Shown: in pieces, positions 1 to 64,000 of the stretch
Numbering within the stretch: the stretch's first letter is position 1
Layout of the letters: each line of letters begins with the position of its first letter
DNA from: Hemileia vastatrix
Taxonomy: Eukaryota > Basidiomycota > Pucciniomycetes > Pucciniales > Zaghouaniaceae
Direction: 5' to 3'
Assembly (NCBI GenBank): GCA_030280995.1
Contig: JASXTE010000012.1
Coordinates: 14,914,001 to 14,978,000 of the forward strand
Length of the DNA stretch: 64,000 bases
The notes under the pieces: model-generated
The model's input: the letters and a program-made list of their open reading frames with translations, nothing else
What the model was told of the DNA's origin: nothing
The model's database searches: none
Program-made: the position numbers and the translations under genes

Positions 1-1046
1 AAGCTGATTCTGTAGTAAGAAATATAAGATTAAGGTGAATTCTGATGTTTGGTAAAACAATAGCATCCACTCTCTTATTTTTAAAAACTTATATTTAAAT
101 TTTTCTCATACACTTTTTCTAATGTTCTCACTCTTACTAGCATCTTTATATGTGATCATATTTGGTCAACAAATGTTTTTCTACCTTCCTTTTACCTTTC
201 ACTTCTCACTCCTCCATTTTCTTTCACTCCCTATCCCACAAATCTTAACCTATTTCTTGTCCCATAAAATTGCTCCCAACTCTTTCCAAAGCCCTTCAAT
301 CAAAAATTAAACCCATTCTGATCCTGTTTTCTATCCTCAATTATATTTATGGCCTTTTTAAACACATTTTACTTCCCTCTCTATTCCTTTTTTCAACCCA
401 TACCTCCAATTTTTATCATCACCCTTTGCCTTTTGCTACACTTAACCTCTCATCAATCCCTTTCCATCTTCTTCTCAAAAAAATCTCTTGGTTTCTATGA
501 GTTATAAAAGGCATAAAGGTCTGAGGAAGTGATAAATAGGGGATGAAAGAAGTGGAAAGGGTAGGGATGCTTTTAAAGGGCCAGAGAGCATTTGATATCA
601 GAAGAAAGGGGTTAAAATCATGGAAAAAATTGTGTTGAGAGAAAAGAAAAGAAATTTTTAACAAGGGAATAATATTAAAGATAATTATTTATGTAAGAGA
701 GAAGGTAGGATGGAGAGGTAAGTAATAGTGTTCTACAAAATAAAATAATAATAAAATGTGAGAAATATGTTATATAGCATTTAAACAGGAATGGAATCAA
801 CTCAAAAAAACAAATAGAAATCAAATAAGCCATTTTTATACTATTCATTCCAATAGAATTTCATTTTATGTCTTTCTTTTTTCATATTTTGAAGATTAGG
901 GGTTAATATATTGTAAAAAATACTATCACATGCATATCTTTTCTATTTATTGAATAGAAAACAGAATAGAAATTTATATTGGAGCTTAATTTTATCACCA
1001 AAGTATTCTTCCATTCATTTTTGTAAGTGTTTTACATTTTTCAGAT
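1..1046. other. AT-rich non-coding stretch with a pyrimidine/purine switch
   Basis: No gene is supported here. The short open frames at 120-660 are low-complexity and lack any recognisable domain. The + strand is pyrimidine-rich from about 120 to 490 and purine-rich from about 500 to 740, an abrupt strand switch. The rest is plain AT-rich sequence. Confidence 0.5.
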
Positions 1047-1116
1047 ATTAGGGGGTATCAATGTCCAGGGATCCGCATTTAGGGATCAGGAATTTTTTTT
1101 CCCAGGATCAGAAATT

Positions 1117-2746
1117 AGGGGGTATCAATGTTGACCAATCTGTAATTAAAATAATTGCGGAAAATAATCTGCATACCCCAATTATCTTCCGCAATTATTT
1201 TTGCTAATAATTGGGTTATTGTCAGTATAGTCTAGTATATAAGTATGATATAATAGTGTTTATTTATGGTCCTACTACTTATTGATAAATGATTTAGTGA
1301 TTAAACCTCAGGGGAAGACTAATAAAATAGTTATACTCAAATAAAACTCACAATACTTGGATTTAAATGCATGCTAGTGGTGGAAAATAGATGAATAAAA
1401 TATAGTTATAGCTTATATAAAGATAATATCAATTTATAATGGCTTTATAATATATTTCTGAATGCTAATAATTGTATTGTAGTGTTTGTTTGAATTGTAG
1501 TAATTGAATGATGATAAATAACCGTTAAAATCCCTCCTTACTTATACCCAAATCCACTGGAGTGCACAGACCTTCAATCCAGATGATGTCACTGCTATCC
1601 CTGGCAATTACAGCACTGTGAGGGCCCATCACCTCCCCATGGCGTCCACTTCAAGCAGATTCAACACCCAGACCTCCAGTAAGGACCCTCCATCACTATT
1701 AATGATACCACAGATCTATACCACAAATAGAAAATCCAGATAAAAGTGGATACCATAAAGAAACAGGTAAAATAAACAATCAAAAAGAGATTTAATGAAA
1801 CCAAAAGCATATAAAGGAATCAAATAAAATGTCCAAGCCCCCAATAACATCCCCAAGCATCCATATTAACCCAGAAATGTCCTTCCAACCCATAAATCCG
1901 TGAATAACCATCCAAGGAAGTAAATTAAGTTGTCCAAACTGGGTGTATGCGCCTGATATAGGTGTCTATGCTTCTGTAGGCGTTGTGAGTCCACTGATTT
2001 TGTCCATATGACCTAAAATAAGCAGAAAAACAAAGGTTATAGGCTAATAAGGGGCTAAAACCCACTTATATACCTAAATATACATAATATACTGCATATT
2101 TCACTGAATATGAGATTTATGTATACATATAAGCTTATGTATGTCAATAATTACTTCATATCACTTAAGATAAGTATATTATGACTCCATTAACACCTTA
2201 ATAAGTATTATTAGGCTATGGATAAGCTATTTAAACTACTATAAGTTGTATAATAGAATAATAATTATATATATATAATATAATAATATATATTATGATT
2301 TTAACCTTATTTTTAAGATATAAGCTTAATTTACTTAAGGTTATCTTATTTTAAGCATAAGAAATACTCAGTCCTAAGGATATCTAGGCTGACAGTTATT
2401 AGACACTTTACATGTCAATGTTCACCTCTTATCTGACATTTTTTTACTCAATTTTTCATAACCACATCTTGGACAAATTTCTGTCATAACCACATGTTGC
2501 ACACCTTTCTGCCATAACCACATCTTGGACTACTCTTTGGATATGCCTCATGGATGTGATGAGTTTGGGATCATGAATTAGGAATGGAAATTGGGGTATA
2601 AGATGTGGGATAATGCATTATTGTGGATTCCTTATCCACTAGCCCCGGGGCTAGTGGATAAGAATCTTCCACAATTAATAATGTCTGATCCCAGAAAAAA
2701 AAATTCCTGATCCCTAATTGCGGATCCCTGAACATTGATACCCCCT
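1117..2746 (+). mobile_element. Harbinger-derived MITE (inner copy), split by a solo LTR
   Basis: This copy begins AGGGGGTATCAATGTTGACC and ends ATTGATACCCCCT, with ATT on both sides (1114-1116, 2747-2749). It sits inside the outer MITE in opposite orientation. Without the LTR at 1220-2394 and its 5-bp duplication it is also about 450 bp. Its 3' end carries the 32-bp CCCCGGGG-centred palindrome shared by the whole family. Confidence 0.85.
1220..2394. mobile_element. Solo LTR (family X)
   Basis: The 1175-bp block begins TGTCAG and ends CTGACA, the terminal form of the Gypsy LTRs further right. It is flanked by the 5-bp duplication GTTAT (1215-1219 and 2395-2399). Deleting the block and one GTTAT restores the MITE sequence GGGTTATTAGACAC found at the same place in elements A and B. 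No polyprotein is present, so it is best read as a solo LTR left by LTR-LTR recombination. A non-AT-rich patch at about 1540-1700 is unexplained and could be captured sequence. Confidence 0.8.
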
Positions 2747-2810
2747 ATTATTAATTGTGGAAGATTTATATCCACTAGCCCCGGGGCTAGTGGATAAGGA
2801 ATCCACGATA
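2620..2810. repeat. Two CCCCGGGG-centred palindromes facing each other
   Basis: Each of the two adjoining MITE ends contains CTTATCCACTAGCCCC joined to its own reverse complement, about 32 bp. Because the two MITEs are in opposite orientation, the palindromes lie about 140 bp apart within a longer inverted repeat (roughly 2400-3050). Family-wide conservation of the palindrome suggests a transposase-binding or hairpin function; that is inference. Confidence 0.7.
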
Positions 2811-3135
2811 ATGCATTATCCCTCATCTTATACCCCAATTTCTATTCCTAATTCATGATCCCAAACTCATCACATCCATGAGGCATATCCAGAGAGTAGT
2901 CCAAGATGTGGTTATGGCAGAAAGGTGTGCAACATGTGGTTATGACAGAAAGTTGTCCAAGATGTGGTCATGAAAAATTGAGTAGAAAAATGTCTGATAA
3001 GAGGTGAACATTGACACGTAAAGTGTTTAATAACCCAATTATTAGCAAAAATAATTGCGGAAGATAATTGGGGTATAAGGATTTTTATCCGCAATTAATT
3101 TGATTGCGGATCCCTGAACATTGATACCCCCTATT

Positions 3136-3439
3136 TTAAATATTAATAATGGTTAGTAAAATCATTTTGATTAATTAGAATTTAATTTTTGTTTAAAATT
3201 CTTACTTAGGAAATTTAATGGAAGATGTTAATTCCCAAAATATTTTTCTTGAATGATTTACTATAGTGCCTTATAATTTCACCATATATCAACAATTAAG
3301 TAAAATTATTTGAACATTTAAGATCACTTTTCTTTCAATTTAAAATGGGGTGTGTATAGTTTTACATGCAACAAAGTATAAAATTATTTTTAAACATTTT
3401 GTAGCTTTCCAGACTGGTTTAGCTGTGGGAAGGGCTGAT
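3136..3439. other. AT-rich spacer, nothing recognised
   Basis: Plain AT-rich sequence to the right of the nested MITEs. No open frame, repeat or RNA structure stood out. Confidence 0.4.
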
Positions 3440-3665
3440 TTCAACATACCATTACAAAATTGTGTTTTAATGGTTGAACATTGTTTCAAAAAATGTTCAC
3501 ATGTACTTCAATAAATAGTCAAGCTAGCTTCATCAGAGGTTCAATGTATTTTCACACTTTATTCCTTATTATTTCATCACTACCTCAATGTGTGCTCAAT
3601 TAGACATGAATTTAGGTTCAAGGTTGCGGACTTGCTACCAAGTCCGCCCCCCATATTGCGTGGTG
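3440..3665. mobile_element. CACTA-type element, one end only
   Basis: The block ends GCGGACTTGCTACCAAGTCC then CCCCCCATATTGCGTGGTG, the same terminal sequence as the complete small elements at 41016-41903 and 47498-47758. The stretch just inside it resembles the subterminal part of the 41-kb copy. No matching left end (CACCACGC or CACTATGC) was found upstream, so this is a truncated copy; its left limit is approximate. Confidence 0.6.
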
Positions 3666-4311
3666 AGAGGCAAAGAAAATAGGAAGAGGGTAGCAAGGAG
3701 ATAGGGAGAGGGAGGGTCGCAAACAGAAGGGGAGAAAGGGTCTGGTGCAATGTTACATTTCAACATAAAACAATTCTTAATTCTTGGTTTCCGTAGTTAT
3801 ATTCTTAATCAAAAGATTGTTGTTGATAGTAATAGATATTTTTGGGGGTAGGTTGAGCATATTTTTAAAAAGTAATTTAAAATATAAAAGTGTAGCACTG
3901 AAATTTGAAGGCGCTGTACATCCTACAAAGATGCTAAGGTTATCTGAGTAATTTATCTGGAAAGGCTTTTTAAAAAATTAAGTAGCAAAAAGTTGCTTCA
4001 GGGCACTGCTTGATGCTTGCACTGGCTCATAGCCTGAACTTAAAAAGCTTTAGAGCAGCTATATTATCCTGTGCTGATGAACTCAAAGGGATCTGACTCA
4101 AACAAATAACTTCAAAAGTACATTCTGTTTTTAATTAAAATCCAATGTCTACAGTAGGCTTGGGTTTACCTTGGTCCTTCTGACTTCACTTGTTAACTCA
4201 GATACCATACATGAGTTCTACAAACTAGGAAGCTAAAACTAATATTTGTAATAATTTAGAAAGAATATTAGAGGTACAATATTTAAAGAAAAAGAAATGT
4301 TAGTATCTTGA
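3666..4311. other. Spacer before the Ku80 locus
   Basis: Purine-rich just after the CACTA end (to about 3740), then ordinary AT-rich sequence. I see no coding region or structured RNA that I can support. Confidence 0.35.
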
Positions 4312-4517
4312 TTTCATTCAGAAGGATTCTCAAAGCTAAGGGAAACACAAATATGGCGTATTGGTTTACTTGTAAACCTGTGACATTCTTCATTCCATGG
4401 ACTAGTGGAAGAGTGTCCCTTGAATTCAACATTACACGGTTTGATAGCAGTGGCTAGATGGCTCATCTTACTGCTGCTTAGTTGGTTGATCAATCCAACT
4501 AGTAAGTCTCTCGACAT
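4312..4517 (-). CDS. Possible small protein (67 aa), divergent from Ku80
   Basis: An ATG-started frame reads MSRDLLVGLINQLSSSKMSH and ends ...FENPSE. I do not recognise the family. Reasons to list it: it starts with ATG, lies in a patch richer in GC than the surrounding transposon sequence, and points away from Ku80 with about 200 bp between the two starts, a common arrangement for a shared promoter. Reasons for doubt: it is short, lacks a known motif, and could be an exon of a longer gene or a chance frame. Confidence 0.25.
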
Positions 4518-4716
4518 CACAAAGAGAAGAAAATAAATTACAACTTTCCCACCTTTTCTCTCTTTACAGTAGATTTTCCTTATTTAGTATTCTGAGTGTA
4601 GGCTGCCTTGCACTACTCGCCTGGGAATCTTTTTCCATCAACTGGGCCTCTGCTGGTTGCCCTCCTTGGTCCCATTATCAACCACTCAAGTGAGACAGCA
4701 GAGTAAACTCATCGGG
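4518..4716. promoter_or_regulatory. Probable Ku80 promoter, perhaps bidirectional
   Basis: The interval between the two divergent starts has no coding signature. It is less AT-rich than the flanking transposons and includes pyrimidine-rich stretches typical of fungal promoters. No specific factor site is claimed; the role follows from position only. Confidence 0.35.
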
Positions 4717-7700
4717 ATGTTTGTTGTACGTCGTTGAGTCCAGTAAATGATCACTCCTTTCTTTTGATTTTGATTAATTGATTTGCTTGCTTTTTTCCTT
4801 TGCACTGCTTTATTTCCTTCTTCAGAGAGAACTCACTATTTTCTGTATCGACTGTTCGCCGACAATGGCATTCTCACGCACAATTGATGTGGGCTATCCT
4901 CCCAACCAGACCGAGCAGGTCATCACCAATCTTGAATATGGACTCCAGTATCTCAAGCCACTTGTGGGCAATATGGCAAGCTGTTACTTTTCTTTCGGGT
5001 GCTTTCTCTTCCATCCTTATCCTCTCTCTTGGCGTCTTAGTTGCTCAACGCTCTTAAGACTGTTCATTGTGGGATCGTGCTTTTTGGCGCTCCTAGTGAG
5101 TTTTTTTTTTTTTCACTTCTTCAATTTTGTAAATTGATCATTTTAAACTGTGTCTGTTTCAATTCTTCGAAATAGCAACTCAAAACGGTATTGCAAACGC
5201 AGGCAAAAAAGGCTGTTAGTGCAAACTCTTTTCAATCTTGTTTCCTTTGATTCATCATCTACATCATACTCAGTTAGCTTGGCTATTCAGATGACAATAT
5301 AGTCGAGTACATTCTTCCAGGTGCTCCAACTACTCAAACAATTCAAAAAATAGAGGCAATTAAATCTTACCAAAGCGCTCTATATTATCCGTACCAAGGC
5401 GATAGTAAGCTCATCAACTTTCACTGATATTTTTATTATTAATCTAACTGATACCTTAATTTATCAGTCATATCTGCCCTCATCGTCTCAACCGCTGTTA
5501 TAAATGTGCACTCAAGCCCCAAAACTAAGAAAAAAATCATATTGATCACAGACGCCGTCTCGCCAGCTTATCCAGAAAGCTTCGACACCAAAGCAAGTTT
5601 TTATCAAAATAATATTGAACTCACAGTTATGTATGTTCTGTTTTACCGATTGTTTCAATCCTAGATGCATGCACCAAGTTAACATGTTTTGATCTATCGC
5701 TCCATCTCAATCCTACATATCTCAACACAGCGGTATAGACTTTGACGAGCCTAGTATTGGCTATGTAGATCCTCAAAAATCAGAAACCAAAGTAAGTCCT
5801 TTAATGAAAAGCTTTTTTTTAAGTTGTAAACATTTTATCCTGTATAACATGCTTATCTGATTGATTTAGAAACTCAATGAAAAAATGTTGGCAGATTTGT
5901 GTGAACAGATACCTAATTCTAAATGTTTAACAGCCCTTATCGCCATTCCAGAAGCAAATGCCCCAAAGCCTAAAATAGTTGAATCTACTGAAACAGGGTA
6001 TTTTTTGACTCTCGGTTTTCCATTAACCGAAAGGAATACAAAAGAGAAGCATGATTCTTCACATTGCCTTGAAATTCAATGTATCCTGAAGAAAGCTACC
6101 ACTCTGGTTAGACCTATGTCAGTCCAAAGAATGACTCGAGCAGGCATTAAAGTCGAAGAACTCAAGTGCAAAAGAGATCAATCCTACGCGAATCCTGAAA
6201 TTGCTAATATGACGACGATGAACTTTGATGACGCAATCGATGCATTACCATCTGGAAATGTGACCTCAAATTTAAGTTATTTTTATAAAGCTGATAGGGA
6301 ACAAGTCCATCAAAGACATCTAAAAGGAAAGAAAAGAAAGCGGGAATCCGATGAAAATGAAGGGAACAATAGTGATCGAGAGAATAAAACAGGAGCTGTT
6401 CAAGACAATGATGATGACTCAGAAGAAGCCCCACGTGTGCAAGTTGAAAAAGACAAATTGGTAAAGGCATATAAGTATGGTGGCACATTGGTCCCCATCA
6501 ATCCTGAGGATGAGGACGAAATGAGCTGGAACTTTAATCCAGGTCTGGAGATACATGGGTTTATTCCTTTAAAAAAAGTAGGCATCAGATAGCATAATCG
6601 ACAACTCCGTTAATTCTTTTTTTCCAATCAGTTCTAAATTAATTTTGATTTTCTACAATTTATTCTTCCTTTTATTTTTCTCCCTTATAGCTACCAAGGG
6701 AACACCTTATAAATGACGTCAATTACATTTTCGCTTCTCCAGACAATCTTGATTCCCAAATTATATTTGATGGAATGCGTAGAGCTTTGATAGAGCTTGA
6801 AAGAGGTATTTTAACTCGCTATGTAGGTAAAACAAAAAACGCAGAGCCCAAGATGGTAGTTTTAATACCCCCAATGGAAACTGAAGCTCAATATTTCATC
6901 ATGGCGCAAGTCAGTCAGTCAGCTGAATCACTAATCTCTACCTGATTCAAAGTGAACAATATTCTTAGGTTCCGTTTGCTGAGGATCTCAGAAGATATCA
7001 ATTTCCCTCGCTTGGATTTAGCCCAAGTCAATCAGAAGACAAAACCACAAAACGTTCGGCCACTTTTCCATCTGAGGAACTACTTGAAGCCATGAATAAT
7101 TTGGTGGATGACATGGATCTAGTCGATGATCTTCCAGCTGAGTGTGGTGAAGAGTCCGTTCTTCAAAATTGGTCTTATTCATTACCTATTTCGCGTTGGC
7201 ATTAGTTTATATCTCATGGCTATGTTTCTAATATCTGTTAGGGTCAAAAATTCATGCTGGATACATCTTGAAGGAGCGTTTAGTCCCTCAGTGCATTATG
7301 TTAAACAAGCAGTTTTACACAGATTGATGAATCCTGATTCTAAAGATTTGCCGCCTATCCATCCTGATTTGCTCCAATACATGGAAATTCCTCTTCACGT
7401 TCTTGAAAAATCACAAAAATCTCGAGAAACAGTGGCTCAAGTCGCCAAATTGCAAAGAGGTATATATCATTTTACCCTCTTTTGTTTTGTATAGATTTGA
7501 ACTTCATTTACTGCAAGTAGTTTGATTACTGAAATTGTTGAAATCGGCAACTTCATCTGGTTGATTAAACAATATCAGTTCCCGTGAAACCCAAAAGTAA
7601 GCGAGGACATGGGCGTCAAGCACCTCAAGTTGATCAAGAAGGAGATGAGAGTATCGACCTTGATGCTATGTTACAAGGTCCCATAGAAGATATCAAACCT

Positions 7701-8164
7701 TTAAAACCCTCAGGAAATCAAACCTTACTGATTCCTTCACAGCACCAAAGTTTAAACGAGAGTGACACTAAGAACGAACTTGTGAATAAATGTTTAGATC
7801 GGGCATCAACCGTGTGCGAAAATCAAATATCTAACTTGTCATCGATCGACAACAACTTAGCAGATGTGTCCGAAGTGGGATTAAGTTGCGAACCGGGGGC
7901 TGAAAATCAAGCCGATAACAATCATCAAATACATGACCATAGTGGACCTTCCACCCAAAAAAAAAGTTAGTGCTGGATAAAATATTACATTAGATTCATA
8001 TAATTTAATTGACCATATTTTTTCTTTAATTTTTTTCGATTACTTATGTGAAATATTTAGGTAATGATGAAAGCGTTGAAGATGATGAATCGACAGAAGA
8101 TGAGAAAACATTTGAAGAAGATGATACAACAGAAGAAGAGAATGACGCTGTCAAAGTAGAATAA
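4717..8164 (+). CDS. KU80: Ku80 (Ku70/Ku80 DNA end-binding subunit), 13 exons
   Basis: Ku80 pairs with Ku70 to form the ring that binds broken DNA ends in the nucleus for non-homologous end joining and helps protect telomeres. Exons I read: 4717-4725, 4826-4975, 5041-5095, 5176-5202, 5291-5404, 5468-5630, 5731-5791, 5870-6577, 6691-6909, 6969-7141, 7242-7459, 7579-7965 and 8061-8164. They join in one frame to about 795 codons, close to fungal Ku80 length. The N-terminal vWA-like domain shows FCIDCSPTM, ILITDAVSPAYPE and VIGIDFDEPS. The beta-barrel follows around YGGTLVPIN and EIHGFIPLKK, then the helical arm with VKQAVLHRLMNPDSKDLPPI. The tail is long and acidic. Exon 1 is a 9-bp guess, and exons 2 and 4 need GC-AG introns. 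The exon 10 donor (GTGTGG) is weak. AATAAA at 8303 is a possible poly(A) signal. Confidence 0.88.
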
Positions 8165-8917
8165 TCCGAATATATATATAAAGTGAAACAGAGTTGTTTC
8201 ATGCCTTGCTATCTTTCATACAATTAGGTGCACTTTTTTAATACATGTCTGTACATAAAGATGATTGTAAATATTATAGTTAAATGTAAAAAGGATTAGG
8301 TTAATAAAATATATTTAGTGTTGGTCATCAACCTTGTCTGAGGTTTTTTAAAAATTGAAAAGAAGGTTTTTGCAAATCCAGTATCACTAAAAAAAAAAAA
8401 AAAATCTTTCTTATACTTAAATTAGCCTTTTTTTTTCTTGATTATAAAAACTTAAGAATTAAAAAAAAAAAAAATTGTATGAGTTTATAACTAAGTTGAG
8501 AAGAATTTATAATACACTGAATTAAAGGATGGTTAGGGATTATCACCTATTTTAAAGGTGGAAGTTTCATCTTTCTGGTTAATGGTAATGGTACCTCTTA
8601 TGGCTAAAATCGTGTACTCATCTCTCTAATCCTACTATTTCTACATCAGTAACTGTCTTTTCTATTCCCTTATTCTCAAAGAAAAAAAAGGACATTTTCC
8701 AATAACCTTCCTAATCCATCTTTCTGAAGGTTTTAGTATTTTATTTTATTTTATTTTTCAACCATGGTAGATGACTTATATTTAAAAGACAGTGTTATTT
8801 CAAAACCATTTTTAATTATTCTTTTTTGTTGATACTAGATTAATCAATCATTATTTTGGGCTCCTCTTTGTTTCAATTCAATAAAATCTTTGAATGTCTT
8901 TTGTGTAAACGGAGCAG
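8165..8917. other. Ku80 3' flank
   Basis: Contains the presumed Ku80 3' UTR with AATAAA at 8303-8308, then A-runs (8390-8403, 8461-8474) and AT-rich spacer. No further gene recognised. Confidence 0.45.
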
Positions 8918-9185
8918 CCTTTGGTATAAAGCCAAGGAGAGAATTAGTAATGCGCGACTTAGAAATCTGAAAGAGCCACTTATACCTGTAAATAAGACGG
9001 AGTCGCTTGAGTAAATTACAGAAAGGATAAAGTAAATACAAAAGACCTTTGGTATTAAGCCATGGAGAGAATTAGTAATGCATGACTTAGAAATCTTAAT
9101 GTTCCAGTTATACCGAAAGGTGAAACATTATAAAATAGGTAACTGAGTAGAAGAAAATAAAAGACCTGTAAATAGGACGGACTCA
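8918..9185. repeat. Imperfect tandem duplication, about 130 bp unit
   Basis: Two units start with CCTTTGGTAT (8918 and 9046) and share GAGAGAATTAGTAATGC and GACTTAGAAATCT; CCTGTAAATA.GACGGA recurs near the end of each. They have diverged by substitutions and small indels. There is no open frame across the pair. Function unknown. Confidence 0.6.
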
Positions 9186-9411
9186 ATTGAGAGAAAAAGA
9201 GCATGAAGGTAGACACTTTTTATCTTAGAGAGAGTCGTCCGATTTACAGGATGATTAAAACAAGGGAATATGAGCACTAATTGACAAACCGTACAAATCA
9301 GATGTGCAGAAAATAAAGAGAATAAACTTGATACTGAGCAGATATAAGGCTAATTGCACAAGTAGAAAATATATTCAGCGTGATTATTGGTGAGCAAATG
9401 GATGATACAGG

Positions 9412-9488
9412 GAGATCTGAAGAGGTTGACACAAAATCATTTTTTTTTTGAAAATTTTTGACAGGTCAAAAAATTGAGCCGCAGATTC
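9412..9488 (+). repeat. Dispersed repeat R, left fragment
   Basis: Runs from TACAGGGAGATCTGAAGAGG to GCAGATTC. It matches, in inverse orientation, the right half of the copy at 32690-32990, and is continued by the fragment at 23441-23637. The break falls exactly where an inverted family X LTR begins, with GATTC/GATTA as the likely 5-bp target duplication. Confidence 0.65.
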
Positions 9489-9604
9489 TGGCAGCCCAGG
9501 TATCCCCAAGACTGAGAAATTCTTATGTTTGAAATAAGATAACCTTAATTAGATTAAGCTTATAAGTTAAAATTAAGGTTATAATACTTATATATATGGT
9601 TATT
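9489..9604 (-). mobile_element. Family X LTR (second copy), one end
   Basis: Begins TGGCAGCCCAGGTATCCC and aligns over about 110 bp with the reverse complement of the end of the solo LTR at 1220-2394, including the shared AAATAAGATAACCTTAA. Its other end is at 23233-23440, so the copy has been split by later insertions. The middle of the LTR is not visible and is probably deleted. Confidence 0.65.
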
Positions 9605-10731
9605 ATCAGCCAGTCATCTAGAAGAAGGAGAAGAAGAAAAAAAAAAAAAGTGGAAGAGAAGTAAGAAATAAAGAAGTGATAAAAAAATGTAGAAAGAAAT
9701 GAAAAGGATGGAAGAAATAAAATAACTAATAAAAGAAAGAGAGGTGCAATGACAATTTGTGAGTGATGGCACGACAGTGAGTATTGGTTTCTTGGTAATT
9801 ATTTAATCAAGTAAGTAATTATTTCTCTGCGTAAATAAAAACTATTATTATTAATAAACTTAAAGCAACCTTAAAGTATTTATTGAATATTTGTATTAGA
9901 TTTGTAACACTAATAAAAAATAATAATAAAGTATTGAAAGTATTATAATATTTGTAATATAGGGGATGGATGCCAAAGGAGAATTCCAAGGCCCTTTTAT
10001 AGGCAAGGATACCTCTGAAGCGCTCCAATTGTATATACAAAAATAGTTGTAGTGTTAAACAAGAAATTAAAAGAAATTAATTACGCAAACTAAGAGAAAA
10101 ATTGAAACAACAAATTAAACCTGTGAATAAGTAAATAATTTTCCCACCATAAAATCCCAAAACAAGGAACTAATAATATGAGTAACTAAATGAGTATAAG
10201 ACCATGAGAACTGCGAAAAAAAATATCCTAAACAAGTATTATAATAAGGTGTAAAGGGTTTAATTAAAACAAATAAAAAAAAATTTACACCAAAATTTAT
10301 GTAATCAACTTAAATCAGTTATAAAGATATATTAATTGATTGTTTTAACCATATTAGTAATTTAATAACTGGTTTAATTGAAACAAATAATTAATTGAAT
10401 CATATTACTAATTTAAAGTGAGAATTTAAATATTATTATATTAAATAATTGTTTTAAGTTATTTAGTAATTTTATTGACACAATTAAGGGTCAAAAAAGC
10501 GCCCAATATTTATGGATAATAATATATGATAAGTTGTATTTAGTATATAAATTTTATTAATTAAATTGTAATTACATTATGAGTTAAATTTATTATTAAA
10601 CTTATAATATAATAATTAATTTATTAATTTTAGAAATATTAAATACATAAAAATGCACCATGATTTTATAGAATATAATAATTTTTATGTAATAAAAAAT
10701 TTACTTAATAATAAAAATAAATATAAAAATT
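9605..10731 (-). mobile_element. Diverged Gypsy-1-type solo LTR, split by Harbinger A
   Basis: Starts TATCAGCCAGTCATCTAGAA, like the edge of the Gypsy-1 LTRs at 37010 and 53091, and follows them for over 1 kb with many changes (shared AAAGCAACCT, TATAGGCAAGGA, AGCGCTC and TATTTATGGATA.TA). Harbinger A inserted at 10732; a short continuation lies at 16778-16843. The last 80 bp or so, with the CTGACA edge, are absent. No polyprotein is associated with it. Confidence 0.65.
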
Positions 10732-11038
10732 AGGGGGTATCAATGTTCAGGGATCCGCAATCAATTTAATTGCGGAAAATAATCTGCATACCCCAATTAT
10801 CTTCCACAATTATTTTTGCTAATAATTGGGTTATTAGATACTTTACGTGTCAATGTTCACCTCTATCTGACATTTTCATCCTCAATTTTTCATAACCACA
10901 TCTTGGACAACTTTCAAGATGTGCCAGCCTCCCTACCTTGCTGCGCACTTCCATCCTGTCTATTCATTCTATCTGTTCAAAACCCCTCCCAATCTCATCT
11001 ATTTATTTCTTCTTGTTTTCATCTTCAAATATCTGAAC

Positions 11039-12387
11039 ATGCCTCGTCATCATAGATCTTCTCAAAGACAGCCTTCCCCAAGTTTTTCCTCAAATCCCAT
11101 TACTCCCTCTCTCCCCTGCTCAGCCAAGAAATCTAAGACCATTCAATTAAAAAAAGATGATCATCTCATTCTTATCAACTAGCTGAAAACTAAATCTAAC
11201 TATGATTCTTTTTTTGGTACTGAGTATGCGACTAAAATAGGACGGCCCCCAGCATCAAAAGTTAATGGCTATCTTCTAATGGCAAATGAATTACAGAATA
11301 AGACCAAGGGAAGGATTGATCTTTTGCCTAAACAGATGTCTGAACACTTCAAGCATTACCGAGCCAAATACAAGAAGGCAAAGGCTCTTTCATCTTCCAC
11401 TGGTGCTGGGGTTACCAACATCAATATAACTAAGGGCATCAAATCCATAGACAATAAACTTGAATCTTTATGTCCTTACTTTAAAAAGATGAATGCAATT
11501 TTTGGAGAGCGAGCCAATGTTAATCCTGTAAACATATTGGATGGAGAAGATCCTATCTCCAAACATGATGTTGAAACAAATCTTTTCCCATCCTCTTCCT
11601 CCACTCAAGCCTCCCCTCATTTGAATGAGACAAATCTAGATAGCTTTTCTGTAGATCTTATTGGCAATTTAACCCAAAAAAATCTAACTCAAGTCTGTTT
11701 CTTTTTTCTTTTATCTTATCAATTCTATTTTTTTATTTACTAATTTTTTTTTATTTCTTAAAAGGCTGACGAACAAACCCAGGATCCTCAATAAACTGAG
11801 TCTGAAGGTAGCAACAATGATGAGGATGAAAATATGACCTTGAAAAATAAGCGTAGGGCTTCAAGTAGTCTAAATTTCCACTCCCAAAGAAGACAAAAAA
11901 GTGATACTTCATCACAAACCCCTTTTTTGTCTATGGAACAATTTTTAGAGAAACATGATGCTGGTAAGTGATACCATACCTTTTATTACTTTACTCTGCT
12001 TTTCTTCTACTTTATGTTAATTTTTATTATCACTCTGGAAAAAGTGAAAATTGCTAAAGAGACTCTAAGCTTTGAAAAGAAGAAATACGAGCTCTCTTTA
12101 AGGAGGGATGATAGGGTACAAGATTTGGAAGAGAGGAAGTACAAGCTCTCTTTACAGAAGGATGATTGGGCCTAATATTTGGAGGAGAAGAAGTTTGAGT
12201 TAACTCTAATTATTGAAAAATCCAAAAAAGAGGAAAAAACACTCGAACATCAAAACCTATTAGAGCAGATGAAATATAAGTTTGATCATAAAGAAATTCC
12301 AAAAAGAAAGATTTCTTGATAGAATGTGTTAAATCTAATAAATCTGTTGAGGAAATTGAACGTTTAAAAAAATTGTTTGATGACTAG
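11039..12387 (+). pseudogene. SANT/Myb-like DNA-binding protein of Harbinger A, broken
   Basis: This is the second protein of Harbinger elements, which binds transposon ends and brings in the transposase. From ATG at 11039 it reads MPRHHRSSQRQPSPSFSSNP, then a trihelix/SANT-like part (LKKDDHLILI, GRPPASKVNGYLL, PKQMSEHFKHYRAKYKKA). A Ser-rich linker and a charged coiled coil with repeats of KKYELSLRRDDR type follow. Exons: 11039-11692, 11765-11963, about 12037-12387. Breaks: TAG replaces the Trp codon of the ...ILINW motif near 11180; CAATAA in exon 2; a stop in exon 3 at the ...DDWA repeat; a 1-bp frameshift near 12295; and the third acceptor is changed (CTCTGG where B has CTCTAG). It is convergent with the Tet-like gene. 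Confidence 0.75.
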
Positions 12388-12544
12388 TTTGCTTTATTTC
12401 TCTCACAATTCAACTGTTCATATTTATTTGTACATAAAATTTACAATAAGCTCCTGTATTTCATTACTCTATCAATCATTACTTGAATTTTTGAATTTTA
12501 ATGTTAAATATTCATTTTTAAATAAAATTTTCATGTCTCCTTTG

Positions 12545-12975
12545 AAAATTTGACAATCCCCCACCCCTGAATTTTTTTGAAGTAAGGGGTGGGTATCACC
12601 AAAATTCTTTCATGTCATGAATCTTGAAAGTCTTATATGAAACTTTGGCTTTACTACCCCGTGCATTTTACCGGTATCCCCAAAATTCTTACAAGTCAAA
12701 AATTTCACAAGTCTTATAAGAAATTTTGTCAATACCCCCCCTGGATTTTATTGAAGTAAGGGACAGGTATCATTAAAAATTTTTCACCAAAATATTTACA
12801 AGTCAAAAATTCTATATGTTACATTTGAAAATTTGGCAATACCCCCCCTACATTTTATTGAAGCAAGGGGTGGGTATCACCAAAATTTTTACAAGTCTTC
12901 AATTTTGAATGTCAGATTTGAAAATTTGGCAATACCCCCCCCTACATTTAATTGAAGTAAGGGGTGGAAGTCATC
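12545..12975. repeat. Tandem repeat of about 95-bp units (element A)
   Basis: Four to five units, each with a C-run (CCCCCCCTACATTTTATTGA), then AAGTAAGGGGTGGGTATCAC, CAAAATTTTTACAAGTC and a GAAAATTTGGCAATA join. The C-run and the following G-run can pair within one unit. The array sits between the convergent 3' ends of the SANT and Tet-like genes and is kept at the same place in B (about five units), C (two) and D (about two, inverted). Confidence 0.8.
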
Positions 12976-13267
12976 TAAATTTATTATAATTACATAAATT
13001 ATTAAATAAATATCAAATATATATCAATTTCCCTAGTTTAAAGTAATGACAATTCCTCAAGCCAAAATGAAGATCAAATCTAGAAACAAAAGTTTGGGAC
13101 TTTCCACAGGTATAGGCTAGAGGAAACCCATGAAACAAATAAATTTTATCATGATTACCTGTTATACAAACAAAGGTCATTGGCTCATCACTTTACTTGA
13201 GCAAATTGATATATAAAAAATATTTATTAAAAACTTATGAAAAAATATAAAATTTGTGATGACAACT

Positions 13268-13896
13268 CTAATCCCCATACTTTTTGGATCTAGATAAAGT
13301 TTTTTTAAATCGAATAACTTTACCTTCTTTCTTTACCTTATTGATTCTTTGAATCAACTTATTACTGATTTGAAATGAGCAACCAAAATGTGTGAAATCT
13401 TGACAGGATTCCAAACCATGAGGAGCTTTGGTCGCTTGATGATTATCCTGAAAAGAATTCCAAATAGTTTCGATGATACCATTTTCCAAACCAAAATCAA
13501 TGATGCACCGGTGGTCTGGAAAATATAAACCATGTCCTTTGATTTTAGCTGGAGATGGTATTGGGTGGCCAGTTATTGGATTGATATATGAGAATATTCC
13601 AAAAGTAAGAAAATTGGCATCATTCCTATCAATATGAATCCTATTGTCAAATCCAGAATGAGTGATAATAACATTAGAAAATAAAAGATATTCGTGGCTG
13701 ATATCTTCCCATTTGGAGTCACACCAATTTGGTATTCCAACCTTGGTTTCAAGTTCATGATTTTTTTCAAATGCTTTATTACAGAGCTTTTTGAGTCAAA
13801 GAGCAAGAAAAGAGTTAAAGGAAGGTAGAGTGTCCCATAAGCAAAAATCTTCATCTTTTTGAGATTTAGTGATATTCTTGAGCAATGAATATATGC
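13268..13896 (-). pseudogene. Tet/JBP-like 2OG-Fe(II) oxygenase, element A copy
   Basis: The family oxidises 5-methylcytosine or other bases in DNA using Fe(II) and 2-oxoglutarate. Reading the minus strand after the splice acceptor at 13897, the frame shows ITKSQKDEDFCLWDTL, GIPNWCDSKWEDISHEYLLF, the iron-binding HxD in RIHIDRNDANFLTFG, KIKGHGLYFPDHRCIIDFG, and the distal His in NSFQDNHQATKAP followed by HFGCSFQIS. One stop interrupts it: TGA where D has CGA (Arg), near 13796, a CpG-type change. The N-terminal half seen in element C is missing; upstream lies a non-coding leader with a duplicated 145-bp block. Assignment is by pattern recognition. Confidence 0.75.
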
Positions 13897-13899
13897 CTA

Positions 13900-14860
13900 G
13901 ATAACAATCATATAAGAGTTTCAGAATCCTTATCCTCTAAATATGCAATACTAAAATGTGAAATAAGACAAGTGAAATTTGGAAAAAAGGCTCAACTTCA
14001 AAGGTCAAAATCTCAGCAACCACTGAACCTAATTCAAACCTGTTTGTGGAAAATGAGAGATATGCTTTAGTAGAATCTTCATTTAAAGGAAATAAGATTT
14101 AAATAAACCTAACCCTAATTTGTTACATAAAAAAATGAAATAAAAATTTAAAATTGAGAAAAAAAAGGCTCAACTTTAACGGTCAATATCTCAGCAACCA
14201 CTGAATCAAATTCAAATCTGTTTATAGGAAATGAAAGGTGGCCTTCAGAAAAATCTTCAGTTAAAAGAACATTAGATTTGAATAGACCTAACCCTAATTC
14301 CAAGTCTGATTTTCAAAATTTTACAAAAACTTGAAAAGTGGTAATGAAGATGAGATCAAAAGGAGTTTAATAAGTTCACTGTTATCCAGATAAGAGTCAT
14401 ACATATATTTAAGTATGAGGTTTTAATAAAAGGAATGAGATATAATATAGGCATGAAAAAAAGGAGATGAAACTTACCTTCATTGAAAAGTAGGAAAAAT
14501 AGAGTGAGAAATATTGATGTTGTAATTGTGGGGAAATTGAATATGGAGTAAGTGAAATGCATAAAGAATGTGCAATGTATGTGTTTCAATGAAATAGAGC
14601 CAAAAAAAAGTGAAATAGGGGAAAAGGGGGATAATGACCATGCCAAGGAGTGATGAAGAGTAGGGTGATGGAGCTAAAAAAGAAAGTAAAGAGGGAGAGA
14701 AAAAAAAGGTTAATTATACCATTGAAATCCAAAATAACCCCTTACAAAAAAAATTTGATAAAAAAAATAAAATTAACAGAAAAAAAACAAAAAAAATTAT
14801 AATTAGTAATCAAAAAATCAAAAAAATAGAGTAAAATGACTTACCTGGAGAGATGAGACG
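13900..14860 (-). other. Leader region of the Tet-like gene in element A
   Basis: Non-coding sequence between the oxygenase exon and the transposase gene. It holds two imperfect copies of a block of about 145 bp (minus strand: ACTGAAGAT...TTTCATTTCC...AACAG.TTTGAATT..., with CAGTGGTTGCTGAGAT and TTAGGGTTAGGTTTATT), and candidate donor sites GTAAGT near 14480 and 14840. The layout suggests spliced 5' untranslated exons; that is inference. Confidence 0.45.
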
Positions 14861-15132
14861 ACAAAATAAATGAAACCAAATTGTTTGAGGGATGTTGGAG
14901 GAGAATAGGAAAAGGATATGACGGATAAATGAAAAAATGAAACAGCGAAAAATTATTCAATTTTAGAATATATGCAATGTCGTGTTGAGCTGGTGAAAGA
15001 AAACCAATGAGCCATCCAAAAAAGAGATATTTACCATAAATTCCAAAAAAAATGAATATGCAACAAACAAAAATACCAAGCCAAGTGAATAAGTATACAA
15101 AGTGAAAATTTGGAGAGTATGAAAACAAAAAA

Positions 15133-16445
15133 CTAAAAGGGTTGTGTGCCAAAATGGTGGAGGGTGATTGGCATAATGACAGAGCATATGCCAGTTGAAT
15201 GAATATTTTGAGATTCAAGGGATGGGAGAGCAGGCACTGGTTCAGGATCCTCTTCTTCATGAAAATAATTCCACTCATCCTTTAAATAAGCTAGGATATT
15301 GTGGAGTATAACGCAAGTCATGATCCAATGATTCAAACTTTTGATTTCCAATTTTTTTTGAAATTGGATTCTGAGCTCCTGAAGACTAGAAAATTTTCCC
15401 CTTAAAATACCTATAGCATGTTCAATCTGTACTCTTGATTGGGCAAGGTGATAATTAAAGGCAGTTTTGGGGTCAATTTCTAAACTTGCACCACGGAAAT
15501 CAGGTATAATTTACTTTCCATTTGCATATGATGAGTCTGAAAGGAGGTACTGAGATTTGTCAAAGTATGAGTCAGGGGTTTGAAAAATACTAATTCTTTG
15601 GAAGACGGAAGAGTCATGACATTAGCCAGGGCAGCCACTATGAAAAGCAATAAATTTTTTTTTGACATTACATACAAGTTGAGGGGCAATAGAGTATCTA
15701 GAAAGAAGATAAAAAGTTAGTTTATGAAGGATGAGAAATTGGAGAAGATTTTGAAGAAACCTTTAATGAAATCAAAATAATGGTTCCCATCATGAGCAGG
15801 CTTTTGACTCAAAGGTATGGTTGTGCCATCAACAAATGCTACACAGCCAGGGAAACCTTCAGCTTTCATTACTTGAGAGGATTCAAGTCGCTGTTCTGGA
15901 GTTGGCCAAGCAAGTGTTTGAGGCTTGAGGGGAAGGATAGAAATCATACAGCACTTTGTGTATAATATCATAGTACCATATCCTATGTTAAAGAGATTAT
16001 CCAAACTTCTTACAGCAGAACCATTTTCATTTGAGTCAAAGAGACATAGTGCAACAGCAAGTTGGATGGCAGGATTACTCTGTTTGTTATGGGAATTGTT
16101 ATGAAAGATAGGATGATCGGAAAAGAGTTGATAAATTTTGAAGAAAGAATTGGGAGAAGTTCTAAAAAGTTGGGTGAAGTTTAAATGAGGAATGTTGAGA
16201 ATGGAGGCCAGATCATATTGGGGATCATGATAAAGATTTGGCCCCCTGGTGATGATGTAACACTTTTTGGAAAGAAAACACATATAAGCTAAAGCATTTT
16301 CCAAATCAGAGTCAGATTTATAGTAAAGAACTAAAAGTAAAGTAATAGCCTTCATTGTTGAGTGAAGTAGCTTCTTAGTAGAATGGTGTTTCATTGTTGC
16401 CGGTGGAAGGGTTATGTGATGAGGGAAGTGGGAATTCACCACCAA
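15133..16445 (-). pseudogene. Harbinger DDE transposase (DDE_Tnp_4), element A, broken
   Basis: The catalytic protein that cuts and joins transposon ends. Exon 1 (16445-15761) starts MVVNSHFPHHITLPPATMKH and contains the N-terminal helical part (TSPNSFFKIYQLFSDHPIFH) and the first Asp in VAFVDGTTIPLSQKPAHDGN. A 63-bp intron (15698-15760) follows. Exon 2 has the second Asp in YLLSDSSYA and the Glu in RVQIEHAIGIL, ending HHFGTQPF. Two stops interrupt exon 2 (TAA in the ...GCPG-CHDSS motif and after ...YANGK). The three catalytic residues are still readable, so inactivation looks recent. Confidence 0.82.
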
Positions 16446-16777
16446 ATGTGCAGTTGGGGTGTGTAGATAGAAAAAAAACTTAAGTGTTTGCCACCAAAAT
16501 TAAGTAGCATAGAGTGAGGAAAGACTTAAGGATGGCATCAGCAATTATGAGTCATGTGACTTTCTTGCAAATCCATCATGGATGAGATGAGTTTGCGATC
16601 AAGAATTAGGAATGGAAATTGGGGTATAAGAGGTGGGATAATGCATTATTTTGGATTCCTTATCCACTAGCCCCGGGGCTAGTGGATAAAATTCTTCCGC
16701 AATTAATAATGTCTGACACCAGAAAAAAAAATTCCTGCTCCCTAATTGCCAATCCCTGAACATCTATACCCCCTATT

Positions 16778-16843
16778 ACTTTACTTATTTATAAAATATT
16801 TATTATTCAATAAAATATTTTATTGTAACTACATAAAATACAT
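16778..16843 (-). mobile_element. Short LTR remnant between Harbinger A and B
   Basis: A 66-bp AT-rich piece between the right duplication of A and the left duplication of B. It loosely continues the LTR interrupted at 10731 (TTTTATTGTAACTACATAAA against TAATTTTTTGTAATTACACA). Too short for more. Confidence 0.4.
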
Positions 16844-17164
16844 AATAGGGGGTATCAATATTCAGGGATCCTCAATTAAATTAATTGTGGAAAATAATCT
16901 GCATACCCCAATTATCTTCCACAATTATTTTTGCTAATAATTGGATTATTAGACACTTTACATGTCAATGTTCACCTCTTATCTGACATTTTTTTACTCA
17001 ATTTTTCATAACCACATCTTGGACAACTTTCTGTCATAACCACATCTTGACCTACCTTCTGCCATAACCACATCTTCAACTAATCTCTGGATATGCCTTC
17101 TATCTTGCTGCATACTCACATTCTCATCCCATCCTGTGCATTATATCCACTCAGAACCTCTCAC

Positions 17165-17265
17165 CATCTCATCTGCTTGTTTCTGCTCCTTTTCATCTCT
17201 CTATCTCATATGCTTGTTTCTGCTCCTTTTCATCTAGCTATCTCATCTGCTTGTACTGCTTATTT
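17165..17265 (+). repeat. Short local repeat upstream of the SANT gene in B
   Basis: Three successive copies of a unit of about 35 bp containing ATCTCAT(A/C)TGCTTGTTTCTGCTCCTTTTCATCT, the last degenerate. It lies in the 5' leader of the SANT-like gene and is absent from A and C. Confidence 0.6.
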
Positions 17266-17287
17266 TTATCTTCATTTATATTTTGAC

Positions 17288-18636
17288 ATGCCTTGTCATC
17301 CTAGATCTTCTCAAACGCAGCCATCACCCAGTTTTTCTTCAAATCCCACTACTCCCTCTTTCCCCTGCTCAGCTAAGAAATCTATGACCGTTCAATTAAA
17401 AAAATGATCATCTCATTCTTATCAACTGGCTGAAAACTAAATCTAACTATGATTCTTGTTTTGGTACTGAGTATGCAACTAAAATAGGATGGCCCCCAGC
17501 ATCAAAAGTTAATGGCTATCTTCTAATGTCAAATGAATTACGGAATACGACCAAGTGAAGGATTGATCTTTTTCCTAAACAGATGTCTGAATGCTTCAAG
17601 CATTACCAAGCCAAATACAAGAAGGCCAAGGCTCTTTCATCTTCCACTGGTTTTGAGGTTACCAACAACAATATCACTAAGGGCATCAAATCCATAGACA
17701 ACAAACTTGAATCTTTATGTCCTTACTTTAAAGAGATGGATGCAATTTTTGGAGATTGAGCCAATGTTAATCCTGTAAACATGTTGGATGGAGAAGATCC
17801 TATCTCAAAACATGATGTTGAGGCAAATCTTTTCCCATCCTCTTCCTCCACTCAAGCCTCTCCTCATTTGAATGAGACCAATCTAGATAGCTTTTCTGTA
17901 GATCTTATTGGTAATTTAACCCAACCAAATCTAACTCAGGTCTGCTTCTTTTTTCTTTTATCTTATCAATTCTATTTTTTTATTTACTTATCTTTTTCTT
18001 ATTTCTTAAAAGGCTGACAAACAAACCCAGGATCCTCAATCAACTGAGTCTGAAGGTAGTGAAAATTATGAGGAGGAAAATATGACCTTGATAAAGAAGC
18101 ATAGGGCTTCAAGTAGTCTAAATTTCCACTCCCAAAGAAGACCAAAATATGATACTTCATCAGAAACCCCTTTTTTGTCTATGGAACAATTTTTAGAGAA
18201 ACATGATGCTGGTAAGTATTACCATACCTCTTATTACTTTACTCTTCATTTCATCTACTTTATGTTAATTTTTATTATAACTCTAGAACATGTGAAAATC
18301 ACTATAGAAACTCTAAGCTTTGAAATGAAGAAATACAAGCTCTCTTTAAGGAGGGATGACAGGCTACAAGATTTGGAAGAGAGGAAGTACAAGCTCTCTT
18401 TATGGAAGGGTGATTGGGCCTAAGATTTGGAGGAGAAGAAGTTTGAGTTAACTCTAAGTATTGAAAAATTAAAAAGAGAGGAGAAATCACTCGAGCATCA
18501 AAAACATTTAGAGCAGATGAAATATGAGTTTGATCATAAGGAAAATTCCAAAAAGAAAGATTTCTTGATAGAATGTGTTAAAGCTAATAAATCTGTTGAG
18601 GAAATTGAATGTTTAAAGAAATTCTTTGATGACTAG
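17288..18636 (+). pseudogene. SANT/Myb-like protein of Harbinger B, broken
   Basis: Equivalent of the element A gene: start MPCHPRSSQTQPSPSFSSNP, then SANT-like block, Ser-rich linker and coiled coil ending in NKSVEEIECLKKFFDD. Breaks: one A missing in the A-run at about 17400 shifts the frame; GTGAAGG gives a stop near 17554; TTGAG gives a stop near 17758; TAAG in exon 3 at 18421. The exon 2/3 donor (GGTAAG) and acceptor (CTCTAG) are intact, which helps define the splicing of the family. The upstream region differs from A by a local repeat of CATCTGCTTGTTTCTGCTCC type (17165-17265). Confidence 0.72.
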
Positions 18637-18784
18637 TTTGTTTTATTTCTCTCACACTTCAACTGTTCATATTTATTTGTACATAAAATTTAAACTTATT
18701 TCCTGTATTTCATTACTCTATCAATCATTACTTGAATTTTTATATTTTAATGTTAAATATTCTTTTTTTCAAATAAAATTTTCA

Positions 18785-19230
18785 TGTCTCCTTTGAAAAT
18801 TTGACAATCCCCCACCCCTAAATTTTTTTGAAGTAAGGGGTGGGTATCACCAAAATTATTTTATGTCATGAATCTTGAAAGTCTTATATGAAGCTTTGGC
18901 TTTACTACAGCCTGAATTTTACGTTATCCCCAGAATTCGTACATGTCAAAAATTTTACAAGTCTTATAAGAAATTTTGGCAAAACTTCCAACGGATTTTA
19001 TTGAAGTAAGGGATGGGTATCACCAAAAAATTTTCACCAAAATATTTACAAGTCAAAAAAATTCTATTTCTGTTTTAAAAAATTGGCAATACTCTCCCCT
19101 GCATTTAGTTGAAGCAAGGGGTGGGTATCACCAAAATTTTTCTAAGTCATCAATTTCACATGTCAGATTTGAAAATTTGGCAATACCCCCTCCCCTGCAT
19201 TTTATTGAATTAAGGGGTGGAAGTCATCTA
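18785..19230. repeat. Tandem repeat of about 95-bp units (element B)
   Basis: About five units equivalent to the element A array, again between the 3' ends of the SANT-like and Tet-like genes. Core pieces: CCCCTGCATTTAGTTGAAGC, AAGGGGTGGGTATCACCAAA. Confidence 0.8.
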
Positions 19231-19562
19231 AATTTAATATAATTACATAAATTATTAAATAAATATCCAATATATATCAATTTCCCTAGTTTAAAGTAAT
19301 GACAATTCCTCAAGCCAAAATGCAGATCAAATCTAGAAACAAAAGTTTAGGACTTTCCACAGGTATAGGCTAGAGGAACCCTATGAAACAAATAAATGTT
19401 ATCATGATTACCTGTTATACAAACAAAGGTCATTGGCTCATCACTTTACTTGAGAAAATTGATATATAAAAAATATTTATTAAAAATTTATGAAAAAATA
19501 TAAATTTTTTGATGAAAACTTTGATCCCCATACTTTTTGGATCTAGATAATATTTTTTTAAA

Positions 19563-20149
19563 TCAATTAACTTTACCTTCTTTCTTTACCTTGTTGATTC
19601 TTTGAATAAACTTATGAATGATTTGAAATAAGCAACCAAAATGTGTGAAATCTTGACAGGATTCCAAACCAGGAGGAGCTTTGGTAGTTTGATGATTATC
19701 CTTAGAAGAATTCCAAATAATTTTGATGATCCAATTTCCCAAACCAAAATCAATGATGGAACGGTGGTCTGGAAAATATAAACCATGTCCTTTAATTTTA
19801 GCTGGAGATGGCATTGGTTGGCCAGTTATTGAATTGATATATGAGAATATACCAAAAGTTAGAAAATTGGTGTCATTCCTATTGATATGAATCCTATTGT
19901 GAAATCCAGAATGAGCGATAATAAAATTAGAAAATAAAAGATATTTGTGGGTGATATCTTCCCATTCAGAGTCACACCAATTTGGTATTCCAACTTTGGT
20001 TGCAAGTTCATGATTTTTTTCAAATTCTTTATTACAGAGCTTTTTGAGTCGAAGAGCAAGAAAAGAGTTAAAGGAAAGTAGAGTGTCCCATAAGAAAAAA
20101 TCTTCATCTTTTTGAGCTTTAGTAATATTCCTGAGCAATGAATATATGC
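19563..20149 (-). pseudogene. Tet/JBP-like oxygenase, element B copy, HxD altered
   Basis: The frame is open from the acceptor at 20150 to the TGA stop at about 19563, reading YSLLRNITKAQKDEDFFLWD, GIPNWCDSEWEDITHKYLLF, SGFHNRIHINRNDTNFLTFG, KGHGLYFPDHRSIIDFG and NSSKDNHQTTKAPPGLES. The iron-binding HxD has become H-I-N, which should abolish iron binding in this family, although the distal His in DNHQTT remains. The N-terminal half found in element C is absent and no ATG opens the exon, so a spliced upstream start would be needed. The TGA after ...KKEGKVN shortens the C-terminus relative to D. Confidence 0.72.
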
Positions 20150-21110
20150 CTAGATAATAATCATATAAGAGTTTTAGAATCCTTATCCTCTAAATATGCA
20201 ATATAAAAATGTGAAATAAGACAAGTGAAATTTGGAAAAAAGGCTCAACTTCAAAGGTCAAAATCTCAGCAACCACTGAACCTAATTCAAACCTGTTTAT
20301 GGGAAGTGAGAGATATGCTTTAGTAAAATCTTCAGTTAAAGGTCATATGATTTAAATAAACCTAACTCTAATTTGTTACATAAAAAAATGAAATAAAAAT
20401 TTAAATTGGGAAAATAAAGGCTCAACTTTAACAGTCAATATCTGAGCAACCACTGAATCAAATTCAAATCTGTTTGTAGGAAATGAAAGATTGCCTTCAG
20501 GAGAATCTTCAGTTAAAAGAACATTAGATTTGAATAAACCTAACCCTAATTCCAAGTCTGATTTTTAAAATTTTAAAAAAACTTGAAAAGTGGTAATGAA
20601 GATGAGATCAAAAGGAGTTTAATAAGCTCACTGTTATCCAGATAAGAGTCATACATATATTTAAGTATGAAGTTTTCATAAAAAGAATGAGATATCATAC
20701 AGGCATGTAAAAAAGGAGATGAAACTTACCTTTATTGAAAAGTAGGAAAAATAGAGTGAGAAAGATTGATGTTGGAATTGTGGGGAAATTGAATATGGAG
20801 TAAGTGAAATGCATAAAGAATGTGCAATGTATGTGTTTCAATGAATTAGAGACAAAAAAAGTGAAATAGGGGAAAGGGGGGATAATGACCATGCCAAGGA
20901 GGGATGAAGAGTAGGGTGATGGAGCTAAAAAAGAAAGTAAAGAGGGAGAGAAAAAAAAAGGTTAATTATACCATTGTAATCCAAAATAACCACTTACAAA
21001 AAAAATTTAGATAAAAAAAATAAAATAAACAGAAAAAAAACAAAAAAAATTATATTTAGTAATCAAAAAATCAAAAAAAAAGAATAAAATGACTTACCTG
21101 GAGAGATGAG
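20150..21110 (-). other. Leader region of the Tet-like gene in element B
   Basis: Same structure as in A: two imperfect 145-bp blocks, short runs related to TTAGGGTTAGG, and GTAAGT donors near 20725 and 21095. There is no conserved open frame with coding character. Confidence 0.45.
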
Positions 21111-21387
21111 ATGATAAAATAAATAAAACAAAATTGTTTGAGGGATATTGGAGGAGAATAGGAAAAGGATATGAGGGATGAATCAAAAAAATGAAACAGT
21201 GAAAAATTATGCAATTTTAGAAAATATGTGACGTCATGTTGAGCTGGTGAAAGAAAATCAATGAGCCATCCAAAAAAGAGATATTCACCATAAATTCCAA
21301 AAAAAATGAATATTCAACAAACAAAAATACCAAGCCAAGTGAATAAAGTATACAAAGTGGAAATTTGGAGAGTATGAAATAAAAAAA

Positions 21388-22701
21388 TTAATAGGGTTGT
21401 GTGCCAAAATGGTGGAAGGTGATTGGCATAATGACAGAGAATATGCCAGTTGAATGAATATTTTGTGATTCAAGGGATGGGAGAGCAGGAACTGGTTCAG
21501 GATCCACTTCTTCATAAAGATCATTCCACTCATCCTTTAAATCAGCTTGGATATTGTGGAGTATAGCGCAAGTCATGATCCAATGATTCACACTTTTGAT
21601 CTCCAATTTTTTTTGAAATTGGATTCTGAGCTCCTGAAGACTAGAAAATCGTCCCTTTAAAATACCTATAGCATGTTCAATCTGTACTCTTGATTGGGCA
21701 AGGTGATAATTAAAGGGAGTTTTGGGGTCACTTTCTAAACTTGCACAACAGAAAGCAGGTATAAGGTACTTTCCACTTGCATATGATGAGTCTGCAAGGA
21801 GGTACTGAGATTTGTCAAAGTATGAGTCAGGGGTTTGAAAAATACTCATTCTTTGGAAGACGGAAGAGTCATGACATGAGCCAGGGAAGCCACTCTGAAA
21901 AGCAATAAATTTTTTATTGACATTGCATACAAGTTGAGCGACAATAGAGTATCTAGAAAGAAGATAAAAAGTTAGTTTATGAAGGATGAGAAATTGGAGA
22001 AGATTTTGAAGAAACCTTTTTTTGCCATCAAAATAATGGTTTCCATCATGAGCAGGCTTTTGACTCAAAGGTATAGTTGTGCCATCAACAAATCTTACAC
22101 AGCCAGGGAAACCTTAAGCTTGCATTACTTGAGAGGATTAAATTCATTGTTCTGGAGTTGGCCAAGCAAGTGCTTGAGGCTTGAGGGAAAGGATAGAAAT
22201 CATACAGCACTTGGTGTATAATATCAGGGTACTGTATCCTATGTTAAAGAGATTATCCAAACGTCTTACAGCAGCACCGTTTCCATTTGAGCCAAAGCAA
22301 CATAGTGCAACAACAAGTTGGATGGCAGGATTATGCTGTTTGTTATGGGAATTTTTATGAAAGATAGGATGATTGGAGATGAGTTGATAAATTTTGAAGA
22401 AAGAATTGGGAGAAGTTCTAAAAAGTTGGGTGAAGTTTAAATGAGGAATGTTGAGAATGGACTCCAGATCATATCGGGGATCATGATAAATATTTGGCCC
22501 CCTGGTGATGATGTAACACTTTTTGGAAAGAAAACACATATAAGCTAAAGCATCTTCCAAATAAGAGTCAGATTTATAGTAAAGAACTAAAAGTAAAGTA
22601 ATAGCCTTCATTGTTGAGTGAAGTAGCTTCCTAGTAGAGAGGTGTTTCATTGTTGCCGGTGGAAGGGTTATGTGATTAGGGAAGTGGGAATTCACCGCCA
22701 A
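21388..22701 (-). pseudogene. Harbinger DDE transposase, element B, broken
   Basis: Exon 1 (22701-22016) starts MAVNSHFPNHITLPPATMKH; the intron is 21953-22015; exon 2 runs to the stop at 21388. Catalytic signatures: FVDGTTIPLSQKPAHDGNHY (Asp 1), YLLADSSYASGKY (Asp 2), RVQIEHAIGILKGRF (Glu). Exon 2 is fully open. Exon 1 has three stops in a short stretch just before the first Asp (22075-22150: TGA and TAA after ...PTPEQ, and TAA before GFPGCV). Apart from these it is the best-preserved transposase here. Confidence 0.82.
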
Positions 22702-23033
22702 ATGTGCAGTTGGGGTGTGTAGATAGAAAAAAAACTTAAGTGTTTGCCACCAAAATTAAGTTGCATAGAGTGAGGAAAGACTTAAGGATGGCATCAACAA
22801 TTATGAGTCATGTGACTTTCTTGCAAATCCATCATGGATGAGATGAGTTTGGGATCAGTAATTATGAATGAAAATTGGGGTATAATAGGCGGGATAATGC
22901 ATTATTGTGGATTCCTTATCCACTAGCCCTGGGGCTAGTGGATAAGAATCTTCTGCAATTAATAATGTCTGATCCCGGAAAAAACAATTCCTGATCCCTA
23001 ATTGTGGATCCCTGAACATTGATACCCCCTAAT

Positions 23034-23232
23034 AGGGGGTATCAAAGTTAGAAATCCTCCATTTCAAAATACCTCTTTTTTCCACCAAATCAAACATGAT
23101 TATTTTTAAGGCATGCCATCTTGTGCCCACAAAACATCTTTTTACTGAGAATTAATGTCATGCTTGTGACTTTCTTTTTGTGCTGTGAAATACCTTTTAA
23201 ATAATTTCAAATCTCTAACTTTCATACCCCCT
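23034..23232 (+). mobile_element. 200-bp MITE, copy 1
   Basis: Begins AGGGGGTATCAAAGTTAGAA and ends TCTAACTTTCATACCCCCT, sharing the first ten bases with the Harbinger ends but differing beyond. Right flank is ATT; the left flank is AAT, shared with element B's right duplication, so its own left flank may have been lost or altered. Family X LTR sequence resumes immediately to its right. No coding capacity. Confidence 0.75.
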
Positions 23233-23440
23233 ATTATCTTTATATAAGCTATAACTATATTATATTTCTCTATTTTCCACCACTAGCATGCATAAAAATC
23301 CAAGTATTGTGAGTTTATATTGAGAATAACTTTTTTATTAGTCTTCCCATGAGGTTTAATCACTAAATAATTTATCAATAATTAGTAGGAGCATTAATAT
23401 TTACTATAAAATCATACTTAGATACCAGCACACACTGAAA
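23233..23440 (-). mobile_element. Family X LTR (second copy), other end
   Basis: Reverse complement of the first 205 bp or so of the solo LTR at 1220, including CCACCACTAGCATGCAT, AATACTTGG-type and AGGTTTAATCACTAAAT stretches. The last 28 bases align without gaps to the LTR edge. It ends at 23440, followed by GATTA, which matches GATTC at 9484-9488 as the target duplication. Confidence 0.68.
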
Positions 23441-23637
23441 GATTATTTTTGACAGCTGCATCCAGTTTTTCAGGGCTGGGCTGATTTTCGCCCATTTCCT
23501 CCCATTTTCCCACCCAAATAATCTCCTCCATCCTTCTTCATCTAAGTCTCAGATACCTGGAATTGGTATACAACAGATAAGTCTTCCCTATCATCTTCAA
23601 TGCCTACTCTCATTTTTTCTGAGTCAACATTTTTATT
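23441..23637 (+). repeat. Dispersed repeat R, right fragment
   Basis: Continues the R fragment at 9412-9488 when compared with the intact copy at 32690-32990 (inverse). Shared stretches include TCATCTTCAATGCCTACTCT, AGTCTTCCCTATCATCTTCA and TTCCCACCCAAAT. No open frame; family unknown. Confidence 0.65.
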
Positions 23638-23837
23638 AGGGGGTATCAAAGTTAGAAATTATTAATTATTAAAAATGTATTTCACAACACAAAAAGAAAG
23701 CCACAAACTTGAAATTATTGCTCAGTAAAAAGGTGGTTTTGGGGCACAATATTCCATATATTAAAAAATAAACATAGTTGAATTGGTGGAAAAAAGAGGT
23801 ATTTCAAAATGGAAGATTTGTAACTTTGATACCCCCT
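23638..23837 (-). mobile_element. 200-bp MITE, copy 2 (inverted relative to copy 1)
   Basis: Ends AGGGGGTATCAAAGTTAGAA and TTGTAACTTTGATACCCCCT, with ATT on both sides (23635-23637 and 23838-23840). Internal sequence is the reverse complement of copy 1 (for example ATTTCACAACACAAAAAGAA against CTTTTTGTGCTGTGAAAT). Non-coding. Confidence 0.82.
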
Positions 23838-23899
23838 ATTAAGTAGATATGTTTGATCTTCATAATGTGTTTAATTTCCCGCTTCCACCTTGCAACCAA

Positions 23900-24905
23900 C
23901 TTTTGTTGATGTACTGGTTGATAATTTTTTAATTCACCTCAACAAAGTCAAAGGCAAGAATATTTTCTAAATTCTTCTAAAAATCTACCTCATTCTTCAG
24001 TCATTGGTAACAATCAACTTGGCTCTCTTTCACGAAATTCAACTCAACATCAAGAGTTTTTTCAACCAGATTTTGGAGTTAATTCAGAACTTAGAGCTCC
24101 CTCAGTTCTTACCTCAACTTCTGAAAATTCAAGCTTTGTTTCAACTCCACACTCCTTCAAGCCACTTCATTCATTGGTGAAGATTCACCTTTAATATATA
24201 CTATGGGTTGAATTTTTTACAAACCAAGCTCAAGGCAGCTCACAAAAGAAAAAAAACAGAAGGTCTTACACTAATGCAAACTGCAAAAATCACTTCACCC
24301 AAATCAAAATTTAATTTTGATTGGGAGATCTTACATTTTAATCTCATAGACTTCAAGGAAAAAGCTACTACAACTATTTATAAAACTGAGAAAGAAAAAT
24401 TGGCAAACTTGAATAGGAAACATTTAAATTATGGCAACATTGTTTGGAATGTAAAAATTCTACATGGTTGTGACTTTTCAGCTTCACAAAAAGCAGATTT
24501 GGACTATCAAGAAAATTTTGAAAAATTTCTTGAAGTTGCCAATGGAATGAGTGAAGGTAGAAAGATTGTGCGTTGCATAACACATGCTGATCCCAAAGTT
24601 GAGGCAAATGTAAGTTTCTTGATTTCTCTCTTTAATTTATGTTTGTATTGAGCATTTGTTTTTTTATTAGACATCAAGTATGCTAGATCAGCTGAAAATT
24701 GAGGTGTAGCACCTGAAGAAACATCAAGTGGGGTAATCTCAGCTGTCCAACATTTCCACTTGGTCAACACTATACTTTTATCAAATAAAGCTAGCCCATA
24801 TCTTTGCCTCTCAAAAAAAGTAATTGTTTTTGTCAATAACACCAATCTAAATCAGTATTTCCACCTAGACTATGATCTTGCTGATAAATGGGCCTGTGCA
24901 ATCAT
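23900..24905 (+). pseudogene. Unrecognised gene remnant with an intron
   Basis: An open frame at 24208-24651 has coding character (EKLANLNRKHLNYGNIVWNV, LHGCDFSASQKADLDYQENF, RKIVRCITHADPKVEAN). It meets a GTAAGT donor at 24611 and a TTATTAG acceptor near 24670. The next piece (SSMLDQLKIE, then VNTILLSNKASPYLCLSKKV and YFHLDYDLADKWACAI) is interrupted by a stop and a frameshift. Upstream (23930-24190) is a Ser/Asn/Gln-rich stretch in the same direction, separated by stops. I do not recognise the family; the style is that of lineage-specific repeated fungal genes. It lies between MITE copy 2 and element C, which cuts it off at 24943. Confidence 0.5.
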
Positions 24906-25245
24906 ATTTTTTTCTTCTCTTATTTTCCTAATCAACATAATAAGGGGGTATCAATGCTGACGGATCTGCAATTAAATTTATTGTGGATAAAAATCATTAT
25001 ACCCCAATTATCATCTGCAACTATTTTTGCTAATAATTCTGTTATTGGACCTTTTATGTGTCAATGTTCACCTCTATCTGACATTTTTATCCTGAATTTT
25101 TCATAACCACATCTTGGACAACTTTCTGGATGTTCCAGCCTACCTAACTTTCTGTGAACTCCCATCCTGTCTATTCATTTCTGTTCAAAATCCCTCCCCA
25201 TCTCATCTGTTTTTTTCTTCTCCTTTCATCTTCAAATATCTCAAC

Positions 25246-26602
25246 ATTCCCAATCATCATAGATCCTCTCAAAGGCAGCCTTCCCCCACTTGTTCTTCAA
25301 ATCCCATTACTCCCTCTTTCCCCTTCACAGCTGAGAAATCAAAGACTGTTCAACTAAAAAAAGATGATCATCTCATACTTATTGACTGGCTAAAAATAAA
25401 AACTAATTATGATTATTGTTTTGGTACTGAGAATGGAAATAAGGTAGGAAGGCCCCCTGCATCAAAAGTCAATGGCTATCTTCTAACGGCCAATAAATTA
25501 TGAAATAAGAAAAAGGAAAAGATTAATCTTTTTCTTAAACAGATGTCTGAACTTTTCAAGCATTACCAAGCCAAATACAAGAAGACAAAGACTCTGTCAT
25601 TTTCTACTGGCTTTGGTATTACCATCATTGATATCAGTAAGGGAATAAAATCCAAAGATGATAAACTTGAATCTCTATGTCCATACTTATAAGAGATGGA
25701 TGCTATTTTTGGAGAGCGAGCTGATGTTAGTCCTTTCAACATGTTGGATGGTGAAGATTCTATCTCTGAAAATGTTGCTGAAAGAAATATTTTCCCATCC
25801 TCTTCCTCCACTCAAGCCTCCTCTGTTCTAAATACAACAAATCTAGATAGCTTTTCAATAGATCCTTATGGTGATATAAACCAACGTGATCCCACTCCAG
25901 CAAGTTTTTATTTCTTGTCTAGTTGTTTTATTTTTTTATTTTTAAAAAGGCAAATGAACAAACCCAGGATCCGCAAGAAAGTGAGTCTGAAGCTAGCATC
26001 AATGATGAAGAGGAAAATGTTACCTCAGAAAAAAGAAAAGACCATCAACTACTTTGAATTTCAACAGTCATAGAAAGCAAAACAGAGATAGTTTTTTGCA
26101 AACCCCTTTTTCTTCCATTCATTATTTTCTGGAGAAACGTGAATCTGGTAAGTGATAGCATACCTCTTAATAATTAAGCGAGCCTTTATTTTCTTTTTTT
26201 GATATTCCTTTTCACTCTAGGTAAAGTTGAAGTTGCAGCAGATACTCGAAACTTTAAAAAGAAACAATATGAGCTCTCTTTACAAAGGGATGATAGGGCA
26301 CAAGACCTGGAGGAGAAGAAATTCAAGCTTTCTTTACAGAGGGATGAGAGGGCACATGACTTGGAGGAGAAGAAATTTGAGCTTCTTTAAAGAGGGATGA
26401 GAGGGAATATGATTTGGAGGAGAAGAAATCTGAGATAAAGAAAGAGGAGGAGGATCATGAGTACAATTTCCCATTGGATCAAATGAAACTCAAGTATCAA
26501 CTTGAAGAAGGTTCAAAAAAGAAAAATTTCTTGAGAGATTGTTTTAAAGCTAATAAATCTATTGAGGAAATTGGATTCTTAATGAACATTTTTGATAACT
26601 AG
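25246..26602 (+). pseudogene. SANT/Myb-like protein of Harbinger C, broken
   Basis: The start codon position reads ATT (ACATTCCCAATCATCATAG) instead of ATG. The frame continues HHRSSQRQPSPTCSSNPITP, KKDDHLILIDWLKIKTNYDY and GRPPASKVNGYLL, with the Trp lost in A still present, until TGA near 25501. The linker frame 25696-25910 is open. The exon 3 coiled coil (from about 26222) has three near-identical units of K(K/Q)(Y/F)(E/K)LSLQRD(D/E)RA(Q/H)DLEE, more than in A or B, and ends NKSIEEIGFLMNIFDN after an internal stop. Confidence 0.7.
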
Positions 26603-26910
26603 TTTTTTTATTTCTTTACAAAGTTTTATTGAAAGAATGCATTAAAGCTAATAATCAATCCTTGGAACACACTCCTCACTGATATTTAAAAAATTTTATT
26701 GCAACATTTAAGATTATTTGTTTGTTTGGTTAAATTAATTTTGTTTTATTTATTTTTGGTGATAATTTCATATGCACTGACTTTTTAAAGGTCTTGATTC
26801 TAGATGATTTTTTTTAGCAAAAATTTGAAAAACTCATACATTTTTTCTTCTTTACATTCAAATCATTAAATTTACTCTTCTAAATACAGCTAAGTCAACA
26901 AAACTTCATG
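26603..26910. other. 3' flank of the SANT gene in element C
   Basis: AT-rich transposon sequence with no repeat units yet and no open frame of note. Confidence 0.35.
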
Positions 26911-26914
26911 TCTG

Positions 26915-27080
26915 TTTTAAAAATTTAGCAATACCCTCCCCTGCATTTTATTGAAGCAAGGGGTGGGTATCACCAAAATTTTTCCAAGTCATCAATTTCA
27001 CATGTCAGATTTGAGAATTTGGCAATACCCTCCCCTGTATTTTATTGAAGTAAGGGGTTAAAATCACCAAAATTTAATAT
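26915..27080. repeat. Tandem repeat, two units (element C)
   Basis: Two units of the 95-bp repeat (ATACCCTCCCCTGCATTTTA, TTGAAGCAAGGGGTGGGTAT) at the same convergent position as in A and B. Copy number is lower here. Confidence 0.75.
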
Positions 27081-27439
27081 AATTACATAAATTAATATAT
27101 AAAAAACTAATGTATATCAATACCCCTAGTCTTAAAGTAATGAAAATTCATCTTTCCAAAATGTGGACCAAGTCTAGAAAATAAGTTTGGGACTTTCCAA
27201 AGGTATAAGCAAGATGAACCCCATAAAACAATTTAATGTTATCATGATTACTGTTTATAAAATACAGGGTTGTTGGCACATTATTTTATTTTAAGAATTT
27301 GATATACAAGAGTTATTTATAAAAAATTTATGAAAAAATAAAAAATATTTGATGACTCTACTAATCCCCATATTTTTTGATCTACATAAAGTTTTTTTAC
27401 ATCTGTTAAACTTACCCTCTTTTTTTACTTGTTTATTTG

Positions 27440-28395
27440 GTGGATTAAGTTTTGACTGATTTGAAAAGAACAGCCCAAATGTGTGAACTCTTGAAAAGAC
27501 TCAAAGCCAGGTGGAGCTTTGGTCATTTGGTGATGATCCTGAGAAGAGTTCCAAATTGTTTCAATCACACCATTTCCCAACCAAAATCAATCATGCACCA
27601 ATGGTCTGGAAAATATAAGCCATGTCCTTTGATTTTAGCTGGAGATAGTATTGGTTGACCAGTTATCAGATTGATGTATGAGAAAATTCAAAAAGTAAGA
27701 TAAATGGCATGATTCCTATTGATGTGAATATTATTATGGAATCCTGAATGAGTAATAATAATGTTTGAAAATAAAAGATATTGATTGCTAACTTCTTCCC
27801 ATTTGGAGTCTCACCAATTTGGTATTCCAGCTTTGGAAGCAAGTTGATGATTCTTTTCAAAAGCTTTATTACAGAGTTTACTGAGGAAAATAACAATAAA
27901 AGTATTGAAAGAAGGTAAGGTGTCCCACAAGCAAAAATCATCATCTTTTTCAGCTTAAGATAAATTTTTAAGTAAAAAATAGATGCCTATGGAAATAAAA
28001 TTAGTGACATGATTTTAAGAAAAAAACATATATTATCAGACATACCAAGAGAATAGCTTTTATCAAATACTTGTCTCCAACCAAATCCAATCATAATACC
28101 ACCCAAAAAATTTGTATTCCTTATTGGTAAGTGAACCAAAGCCATTTGATATAGTGTTATTATGAGATTAGATAGTTGATTAAAGGTTTCATCTTTTGAA
28201 CTATTAAAAGAATGATTTTCATAAAAAAATTGAGGTTTAAAAGAATTCCTGAAAACTGCTTTAATTTCATCCTCTCCTGATTTGGTTAAATACATTAAAT
28301 CTTCTGGTAAATTTTTTGGATAAGAGTTTTTTTGATCCACTCTAGTTTTATAGTACTTGGTATTTGATATATGGCCAAATTAACAATTAAAATAA
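27440..28395 (-). pseudogene. Tet/JBP-like 2OG-Fe(II) oxygenase with N-terminal half, element C
   Basis: Two exons on the minus strand. Exon 1 (about 28395-28046) reads DQKNSYPKNLPEDLMYLTKS, FNSSKDETFNQLSNLIITLY and NFLGGIMIGFGWRQVFDKSY; this resembles the region before the catalytic core in the rust Tet-like family. Intron 27987-28045 (59 bp, GTATGT...CATAG) joins to exon 2, which begins IYFLLKNL and aligns with the start of the single exon seen in A, B and D. Exon 2 is damaged: stops, a frameshift after ...IDFGWEMV, and H-I-N replacing HxD (NNIHINRNHAIY). No confident start codon was seen. It shows what the complete gene looked like. Confidence 0.68.
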
Positions 28396-28439
28396 ATTTT
28401 CTTTTTTCATTTTCTTTTTTTCTGCTGACTTTGATCATC

Positions 28440-28800
28440 ATTATTTTTTTTTTGATATTTTGGATGATGAATGAAATGAAGTTGAACTTGAGAATGATGA
28501 TAAAGAAGATAAAGAGGATAATGAGGGGGGAGGGGAGGAAGCGGTGAAGGGGATAGGGGGATGAGGGGGGGGAAAGGTGTGAGGAGGCCTAAAGGTGGTA
28601 TAAGAGGCCTAAAGAGAGCAAAAAAAGAAGAACTAAAGGAGATAAAAGGGGGGTAAAGGTGGGGAAAAGGGAGAAATGAGGGGTGAGGAAGAGAATAAGG
28701 GGATAAAGGGGGATTGAGGCTGTCAAGAAGGGGGAAAAGGAGAAAAAAAGAGCAAGAAAAGAGAGAAAAGAGGGAGAGAAAAAAACAGAATTAGTCTAAC
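28440..28800 (+). repeat. Polypurine tract in element C
   Basis: About 350 bp of nearly uninterrupted A/G on the + strand (GATAATGAGGGGGGAGGGGA, AGGGGGATGAGGGGGGGGAA and similar). It lies upstream of the Tet-like gene. It could form triplex or R-loop structures; low-complexity expansion is the simple explanation. Confidence 0.8.
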
Positions 28801-29165
28801 CTTGAAAAAAAATAAGTGAAGCACTTACAAAAAAAAAGCAAAAAAAATAATTCATGATTAACAAATCAAAAATCAACAAAAATGAAAAAAATGACTTACC
28901 TGGTGAGATGAGTTAAAAAAAATGCAACCAAAATATTTGAGGGATGTTTGAGCAGATGAGGAGAAGGATATGAGTGAAGAATGAAAAAAAGAAACACTAA
29001 AAAAATATGTGATTTCATGTTGAGCTGGTGAAAGAAAAACAATGAGCCATCCAAAAAAGAGATATTCACCATAAATTCAAAAAAAAAGAATATGCAACAA
29101 ACAAAAATACCAAGACAAAGAATAAAGTATACAAAGTGGAAATTTTGAGCATATGGAAAAAAAAA

Positions 29166-30539
29166 TTAAAAGGGTTGTATGCCAAAATGGTGGAGGGTGA
29201 TTGGCATAATGACAGAGCATATGCCAGTTGAATGAATATTTTGTGATTCAAGGGATGGGAGAGCAGGCAGTGGTTCAGGATACTCTTCTTCATGCAAATC
29301 ATTCCACTCATCCTTTAAATCAGCTAGGATATTGTGGAGTATAAAGCAAGTCATGATCCAATGATTCACACTTTTGATCTCCAATTTTTTTTGAAATTGG
29401 ACTCTGAGCTCCTGAAGACTAGAAAATTGTCCCTTTAAAATCCCAATAGCATGCTCAATCTGTACTCTTTATTGGGCAAGGTGATAATTAAAGGTGGTTT
29501 TGGAGTCATTCTCTAAGTTGGCACCACAGAAAGCAGGTACAATATACTTTCCACTTGCATATGCTGAGTCTGCAAGGAGGTACTGAGATTTGTCAAAGTA
29601 TGAGTCAGGACTTTGAGAAATCCTCATTCTTTGGAAGATGTAAGAGTCATGACATGATCCACGGCAGCCACTATGAAAAGTAATAAAAATTTTATTGATA
29701 TCACAGACAAGTTGAATGGAAATAGAGTATCTACAAAGAAGATAAAAAGTTAGTTTATTATAGATGTGAAATTGGAGAACATTTTTAATAAACCTTTTTT
29801 TGCAATCAAAATAATGGTTCCCATCATGAGCAGGCTTTTGACTCAAAGGTATAGCTGTACCATCAACAAAACCTACACATCCAGGGAAACCTTCAGATTG
29901 CATTACTTGAGAGGATTCAAGTTGCTTTTCTGGAGTTGGCCAAGAAAGTGTTTGAGACTTGAGAGAAAGGATAGCAATAATGCAGCACTTGGTGTATAAT
30001 ATGACAGTACCATATCCTATGGTAAAGAGATTATCTAAACGTCTTACAGTAGCATCATTTACATTTGAACCAAAGTAATATAGCTCCACAGAAAGTTGAA
30101 AGGAAGGATCACACTGTTTGTTATGGGAAATATTATGGAAGATAGGATTATTGGAGATGAGTTGAGAAATTTTGAAAAAAGAATCAGGACAAGTTTAAAA
30201 TAGTTGAGTGAGCTTTAGTTGAGGAATGTTGAGAATGGAGTGGAGATCATATCTGGAATTGTGATAAAGATTTGGCCCCCTTGGGATGATGTAATGCTTT
30301 TTGGAAAGATAAGACATATAAGCTAAAGTGTCTTCTAAACCAGATTCAGAATCAGAGTCAGCAGCTAAAACTAAAGTGATATCATTCATAGCTGTGTGAA
30401 GTTTCTTCTTAGTAGAGAGGTGCTTCATTTTTTTTGGTAGAAGGTTTAGGTGATGAGTGGGAAGTGGAAAGTGGTAATTTGCCACCAAATGAGCAGGTGG
30501 GGTGTGTAGATAGAAAAAAATGTTATGTATTTGCCACAA
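29166..30539 (-). pseudogene. Harbinger DDE transposase, element C, broken
   Basis: Exon 1 begins near 30539 or at the inner MKHLSTKKKLHTAMNDITLV start and ends at 29794. The intron is 29731-29793 and exon 2 ends at 29166. Catalytic signatures: GFVDGTAIPLSQKPAHDGNH, YLLADSAYASGKYIV and VQIEHAIGILKG. Breaks: TTTAAAATAG gives a stop/frameshift near 30195, and a TAA lies after ...FNYHLAQ near 29469. Many amino-acid differences from A and B show an older split. Confidence 0.8.
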
Positions 30540-30885
30540 AAATTAAGTATCATAGAGTGAAGAGACACATAAGGATGAGAAAAAATGTTATGTGTTTGCC
30601 ACCAAAATTTAGTATCATAAAGTGAGGAAAGACTTAAGGATGGAATCAGCAAATATAAGTCATGTGACTTTCTTAAAATTCCATCATTGATGTGATGAGT
30701 TTGGGATTAAGAATTAAGAACAGAAATTGGGATATAAGAGGTAAGATAATGCATTATTGTGGATTCCTTATCCACTTGCCCCAGGGCGAGTGGATAAGAA
30801 TCTTCCACAATTGATAATTTCTGATCCTGGTAAAAAAAATTCCTGATCCCTAATTGTGGATCCCTGAACATTTACACCCCCTAAT

Positions 30886-31620
30886 TTACAAATTTTTTTG
30901 TTAAAGGAGGCAAATACATCTGAGTTGACATTGTTTTTCCCTCCAAAAACCCCTCCTTTTGCTTAAAAGGAATGTTACAAAATCAAAGACACTTCTGATT
31001 CACAAATACATTCTCTGAGTCTTTCAAAGAGCACAATTCCAAAAAGGCAACAATATTCTGGATCTAGAAACACTAGATGCTATTCATCTTAAAGATCAGA
31101 GAACTCCTCATAATCAGGTTCAATTGAAATAGTCAAAAAGCACAAGAAATGACAACTGATAAATAACTCAAGTAAGGTTCATAAATTCTGCCAACACAAC
31201 AGGGGTCCTGCACCAAGTTCTTCAGTCATTGGGTCTAATGATGATACAACTCTATCTCATTAATTGTATTTTAAAAAATTTAACAAAAAATAGGGCAATT
31301 TGTGATAGTATATAAAGTCTAGGCATGGAGACTTGAAACTTTTGTGAAATTTATCCTGTAGAGGAGTTGTTTGAAGCAGGAGCTCCCAGAGGTGCTGCCT
31401 GCATTTTGGTTTCATCAAAAAAAGATTCAAGGCTTATTTACGTTACATGAAAAAGAACATGATTTTTCTTAGATTATTGTATATGAAAATGTGATCTATT
31501 CTCATATTGACACATCTAAACTTAACTGAAATTAAAAATTTTTTAGCTCACATAACACATGAGTAGAACTCAGAGCAAATAATTTTGATTAAAAAAACAA
31601 AATAAAAATTCATTGCATGT
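30886..31620. other. AT-rich spacer, nothing recognised
   Basis: Between element C and the IS630-like remnant. No domain, repeat or RNA gene could be supported on either strand. Confidence 0.35.
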
Positions 31621-31639
31621 AGCCACTATATCTATACAA

Positions 31640-32640
31640 CTTCTTAATCAAGCAGATTGTAAAAACACCTTGCATCATAGTTTCTATCATCTTTTGGTCC
31701 TCATCCTTAAATGTCAAAACTACATAATGGCAAAGATTCCTCTTGAAAGCAATAAATGCTTTTTGATAGGATTGAAGTTGGGGGAGTAAGCTGGCAAGTA
31801 TATTAGTCTACACCCCTGAGCTTATATGATTTGCTTATCCATTGTGATGAATAGGTGTATTATCCATCACAAGGATGTTACATGGCTATGGAAAAGTGTT
31901 CATCAATGGAATCTGTAGAGAAATAAGACCATCAAAAAAAGTTAAGACACAAAGAGAAAAAATCAACACACCAATACATTTTCTAGGAAAAATTCAAAGT
32001 GTAAGCCATTAATATTTTCTTCTTGAACAACTAAGAAAACTAACACAGAGGTAGAAATTCCAGGTAACACATTAAATTGGCATGTACCTCTATTTTGTGG
32101 AATTCTTGGGGTGGAATCACCTATTTGGGACCAACCATATGTATGTTCAGCACATTTGGCTGTTACACCACACTAATCTGGGGTAAAGTGGAATGTAATA
32201 TATTTGAACAATTAAAAAAAATAGAAAAACACATAGACAATCACCTGAAAAAAAACAACTAGGGTATATGTGATCTACACTTGAAACATATATAGCTCAA
32301 GCAATTGGATTCTGGCTTAAATAAAATTTTTTAGTGAACTTTTTGCTCAACAAAGTTGTTTAGTGAGCTCAACTTCAATAGTTGTTTTTTATATCTAACT
32401 TTGGTGGTTATCCCACACAGAGTTCTGAAGCTTGGCAACGTATGTAGTTTGAGTTTTGTTTGACAAGTTCATGGAGAAACTGACGTTTCTCATCATCTAG
32501 AATCAAATAACATCCTTTTCTTAATAAAGCATTTGGGGTGAGTCACTACTTCCTTAGTTGTCTCATACAAGTTAGTCCAATGGAAAAGTGAGCTACATGA
32601 AATTGAGAAGCAATAATTTCTGTTAATTTTCTTAAGTGAA
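31640..32640 (-). pseudogene. IS630/Tc1-type (DDE_3) transposase remnant
   Basis: Heavily decayed. On the minus strand, 32640-32280 retains a helix-turn-helix-like part (ILDDEKRQFLHELVKQNSNY and SVWDNH). Further on, NILVMDNTPIHHN (second catalytic Asp region, near 31870) and, in another frame, LPAYSPNFNPI with Lys where the catalytic Glu is expected, then KAFIAFKRNLCH. Order and spacing fit a eukaryotic IS630-Tc1 transposase. Many stops and frameshifts; terminal repeats were not identified. Confidence 0.6.
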
Positions 32641-32689
32641 AGATTACTGAGGCTTTCCATTAAAACAGAAATCTTCAATTGAGGATTAT

Positions 32690-32990
32690 AATGATAAAAT
32701 CCAAAAATCCTAAAAAAAATGTAGTATAATCAGAGTAGGCATTGAAGATGATAGGGAAGACTTGCCTGTTATCTACAAATTCCAAGGATCTGGGATGTGG
32801 ATGAAGCAGAATTGAAGGGCTGATTTGGGTGGGAAAATAGTAGGAAATGGGAAAAAATCTGCTTAGCCCTGAAAAAATGGATGCAGGTGTCAAAAAGAAT
32901 CTGCAGTTGAATTTTTTGGCATGTCAAAAATTTTCAATTATTTTTTGATTTTGTGTCAACCTCTTTGTATCTCCCTGTATTTATTATTCT
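32690..32990 (-). repeat. Dispersed repeat R, uninterrupted copy
   Basis: Carries both parts that are separated at 9412-9488 and 23441-23637, in inverse orientation and with roughly 80 percent match by eye. This copy shows the pre-insertion junction (GCAGATTCTTTTTGACAC on its minus strand). Not coding. Confidence 0.7.
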
Positions 32991-33327
32991 TAATTACAAA
33001 ATTTTGTAGATCATGTGTTAGTATATATACAATGTGTTACTTATTGGCTTTTATAGAGGCAGAAGTATATTTGTATTTTATAATGTCTTAATTACTCATC
33101 ATTGTTGTGCTTGAATTACTATATATACATAATGATACTGTGGCATAGTTGAGACCTAAAACCTGCCCTTGTGACAAGACTCTTAGCGCAATACTCATGT
33201 GTAATTAATCTTAGGTTATATTATAGAAGATAGAAAAAAAATGCTAAATAAAAAAAATGTTTACAGGAAGAGGAGAAGAGAGAGAAAAGAAAAAAATTAG
33301 AGGAAAACTGAAGAAATAATTAAAGTA
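32991..33327. other. Possible Copia 3' region
   Basis: Lies just beyond the Copia stop codon. It could contain the 3' UTR and LTR, but no matching LTR is in the window, so I cannot delimit one. The + strand at about 33250-33310 is purine-rich. Confidence 0.3.
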
Positions 33328-33839
33328 TTATTTTAGACCAAGTGCTATACTTCCTCTTTCATGAAATTTTTTGCTTAACATTTTTTTCATAATATTGGCT
33401 TTCTGTTCTTTTGTAGGTACCCACTCAATAGTTCCCTTTCTTTGGTGTAGTTGTTTATTTATTAAAAAGAATTTTCTTTTTCTATGTCTTTTTCTCTTGT
33501 TTGAGGCATTGTTGGTTGATTCCTTGATGAATGCCTGATTGTATTAAATTATCTTGAAAGGTCCTTCATATCATACCAGTTTTCTTAATAAATTTTGAAT
33601 CCATAATCCCATGCACGTTGCAGCACCTAGGGACATTTATTTTTCTAGAGATATTGATGTGGCTACCAATGGCATTTGTTTAGACAACCAGTAGATTAGT
33701 GCTCCAGGAAGTGTTACAATTATGCCACCTGTTAATTTAGAGAACTCACCTCCCCAGTTTGAATCAGAATAAACAATGAGTGTTTAGTTCATGTTTAATT
33801 GTGGGTACAGGTTTAGCTTCTTCTCTGTTGTGAATTGTA

Positions 33840-35420
33840 AAGTGGAGTGACAAAAGTTTGAGTAAAATATTGGAGGTTGTTTTGAACTTTCCCCATCTTT
33901 GCCAGTTTACTTCAGCACAACAATAATCTCTGCCACCATCATTTTTTTTGTATTTCGATTTTCCACCCTTCTTTCTTCAATAGTAGGTTTATTTTTATTT
34001 GTTATCATCCTTTTTTTGAATTTTAAACTTCTCAAATGAATTTGTTTTTCTTTCTTGAAATTTGTTTAGATGGAGAGCAAGAAATCTGCAAAAAAGTACT
34101 ATACAACTGAAGAAAAAGCTACAGTTATCCATTAAGTGAGAAAGGGAATCTCTACAAGAAATCTAGCATCTTTATTAGAAATTCCTAAACATCTGTATCT
34201 TCCATTATGTCAAGATACTGTCAGAGGGGCACACTCTGAACTCCAAAACCAAAGGGGTGCCCCTTGAAAATAACTGACAGAGATCTTTGGCAGCTTGCAC
34301 GTGTGCTAAAAACTAATCCAAAAGAAAAATTAGCTTATATAACTGACTGCCTGTCTGCTAATGTTTCTTACCAAACTGTCCAAAGACATGCACATGAGCT
34401 TGGATTCCACTGCCAAGTTGCTGCTGAAAAACCATACTTAAATAAAATTCACAAGCGAAAGAGACTTGAATTATATAAGGATCACTTAAGCTGGACTGTG
34501 TATGATTGGAAAAGTGTTATTTTTTCAGATGAATCAAGTTTTGAGATTGGAAAGAAGTAAAAAAAACATTAGTGTGGTGAAAAAATGGTCAACAATTTCA
34601 GGAGGAGATGATTCAACCAGCTTTTAGAAGTGTACGCACATCAGTTATGGTCTGGGGTGCTTTTTTTAATACTATAAAAGCACCTCTAACATTTCTTCCT
34701 CAAAACCATCAGAAATCAACTGATTTTTTTCTGAATGTTTACACAGATATACTTCTCCCTTTTCTTGCTAAGCATGATCCAACTTGCAAACTCATCTTAA
34801 AGGAAGATAATTCTCCAATTCACACATCTCTTCATTGTAAAAACTACAGTTCAAAAGAAAAAATTCATAAAATGGAAAATTGGCCTTCTCAATCTCCGGA
34901 TTTGAACCCTATAGAAAATGTATGGCACAAACTCAAAGCTACCATTAAAGACTATTATCAGCCAAAAAATATCAACCAGATAGAGATTGCACTCAAGATG
35001 GCTTGGGAAAGCTTTACTGATATTTTCTAGAAATTTAGTGGCATCAATGCCATCTTGAATGGAGTTTGTTGTCAAGGCACATGGTAGAACCACCCCATGG
35101 TGACTGAAAACAAAATATTTTTTTTTCTGTGAGTTATTATTATTTTCAAATTCTCTTTGGTCAAATTATCATTATTCTATCCAAACTATCTAATGGTATT
35201 TTTTTCATACTTTTTAGATGCTTCCTCACTGACTTGAAAAATTAAGCCACAATAAAGCTGTAAATCTATATGGGGAAACATTTAATTTTCATTTATTTGC
35301 TATTATATTCTTATTTTAGAGTCTCTATTCTATCATACATCAAAGTTTTATAGAAGTTGAATAAAAGGTTAATGAGTAATAAATAAATGAATTAAGACTC
35401 AACCTTTTGTCAGGGTACTG
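33840..35420 (+). mobile_element. Tc1/mariner element inside Copia
   Basis: 1581 bp, flanked by TA (33838-33839 and 35421-35422). Inverted ends match as AAGTGGAGTGACAAAAGTTT at left and, as reverse complement at right, CAGTACCCTGACAAAAGGTT. Removing it and one TA rejoins the Copia frame between GYVQ and TTEKK, which proves the insertion site. It holds one degenerate transposase gene. Confidence 0.88.
34071..35030 (+). pseudogene. Tc1/mariner transposase, interrupted
   Basis: The protein cuts and pastes the surrounding element at TA sites. It starts MESKKSAKKYYTTEEKATVI at about 34071, followed by the helix-turn-helix (SANVSYQTVQRHAHELGF). The DDE core is readable: Asp in SVIFSDESSFEIG, Asp in LILKEDNSPIHTS, and Glu in SPDLNPIENVWHKLK, with about 34 residues between the last two. 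Breaks: TAAG after VIH near 34134, a stop before KITDRDLW at 34268, a stop and frameshift at 34558-34608. Compared with family length (about 340 aa) nothing large is missing. Confidence 0.85.
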
Positions 35421-36392
35421 TACATAGCCTAATAAATGATGTAGAGATATCCAAAATTCTTCATATGGCTCTTAGAATGTCTTCTTAATTGATTTACTGT
35501 CAAGCTTAAGTCTTGTTTTTCTGAAGTAGGAACATATGCTAGAGATCCTATAATTGATAGATATTCAGTTGGTTTGATAAGTTCATGATTTTCATTTGAT
35601 GAGGATAGATTTATGTTGGTTGTGAGAGGTTAGTGATGATGGAGTCTTATTGGGTGATATTTTTCAATTATTTTGTTGATTAGATCAGGTTATTTTAAAC
35701 TGAAGCCTTTCTCATTGTGTTCTATCTTAATGCAGACGATGTTAGTTAACATATCTTTCCATTTGATTATCAATGATTTTCTTAGATTTTGTTCAAGATT
35801 TATTAGTGTATCTATGCTATCACCTGTGACCAGACTATTTTTAATCTTCAATGTGAACCCAAGTCATTAATTTTGTTATTTTGTTCCATAGGAAATATAA
35901 ACTTCTGTCATATCTGGATATTGTGCATCCTATGTTCTTTAATTTTCCTCTGAAATGTTGCTACCAGCAGCAAGCTGCTTTACAAGTACCATACAGTGCT
36001 TTCTTCAGTTTGTATGCTTTTACATCTTTCTGTTCAAATCCAGGAAGATCTTTCAACCACAAATCTTCATCAATTGGGCTATGCAAGTAGGCTTCTGTCA
36101 CATCAAATGAATATACTGGCCAGTAATTGGTGGCTGCTACTGTGAGTATTAGACATTGGACAGTGAAGGACACCGTAGGGGCAAACCTTGAGGATTAATC
36201 TACACATTTAGCTTGACAAAAGCCTTTTTCCACATATCTTGCTTTTAGTTTTACTTCTCTAGTTTGATTGTCCTGTTTTTATGCAAAAACCCATTTTGTG
36301 TCAAGAACCTGTGCTCCATAAGGTGGATATTCATGGGTCCATAATTCCATAGTGTTTAGTTTATCTATTTTGAATTGAAACTGTTTGTCAAT

Positions 36393-36715
36393 TGTTGGTC
36401 CAGAGGTGATTCAAGGATGGGTAATATTTTAAAGGATGTAAATTTCTGAGTTCACAATAGAAATTACTAGATTCAGATTTCTTAAAAATATAATTAATAA
36501 CTAGAATTTTTTTGTATATGAGTTATAAAGTAATAAAACTAATGATAGTTATAAGATAATAATAATAGTTTTATATGATAAAAGATACCCTTTCCTTCCA
36601 ATCCAAGCCAATTTTATAGACAAGTCAATACCAACACATAGATTAAAAAGAAAGAAAATTATTTCAAATAACTAAATACAGATAGTTCTAGAAAAATTAA
36701 AATAAGAAGTAAATA
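36393..36715 (-). mobile_element. Gypsy-3 3' LTR, left part
   Basis: Begins TGTTGGTCCAGAGG right after the Copia reading frame stops being recognisable, in the same TGTTGG form as the Gypsy-2 edge at 36716. The remainder of this LTR is at 62487-62809, beyond Gypsy-2. The other end of Gypsy-3 is outside the window, so its target duplication cannot be checked. Confidence 0.55.
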
Positions 36716-38213
36716 TGTTGGGGATTCCTTTTGGTCTAGAATTTTTTGATGGATGTATAACGGTGTCGGTAGGTAGATTTGAAGACTTCAAGATCAAAGT
36801 ATGTATGAATTTATCTTTTTAATTACTCAACTATAAGAGGTAAAATGTTTTATAATTATAATTATAATTTATGATTAGAATTACATTGTTGTAATTACTA
36901 AAACCAATGATTAATATTAATAAATAATTTTAAAAAGTATTAAGTAAGTAAAGGATGATCCAAAAAAACCAGAAAGGGGAGTCCTTATATAGACAAAAGA
37001 GAGTCAAAGTATCAGCCGGACGTCTAGAAGAATGAAGAAAAGAAGTGGGATAATAGAAAGGAGGAAGGGAAATTATGAGATAGTAAAATTATATGTAATA
37101 AAATATTTGTATTTTAGGGAAGTAAGACAACGAGATGTTTGAGATTTGACAAAGTTGTAAGAGTTTACTTAAATTGTAAAATATTATAATTGATAATTAA
37201 TGTTCAAAGCGGGACAGTTAAATGATAGTATTATAAATCTTAAAGCAACCTATAATTATTTATGTAGTATTTAAATTAGATGTATTGAACTAATAAAAAT
37301 AATAAATAAAAGAGATATATTCAAAATATGTGAAGTGAGTGTATAGTCAGTGATAATCTACCAGAAAGATTTCTAAAGCCATTATATAGGCAAGGAGGTC
37401 TTTCTAGAGCGCTCTAAATGTAATTTACAAAAAAAGGTAAAGTAAAAGAAATAATTAAAAGACATTAATTAAAAACAATAAAAAAATAAACCCATGATTA
37501 AAAAAGTATCTTTTCCCATCAGAAATTCTAAAAAAGAATAGAACTAATATAGAAAATAACTACGTGAACATGGAATATGAGAATTATGAGAAAGAACTCT
37601 AAATAGGGAATAGAAATAGCTAAAAAAGTATAATTAAAATAAAAGGAATTATTTTTACAGTTTTAAATAATCTTATATCAGTATAAGTAAAAGTAATTTA
37701 ATTATTTTAACTATTCCAAGTAATTTAATAATTAAGTTAATTGAAACAATTAATTAATTTAATAAGTAACTTCTTTAACATGAAAAATTAAATTTAATCA
37801 TATTAAATAAAAAACTTTTAATTGAGTTAGTAATTTCAATGATACAATTAAGAGTCAAGGAAGCGCCAAATATTTATGGATATTATTATATGATGAGTTG
37901 TACTTAGTTTATATAAATGTTATTATTAAAATGGTATTACAGTGTAAGTTAAATTTACACTTATAATATAATTTTAAATAATTTATTTATACATACAAAT
38001 TACGCCATGATATTATAGAATATTATATTTGTTTCTGTAATACAATTTATTTAATAATAAATTAAGTATAATAATTATTTTATTTAAATAATTTTTTGTA
38101 ATTACACAAAGTTATTCCTCTATATGATTAAAGTAATTTATTGTATAAATTACTGGACTCCTGAGATAGCCTGGCTGACACTCCCTCACTCTAAAAAAAC
38201 AATAAAAAAAATG

Positions 38214-39905
38214 CTAAGATTTTTTCTTTTTATACTCTTTTAACAGAGTAGAGAGATTTGAAATTTCCTTTCCAGGTATCCATGCATCATGTTCAGATGA
38301 CTTGTTCTTATATCTCAATATATATTCAATACCTCTTTCAGAAGTGATAATTCTATCATTGAGAATTTTATCAATTTCTGCAGTTTCTGTGACTGTCTGA
38401 GGGTTTTTCTTAGGTCTTCCCCTTCTTTTGGGAAATAATTCACTGTTGGAAGTATAAGGTTTAAGAAAATAAATGGGAAAAACAGGATGTTTTCTATCAT
38501 ATGGAGAATACAATACAACTTCTACTGCATTATCACCAATCATTCCTTTAACAACAAATGGTCCTACAAAAGGATCTTTTAATTTGTTGTTACCTTGTAA
38601 ATTGAAATGGACAGTGGATATCAACACTTCATCACCCTTTTTAAATGTGTATTCTTTATGGGATTTATCCCATCTTTACTTTTCATATTCAAATGCTTTA
38701 TCAATACAGCTTTGAGCATGTTTTCTGCATAGCTGTTGCATTTGCATAAAAGATTTTACACCAGGATGTAGTTCCAACTTAGGTAATTTATTATTGAGAA
38801 TCAGAGCAGGAGTGTTTGGGACATAACATAACCAAAGCTCAAAAGGCTTTTTCTCAGTGACAGAATGAACAGTGCTATTATATGCAAATTCGAGACCAGG
38901 CAATTGAGTGACCCAGTCATGAGTAAATCTGTCATTGTCTTTATATTCTAAACCAAAGACACAAAACCTTCTAATCATATCTTCCAGAGTTTGAATCATT
39001 CTTTCAGCTAGACCATCTGTCTGAGGATGATGAGCTGTAGATAACTTTAATTCACAGCCACAAATATCCATTTAAGAGGTCCAAAACTCAGAAGTAAATT
39101 TTGGATCTCTATCAGAGATAATGGCTTTTGGGAATCCAATAATATTAAACATGGAAGACCACCATAAGAAAGCTAATTCTTTTGTGGATACATCTTTGTG
39201 GGTTGGAATAAATTTGCACATTTTTGTGAATCTATCTACCATTACCCAACAAGAGTTATAACTGTCTTTACCTGCTACAGGAAGACCAGTGACAAAATCC
39301 ATGTTAATTATTTGCCAAGGAGCATTAGGTGCTTCAATATGTTGTAGTAAACCTGCTCTCTTACCTGTCAACCTTTTAGATTTTTGGCAAGAATCACAAG
39401 ATTCAACATATAATTTTGTATCTTCAGACATATTAGCCCACCAAGCAGTGTTTTTGATTCTAATCAGTGTTTTTTCTAGATCAAAATGACCATCTAATAT
39501 GTCATCATGACAAAGTTTGAGGATAGTTTCTTTCATAGAAGGGGAAATTACAATTACATTAGTAATCTTTCTTCTATAATAAATATAACCATCTTCAATA
39601 TAAAACTTTCCTTTCATCAAAGCACTTTGATATTTTGCAGGAAGAATTTTAATCAATGCTTGAATTGAAGCATTCTTAGGATCATTTAAGATAATAAATA
39701 ATTTATTTAAATCAGAATCCTTATCATATGAATCCAGTATTAATTGTAATAACTCTTCTTCCATATCAACTATAAATATACCATGGATATGAGCAGTATC
39801 ATCTTCAGGCACATAAGCAGGATTAGAGTCATTATTTAACAGAGGAAGTCTGGAAAACATGTCAACATTGGAGTGAATATTTCCAGCTCTATGGATAATT
39901 TTCAT
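38214..39905 (-). pseudogene. Gypsy-1 integrase and C-terminal chromodomain
   Basis: Integrase joins the retrotransposon cDNA to the chromosome. From 39905: end of RNase H (MKIIHRAGNIHSNVDMFSRL), zinc-binding HHCC region (CHDDILDGHFD ... SCDSCQKSK), and catalytic core (INMDFVTGLP, ISDRDPKFTSEFW, then TDGLAERMIQTLEDMIRRF with the Glu). The C-terminal part (GPFVVKGMIGDNAVEVVLYS, FPKRRGRPKKN) leads to a chromodomain-like end (EYILRYKNKSSEHDAWIPGK) that in chromoviruses directs insertion to particular chromatin. Stops at 39072 (after EFWTS) and at about 38670 split it; another separates it from RNase H. Confidence 0.85.
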
Positions 39906-40390
39906 CTGTCCTCTGTACTCTTAAACAGCAAGTTGCCACCTGAACATATGTCTATTAGGTGTTTTCAGGTTTAAGAGGGACTTTACAGCACTACATTCAG
40001 TTACAAATTCAAACTTTTGGTCATCTAGATAGTAATGAAGTTTCTCAAGAGCCCAAAAAACTGCTAAGCACTCTAATTGAGTTGCACCATATTTCAATTC
40101 ACTATTTCTCAAGGTTCTTAAAATATAAAAAATTACAACTTCTGAGGATTTATCATTAATGATTTGTTTCTGGTGTAAGGTAGCACCCAGACCAACAAAA
40201 CTAGCATCTGTATACAGGACAAATGGTTTGTTAAAGTCTGGAAGAGCTAAGATAGGGGCTGTCATAAAGCAACTTTTAAAAGTATCAAAAGCTTTTTGAT
40301 AGTCACTATTCCAGATGAATGCAACATCTTTCCTAGTGAGTTTGGTAAGAGGTAAGGCTATAACCTGATAATTTTTAATATATTTCCTGT
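39906..40390 (-). pseudogene. Gypsy-1 RT end and RNase H domain
   Basis: RNase H removes the RNA template during reverse transcription. The frame reads ALPDFNKPFVLYTDASFVGL, SELKYGATQLECLAVFWALE and DQKFEFVTECSAVKSLLNLK (a typical Asp position in the last motif reads Glu, TECS where Gypsy-2 has TDCS). It is cut at the right by Harbinger D; the RT sequence resumes at 44766. A TAA at about 39919 separates it from the integrase frame. Confidence 0.82.
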
Positions 40391-41015
40391 AATAGGGGGT
40401 GTCAGTTCTGGCAAATCCGCACTTAACTTAAGTGTGGATTTCAAACCAAATCAGCACTTAAATTTTGCAAAAAAGTCACTTATTTCAAAAATGGGTGTCA
40501 GTTCTGACCTCAAATCAGCACATTTTTCATGATTTTTTTTTCAAAACCACATGTTGGCCACATCATCCCTTTCTTTCCCATACCATTTTGTACTCTCCAA
40601 ATGTCCTCTTTGTGTACTTCATTCACTCGGGTTGGTATTTTGGTTTGTTGCATATTCATTTTTTTTTAGAATTTATGGTGAAATATTTTTTTTTGGATGG
40701 CTCATTTGTTTTCTTTCACCAGCTCAACATGAAATTGCATATTTTCTGAAATCTCATATTTTGTCAGTGATTTTTTTTTCATTCATCCCTCATATCCTTT
40801 TCCTATTCTCCTCCAACATCCCTCAAACAATTTGGTTTCATTCATTTTGTCATCTCTTCTCTCCAGGTAAGTCACTTTATTCTTTTTTTTGATTTTTTGA
40901 TTACTAATTATAATTTTTTTGTCTTTTTCTGTTAATTTTATTTTTTTTATCTAAATTTTTTTTGTAAGTGGTTATTTTGGATTTCAATGGTATAATTAAC
41001 CTTTTTTCTCTCCCT

Positions 41016-41903
41016 CACCACGCAATATGGGGGGCGGACTTGCTAGCAAGTCCGCAACCTTGAACCCTAATTCATATCTTTTTGAGCACACATTGAGGAA
41101 GTGATGAAACCATCATGAAGAAGTATTGAATTTACTTTGAACACACCTTGAAGCTCATGTGAACACAAATGGGGCTACAAGGGCTGGAAAGGCTGGAGAG
41201 AGGGGTGAGGAAGGGTGTATGGGGTAGCGAAAAGGTTGGGAAAGAGTTGGAAGGGAAGATTAAGGGTTCCAAGGCATTTTAAATGAAGAAAAGGGTCTGG
41301 GAGAGGTTGAGAGGGGTGAAATGGGGATCAAAAGAGGATGGCATACAATGGGGCTGGGAGGATAGTGAAAGGCATGGGAAGGGAAGACAAGCATGTGTTG
41401 ATAGAATTGAAAGGGATGGAGATTGGTGCAAACAGAGTGTGAAAATAGGAGGATGAACTCTGTTCTTCGGGCGAAGAACAGAGTTCACTTCCATAAAATA
41501 TTAGCTGAAACATAGTTTTCAATTCTGTAAAAACAGTTGTAAGTAATAGAAAAAGTCACTGATTTTTTTTATATGTAATCTGAAATTTTTTAATAAAATT
41601 ATTGTATTTAAGAATTGCAATATTGTCAATCAATTTTTATTGATCAAATTAATTTAATAAAGTATTATTTTAATAAGCTGTTTCAAAAAATACTTTGCAT
41701 TGAGTAGACTCATGGAATGATTTTTTCTGGCTTCCATTCAGTTATCCTCACACTTTCACTATGTTTTCAATATAGATCCATTGTTATTTGTGTGATACTT
41801 CAAGTGAAAGTTCAGTATTACTTCAGTCTGAGTTCCATCTGATTTCCATCTGACTTCAAGTTGCGGACTTGCTAGCAAGTCCTCCCCCTATATTGCGTGG
41901 TGC
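41016..41903. mobile_element. Non-autonomous CACTA (EnSpm) element F1
   Basis: 888 bp, ends CACCACGCAATATGGGGGGC and ...CCTATATTGCGTGGTG, inserted in Harbinger D. Comparison with elements A and B shows the uninterrupted sequence CTCCCTCTTTAC, giving CCT as the 3-bp target duplication. Three-base duplications and CAC-starting ends fit CACTA/EnSpm. Just inside each end lies a palindrome of GGACTTGCTAGCAAGTCC type. The interior is purine-rich with no transposase. Confidence 0.82.
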
Positions 41904-42289
41904 CTCTTTACTTTCTTTTTTAGCTCCATCACTCTACTCTTCATCCCTCCTTGGCATGGTCATTATCCCCCCTTTCCCTTATTTCACTTTTTTTTGGCTC
42001 CATTTCATTGAAACACATACATTGCACATTCTTTATGCATTTCACTTACTCCATATTCAATTTCCCCACAATTCCAACATCAATCTTTCTCACTCTATTT
42101 TTCCTACTTTTCAATCAAGGTAAGTTTCATCTCCTTTTTTTCATGCCTATATGATATCCCATTCTTTTATGAAAACTTCATACTTAAATATATGTATGAC
42201 TCTTATCTGGATAACAGTGAACTTATAAAACTCCTTTTGATCTCATCTTCATTACCACTTTTCAAGTTTTTGTAAAATTTTGAAAATCA

Positions 42290-42640
42290 GACTCAGAATT
42301 AGGGTTAGGTTTATTCAAATCTATTGTTCTTTTAACTGAAGATTATCCTGAAGGAAAACTTTCATTTCCTACAAACAGATTTGAATTTGATTCAGTGGTT
42401 GCTGAGATATTGACCGTTAAAGTTGAGCCTTTTTTTTCCCAATTTAAATTTTTATTTCATTTTTTTATGTAACAAATTAGGGTTAGGTTTATTTAAATCA
42501 CATGTACTTTAACTGAAGATTCTACTAAAGCATATCTTTCATTTCCCACAAACAGGTTTGAATTAGGTTCAGTGGTTGCTGAGATTTTGACTTTGAAGTT
42601 GAGCCTTTTTTCCAAATTTCACTTGTCTTATTTCACATTT
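42290..42640 (+). repeat. Duplicated 145-bp block in the Tet-like leader (element D)
   Basis: Two imperfect copies, each running TTAGGGTTAGGTTTATT, ACTGAAGATT, TTTCATTTCC and CAGTGGTTGCTGAGAT to GTTGAGCCTTTTTT. The same pair is present in A and B, so the duplication predates their spread. It is absent at this place in C. Confidence 0.7.
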
Positions 42641-42714
42641 TTATATTGCATATTTAGAGGATAAGGATTCTGAAACTCTTATATGATTATTATCTAGGCA
42701 TTTCAATTATATAG

Positions 42715-43448
42715 GCATATATTTGTTGCTCACAAATATCACCAAAGCTCAAAAAGATGAAGATTTTTGCTTATGGGACACTCTACCTTCCTTTAACTCT
42801 TTTCTTGCTCTTCGACTCAAAAAGCTCTGTAATAAAGCATTTGAAAAAAATCATGAACTTGCAACCAAAGTTGGAATACCGAATTGGTGTGACTCCAAAA
42901 GGGAAGATATCAGCCACAAATATCTTCTATTTTCTAATGTTATTATCACTCATTCTGGATTCCACAATAGGATTCATATCGATAGGAATGATGCCAATTT
43001 TCTTACTTTTGGTATATTCTCATATATCAATCCGATAACTGGCCAACCAATACCATCTCCAGCTAAAATCAAAGGACATGGTTTATATTTTCCAGACCAC
43101 CGGTGCATCATTGATTTTGGTTTGGGAAATGGTATCATCAAAACTATTTGGAATTCTTCTAAGGATAATCATCAAACGACCAAAGCTCCTCCTGGTTTGG
43201 AATCCTGTCAAGATTTAACACATTTTGGTTGCTCATTTCAAATCAGTAATAAGTTGATTCAAAGAATCAATAAGGTAATGAAAGAAGGTAAAGTTAATCG
43301 ATTTAAAAAACTTTATCTAGATCCAAAAAGTATGGGGATTAGAGTTGTTGTCAAAAAATTTATATTTTTTCATAAATTTTTAATAAATATTTTTTATGTA
43401 TCAATTTCCTCAACTAAAGTAATGAGCCCACAACCTTGTGTTGTATAA
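42715..43448 (+). CDS. Tet/JBP-like 2OG-Fe(II) oxygenase, open frame in element D
   Basis: The only copy here with an uninterrupted frame. After an acceptor (ATATAG at 42714) it reads LLTNITKAQKDEDFCLWDTL, RLKKLCNKAFEKNHELATKV, GIPNWCDSKREDISHKYLLF, the HxD iron site in NRIHIDRNDANFLTFGIF, KGHGLYFPDHRCIIDFG, the distal His in SSKDNHQTTKAPPG, and HFGCSFQISNKL. The expected role is oxidation of methylated bases in DNA. Cautions: no ATG opens this exon (the first plausible codon is TTG at 42723), the N-terminal half present in C is lacking, and upstream leader exons would have to supply a start. It may therefore be a non-functional core despite being open. Confidence 0.72.
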
Positions 43449-43639
43449 AAGGTAATCATGATAACATTTATTTGTTTCATGGGGTTCCTCTAGCCTATAC
43501 CTGTGGAAACTCCAAAACTTTTGTTTCTAGATTTGATCTGCATTTTGGCTTGAGGGATTGTCATTACTTTAAACTAGGGAAATTGATATATATTAGATAT
43601 TTATTTAATAATTTATATAATTATATTAAATTTAGATGA

Positions 43640-43800
43640 CTTCCACCACTTCAATAAAATGCAGGGGGGGGGGGTATTGCCAAATTTTCAAATCTGACTG
43701 GTGAAATTGATGACTTAGAAAAATTTTGGTGATATCCACCCCTTGCTTCAATAAAATTCATGGGAGAGTATTGCCAATTTTTTAAAACAGATATAGAATT
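43640..43800. repeat. 95-bp repeat units in element D, inverted
   Basis: About two degenerate units of the array of A-C in reverse orientation (CAGGGGGGGGGGGTATTGCC, ATATCCACCCCTTGCTTCAA), downstream of the Tet-like frame, as expected for an inverted A-type segment. Confidence 0.7.
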
Positions 43801-43839
43801 TTTTTGACTTGTAAATATTTTGGTGAAAATTTTTGACGA

Positions 43840-44420
43840 GAATGTGAAAGTAATTGTTTCCACCTTGAGCAGGTTTCTGGCTCAAAGGAATAGTAGTACC
43901 ATCAACAAAGCCAATACATCCTGGGAAGCCCTCTGCTTGCATAATCTGAGATAATTCAAGTCGCTCTTCTTTTGTTGGCCAGGTGAGAAGTTGAGATTCC
44001 AAGGAGTTGATGGCAGTGATACATTGTTTGGTATAAGTGTTAACTGAACCATACCCTAAATCAAAGACATTTTCTAAACATTTCAAAGCGGCTCCATTAC
44101 CATTTGAATCCAAACCACATAGTGTGATGGCCAATTGAATTGAAGGATGTTCTTGTTCTTTTTGAGAATTATTGTGAAATATGGGATGATCCTAAATAAG
44201 CTCAAGCAATTTAAGGAAACATTCCTGAGAAGTCCTGAAAAGCTGTCTAAAACTGGGTGTAGATAGGTTAAGAAGTGTTTAGATGGTGTACTTGGGGGTA
44301 AGAAGTACTTGAGGATTTCTGGGAAGAAGGTAACATTTTGTGGCCATTTTTGATAAAAAGACAAAATCTTCTTCTAGATCAGAATCAGAATTGGAATCAG
44401 AGTCCTAGAGCAGTTCAAGA
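43840..44420 (-). pseudogene. Harbinger DDE transposase, N-terminal half only (element D)
   Basis: Reads (minus strand) AITLCGLDSNGNGAALKCLE, LTWPTKEERLELSQIMQAEG and FPGCIGFVDGTTIPLSQKPA, including the first catalytic Asp. It then breaks at about 43835, where the inverted A-type segment begins. The second Asp and the Glu are gone. Upstream frames (44364-44083) are shifted and carry stops. It is clearly diverged from the A-C transposases, in line with the different ends of D. Confidence 0.78.
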
Positions 44421-44765
44421 GCCATGAAAGTCATTGCTTTATGTAATTTATCACGATTTGAAAGTGAGGAAGGCATAACTCTTATATGATATGATATGAA
44501 GATGTAAGTAATTTACAATGTTTTGAGTTATGAAGTGTTATGCTGCGGAGTGCTGCATATGAATGGGATGATGCTGACAAATCAGTGAAATGGGACTTGA
44601 TGGTGAAATCAGCACTTTTGGTTGAGAAAGTGTGGATTTGAGTGAAATAAGTGACTTATTTCATTTTGAAATACACCAGTATTGGGGCTAGTGTGTTTTG
44701 GAAATCCGCACTTATTTAAGTGCCGATTTGTAAGTGTGTATTTTCCAGAACTGACACCCCCTAAT

Positions 44766-46190
44766 AGCCACACATACCCAAAAAACTTTGGATTTTTCTT
44801 ACAGAAGTTGGTGCTTTCACATTTTGAATTGCAGCAACTTTTTTTTGGTCTACACAAATTTGTAGGCCTGACACAACATGGCCAAGGAATTTCAAAGATT
44901 GAAAACCAAATTTACACTTTTTCAAGGACAAGGTCATATTGATTTCATCCATTTTTTGAAAAAATCTATTCAAGTGAACCATATGTTCCTCAAAGGTTTT
45001 AGAAAAAATTATAATATCATCAATATACACCATGAGCAATCCTTCAATGATTTCCTGATGGAAAGTGTTATCCATGACTTTTTGGAAGACTGAAGGGGCA
45101 TTTTTGGGGCCAAATGGCATTCTAATATACTTATATATTCCCATATGAGTAGCAATAAGCAAAAAATACTGAGAATTTTTCTCAACTGGAACTTGATGAT
45201 ACCCTTTGTTACCATCCAGACAACTAATAAATTCAGCACCTTGCAAGGTAGCATGAATTGAATTAATTCTGGGTAACGGATAAATATCATCAACAGTATA
45301 AGCATTTTATGCCCTGTAATCTCCACATTATCTAGCTTTATCTTTTTCATAAGAAATCAAGACTGGGGAGATGACACAATATTGGGGGGTGACATCCACT
45401 TTTTCAATGATCATTTTTAATAATGTGGCAATATTATCTTCAATATCCTTTCTTTTTGTTGGAGAAGCAGGATATGGTTTTTTCCTAAGAGTAGGAGGAA
45501 TATCATTCAAGTTACAGGATAAGGTAATTTTCATTTCTTCCTGAACACTTCCTAAGACATGAGAAACATGAGCAAAATCCATAGGTAAAGAAGTAATTGA
45601 GGCAATAATAGAATCCTTTTCTTCACTAGTTAAATGATCACCAAAAGAAGCAGTATTTATTTCATTTAATAAATCATCCATCTCAATTGTTGGTCTGCCT
45701 TTACACTGGATTAGTGAGTTACAAGACTTTAACAGATGCCCAGAAGGTTTTCTAGGGGAGGAAATTTTGAATTTTCTTTTTCCATTCAATCCCAAGGTGA
45801 AGCAATTATTTGCTGGGTCCAATTTCACACCAAACACAGTCAAAATATCATTTCCCATAATAAACCAATTTATCAAATTATCATTTTTCATAACCACAAA
45901 CTCACAAATAGCTCTGAAAAAACCACCATTATATTTGAAGAATACAGAGGTTTTGTATTTGCCAATAGGAATTAAGGTAGAACCATACCCTCTCCATTTT
46001 TCAGAAGTTATAGGTAATAATTTATTCAGATAATCCTTGTCTATTGAAGCTAAAGCTTTTTCAGACACTAAAATTCCTCCAGCACCAGAATCAAGAACTA
46101 CATCAACATTTTTACCATTAATGATAACAGGTGACTTCAAAGGTGATATGGCTATAGGATTGTTAGTAATATCTTTAATTATCTCAGCAT
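44766..46190 (-). pseudogene. Gypsy-1 protease and reverse transcriptase
   Basis: The aspartic protease lies at about 46140-45880 with the active site in VVLDSGAGGILVSEKALASI. A linker and the RT follow: PPTLRKKPYPASPTKRKDIE, then FISCLDGNKGYHQVPVEKNS (Asp of motif A), MPFGPKNAPSVFQKVMD, VYIDDIIIFSKTFEEH (YIDD catalytic motif) and FLGHVVSGLQICVDQKKVAA. It ends at the Harbinger D insertion (44763). The frames at 46140-45328 and 45246-44761 are separated by a stop (near 45310) and a 1-base shift. The remaining RT thumb is on the other side of D. Confidence 0.85.
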
Positions 46191-46218
46191 TTTATACTGA
46201 AGATAAATCCAATAAACA

Positions 46219-46770
46219 TTATTCAGATATATTATCTAAATAATGGACATCTTGTTCCAACATAAAAATATCTTTACTGGATTCTTTGTCATAGGCGATA
46301 TTACTTTCACAGTCACTAGAAGAATCATTGACATTCATTTCAACCTCATCAGTGTCCTCATTGTGTTCAACAAAATTAATTTTCTTTTCACAAACATGAC
46401 CCTTTTTCCATGGTTTGTTACATTTATAACAAGTATTTGTTGCATATTTTTTAGGCGCAACTGGGGCAGATGGTCTACCAGATTTTTCAGGGAGCTTTGT
46501 AGAGGGTTTATTATGATCATTATAAGGTTTACCAAGGTAATTCTTAGGTTCATATTTATGTTTGAGTAGTACCTCATTACAAATATTAATGAAAGAAGAA
46601 TGTTCCCTCACATACTCAGTTCTAGCTACAATTAAATCTCTAAGAGAATTTGGCAATTTATACAAGATTTTATCTCTCCAAATATCATAATCCATTTTTG
46701 GATCAACTGCTCTTAGGATTTTTGTTACTTTCATAAGAAAAACAATGGGGTTTTCAACAGAGGAGGATAC
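46219..46770 (-). pseudogene. Gypsy-1 gag C-terminal part with zinc knuckle
   Basis: Reads PIVFLMKVTKILRAVDPKMD, LPNSLRDLIVARTEYVREHS and the zinc knuckle CYKCNKPWKKGHVC, with spacing C-x2-C-x7-H-x-C, a variant common in chromoviruses. An acidic tail follows. The capsid part is separated by the 3.7-kb element E; comparison with Gypsy-2, where the same sequence is continuous, proves the split. Confidence 0.82.
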
Positions 46771-47497
46771 ACAGGGGGAAAAAATGAGTACTTGCAATCA
46801 AGTTGTTTTTCAGGTCTTCTGGAGTAATCATTGGAGTAATCTTGTAGGGGTGGGTATGAGTGAAAAAATTTCAAGTAAATATTTTGAAAATTCTTTTCTA
46901 CTTCCTCCCTCTTTTTTTTCCTTGAAATCATGACCTCAAGAATGAAGAAAATAAATTAATTCTTTTTTCAATGTTGATGAATCTTGCATATCTTAAAAGA
47001 GACATACTATAGTTATATAAATATCCATATAAAATAATCAAAATATATTCATACTGAACTTATTTCATGGACACACAATAAATATTTAATATAGATGTAA
47101 AGGATATATTAAACTTTGATGCACATTTCATTTTCAGTATTTATTGATTATCTTTATTAAAAATGAATTTATGATAAAAATTTATTAAATTTTATATAAA
47201 ATATTGATTATCTACTTATTTTGCGCATGAGGAGCTGTAAAAGAATATTATAGTTCTGCTCATGAATTTTTAATTTATAAATATATATTTAATTATCTGG
47301 TGCAATGATTCAACTGCTATGTCTTCTATTACAGAGGTAGGAAAAAAAAGAAAGATGTTATATCCCCAAAAAATATTTTTTACAAAAAAACAACTACATC
47401 TTTTTATTCATGATTTTATATCTATCATACATCAAATTTTGTAAAAAAAAAAATTTGTGACCTGAAATGACATTTTTTTAGAAAAAAAATCATATTA

Positions 47498-47758
47498 CAC
47501 TATGCAATATAGGGGGTGGACTTGCTAGCAAGTCCTCAACCTGAACTCAGATGGAACTCAGATGGAACTCAGACTGAACTCATACTGAACCCATAGTGAA
47601 CTCTACTTGAACACCCAACTAAAACTGTTCTTCTGAGTGGTGTTCATCCCTGATTTTATGGTTCCTTTATCAATAGCTCAATGTGTGTTCAATCTGTGGT
47701 GAGTTTAGGTCCAAGGTTGCGGACTCACTAGCAAGTCCGCCCCCCATATTGTGTGGTG
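47498..47758. mobile_element. Non-autonomous CACTA (EnSpm) element F2
   Basis: 261 bp, ends CACTATGCAATATAGGGGGT and ...CCCCCCATATTGTGTGGTG, flanked by TTA on both sides (47495-47497 and 47759-47761). It has the family palindrome just inside each end and a short interior with repeated GATGGAACTCAGA-type units (47545-47600). It starts with the literal CACTA and shows a 3-bp duplication, which fixes the superfamily. Confidence 0.88.
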
Positions 47759-49119
47759 TTAGTTTTTAATTTTTGAAAAATGAGAAAAATAAACATACTT
47801 ATCCCCTTGATGATTCAGAAAAGTTTATTTTTGCAAATTATTCTGAAAAATAAAAGTGGAAAAAACTACAATATCATACCACATTAAATTCTTTAAATTT
47901 AATGGAATATTTTAAAAAGATTTTTATAAAGTAATAGACTCATTAGCAATTTTTCACTTTCAATTTTTCTTTTTTTTCTATGAAGTTTGATTTTTCTGTT
48001 TTTCTCATCTTGCATTTTCAATTCTTTAATAAACTTCAGTATGTGACATGCTTTTGATACCAATATCTTGTTTAAAGTTAGTGTAACAGGTGATTTTGAG
48101 GATTTAATTGTAAAAAATTGATATATTTAAATTTTTTTTCCCATGGTTTGAAGTGCTAGATATGGTGTTCACTAATTTTTTGCCACATTTATTTTATAAT
48201 ATTTTTTCCTTTTTTCTCCTTTTCGAATTATTTTTACCTAACTCAGAAATTTTTGCTTATCAGAATTCACAAGTTCTACTATTACTTCTACATAAATCAT
48301 AAATTAAGGCATCTTGATGTAGTTGATGCATCACATTTTGTTTGTTCCAATAAAATATTTACATTAGTTAAGTTTCTTTAACAATTTTGTGGTGATAATT
48401 CATCACCTCTATTTATTTATTTTTTTTGGTGGATGAAAAAAATGGAATATGAGGTGAAGAATTATATAAGGTGAATTCGAAAATGTTTTTCAAACATTCA
48501 GTCAACTTAGAAAAATTTTTATTAAATGATAGTCTTGTTAAAATACATATACCGGGAAAATACTTTATCTTTAAGGCAAATTTTTTTTTAAAAAAATGAA
48601 TCATTGTATTAAGTAGTCTTAAATTAAATTTTCTATATAATGTCTTTACTATTTAAATTAAATATGCAGAGGAAGAAATCACTTTTAAAATTCCTGTAAC
48701 AGCTCCACTGTATCCTCCTTTTTTCCCTTTTTAACCCCCTCTTTTGCCCCTGCAGGTGCCCCCCTGCTGGCGCTTGAGTTACTCAACGGGTTGTTAAATC
48801 TCTTCTACTTACACAAATTTTTTACCTCTTGAACACCCTCCTTCTCTATCAATTTTCCTTTTTTTTTCTTTACAAGCCCTCCTTTTAAATTTATTTATAA
48901 CAATACTCATTGTCTTTTTCATCCTCTGAAATTACTCATTTTCTATACTAGCCCCTTGCCCCACCCAATATTTTTCCCTTCACTCTACTGTCTTACACAG
49001 TCCCTTACATCCCCCCAGTTTCATTAAAAAAAGGTCTTTAGAAACATTCAATTATATGTGATTCAGTTTTCTAATGCACTGAGTTAAAGAGAAGAAACAA
49101 GTGCAATGAAAATACTGAG

Positions 49120-49267
49120 GTCACGTGCAAGGAAGTGTCGCCGCAACACTTTCCTGCACGTGACTTGTGTTTTCAAGGCCCAGAGTCAATTTTTTGAGTG
49201 AAGGGGAGGAAAAAAACTGAGATCACGTGCAGCTAAGTGATGCTGCGACACTTTGATGCACGTAACT
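49120..49267. repeat. Two successive hairpins with CACGTG cores
   Basis: Hairpin 1 pairs GTCACGTGCA (49120-49129) with TGCACGTGAC (49154-49163). Hairpin 2 (49222-49267) is a degenerate copy (GATCACGTGCAGC..., ...GATGCACGTAACTT). The two are about 100 bp apart and lie at the boundary where the strand composition of element E flips from C-rich to G-rich. Confidence 0.7.
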
Positions 49268-50480
49268 TGAAACTTTAAATGAGTAAGTACAAAATACTTT
49301 AGAGGGGTGGTATAAGACATCAAGCCAAATGAAAAAAAGAGTTTCTAAAGAACTTTTACCATAAAATGTGGGGGTGTGAGAGTGTAACTTGGTGACAAGC
49401 AGGATTTATGGGGGGCAAGCTGGGAAAGGCCAGTGGAGAAAAATGTAAAATTTAGAGGTGCAATAGGGATCCTGAGGGTGAAAAAAAAGATCTTTGCAGG
49501 GGTAAATGAGGGATTGTAAAGAAGTGGGGGGTAATTCAAGCAGAAAAAATAGGATTTGGGGGGTAGAACAAGGAATTAAAGACAGTGAAAAATTGGGGAA
49601 GTGTGATCTTTGCAAAAAAAATGTATGGGATTTATGCAACTGGGAGAGGACACACTGGGGGATGATAGTTAAACAAATAGAACGGAGTGTATATAAGAGT
49701 ACAAAGTAGGATACAATGAATGGTTTAAAGGTTTTTTTGGTTTTATTATTAGTGGAGCACAAAGAGTGAGTTGAGAAAGATTTTATAACTAAGGGGGGTA
49801 GATTTTCTTTGATTAATCTACCTGTGGTCAAAAAAAAAATGGGCCTCAAAGAATGGGAAAGAAATCATCCACTCTTGTTGAAAATTTATATTAAAAATGA
49901 CATAAATTTAAATTTTTTTTTAATATGCCTATGGAATCTGGCCAATATTTTATTTCATTATTCATGAATAATGGATATAAAATTTAGATGAAAAATAAAT
50001 ATTTTTTTCATTAAATTTGAGCAATAATTTTTACTTTGTACTAATTATTTTTCATTTTCTACATATTTCAATATTTCATTATATGGAAGTGGATTGAAGT
50101 ACATATAGTATGGAAATTTGAACCAGATAATATGTGTAAAAAAAAGAGTTGAACAAATATAAATATTTTTTGGAACTTAAGAAGTCTATAATAATCAAAA
50201 TAAAAATATTTTAAAGTGGCCAAAAATTTGATATAAATTAATAAAAAAAATTATCAGAAAATATATTAAGAAATGAAATTGAAAAAATTAATAATGGTCT
50301 ATTTTAAAGAAATTAGATAAAATTCTTTACTTTTATCATGCATCAGACCTGTATATAGCATCAAAAATTTGTAAAAAAGATGATTTTAAGCCTACCCAGA
50401 ATTATAACCAGGTTACAACAAGGTTAGTCCAAAATTCAAAAAAACGACTCGCCTAACAGTCCTCCTTTTTTCACCCCTGT

Positions 50481-52427
50481 GATACATATCTAGTACTCTC
50501 ATACAGTCTTTGCTGAGCCAACCTGAATTTTGAACCACCAAATTGATTCTCAATCAAGGATTTCCACTCATTCCATGTATAATGGTTATTATCCAATAGA
50601 ACAGATTCATACCACAACAAGGCTACATTGAAAAATAAAGAAATTTGTTTAGAAACAATTTCCTCATCAGGTAGTTTATAAGATCTCTTTAAATTATCAA
50701 TCCTTTGTATAAAGTGTTGCCAATCAGATGAAGAATCACCATCAAAGGTAGGATATTGATCCAACTTAGGCCAATTTTTCTGGCTACTGGAATGTTCCAT
50801 CCTATGGTTTGAATTATTCAAGGTTATCAGTTCCTGAAGCCTTGAAAGGTGTTCAGATATTTCATTATTCACAGAGGCAGCTGGCTCATGGTGAGCATTA
50901 AATTTCTTTCTGTTTGATGCAATAGATTTTTCAGAATGAATTTCAGCTGGTAAAATTGTTACATTACCAGGGAGAGAAGAACTACTCTGTTCAGGCTGTT
51001 TATTATTATGATTAACAGCAATATGAGCAAGATTTTTTAACTCCTGATAATGAGTAGCCTGGACAGTTTGTAATGCAGAAACTAGTTTCTCAAGTTCAGA
51101 TAATTTATTTCTCAAATCAGGAATGTAAGATAAGTGATCATTAATTCTAGAAATAGATAGAACATTTCTGTCCTCATCTACAGAGCATTTATTACTTAAA
51201 TTCTGAGAATCAATTTTCAATTTTCTTAATTCACTGTGCAAAAGCATATTGTCATTCTTTAAAACAGTACTTTCATCTTTTATATTATCAACAGTTTTGC
51301 GTAGGTGATTATATTTATCTGAAAGTGATTTGTGGTCAGCTTTAATAGACTTTTGTTGAGCCAGGACATTATTTAATGTGTCTTTCAATTTGAAAAAAGC
51401 AGTTTCTTGAACAGAAGAACTCACTTTGAAATGTAAATGCAAATTATCTAATCTATCACTCTCATGTATTAACAAATCTCTTAAATGTTTATCATTCACA
51501 ACATTAAAATCAAGGGTATCTTTCAATATATCTTCAGAAGTTTTCTCAAGTAAAGTGTAAACTTCAGGGGAAACAGAATCATTCTTGATTGCAAGAGAAG
51601 GGTTAATTAAAGAAGTAGAAGTCAAATGTAAAGGTTCATCAAATGATAATTTGCTAATTACATCAATGGGGCTACTTATTAAAGGAAGTTGTTTCTTCAA
51701 GGGTTTAACTGTTCTTTCAGGGTCCACATTATTACCTGAAGAAGGTTTGTTATTATATATACCAATGTGCTTATCAAAAAAATTACTTACCATGGAAAGG
51801 GAGGAAACTTCCCCTGTACCTTCTTTCTTCTTCCCCCCTGATAAGGATGGTGCTGAAGAGATGGATTGTAGTTTGGTGTCCTGGATGGGCCAGGGTGTTG
51901 AGCTGGTTGTTGTACATTCTGTTGGTAGTGGGTAATTAAGTAATCCCATTTCCATTGTTCCACTTGCAGAATGCCTTGATTTTGGTTTAGGGAGCTGGAT
52001 GCCTGAATGGCCTGAGGTTGAGGCCGAGGTTGGGAAGCTGGGAAATGAGGAGGTTGACCCTGTTTGGGATTTAAAAGCTCCTGCATCTGCTGCCAGAGTG
52101 TGTCTACCTTTGCCTTGTACTTCATGCTTTCCGCTCTCAGTTCCTTTATATGGCTTGACAGATTGTTTACCTGCTGTGCTAGAGGAATCTTTTTTATTTT
52201 TATACCTCTGAGTGGATTGTCCTGATGTACCTGAGGTTTTACTTCCCTCAGAGTTGTTAGGTGAGAGGGGTTGTTATTTCTTTTGACATTTCTATGTCCT
52301 GAAGGTTTTTGTCAGCTGAATTATTTTTGTAAGTTACTTTAGAAGAACCTACAGATTCAGTGTCAACATCCACTTCAGTCTCATCCACATGTAAGGCATC
52401 CATGCTTTTAGCCAAACTTCTGGACAT
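50481..52427 (-). pseudogene. Gypsy-1 gag, N-terminal and capsid parts
   Basis: Gag forms the particle that packages the retrotransposon RNA. ATG at 52427 opens MSRSLAKSMDALHVDETEVD. Frames then shift: a Pro/Gln-rich segment (52125-51830, PPHFPASQPRPQPQAIQASS) and a long frame (51955-50481) with coiled coil (LLHSELRKLKIDSQNLSNKC) and capsid-like end (LDQYPTFDGDSSSDWQHFIQ, RSYKLPDEEIVSKQISLFFN, FGGSKFRLAQQRLYESTRY). The shift near 51830 lies in a C/G run. The frame is cut by element E and continues at 46770. Confidence 0.78.
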
Positions 52428-53090
52428 TTAAAATGTGAAAAGGAGAATTAAAATTAATTAATGATTCAAATTGTTAATAAAATATAATAAATTGGATAAA
52501 AAATTTTTTTTTATTAAAAATCAATTAATTATAAAATAAAATGTAATAAAAATAAATGAAATTACAATGATTAATAAGAATTAACAATAATTAAAATGGG
52601 ACTAACCAATAAGGTTTAAGAAGTCAACCAAAATAATAAATACCAAAATTAATATAATGCTAAAATTGAGACTAAGTATTGAGTACTATTATGGTCAACC
52701 AATATACAAAAAAAATAATAAAATTAATTTAATAATTTATTAAATATTACTTGTCTTCTAGGACTAAGAGTTTTACTCTATTATGGTCAACTAGGAAAAA
52801 AAAATTTAATATAATAAAAACTTACACTCAGTGAGTCAGCAATTAAGCCACAAACACTGTTATTGCAGTAAAAATATAGTACTATGAGTGAGAGGTGCAA
52901 AGGTTAACATACTATAGTGATTGTAAAATCACTTCAAAATAATATATAATTTAATGTAATATAACCCTAATCTATCGAACCCAAGTTTGAAACACGGTCG
53001 CAGCAAAAGTTTAATTTTTGGCTTGGGTGGTCCGTGCGCTTTGTTGTTTGTCGCAGGGTTTTGTCGTCGTTGTTTGGAAAGGCCCTCAAT
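52428..53090 (-). other. Gypsy-1 leader between 5' LTR and gag
   Basis: About 660 bp, AT-rich, non-coding. Immediately inside the LTR (element orientation) it reads ATTGAGGGCCTTTCC, close to the Gypsy-2 leader (CTTGAGGCTCTTTCC); this would be the primer-binding position, but I see no clear complement to a tRNA 3' end (no TGG). A second block shared with Gypsy-2 begins TTTTGCTGCGACCG at about 53008. Confidence 0.5.
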
Positions 53091-54789
53091 TATCAGCAGG
53101 ACGTCTAGAAGAATGAAGAAAAAAAGAGGGATGATAGAAAGGAGGAAGGGAAATTATGAGATAGTAAAATTATATGTAATAAAATATTTGTAGTTTAGGG
53201 AAGTAAGACGACAAGATGTTTGAGATTTGACAAAGTTGTAAGATTTTACTTAAATTGTAAAATATTATAATTGATAATTAATGTTCAAAGCGCGAAAGTT
53301 AAATGATAGTATTATAAATCTTAAAGCAACCTATAATTATTTATGTAGTATTTAAATTAGATGTATTGAACTAATAAAAATAATAAATAAAAGAGATATA
53401 TTCAAAATATGTGAAGTGAGTGTATAGTCAGTGATAATCTACCAGAAAGATTTCTAAAGCCATTATATAGGCAAGGAGGTCCTTCTAGAGCGCTCTAAAT
53501 GTAATTTACAAAAAAAGGTAAAGTAAAAGAAATAATTAAAAGACATTAATTAAAAACAATAAAAAAAATAAACCCGTGATTAAACAAGTATTTTTTCCCG
53601 TCAGAAATTCTAAAAAAGAATAGAACTAATATAGAAAATAACTACGTGAACATGGAATATGAGAATTATGAGAAAGAACTCTAAATAGGGAATAGAAATA
53701 GCTAAAAAAGTATAATTAAAATAAAAGGAATTATTTTTACGGTTTTAAATAATCTTAAATCAGTATAAGTAAAAGTAATATAATTATTTTAACTATTCCA
53801 AGTAATTTAATAATTAAGTTAATTGAAACAATAAATTAATTTAATAAGTAACTTATTTAACATGAGAAATGAAATTTAATCATATTAAATAAAAAACTTT
53901 TAATTGAGTTAGTAATTTCAATGATACAATTAAGAGTCAAGGAAGTGCCAAATATTTATAGATATTATTATATGATGAGGTGTACTTAGTTTATATAAAT
54001 GTTATTATTAAAATGGTATTACATTGTAAGTTAAATTTACACTTATAATATAATTTTAAATAATTTATTTATACATACAAATTACGTCATGATATTATAG
54101 AATATTATATTTGTTTATGTAATACAATTTATTTAAGAATAAATTAAGTATAATAATTATTTTATTTAAATAATTTTTTGTAATTACACAAAGTTATTCC
54201 TCTATATGATTACAGTCATTTATTGTATAAATTACTGGACTGCTGAGATAGCCTGGCTGACACAAAGTACAAAGTAAAAAATCCAATATAAAAGTGTATG
54301 AGAGAGAGATAGAAATTTCCAGGGGAATATATATTTCAAATTTTAAGATTTCTCTATAAAGAAGGATTTAGAATGTTGTATTTACTGTATATGTCAAAAT
54401 AATTTGATTTATTTAAAAATTCCTATAAATGTCATTTTTAAATAAGTAATTTGAATTTCTTTTTTGTATATATTTATTTTATTAAAATTTTTTTTCCAAT
54501 ATTAAATTTTATTTTAATATTGATTTGTATTTTAATATTTTAATTTTAGTTTTGTTTAGCCTGACATTGAGAACGGTGTTAGGAAACAAAAATAAAATAT
54601 ATGGGACAATTAATATTAATTTAAATTTTTTACTAAATTTTCTTTTTTGTAACTAGTTAATTTATTACAAGTAAATTTAAAGTAACTATAATAAAATTAA
54701 TAATAATATATAAGAAAGAAAAAGGCGTGGCTTCATCCCAGGAAACAATTGATTATTTTCCTGGGTTAGTCTAGCAGCCTGGCTGACAC

Positions 54790-56460
54790 TCACTCACTCT
54801 TAAAAAGCAATAAAAAAATGCTATGATTTTTCTTTTTATATTTCTTTAGCAGAGTAGGAAGATTAGATATTTCCTTCCCAGGTATCCAAGAATCATATTC
54901 AGAAGATTTATTCTTGAATTTCAATAAGTATTCAGTACATTTTTTATCAGTAACTATTCTTTTATTTAGAATCTTATCAATTTCTGCTGTCTCAGTGATT
55001 TCATTATGGGTCTTCTTTTGTCTTCCCCTCCTTTTGGGAAATAAATCACTATTGGATGTGTAAGCTTTCAAAAGAGATATTGGAAAAACAAGATGTTTTC
55101 TTTTATATGGAGAATACAAGATTAATTCAACTGCATTATCACCAATCATTCTTCTGACTACAAAGGGACCTACAAAGCAGTCTCTCAATTTGTAATTACC
55201 TTGTAAATTGAAGTGGACTGTAGAGATCAGTAATTCATCACCCTTTTTAAAGGTGTATTCTTAATAGGAGATTTTCTTTCTCTTCTTCTCATATTTAAAA
55301 GATTTTTCAATAAATTTTTGAGCATGACTTCTGAAAAGTTGTTGCATTTGAAGAAAAGATTTTACATCAGGATGTAAATCCAATTTAGGTATTTTATTAT
55401 TGAGAATTCGGGCAGGAGTATTTGGAACATATCCAAGCCAGAGCTCAAAAGGCTTTTTCTGAGTAACAGAATGAACAGTGCTATTATAAGCAAAGTCCAA
55501 ACCAGGAAGTAAGGTAGCCCAATCATGAGTAAATCTGTCATCGTCTTTGTACTCAAGGCCAAAGACACAATACCTTCTTATTGTATCCTCCAATGTCTGA
55601 ATCATTCTTTCAGCTAATCCATCAGTTTGAAGGTTATGCGCACTAAAAAGTTTCAGACCACAAACACAAACATCCATCAGAGACATCTAAAACTCAGAAG
55701 TAAATTTAGGGTCTCTTTCAGAGATCATGGCCTTAAGAAATCCAGCAGTATTAAACATATGAGACCACCACAAGAAAGCTTATTCCTTAGTGGAAAAACT
55801 CTTGTGGGTAGGGATAAATTTACACAATTTTGTGAATATTTCCACAATAAAACAGCAAGAGTTATAACTTTCTTTTTCAGAAATGGGTAATCCTGTTACA
55901 AATTCCATGTTTATGATTTTCCATGGTGCATCAGGAGTTTCAATATGTTGCATTAATCCAGCTCTTATACCAGTCAATATTCTTGATTTTTGACAAGGAT
56001 CATAGGATTCAACATAAAGTTTGGTGTCTTCAGACATATTAACCCACCAAGCAGTGTTTTTAATTCTGATCATTTTTTTCTCAAGATCAAAATTTCCATC
56101 CAATATGTCATCATGACAAATCTTCAAAATGATCACTTTGATAGAAAGATGAATAAAAACAACATTACTCAACTTTCTTCAATAATAGAGGTAGCCTTCA
56201 TAAATTGAAAATGTACCTTTTTCCAAAGCCTTCTGGTACTTTGGTGGAAGGGTTTTAATTAATTCTTGTATTGAAGCAATATTTTTATCATTTAATATGG
56301 ACCATAACTTTTTTAAGTCAGTGTACTTATCATATGAATCCAGAATAAACTACAATAGTTCTTCCTCCATATCAACCAGATATCTTCCATGAATATGAAC
56401 TATCTCATCTTCAGGAACATATGCAGGATTTTATTCATCATTTGGTAAAGGTAACCTTGA
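54790..56460 (-). pseudogene. Gypsy-2 integrase and chromodomain
   Basis: HHCC remnant (CHDDILDGNFD, with Asn for the second His; SYDPCQKSR), core motifs MEFVTGLPISEKESYNSCC (Glu-Phe where Asp-Phe is usual) and DGLAERMIQTLEDTIRRYCV. Then GPFVVRRMIGDNAVELILYS, FPKRRGRQKKTH and a chromodomain-like end (EYLLKFKNKSSEYDSWIPGK). The frame is broken at about 55188-55261, 55686-55780 and 56172-56210. Alterations at metal-binding positions indicate an inactive enzyme. Confidence 0.82.
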
Positions 56461-58480
56461 TAACATATCCACATTTGAGGGAATAATACCAGCCCTAAGA
56501 AGTTTTTTCATCCTCCCTCTGTATTCTTGAACAGCTAGATGCCATCTGAACATATGTCTGTTAGGTTTTTTTTAAGTTTAAGAAAGATTTAACTGCACTG
56601 CAGTCAGTGACAAGTTCAAATTTCCAATCATCCAGATAATAATGTAGCTTCTCTAGAGCCCACACTACTTCTAAACACTCCAGTTGAGTGGAACCATATT
56701 TCAATTCACTATTTCTCAAGGTTCTTGAAATATAAAAAATTACTACCTCTGATACTTTATCATTCATAACTTGTTTTTAATGGAAAGTAGCACCAAGACT
56801 AATAAAACTGGCATCAGTTTATAAAACAAATGGTTGATTAAAGTCAGGCAAAGAAAGAATTGGTGCTGAAATCAAACAATATTTCATAGTGTCAAAAGCT
56901 CTTTGTCTTTCAATGTTACAGACAAAAGCAACATCTTTCCTAGTCAATTGGGTAAGGGGTAATGCTATGATTTGATAATTTTTAATATACTGTCTATAGT
57001 ATCCACACATTCCCAAATATCTCTGTAGCTCTCTAACTGTGGTAGGAGCCTTCACCTGTTGTATGGCTGCCACTTTGTTTTGGTCAACACATATCTGTAA
57101 ACCTGAGACAACATGACCAAGCACTTTTAAGGAATGAAAACCATATTTGAATTTCTTAAAGGCAAGTGTCATATTTATATAATCCATCTTATGGAACACT
57201 TTACAGAGGTGGTTAAGATGGTCCTCAAATGTTTTAGAGAATATGATGATATCATCAATATAAACCATAAGCCATCCTTAAATTATTTCTTTATGGAATG
57301 TGTTATCCATAACTTTTTGAAAAACTGAAGGGTCATTTTTAGGGCCAAATGTCTTCCTACCAGACTTATAAATACCCATATGAGTAGCAATCATCAAAAA
57401 ATTCTGAAAATTCTTCTCAACAGCTACCTGGTGATATCCCTTGTAACCATCCAAACAGCAGATATATTTAGCACTTTGTAGTGTAGCATGTATAGAGCTA
57501 ATTCTGGATAAAGGATAGATATCATCAACAGTATAAGTGATCAATGCTCTATAAACACCACATAACCTGGATTTATCTTTCTCATAAGAGATAAGGACAG
57601 GTGAGATAACACAATGTTTAGGTGTTTCAACTACCTTCTCAATAATATTCATTTTTAAAAGGGTAGAGATATTGTCTTCAATATCTTTTCTCTTTGTGGG
57701 AGAAGCAGGATAAGACTTCTTTTTTAAACTGGGTGGTATTTCAGTTAATGGGCAAGAGAATGAAAGATTCATTCCTTCCTTTACCAATCCTAATTCATGC
57801 AAACCATGAGCCAAGGCCATAGGAAAAGATTTTATCAATTGGATGATGGAATCTTTATACTCACCAGAAAGTTGTTCTCAAAAAGAAGCATTTTCGATTT
57901 CAGACAAAAGGGCAGGTATTTCTTTTGTAGATCTTCCTTTATATTTAACTACAGCATGACATGTGTTCAATCCTTGTGTTAATAATTTTTTGGTAGAGGA
58001 AATCGTAAATTTTCTCTTCCCATTCATCCCCATTGTGAAGCATTGGTTTGAAGGATCCAATTTTATGCCATATTTGGTTAAAATATCATTTCCCACAATG
58101 AACCAACTGCAAGTTATCATTTTTCATGAAAAAAATCACAGATATCTCTTACAAAACCATTTTTATATTTGAAAAAAACTGTGGCTTTGTATTTACCAAT
58201 GGGGGACAAAACAGAGCCATAACCTCTCCAATTCTCAGAAATGATAGGCACAAATTTTGGTTTATTATCCTGGTCCACTGAAGCAAGTGCTTTTTCAGAT
58301 ACTACACTTCCTCTAGCTCCAGAATCTAAAACAACCTCAATGTTATTTCCATTAATCAAGACTGGTACCTTGAGAGGGGCAATAATAATTGAGCTGTCCT
58401 CAAGGTTTTTTATGATCTCAGAATCCTCTATTGTAGATAAACCATCATTTTCAATATCAATATTATTTAAATAATGAATA
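56461..58480 (-). pseudogene. Gypsy-2 protease, reverse transcriptase and RNase H
   Basis: Protease: VVLDSGARGSVVSEKALASV (58330-58270). RT: PPSLKKKSYPASPTKRKDIE, YICCLDGYKGYHQVAVEKNF, FGPKNDPSVFQKVMDNTFHK, then VYIDDIIIFSKTFEDHLNHL after a stop near 57275, and VLGHVVSGLQICVDQNKVAA. RNase H: SELKYGSTQLECLEVVWALE and FELVTDCSAVKSFLNLKK. It is continuous across the positions where D splits Gypsy-1 and so serves as reference. Several stops and frameshifts (about 56465, 56768-56819, 57275, 57880, 58115). Confidence 0.84.
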
Positions 58481-58499
58481 TCTTATTCAAGCTTAAAAT

Positions 58500-60852
58500 T
58501 TCCTGTTGATATTCATATGAAATATTTCTGGCACAATCACTTAAAGTATCATCCAGTGCAACTGTGTCATCAGCATTTTCCTCTGTTTATTCAAAAAGAT
58601 TTATCTTTTTGTCAAAAACATGGCCTTTCTGCCAAGGATTTTTGCATTTGAAGCAAGTGTTTGTTGCATACTTTTTTGATGCAACAGGGGCAGAAGGCTT
58701 ACCAACTTTTTCAAGAGGTTTTTGTTGGTAATTGGAGCTTTTCTCCAATGAATTTCTAGGAATTAATCTTCTAGAATCATACTTTTTATTTAAAAGGATC
58801 TCATTAAAAGTATTGATAAAAGAAGAAGGTTCTCTTGAGAGCTCAGTCCAAGCAACTATTAGGTCTCTCAGAGACATAGGTAACTTATAGAGGCTCCTGT
58901 CCTTCCATAATTCAAACTCCAAATCTGGGTCCATTGCCCTCAGAGTTTTCACAAGTTTCATCAGGAACTCAATAGGTTTTTCATTAGAATAAGAGCTATA
59001 TTTGGCTTCTTTATACTGCCTTTGTAGAGCTAACCTAAACTTGGAACTACCAAATTGTGCTTTAATTAATTTCTTCCAATCTTCCCATGAGTAGTCATTT
59101 TTATCCAAGAGAACAGATTCATACCACATTAGGGCTACATTGGTAAAAAAAGAAATTAACTTAAACATAGTTTCTTCATCTGGGAGTTTGTAAGAATTTT
59201 TCAAGTTATCAATTCTGCAAATGAATTGCTTCCAATCAGAGGAAGAATCACCATCAAATGTTGGATACTGGTCAAATTTTGGCCAATTTATTTTGATTTG
59301 AAGGAGTCTCCTTAGTATTTGTTTGTTTCTGAGTAGGAAGCAGCTTTAAATTCTCTAATTTTGCAGTAATCTCATTGTTTAATCCTTCTGTTGAGGATCC
59401 TGGTGCATCATCATTTTTTGATGGAAACTCAGTGGTATCAAAAGTCATTTCTGAATCTAATTTTACTTTAGATGAACTAGCAACAGGTAACCTTGGAGCA
59501 TCCTGTACCATACGTTCCTTCAAAGAAATGTCAGAATATTTTTTATCATTAAACAATGAGTTTAATTTCTCTTCAATGGTTTTTAGTCTGGTTTTCACTC
59601 TTGGAAGACCAGATAAACTCTCATTTATTGTTGAAAAGATAACTGGTTTTTATTTTGAAAAGATGAATAATGATCACTCAATCTTTTCAGGTTCATCTTA
59701 TCTACCTCTAGCTCCTGGAAACAGGCAGACAAAGTATATTGTAGTTTAGACAAATCATTTTTGATATTTTGCCATAAAGAAAATTTCTTTTCATGAGTTA
59801 CTTTGTAATGAAACAAATCATCAGAAACTCTCTTTAACTCACTCCTCAATGCTTGATAACCCTTTTCAGTTAACAAACTATTATATTTCTGAGTTAATTG
59901 AATGTTGTTCATGACATGATTTTGTTTAAAAATAATATCTCTCAAATATTCATCACTAGTTTTTGCTAAATCTCGAGTGTTCCTCAATAAAGAAACAGTT
60001 TAACTTTCCAGATTCTCATAAAACTCAGGCTCAAGTTTTTCATCAATAATTGCCATATCAGGATTTATCATTGAATTAGCAATTAAAACTGAAGGATTAG
60101 ATACATTAAAATATTGAGTGATTTTTCTACTCTTATCAGCCTCTACTGGTCTCACAGTTTCATATCCTCTTCCAGTATTACCTGAAGAAACTGAATCAGC
60201 AGAAAGATATGGTACTTGATATTCAATAGAGGGGCTTACAAAGGTTTGGGAAAGATCTGAATATTATTTTTTCTTTTTCTGCCTCCTTGATAAGGGTGAG
60301 GATGTGTGGGGTTGAACTTACTGGGTCTTGACGGACCTGCCTGGGGCATTTGAGGCTGCTGATGTTGAGACAGATAATCCCACTGGGTGTCTAACCAATC
60401 CCACTGCCACTTTGATACTTCCACCTTTTCTGGTTGCTGGGGAGCCAATGGTGGAAGATCCCTGGGGGGAGGAGGCCTCCTCTTCTCTTTAAGAAAGGCA
60501 TCTATTTTTCATACCTTTTCTTCTAGTGAGTCTGTTCTTGCTCTCAGTCTTAAGCTCTCTGTCCTCAGCTCCTTTATGTGGGTGGAAAGATTCTTTACAT
60601 GCTGAGGTAAAGGCATTTTTTCATTATGAAGCCTTTGGGAAGTTCTTCTAGGGGTTGATGGAAGGCTTTTGTTCCTGATCATTTGTATCCACTAGTATTT
60701 CAACTTACTCCATTTCCACATCCTGATTGGTCCAATAATTGATTAATTTGAGCCAATTTTGTAGTCAAGGGAGAACTTACAGAAGTAGCTTCATCATAAT
60801 CAATCAGATCCAATTCCTCTTCACGGGTAGCAGAAACATCTTGATCAGTCAT
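58500..60852 (-). pseudogene. Gypsy-2 gag
   Basis: ATG at 60852 opens MTDQDVSATREEELDLIDYD. Further frames: 60448-60236 (SKWQWDWLDTQWDYLSQHQQ, HPYQGGRKRK), a coiled-coil region (59987-59625, RSELKRVSDDLFHYKVTHEK), the capsid-like part (59204 on: NSYKLPDEETMFKLISFFTN, FGSSKFRLALQRQYKEAKYS, PIEFLMKLVKTLRAMDPDLE) and the knuckle CFKCKNPWQKGHVF, whose last Cys is Phe. At least five frame breaks. It is uninterrupted where element E splits Gypsy-1. Confidence 0.78.
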
Positions 60853-61664
60853 TTTTTAAATTTAACTTGAACTGAGGGAAGGAAATGTTAAGATGTATTA
60901 GTTTTATTTTTGCTTTTAAAAGAAAAATAAGAAAAAAAATTTTAAATCTTCAGGACAAAAATCAACTGAAATAATAATCACAATTTTATAACCAGGATTA
61001 AAAGAAATCAACTAAAGAAACAAAATTAATTTTTTAATCAATAAATAAAATTTTGATAATTATCAGGATTAAAATCAACTGAAGGATATTCAATTACCAG
61101 GACTTGATTTCAACTGAAATAATTTTAATATAATTTATTTTTATTAATTTTAATATTTTATTGTCAGGACAATTTGTCAACTGGAACAACAATATTATTT
61201 TAATTTATCAGGACAAAGTCAACTGAAAAAAAATAATATAATATAATAATAATAAAATATTTTATATTACTTCTAGGACTAAGAACACTATAGTTCTATC
61301 TTTGTCAACTAGGAAAAAAAAATTCCAAATTACCAGACACCTCCCCCTGTAAAATGAGCAAATTAATGCCACTTACAGAGTGCTGAGTAAAAGGAAATAC
61401 GTAGAGTATGAAGAGTGCAAAGTGACCCACAGATAGTAACTAATGTAATTACCACAGAAATATATATGACTATTTCCAATATATGAATCTAAAATTTGGA
61501 GCGCAGTTCAATTCCCGATTGCAGCAAAAAATAAGTCATGGGGTTGATGAGGTTTGTTGTTTTTGTTGTCCACAAATCCCTACTGGTTCCTTGATGTCCA
61601 TGGTCCCTCAGTTACTGGCTTCAAGATATTAATGCACCGTCAACAATTCGGAAAGAGCCTCAAG
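60853..61664 (-). other. Gypsy-2 leader between 5' LTR and gag
   Basis: About 810 bp without coding content. It holds a run of degenerate repeats around TCAACTGAA and ATTATCAGGA (60950-61220) and a block at about 61500-61530 (TTTTGCTGCAATCGGGAATT on the minus strand) shared with Gypsy-1 and reminiscent of a tRNA 3' part. Confidence 0.45.
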
Positions 61665-62486
61665 TGTCAGGGATTCCTTTTGGTCTAGAATATTTCAATG
61701 GAGGTATAACAGCATAGGTAGGTAGATTTAAAGACTTCAAGGTCAAGGTACATATGAATTTATCTTTTTAATTACTCAATTATAAGAGGTAAAATGTTTT
61801 ATAATTTTTATTATAATTTATGATCAGAATTAAGTTTTTGTAATTACTAAAACCAATAATGAATATTAATAAATATTTGATTTAATAAATAACTTGATAA
61901 AGTAATAAGTAAGTAAAGGATGATCCAAAACAACCAGAAAGGGGAGGCTTTATATAGGCAAAAGAGAGTCAAAGTACGGAGTTAAAACTCCTATATACAA
62001 GTGTATGAGAGAGAGATAGAAATTTCCAGAAGAAAATATTTCAAATTTTAAGATTTTTCTATAAAGAAAAACTTAGAATGTTGTATTTACTGCATATGTC
62101 CAAATAATTTGATTTATTTAAAAATTCCTGTAAATGTCATTTTTAAATAAGTAATGTGATTTTTTTGTATATATTTATTTATTTTTATTTTTTCCAATAT
62201 TAAATTTTATTTTAATATTAAGTTGTATTTTAATATTTTAATTTTAATTTTGTTTAGCCTGACATTGAGAACGGTGTTAGGAAATAAAAATAAAATATAT
62301 GGGTCAATTAATATTAATTTAAATTTTTTACTAAATTTTCTTTTTTGTAACTAGTTAATTTATTACAAGTAAATTTAAAGTAACTATAATAAAATTAATA
62401 ATAATATATAAGAAATAAAAAGGCGTGGCTTCATCCCAGGAAATAATTAATTATTTTACTTGGTAAGTCTAGAAGCCTTGCTGACA

Positions 62487-62809
62487 AAATACATGTGAGC
62501 TCAGAATAATACTGAAAAATAAGGTATTCCACTAAAATAATGAGTTTAAAAATTCTCACTCCAGATGAAATTAATCATGTCAAAGAGATACAGGAATTAT
62601 TAATTCCCATTCAAGGTAAGTTTTTACTTGTCACCAATAATATTTCCAATCAAAGAATGCTCAAGTCAGAAATAGGATTATTGGTGCCTCATAGTAATAG
62701 TTTTTATTTCAAATTACTTAAGCTTTCATATTGAACACTGGGTAAAAAGTAATGGCAACAAAAACTTTGAGTAAATATTGTGATTATATGCCTTAACACC
62801 TGGCTGACA
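62487..62809 (-). mobile_element. Gypsy-3 3' LTR, right part
   Basis: Ends CCTGGCTGACA at 62809, the same edge form as the other Gypsy LTRs, followed by CTCCCTCACAG, the complement of a purine tract. It continues the LTR piece at 36393-36715, the two being separated by Gypsy-2 with duplicated AAATA. Confidence 0.6.
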
Positions 62810-64000
62810 CTCCCTCACAGTAAAAAAATAATAACAATAAGAATTTTAAGTTTTTTATTTCTTAAGTTTTTTCAAGAGTGTGGGTAAGTTGTTAATCTCC
62901 TTTGAAGGGATTCATCTGTCAAATTCTGTATTTTTTCCTTTATATCTTAAAAAATATTCATTAATCTTTTCTTTTGTGAAACTTCTTTCTTTTAGAATTT
63001 CTCAATCTCAGAAATATCATTTATTTCCATAGGAATCTTCTTGAGTCTCCCTCTTCTTTTTGGAAATAAATAATCATTAGATTTATAAGGTTTTGTCAAT
63101 GAGATTAGAAACACAGGATGTTTTCTGTCACAAGTTGGATATAATAAAGCTACCACTTCATTATTTACAATCATTCTTTTAAAAAAAAATGGACCAATGA
63201 AAGGGTATTTTAATTTATTATTTCCTTGTAAATTAAAATGAACTGTAGATATTAATACCTCATCTCCATCATGAAAAATTCTATCTTTATGAGACTTATC
63301 AGATCTCTTCTTTTATATTCAAAAGCTTTTTAAATACAATAGTCTGCATGTTTTCTGCAAAGTCTTTGTATTTTAAGAAAAGACTTAGAAACAGGATGAG
63401 TATCAATCTAGGGTAAATTTTTATTAAGTAAATGAGCAGGAGTTTTTGTTACATAGCCAAGTCAAAGCTCAAAATATTTCCTTTCAGTGACTGAATGAAA
63501 ATTACTGTTGTGGGAATATACAAGGCCAGGTAACAGAGTAACCCAATCATGAGTGAATCTTTAATTGTCCTTAAATTCTAAACCAAAAACACAATATATT
63601 CTACTCATATCTTCTATTGTTTGAATCATTTTTTCAGGCAATCTATCAGTTTTGGGATGGTGAGCTTTTGAAAATTTCAATTCACAACCACAAATATTCA
63701 TTGATGAAATCCAAAATTTAGAAGTAAATTTTGCATCCCTTTCAGAGGTAATAGCTTTTGAAAATCCTAAAATGTTAAAAATTTTCAATCACCACAGGAA
63801 ATTTAATTCTTTTGTGTAAACCTATTTATGAGTTGGAATGAATTTAAAAATTATTGCAAATCTGTCTAAAATGATCCAACAAGAGTTGAAACTTTCATTT
63901 CCAGCTGTGGGTAGACCAGTAAAAAAGCAAATGTTAATAATTTTCCATGGTTTTTCTGGTTTCTCAATTTTTACATTAATCCAGCTCTCTTACCAGTCAT
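62810..64000 (-). pseudogene. Gypsy-3 integrase and chromodomain, runs off the window
   Basis: Degenerate frames on the minus strand: chromodomain-like end (YFLRYKGKNTEFDR, PSKEINNLPTLLKKLKK, about 62990-62866), VVALLYPTCDRKHPVFLISL and FPKRRGRLKKIP (63174-62992), and integrase core SERDAKFTSKFWISSMNICG, TDRLPEKMIQTIEDMSRIYC (63788-63561). More diverged and more broken than Gypsy-1 and Gypsy-2. The rest of the element lies beyond 64000. Confidence 0.75.

Follow-up and report, generated by a model that had tools for sequence, protein, structure and literature searches.

A Tet-like oxygenase gene within Harbinger transposons of Hemileia vastatrix, and a multiplied chimera of two families

Harbinger elements in the window

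The analysed window, a 64,000-nucleotide stretch of Hemileia vastatrix contig JASXTE010000012.1 (positions 14,914,001 to 14,978,000), contains four Harbinger elements, none of which has an assigned strand as a whole. Elements A (10732..16774; 6,043 bp), B (16847..23030; 6,184 bp, 90% identity with A) and C (24943..30882; 5,940 bp, more diverged) carry a Tet-like oxygenase gene (TET), and each has interrupted genes. Element D (40394..44762; end AGGGGGTGTCAGTTCTGG) is a chimeric non-autonomous element of a sister family. The flanks are ATT/ATT for A and AAT/AAT for B and D, and a clean 3-bp duplication is confined to these three because the flanks of C, ATA/AAT, do not match; the initial annotation had ascribed such duplications to A, B and C, which holds for the first two. 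The terminal sequence AGGGGGTATC occurs 16 times in the 64-kb window with at most one mismatch (2.04 expected), and exact copies number 9,552+9,425 genome-wide against 483+476 for the reversed control. Three base pairs of flank match in 20 of 23 elements, the exceptions being C, L014 (a copy elsewhere in the genome) and one MITE. Where AWT stands on both flanks, the middle base is equal in 20 of 22 elements (p 1.2e-4). The target duplication in the Hemileia families reads as 3-bp AAT/ATT; a bare TA duplication is disfavoured, since the base beyond TA matches too often. The same ends can alternatively be read as GGGGG..CCCCC with flanking TA.

Transposase genes lie on the minus strand in all four elements, at 15133..16499 in A (two stops, one frame-shifting indel), 21388..22755 in B (three stops) and 29166..30194 in C (interrupted), while D retains an N-terminal fragment of its own transposase (43748..44400) with 62-65% nucleotide identity to A, B and C and about 70% over one compared stretch. 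The profile PF13359 (DDE_Tnp_4-type) matches B (5.7e-25 for 21388-22113), C (6.1e-12 for 29469-30194) and L014 (5.8e-26), which bears out the Harbinger vehicle proposed earlier. The nearest named proteins to the L014 transposase come from P. coronata (52%), P. striiformis (51%) and A. psidii (47%). On the basis of the DDE_Tnp_4-type transposase and the 3-bp duplication, the elements are classed as PIF/Harbinger-type.

A third gene, SANT-like plus coiled-coil, lies on the plus strand of A (11039..12390, limits approximate), where it is interrupted. Profile PF13837 matches open copies of this gene at 0.00097 (L013), 0.0055 (L014) and 0.0014 (L056), all below the Pfam cut-off, and element A at 0.064. 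No match appeared in those frames of B and C that were searched, or in P0122, the one unnamed homologue found for the third protein. The coiled-coil exon has a codon-position pattern (17/99, 23/113, 41/105) and the SANT-like exon has none (21/146, 13/166, 19/142). The third protein is possibly Myb/SANT-like; the SANT-like gene that the initial annotation had reported is backed by weak, sub-threshold matches in L013, L014 and L056, with none from the searched frames of B and C.

The Tet-like oxygenase gene

The Pfam profile PF20515 (Tet-like 2OG-Fe(II) oxygenase) matches three of the window copies, which agrees with the Tet-like identity first proposed. Element A holds a catalytic exon on the minus strand (13268..13896; match 1.5e-20 for 13268-13795) with HxD intact and one internal stop. 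The exon of B (19563..20189, minus; 4.1e-24) is open, with HxD reading HxN, and that of D (42687..43448, plus; 2e-30) is open over 253 amino acids with HIDRND intact. Element C carries a two-exon gene on the minus strand (27420..28460, limits approximate; N-terminal exon about 27999-28460) that is broken by stops and a frameshift; two of its short frames gave no match in a PF20515 search, and it aligns to D across the same oxygenase exon at 81% identity. A copy elsewhere in the genome, L012, matches at 9.2e-31. An HxD and a downstream H motif (HIDRND and NHQTT) are present in TET copies; the longer signature HIDRNDANF, reported at first for the gene, is intact in A and D, and B and C read HIN.

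The N-terminal oxygenase exon is present in C and absent in A, B, D, L010, L013 and L017, and the copies that lack it may be inactive. A small upstream open frame was considered as an alternative first exon of the truncated gene and was rejected, as it has no third-position excess and, inspected by hand, does not join the catalytic exon. TETs of the L056 kind have open frames of 393 and 398 amino acids. A homologue search with TET returned one unnamed protein, and two structure predictions, one of them for the third protein, were too poor to use (mean pLDDT 33.9 and 46.2).

Sequence searches of the PDB matched no solved structure, which fits an oxygenase that makes another base modification or has another substrate (as CMD1 or JBP), marking the transposon DNA and leaving 5-methylcytosine (5mC) unerased. 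Kojima leaves room for another activity of the PU-type (PMC12730594). The Tet-like name of PF20515 and the CpG methylation reported on transposons of related rusts (PMC8444563, PMC12774611) point the other way, and such an activity is considered quite improbable.

Copies elsewhere in the genome

Elements were sampled blind to gene content by taking all nine neighbouring opposite-end pairs of at least 5.4 kb among the first 100 listed ends. Seven are genuine elements; L011 (no genes found) and L016 (TET and DDE present, left end not a matching terminal repeat) were not counted, and L018 (a tenth stretch of 8,442 bases, 5,000 of them outside the sequence read) and the single-ended L019-L021 stand outside the count. 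Among the single-ended loci, L019 and L021 hold TET and L020 a C-terminal TET piece only. Six of the seven genuine elements carry TET, and repeated co-mobilisation of the gene, which the initial annotation had described, is borne out. In these end-paired elements DDE and TET are co-oriented, with the SANT-like gene on the opposite strand; the same place and orientation of the oxygenase gene, as claimed earlier for A, B and C, recur in six further elements. One full-length copy of the sister family (L056, 6.36 kb) has the same gene order and an open TET frame of 368 amino acids. The oxygenase gene is enclosed by the ends and multiplies together with them, and its location is unchanged between two diverged families.

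The exception among the seven is L014, which has no TET, open transposase and SANT-like frames, and non-matching flanks (AAT/ATT); an intact member without the gene, which the initial annotation had named as evidence that would refute it, was found once, against six of seven end-paired elements with it. The genome as a whole holds at least 150 TET matches at 84% identity or more, and nearly identical TET-bearing, TET-truncated and TET-less sister elements. Thirty-eight copies were tabulated for TET, a set that excludes element C (winC), L015, L019, L020 and L052-L055.

A cassette exchanged between two families

The fourth oxygenase copy that had been noted in D is confirmed by its PF20515 match, in an orientation opposite to D's own transposase fragment. 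It belongs to an A-family TET cassette (40586..43834, plus strand) that has 89-93% identity to A and B and is split by an insertion at about 41017-41902. The chimera type is a 3.5-kb non-autonomous element in which the cassette lies inverted within the sister family's ends, with about 93% identity to the A-family catalytic exon. The 22 D-type chimeras examined have identical junctions as far as the loci reach, which argues for a single recombination whose product was then copied along with the D ends. On this sequence evidence, a TET cassette was swapped between two Harbinger families and the chimera has since multiplied.

The cassette occurs in two families and faces opposite ways with respect to their transposases, which might suggest a Tet gene within a separate nested transposon that inserts repeatedly into Harbinger elements. 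This origin is rejected as extremely improbable: the gene keeps one position and one orientation in A, B, C and the six further elements, and a single set of junctions recurs in the 22 chimeras.

Stops interrupt TET in 20 of the 22 D-type copies found by TET search, and 15 of the 22 have one at the same residue. The chimeras were also sampled through their ends. Sixteen sister-family end pairs of 3.3-3.8 kb were listed and 11 were examined; seven hold TET, three hold the DDE C-terminus instead and one holds a TET fragment only. Six of these seven TET-bearing copies have stops (five with one at the same residue). Four of the other five pairs span a listed TET match, one of them listed without stops.

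Constraint on the oxygenase

Constraint was gauged from codon positions at non-CpG sites where the rarer base is common to at least two elements, comparing positions 1 and 2 with position 3 and leaving out L015. The counts were 15/259 vs 19/128 for TET (10 elements, p 0.007) and 23/532 vs 28/254 for DDE (9 elements, p 0.0006), with eight elements in both sets. For TET, 16 A-type copies that partly overlap the first set gave 14/272 vs 12/134, and the 22 D-type copies gave 9/264 vs 6/132. This codon-position bias suggests that TET is constrained about as much as the transposase. Crude dN/dS (NG86, CpG included) was 0.39 for A-type, 0.35 for stop-free and 0.41 for 18 D-type copies; it fails to separate living from dead TET because the mostly dead D-type group lies so close to the A-type.

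These observations bear on whether TET is a passenger, captured once, riding with the transposase, now decaying and dispensable to the transposon. Such dispensability would accord with the open frames of the TET-less L014, the several copies found to lack the N-terminal exon, the dead TET of most multiplied D-type copies and a dN/dS that is not appreciably higher in that group than in the A-type. It is harder to reconcile with a codon-position bias that resembles the transposase's, with equal gene order in two diverged families, with the open 393- and 398-residue frames, and with the 16 A-type copies, eight of which have no stop over the exon (six of these with HxD). A passenger gene is regarded as a serious but rather unlikely explanation.

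CpG decay and DNA methylation

C>T changes were found at 146/815 CpG sites and at 288/10,673 other C in eight copies. This decay is strong and is no weaker in TET-bearing copies than in the one TET-less copy, L014, where it is lowest of the eight (6/105); the pattern shows no protection in TET-bearing copies. TCG-specific hypermutation, cited by Kojima for Puccinia and Microbotryum (PMC12730594), was considered as a source, and the decay is not specific in this way (TCG 35/159, CCG 49/262, GCG 34/185, ACG 28/209). The decay is in line with CG methylation reported for young stem-rust transposons (PMC8444563) and for transposons of myrtle rust (PMC12774611). Matches to the DNA methyltransferase profile PF00145 are confined to four small contigs; the piece read has 45-49% GC in three of them, which are possibly contaminants. 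Some CpG sites lie within the terminal repeats.

Relation to known systems

Fungal TET/JBP genes were reportedly linked to KDZ-type transposons by Iyer in 2014, and the KDZ transposase family differs from that of Harbinger. The Hemileia elements resemble KDZ elements (Dileera, Kyakuja, Zisupton) as fungal DNA transposons with TET/JBP, Dileera being present in rusts as well; the Dileera-type element is described with an 8-bp duplication vs 3 bp here. Harbinger is thus, as the initial annotation argued, a different vehicle from KDZ, but TET-bearing Harbinger elements had already been described in six rust species, with escape from silencing proposed (Kojima, December 2025; PMC12730594).

The closest relatives by description are PHISTA (TET-bearing and TET-less Harbinger families of Puccinia) and the TET-bearing Harbinger of Austropuccinia psidii, which likewise combine a Harbinger-type DDE, TET, a third protein and a rust host (PMC12730594). 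PHISTA is described with TA duplications, whereas the Hemileia elements read as 3-bp AAT/ATT, and its third protein, compared by description, is given without Myb/SANT, whereas that of Hemileia has a weak PF13837 match (PMC12730594). Hemileia has no mention in the main text of that paper (PMC12730594). Nuwa-type Harbinger (Kojima after Han et al., PMC12730594) shares the 3-bp duplication and a transposase with, here possibly, a Myb/SANT-like protein, and is set apart by description in that the Hemileia elements carry TET. A transfer of TET between families is described from PHISTA to ESTA-1_PCor at about 80% identity and with no end signature (PMC12730594). The D cassette differs in its catalytic exon identity (about 93%), its inversion, its movement between two Harbinger families, its multiplication in a non-autonomous element and its fixed junctions. 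New here are the Hemileia families, the 3-bp AAT/ATT duplication, the possible Myb/SANT-like third protein and the multiplied D chimera; the vehicle itself is known.

A possible role in escape from silencing

The favoured explanation, a little more probable than not, is a Harbinger lineage with a three-gene set: the gene for a Tet-like Fe(II)/2OG oxygenase lies downstream of that for the DDE transposase on one strand, and the opposite strand encodes a protein that is possibly Myb/SANT-like. In this explanation TET would oxidise 5mC in trans and so ease silencing. The TET product would oxidise 5mC at CpG sites, including those of the terminal repeats, and would act in trans on silenced copies, allowing transposase genes to be expressed or ends to be bound. 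Because TET would act in trans, single copies could lose it, and recombination could move the cassette into non-autonomous elements whose spread would not depend on a working TET of their own. An escape-from-silencing role is plausible; counted against it are the TET-less L014, the dead TET in most chimeras, the broken A, B and C, and the missing CpG protection. Also on that side are the copies that lack the N-terminal exon, a dN/dS that is alike in living and dead copies, the SANT-like exon's missing codon-position pattern, the PDB searches without a match and the few PF00145 matches.

A more far-reaching and doubtful version makes TET a trans-acting eraser that opens methylated, CpG-containing ends family-wide, including those of many non-autonomous copies and the chimera. 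Transposons would in that case cheat on a common eraser, which would explain why full-length elements keep TET while many amplified copies have a dead one or none.

With Hemileia, the published idea of a transposon-encoded TET now covers three rust genera as far as Harbinger carriers are concerned. The numbers in Hemileia are large, with thousands of terminal repeats accompanying the many TET matches. Since TET-bearing, TET-truncated and TET-less sister elements share one genome, a role in reversing silencing can be tested by comparing their methylation and transcription. If the enzyme works in trans, these elements would show clearly, in a eukaryote, a selfish element with its own epigenetic eraser, together with its cheats.

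Tet-Carrying Harbinger Elements and Their Surroundings

Elements A (10732-16774), B (16847-23030), C (24943-30882) and D (40394-44762) are real Harbinger elements. A and B are 90% identical from end to end, and C is more diverged, with 73-81% identity to A over two alignable parts. The initial annotation had assigned 3-bp target duplications to A, B and C; these are clean in A and B, and also in D, and none is clean in C. The Tet-like oxygenase gene (TET) that it had proposed was borne out: D, B and A each have a PF20515 match in the exon, and in C the exon is recognised by alignment. The oxygenase of C has the two-exon form, the N-terminal exon is absent from A, B and D, and PF13359 is matched by the transposases of B and C. 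None of the three full-length copies is intact: the transposase contains stops in A, B and C, the oxygenase of A has one stop, that of C has stops and a frameshift, and the HxD motif reads HxN in B and C. Judged by eye against known motifs, the 2OG-binding arginine of animal TETs may be replaced by a histidine here. CpG sites inside the terminal repeats were seen directly, as TCCGCA motifs at the ends of A and D. Nested in D at 41017-41902 is a ~890-bp insertion bounded by terminal inverted repeats (CACCACGCAATAT...).

Direct repeats of ~1.18 kb (37007-38181 and 53088-54263, 97% identical) have the appearance of LTRs bounding a 17-kb retrotransposon (37007-54263). D lies between them together with frames matching integrase and aspartyl-protease domains, so that D would have inserted into the retrotransposon. 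Adjacent to this pair come two more LTR-like repeats (54263-54788 and 61970-62486, 92% identical), which together span 54263-62486. An open frame at 5870-6592 matches the Ku70/Ku80 beta-barrel domain (PF02735, 1e-10) and is likely a host gene beside the transposon cluster.

Genome-Wide Sample of A-Type Elements

The genome searched comprised 747,610,610 bases in 791 contigs. The first 100 listed sites of AGGGGGTATC, the terminal end of A-type elements, all lie on one contig (C2, 35,997,290 bases), and neighbouring opposite ends were paired there without consulting genes. Nineteen pairs fell within 10 kb, 10 of them of 194-450 bp and nine of at least 5.4 kb. All nine long pairs were fetched; seven are genuine elements, and TET is present in six of the seven. 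The 10 short pairs measure 194-200 bp or 419-450 bp, and two MITEs of ~200 bp each with AGGGGGTATC-type ends are found at 23034-23837 in the window. Three elements, L012, L013 and L014, are 93-99% identical over the parts they have in common: TET is complete in L012, its N exon is replaced in L013 (the switch lying within ~15 bp of the catalytic exon start), and L014 has unrelated filler instead of TET. A motif related to the insertion nested in D seems, from translation only, to recur in this filler. Searches of the genome gave at least 150 matches to a TET protein (the best 150 of 19,762 first-look candidates) and at least 150 to PF20515 (the best 150 of 10,849, all exceeding the cut-off), both figures being lower bounds with little bearing on the true totals.

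A Cassette-Swapped Chimera

D has the ends of a sister family and an A-family TET cassette inside. Its terminal repeat, with at most one mismatch, occurs 5,143 + 5,186 times genome-wide (control 0), and among the pairs of D ends within the first 100 listed sites two length classes stand out, 3.3-3.8 kb (16 of 35 pairs) and 6.3-6.8 kb (5 of 35). The only 6.36-kb sister-family copy fetched (L056) has its own transposase, a two-exon TET and a SANT-like gene, with gene order unchanged. The 3.5-kb D-like elements instead combine a remnant of the sister transposase with an inverted A-family segment, which runs from ~20 bp past the transposase stop, includes TET and extends as far as the repeat array. 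A tree of TETs places the D-type copies in a single group (support 0.77) next to the A-type ones (~93% identity), and a split with support 1.0 separates these two types from C, from L015 (another copy) and from TETs of the sister family's own kind. The transposase tree sets D-type and A-type far apart (~70%, support 1.0).

Chimeras with common junctions, as far as the loci reach, account for 22 of the 30 best TET loci, in which D-type chimeras are over-represented because D's own TET was the query. The common junctions point to one recombination event that was then multiplied. D-type TETs are mostly dead: stops occur in 20 of 22, and 15 have one in common. An end-based check agrees, with TET in seven of the 11 pairs examined (out of 16 of 3.3-3.8 kb) and stops in six of these seven. 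In one D-type chimera (L028), parts of the TET N-terminal exon are present as well, which hints at additional exchange among elements.

Selection on the Element Genes

Changes were counted by codon position at non-CpG sites where the rarer base is common to at least two elements. TET has 15/259 changes at positions 1+2 vs 19/128 at position 3 (10 elements), and the transposase has 23/532 vs 28/254 (nine elements), eight elements being common to both sets. The coiled-coil exon of the third gene has the codon pattern (17/99, 23/113 and 41/105 at positions 1, 2 and 3), and its SANT-like exon has none (21/146, 13/166 and 19/142). In D-type TETs the contrast is weak (9/264 at positions 1+2 vs 6/132 at position 3). 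Mean pairwise dN/dS of TET (NG86, CpG sites included) is 0.39 both for all D-type and for A-type copies. Nine copies free of stops give 0.35, and a set of 18 D-type copies, the majority with a stop, gives 0.41. Since these values do not separate living from dead TETs, the case for selection on TET is moderate.

CpG Decay and Methylation

In eight copies, C>T changes amount to 146/815 at CpG vs 288/10,673 elsewhere. The CpG observed/expected ratio of 20 elements is 0.08-0.41; three further parts of the window, which contain LTR-type repeats, give 0.10-0.20, and the surroundings of the likely host Ku gene give 0.68. Decay is lowest in the TET-less L014 (6/105), compared with 11/106, 13/106, 8/86 and 19/104 in the TET-carrying L013, L012, L017 and L010, so TET gives no sign of protecting its own copy in cis; an enzyme acting in trans or the age of the copies could explain this. 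In the assembly, the DNA methyltransferase domain PF00145 was matched on four contigs only, 44-159 kb in length (loci L068-L071). GC content is 45-49% in three of the four pieces read, and a second organism present in the spore sample may be their source. Given the small contigs and this GC content, the host's own methyltransferase is not established by these matches.

Relation to Published Harbinger TETs

Kojima (2025, PMC12730594) describes TET-carrying Harbinger families in Austropuccinia psidii and in five species of Puccinia, the lineage of the latter being named PHISTA. Duplications of TA are reported there, together with a third protein that lacks Myb/SANT, and TET is proposed to counter silencing. 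Hemileia does not occur in the main text of that paper, which is alone among the open-access matches listed (titles and abstract openings) in mentioning a TET/JBP gene of transposons, Harbinger among them; no paper on Hemileia with TET, dioxygenase and transposon was found in the open-access literature. The named transposases nearest to that of L014 are from P. coronata (52%), P. striiformis (51%) and A. psidii (47%), which makes common descent of the L014-type transposase and PHISTA likely. The TET-carrying Harbingers of Hemileia are real, abundant and of an already published kind. The function of the transposon TET is something we infer, and the freshest part of the finding is the cassette-swapped chimera.
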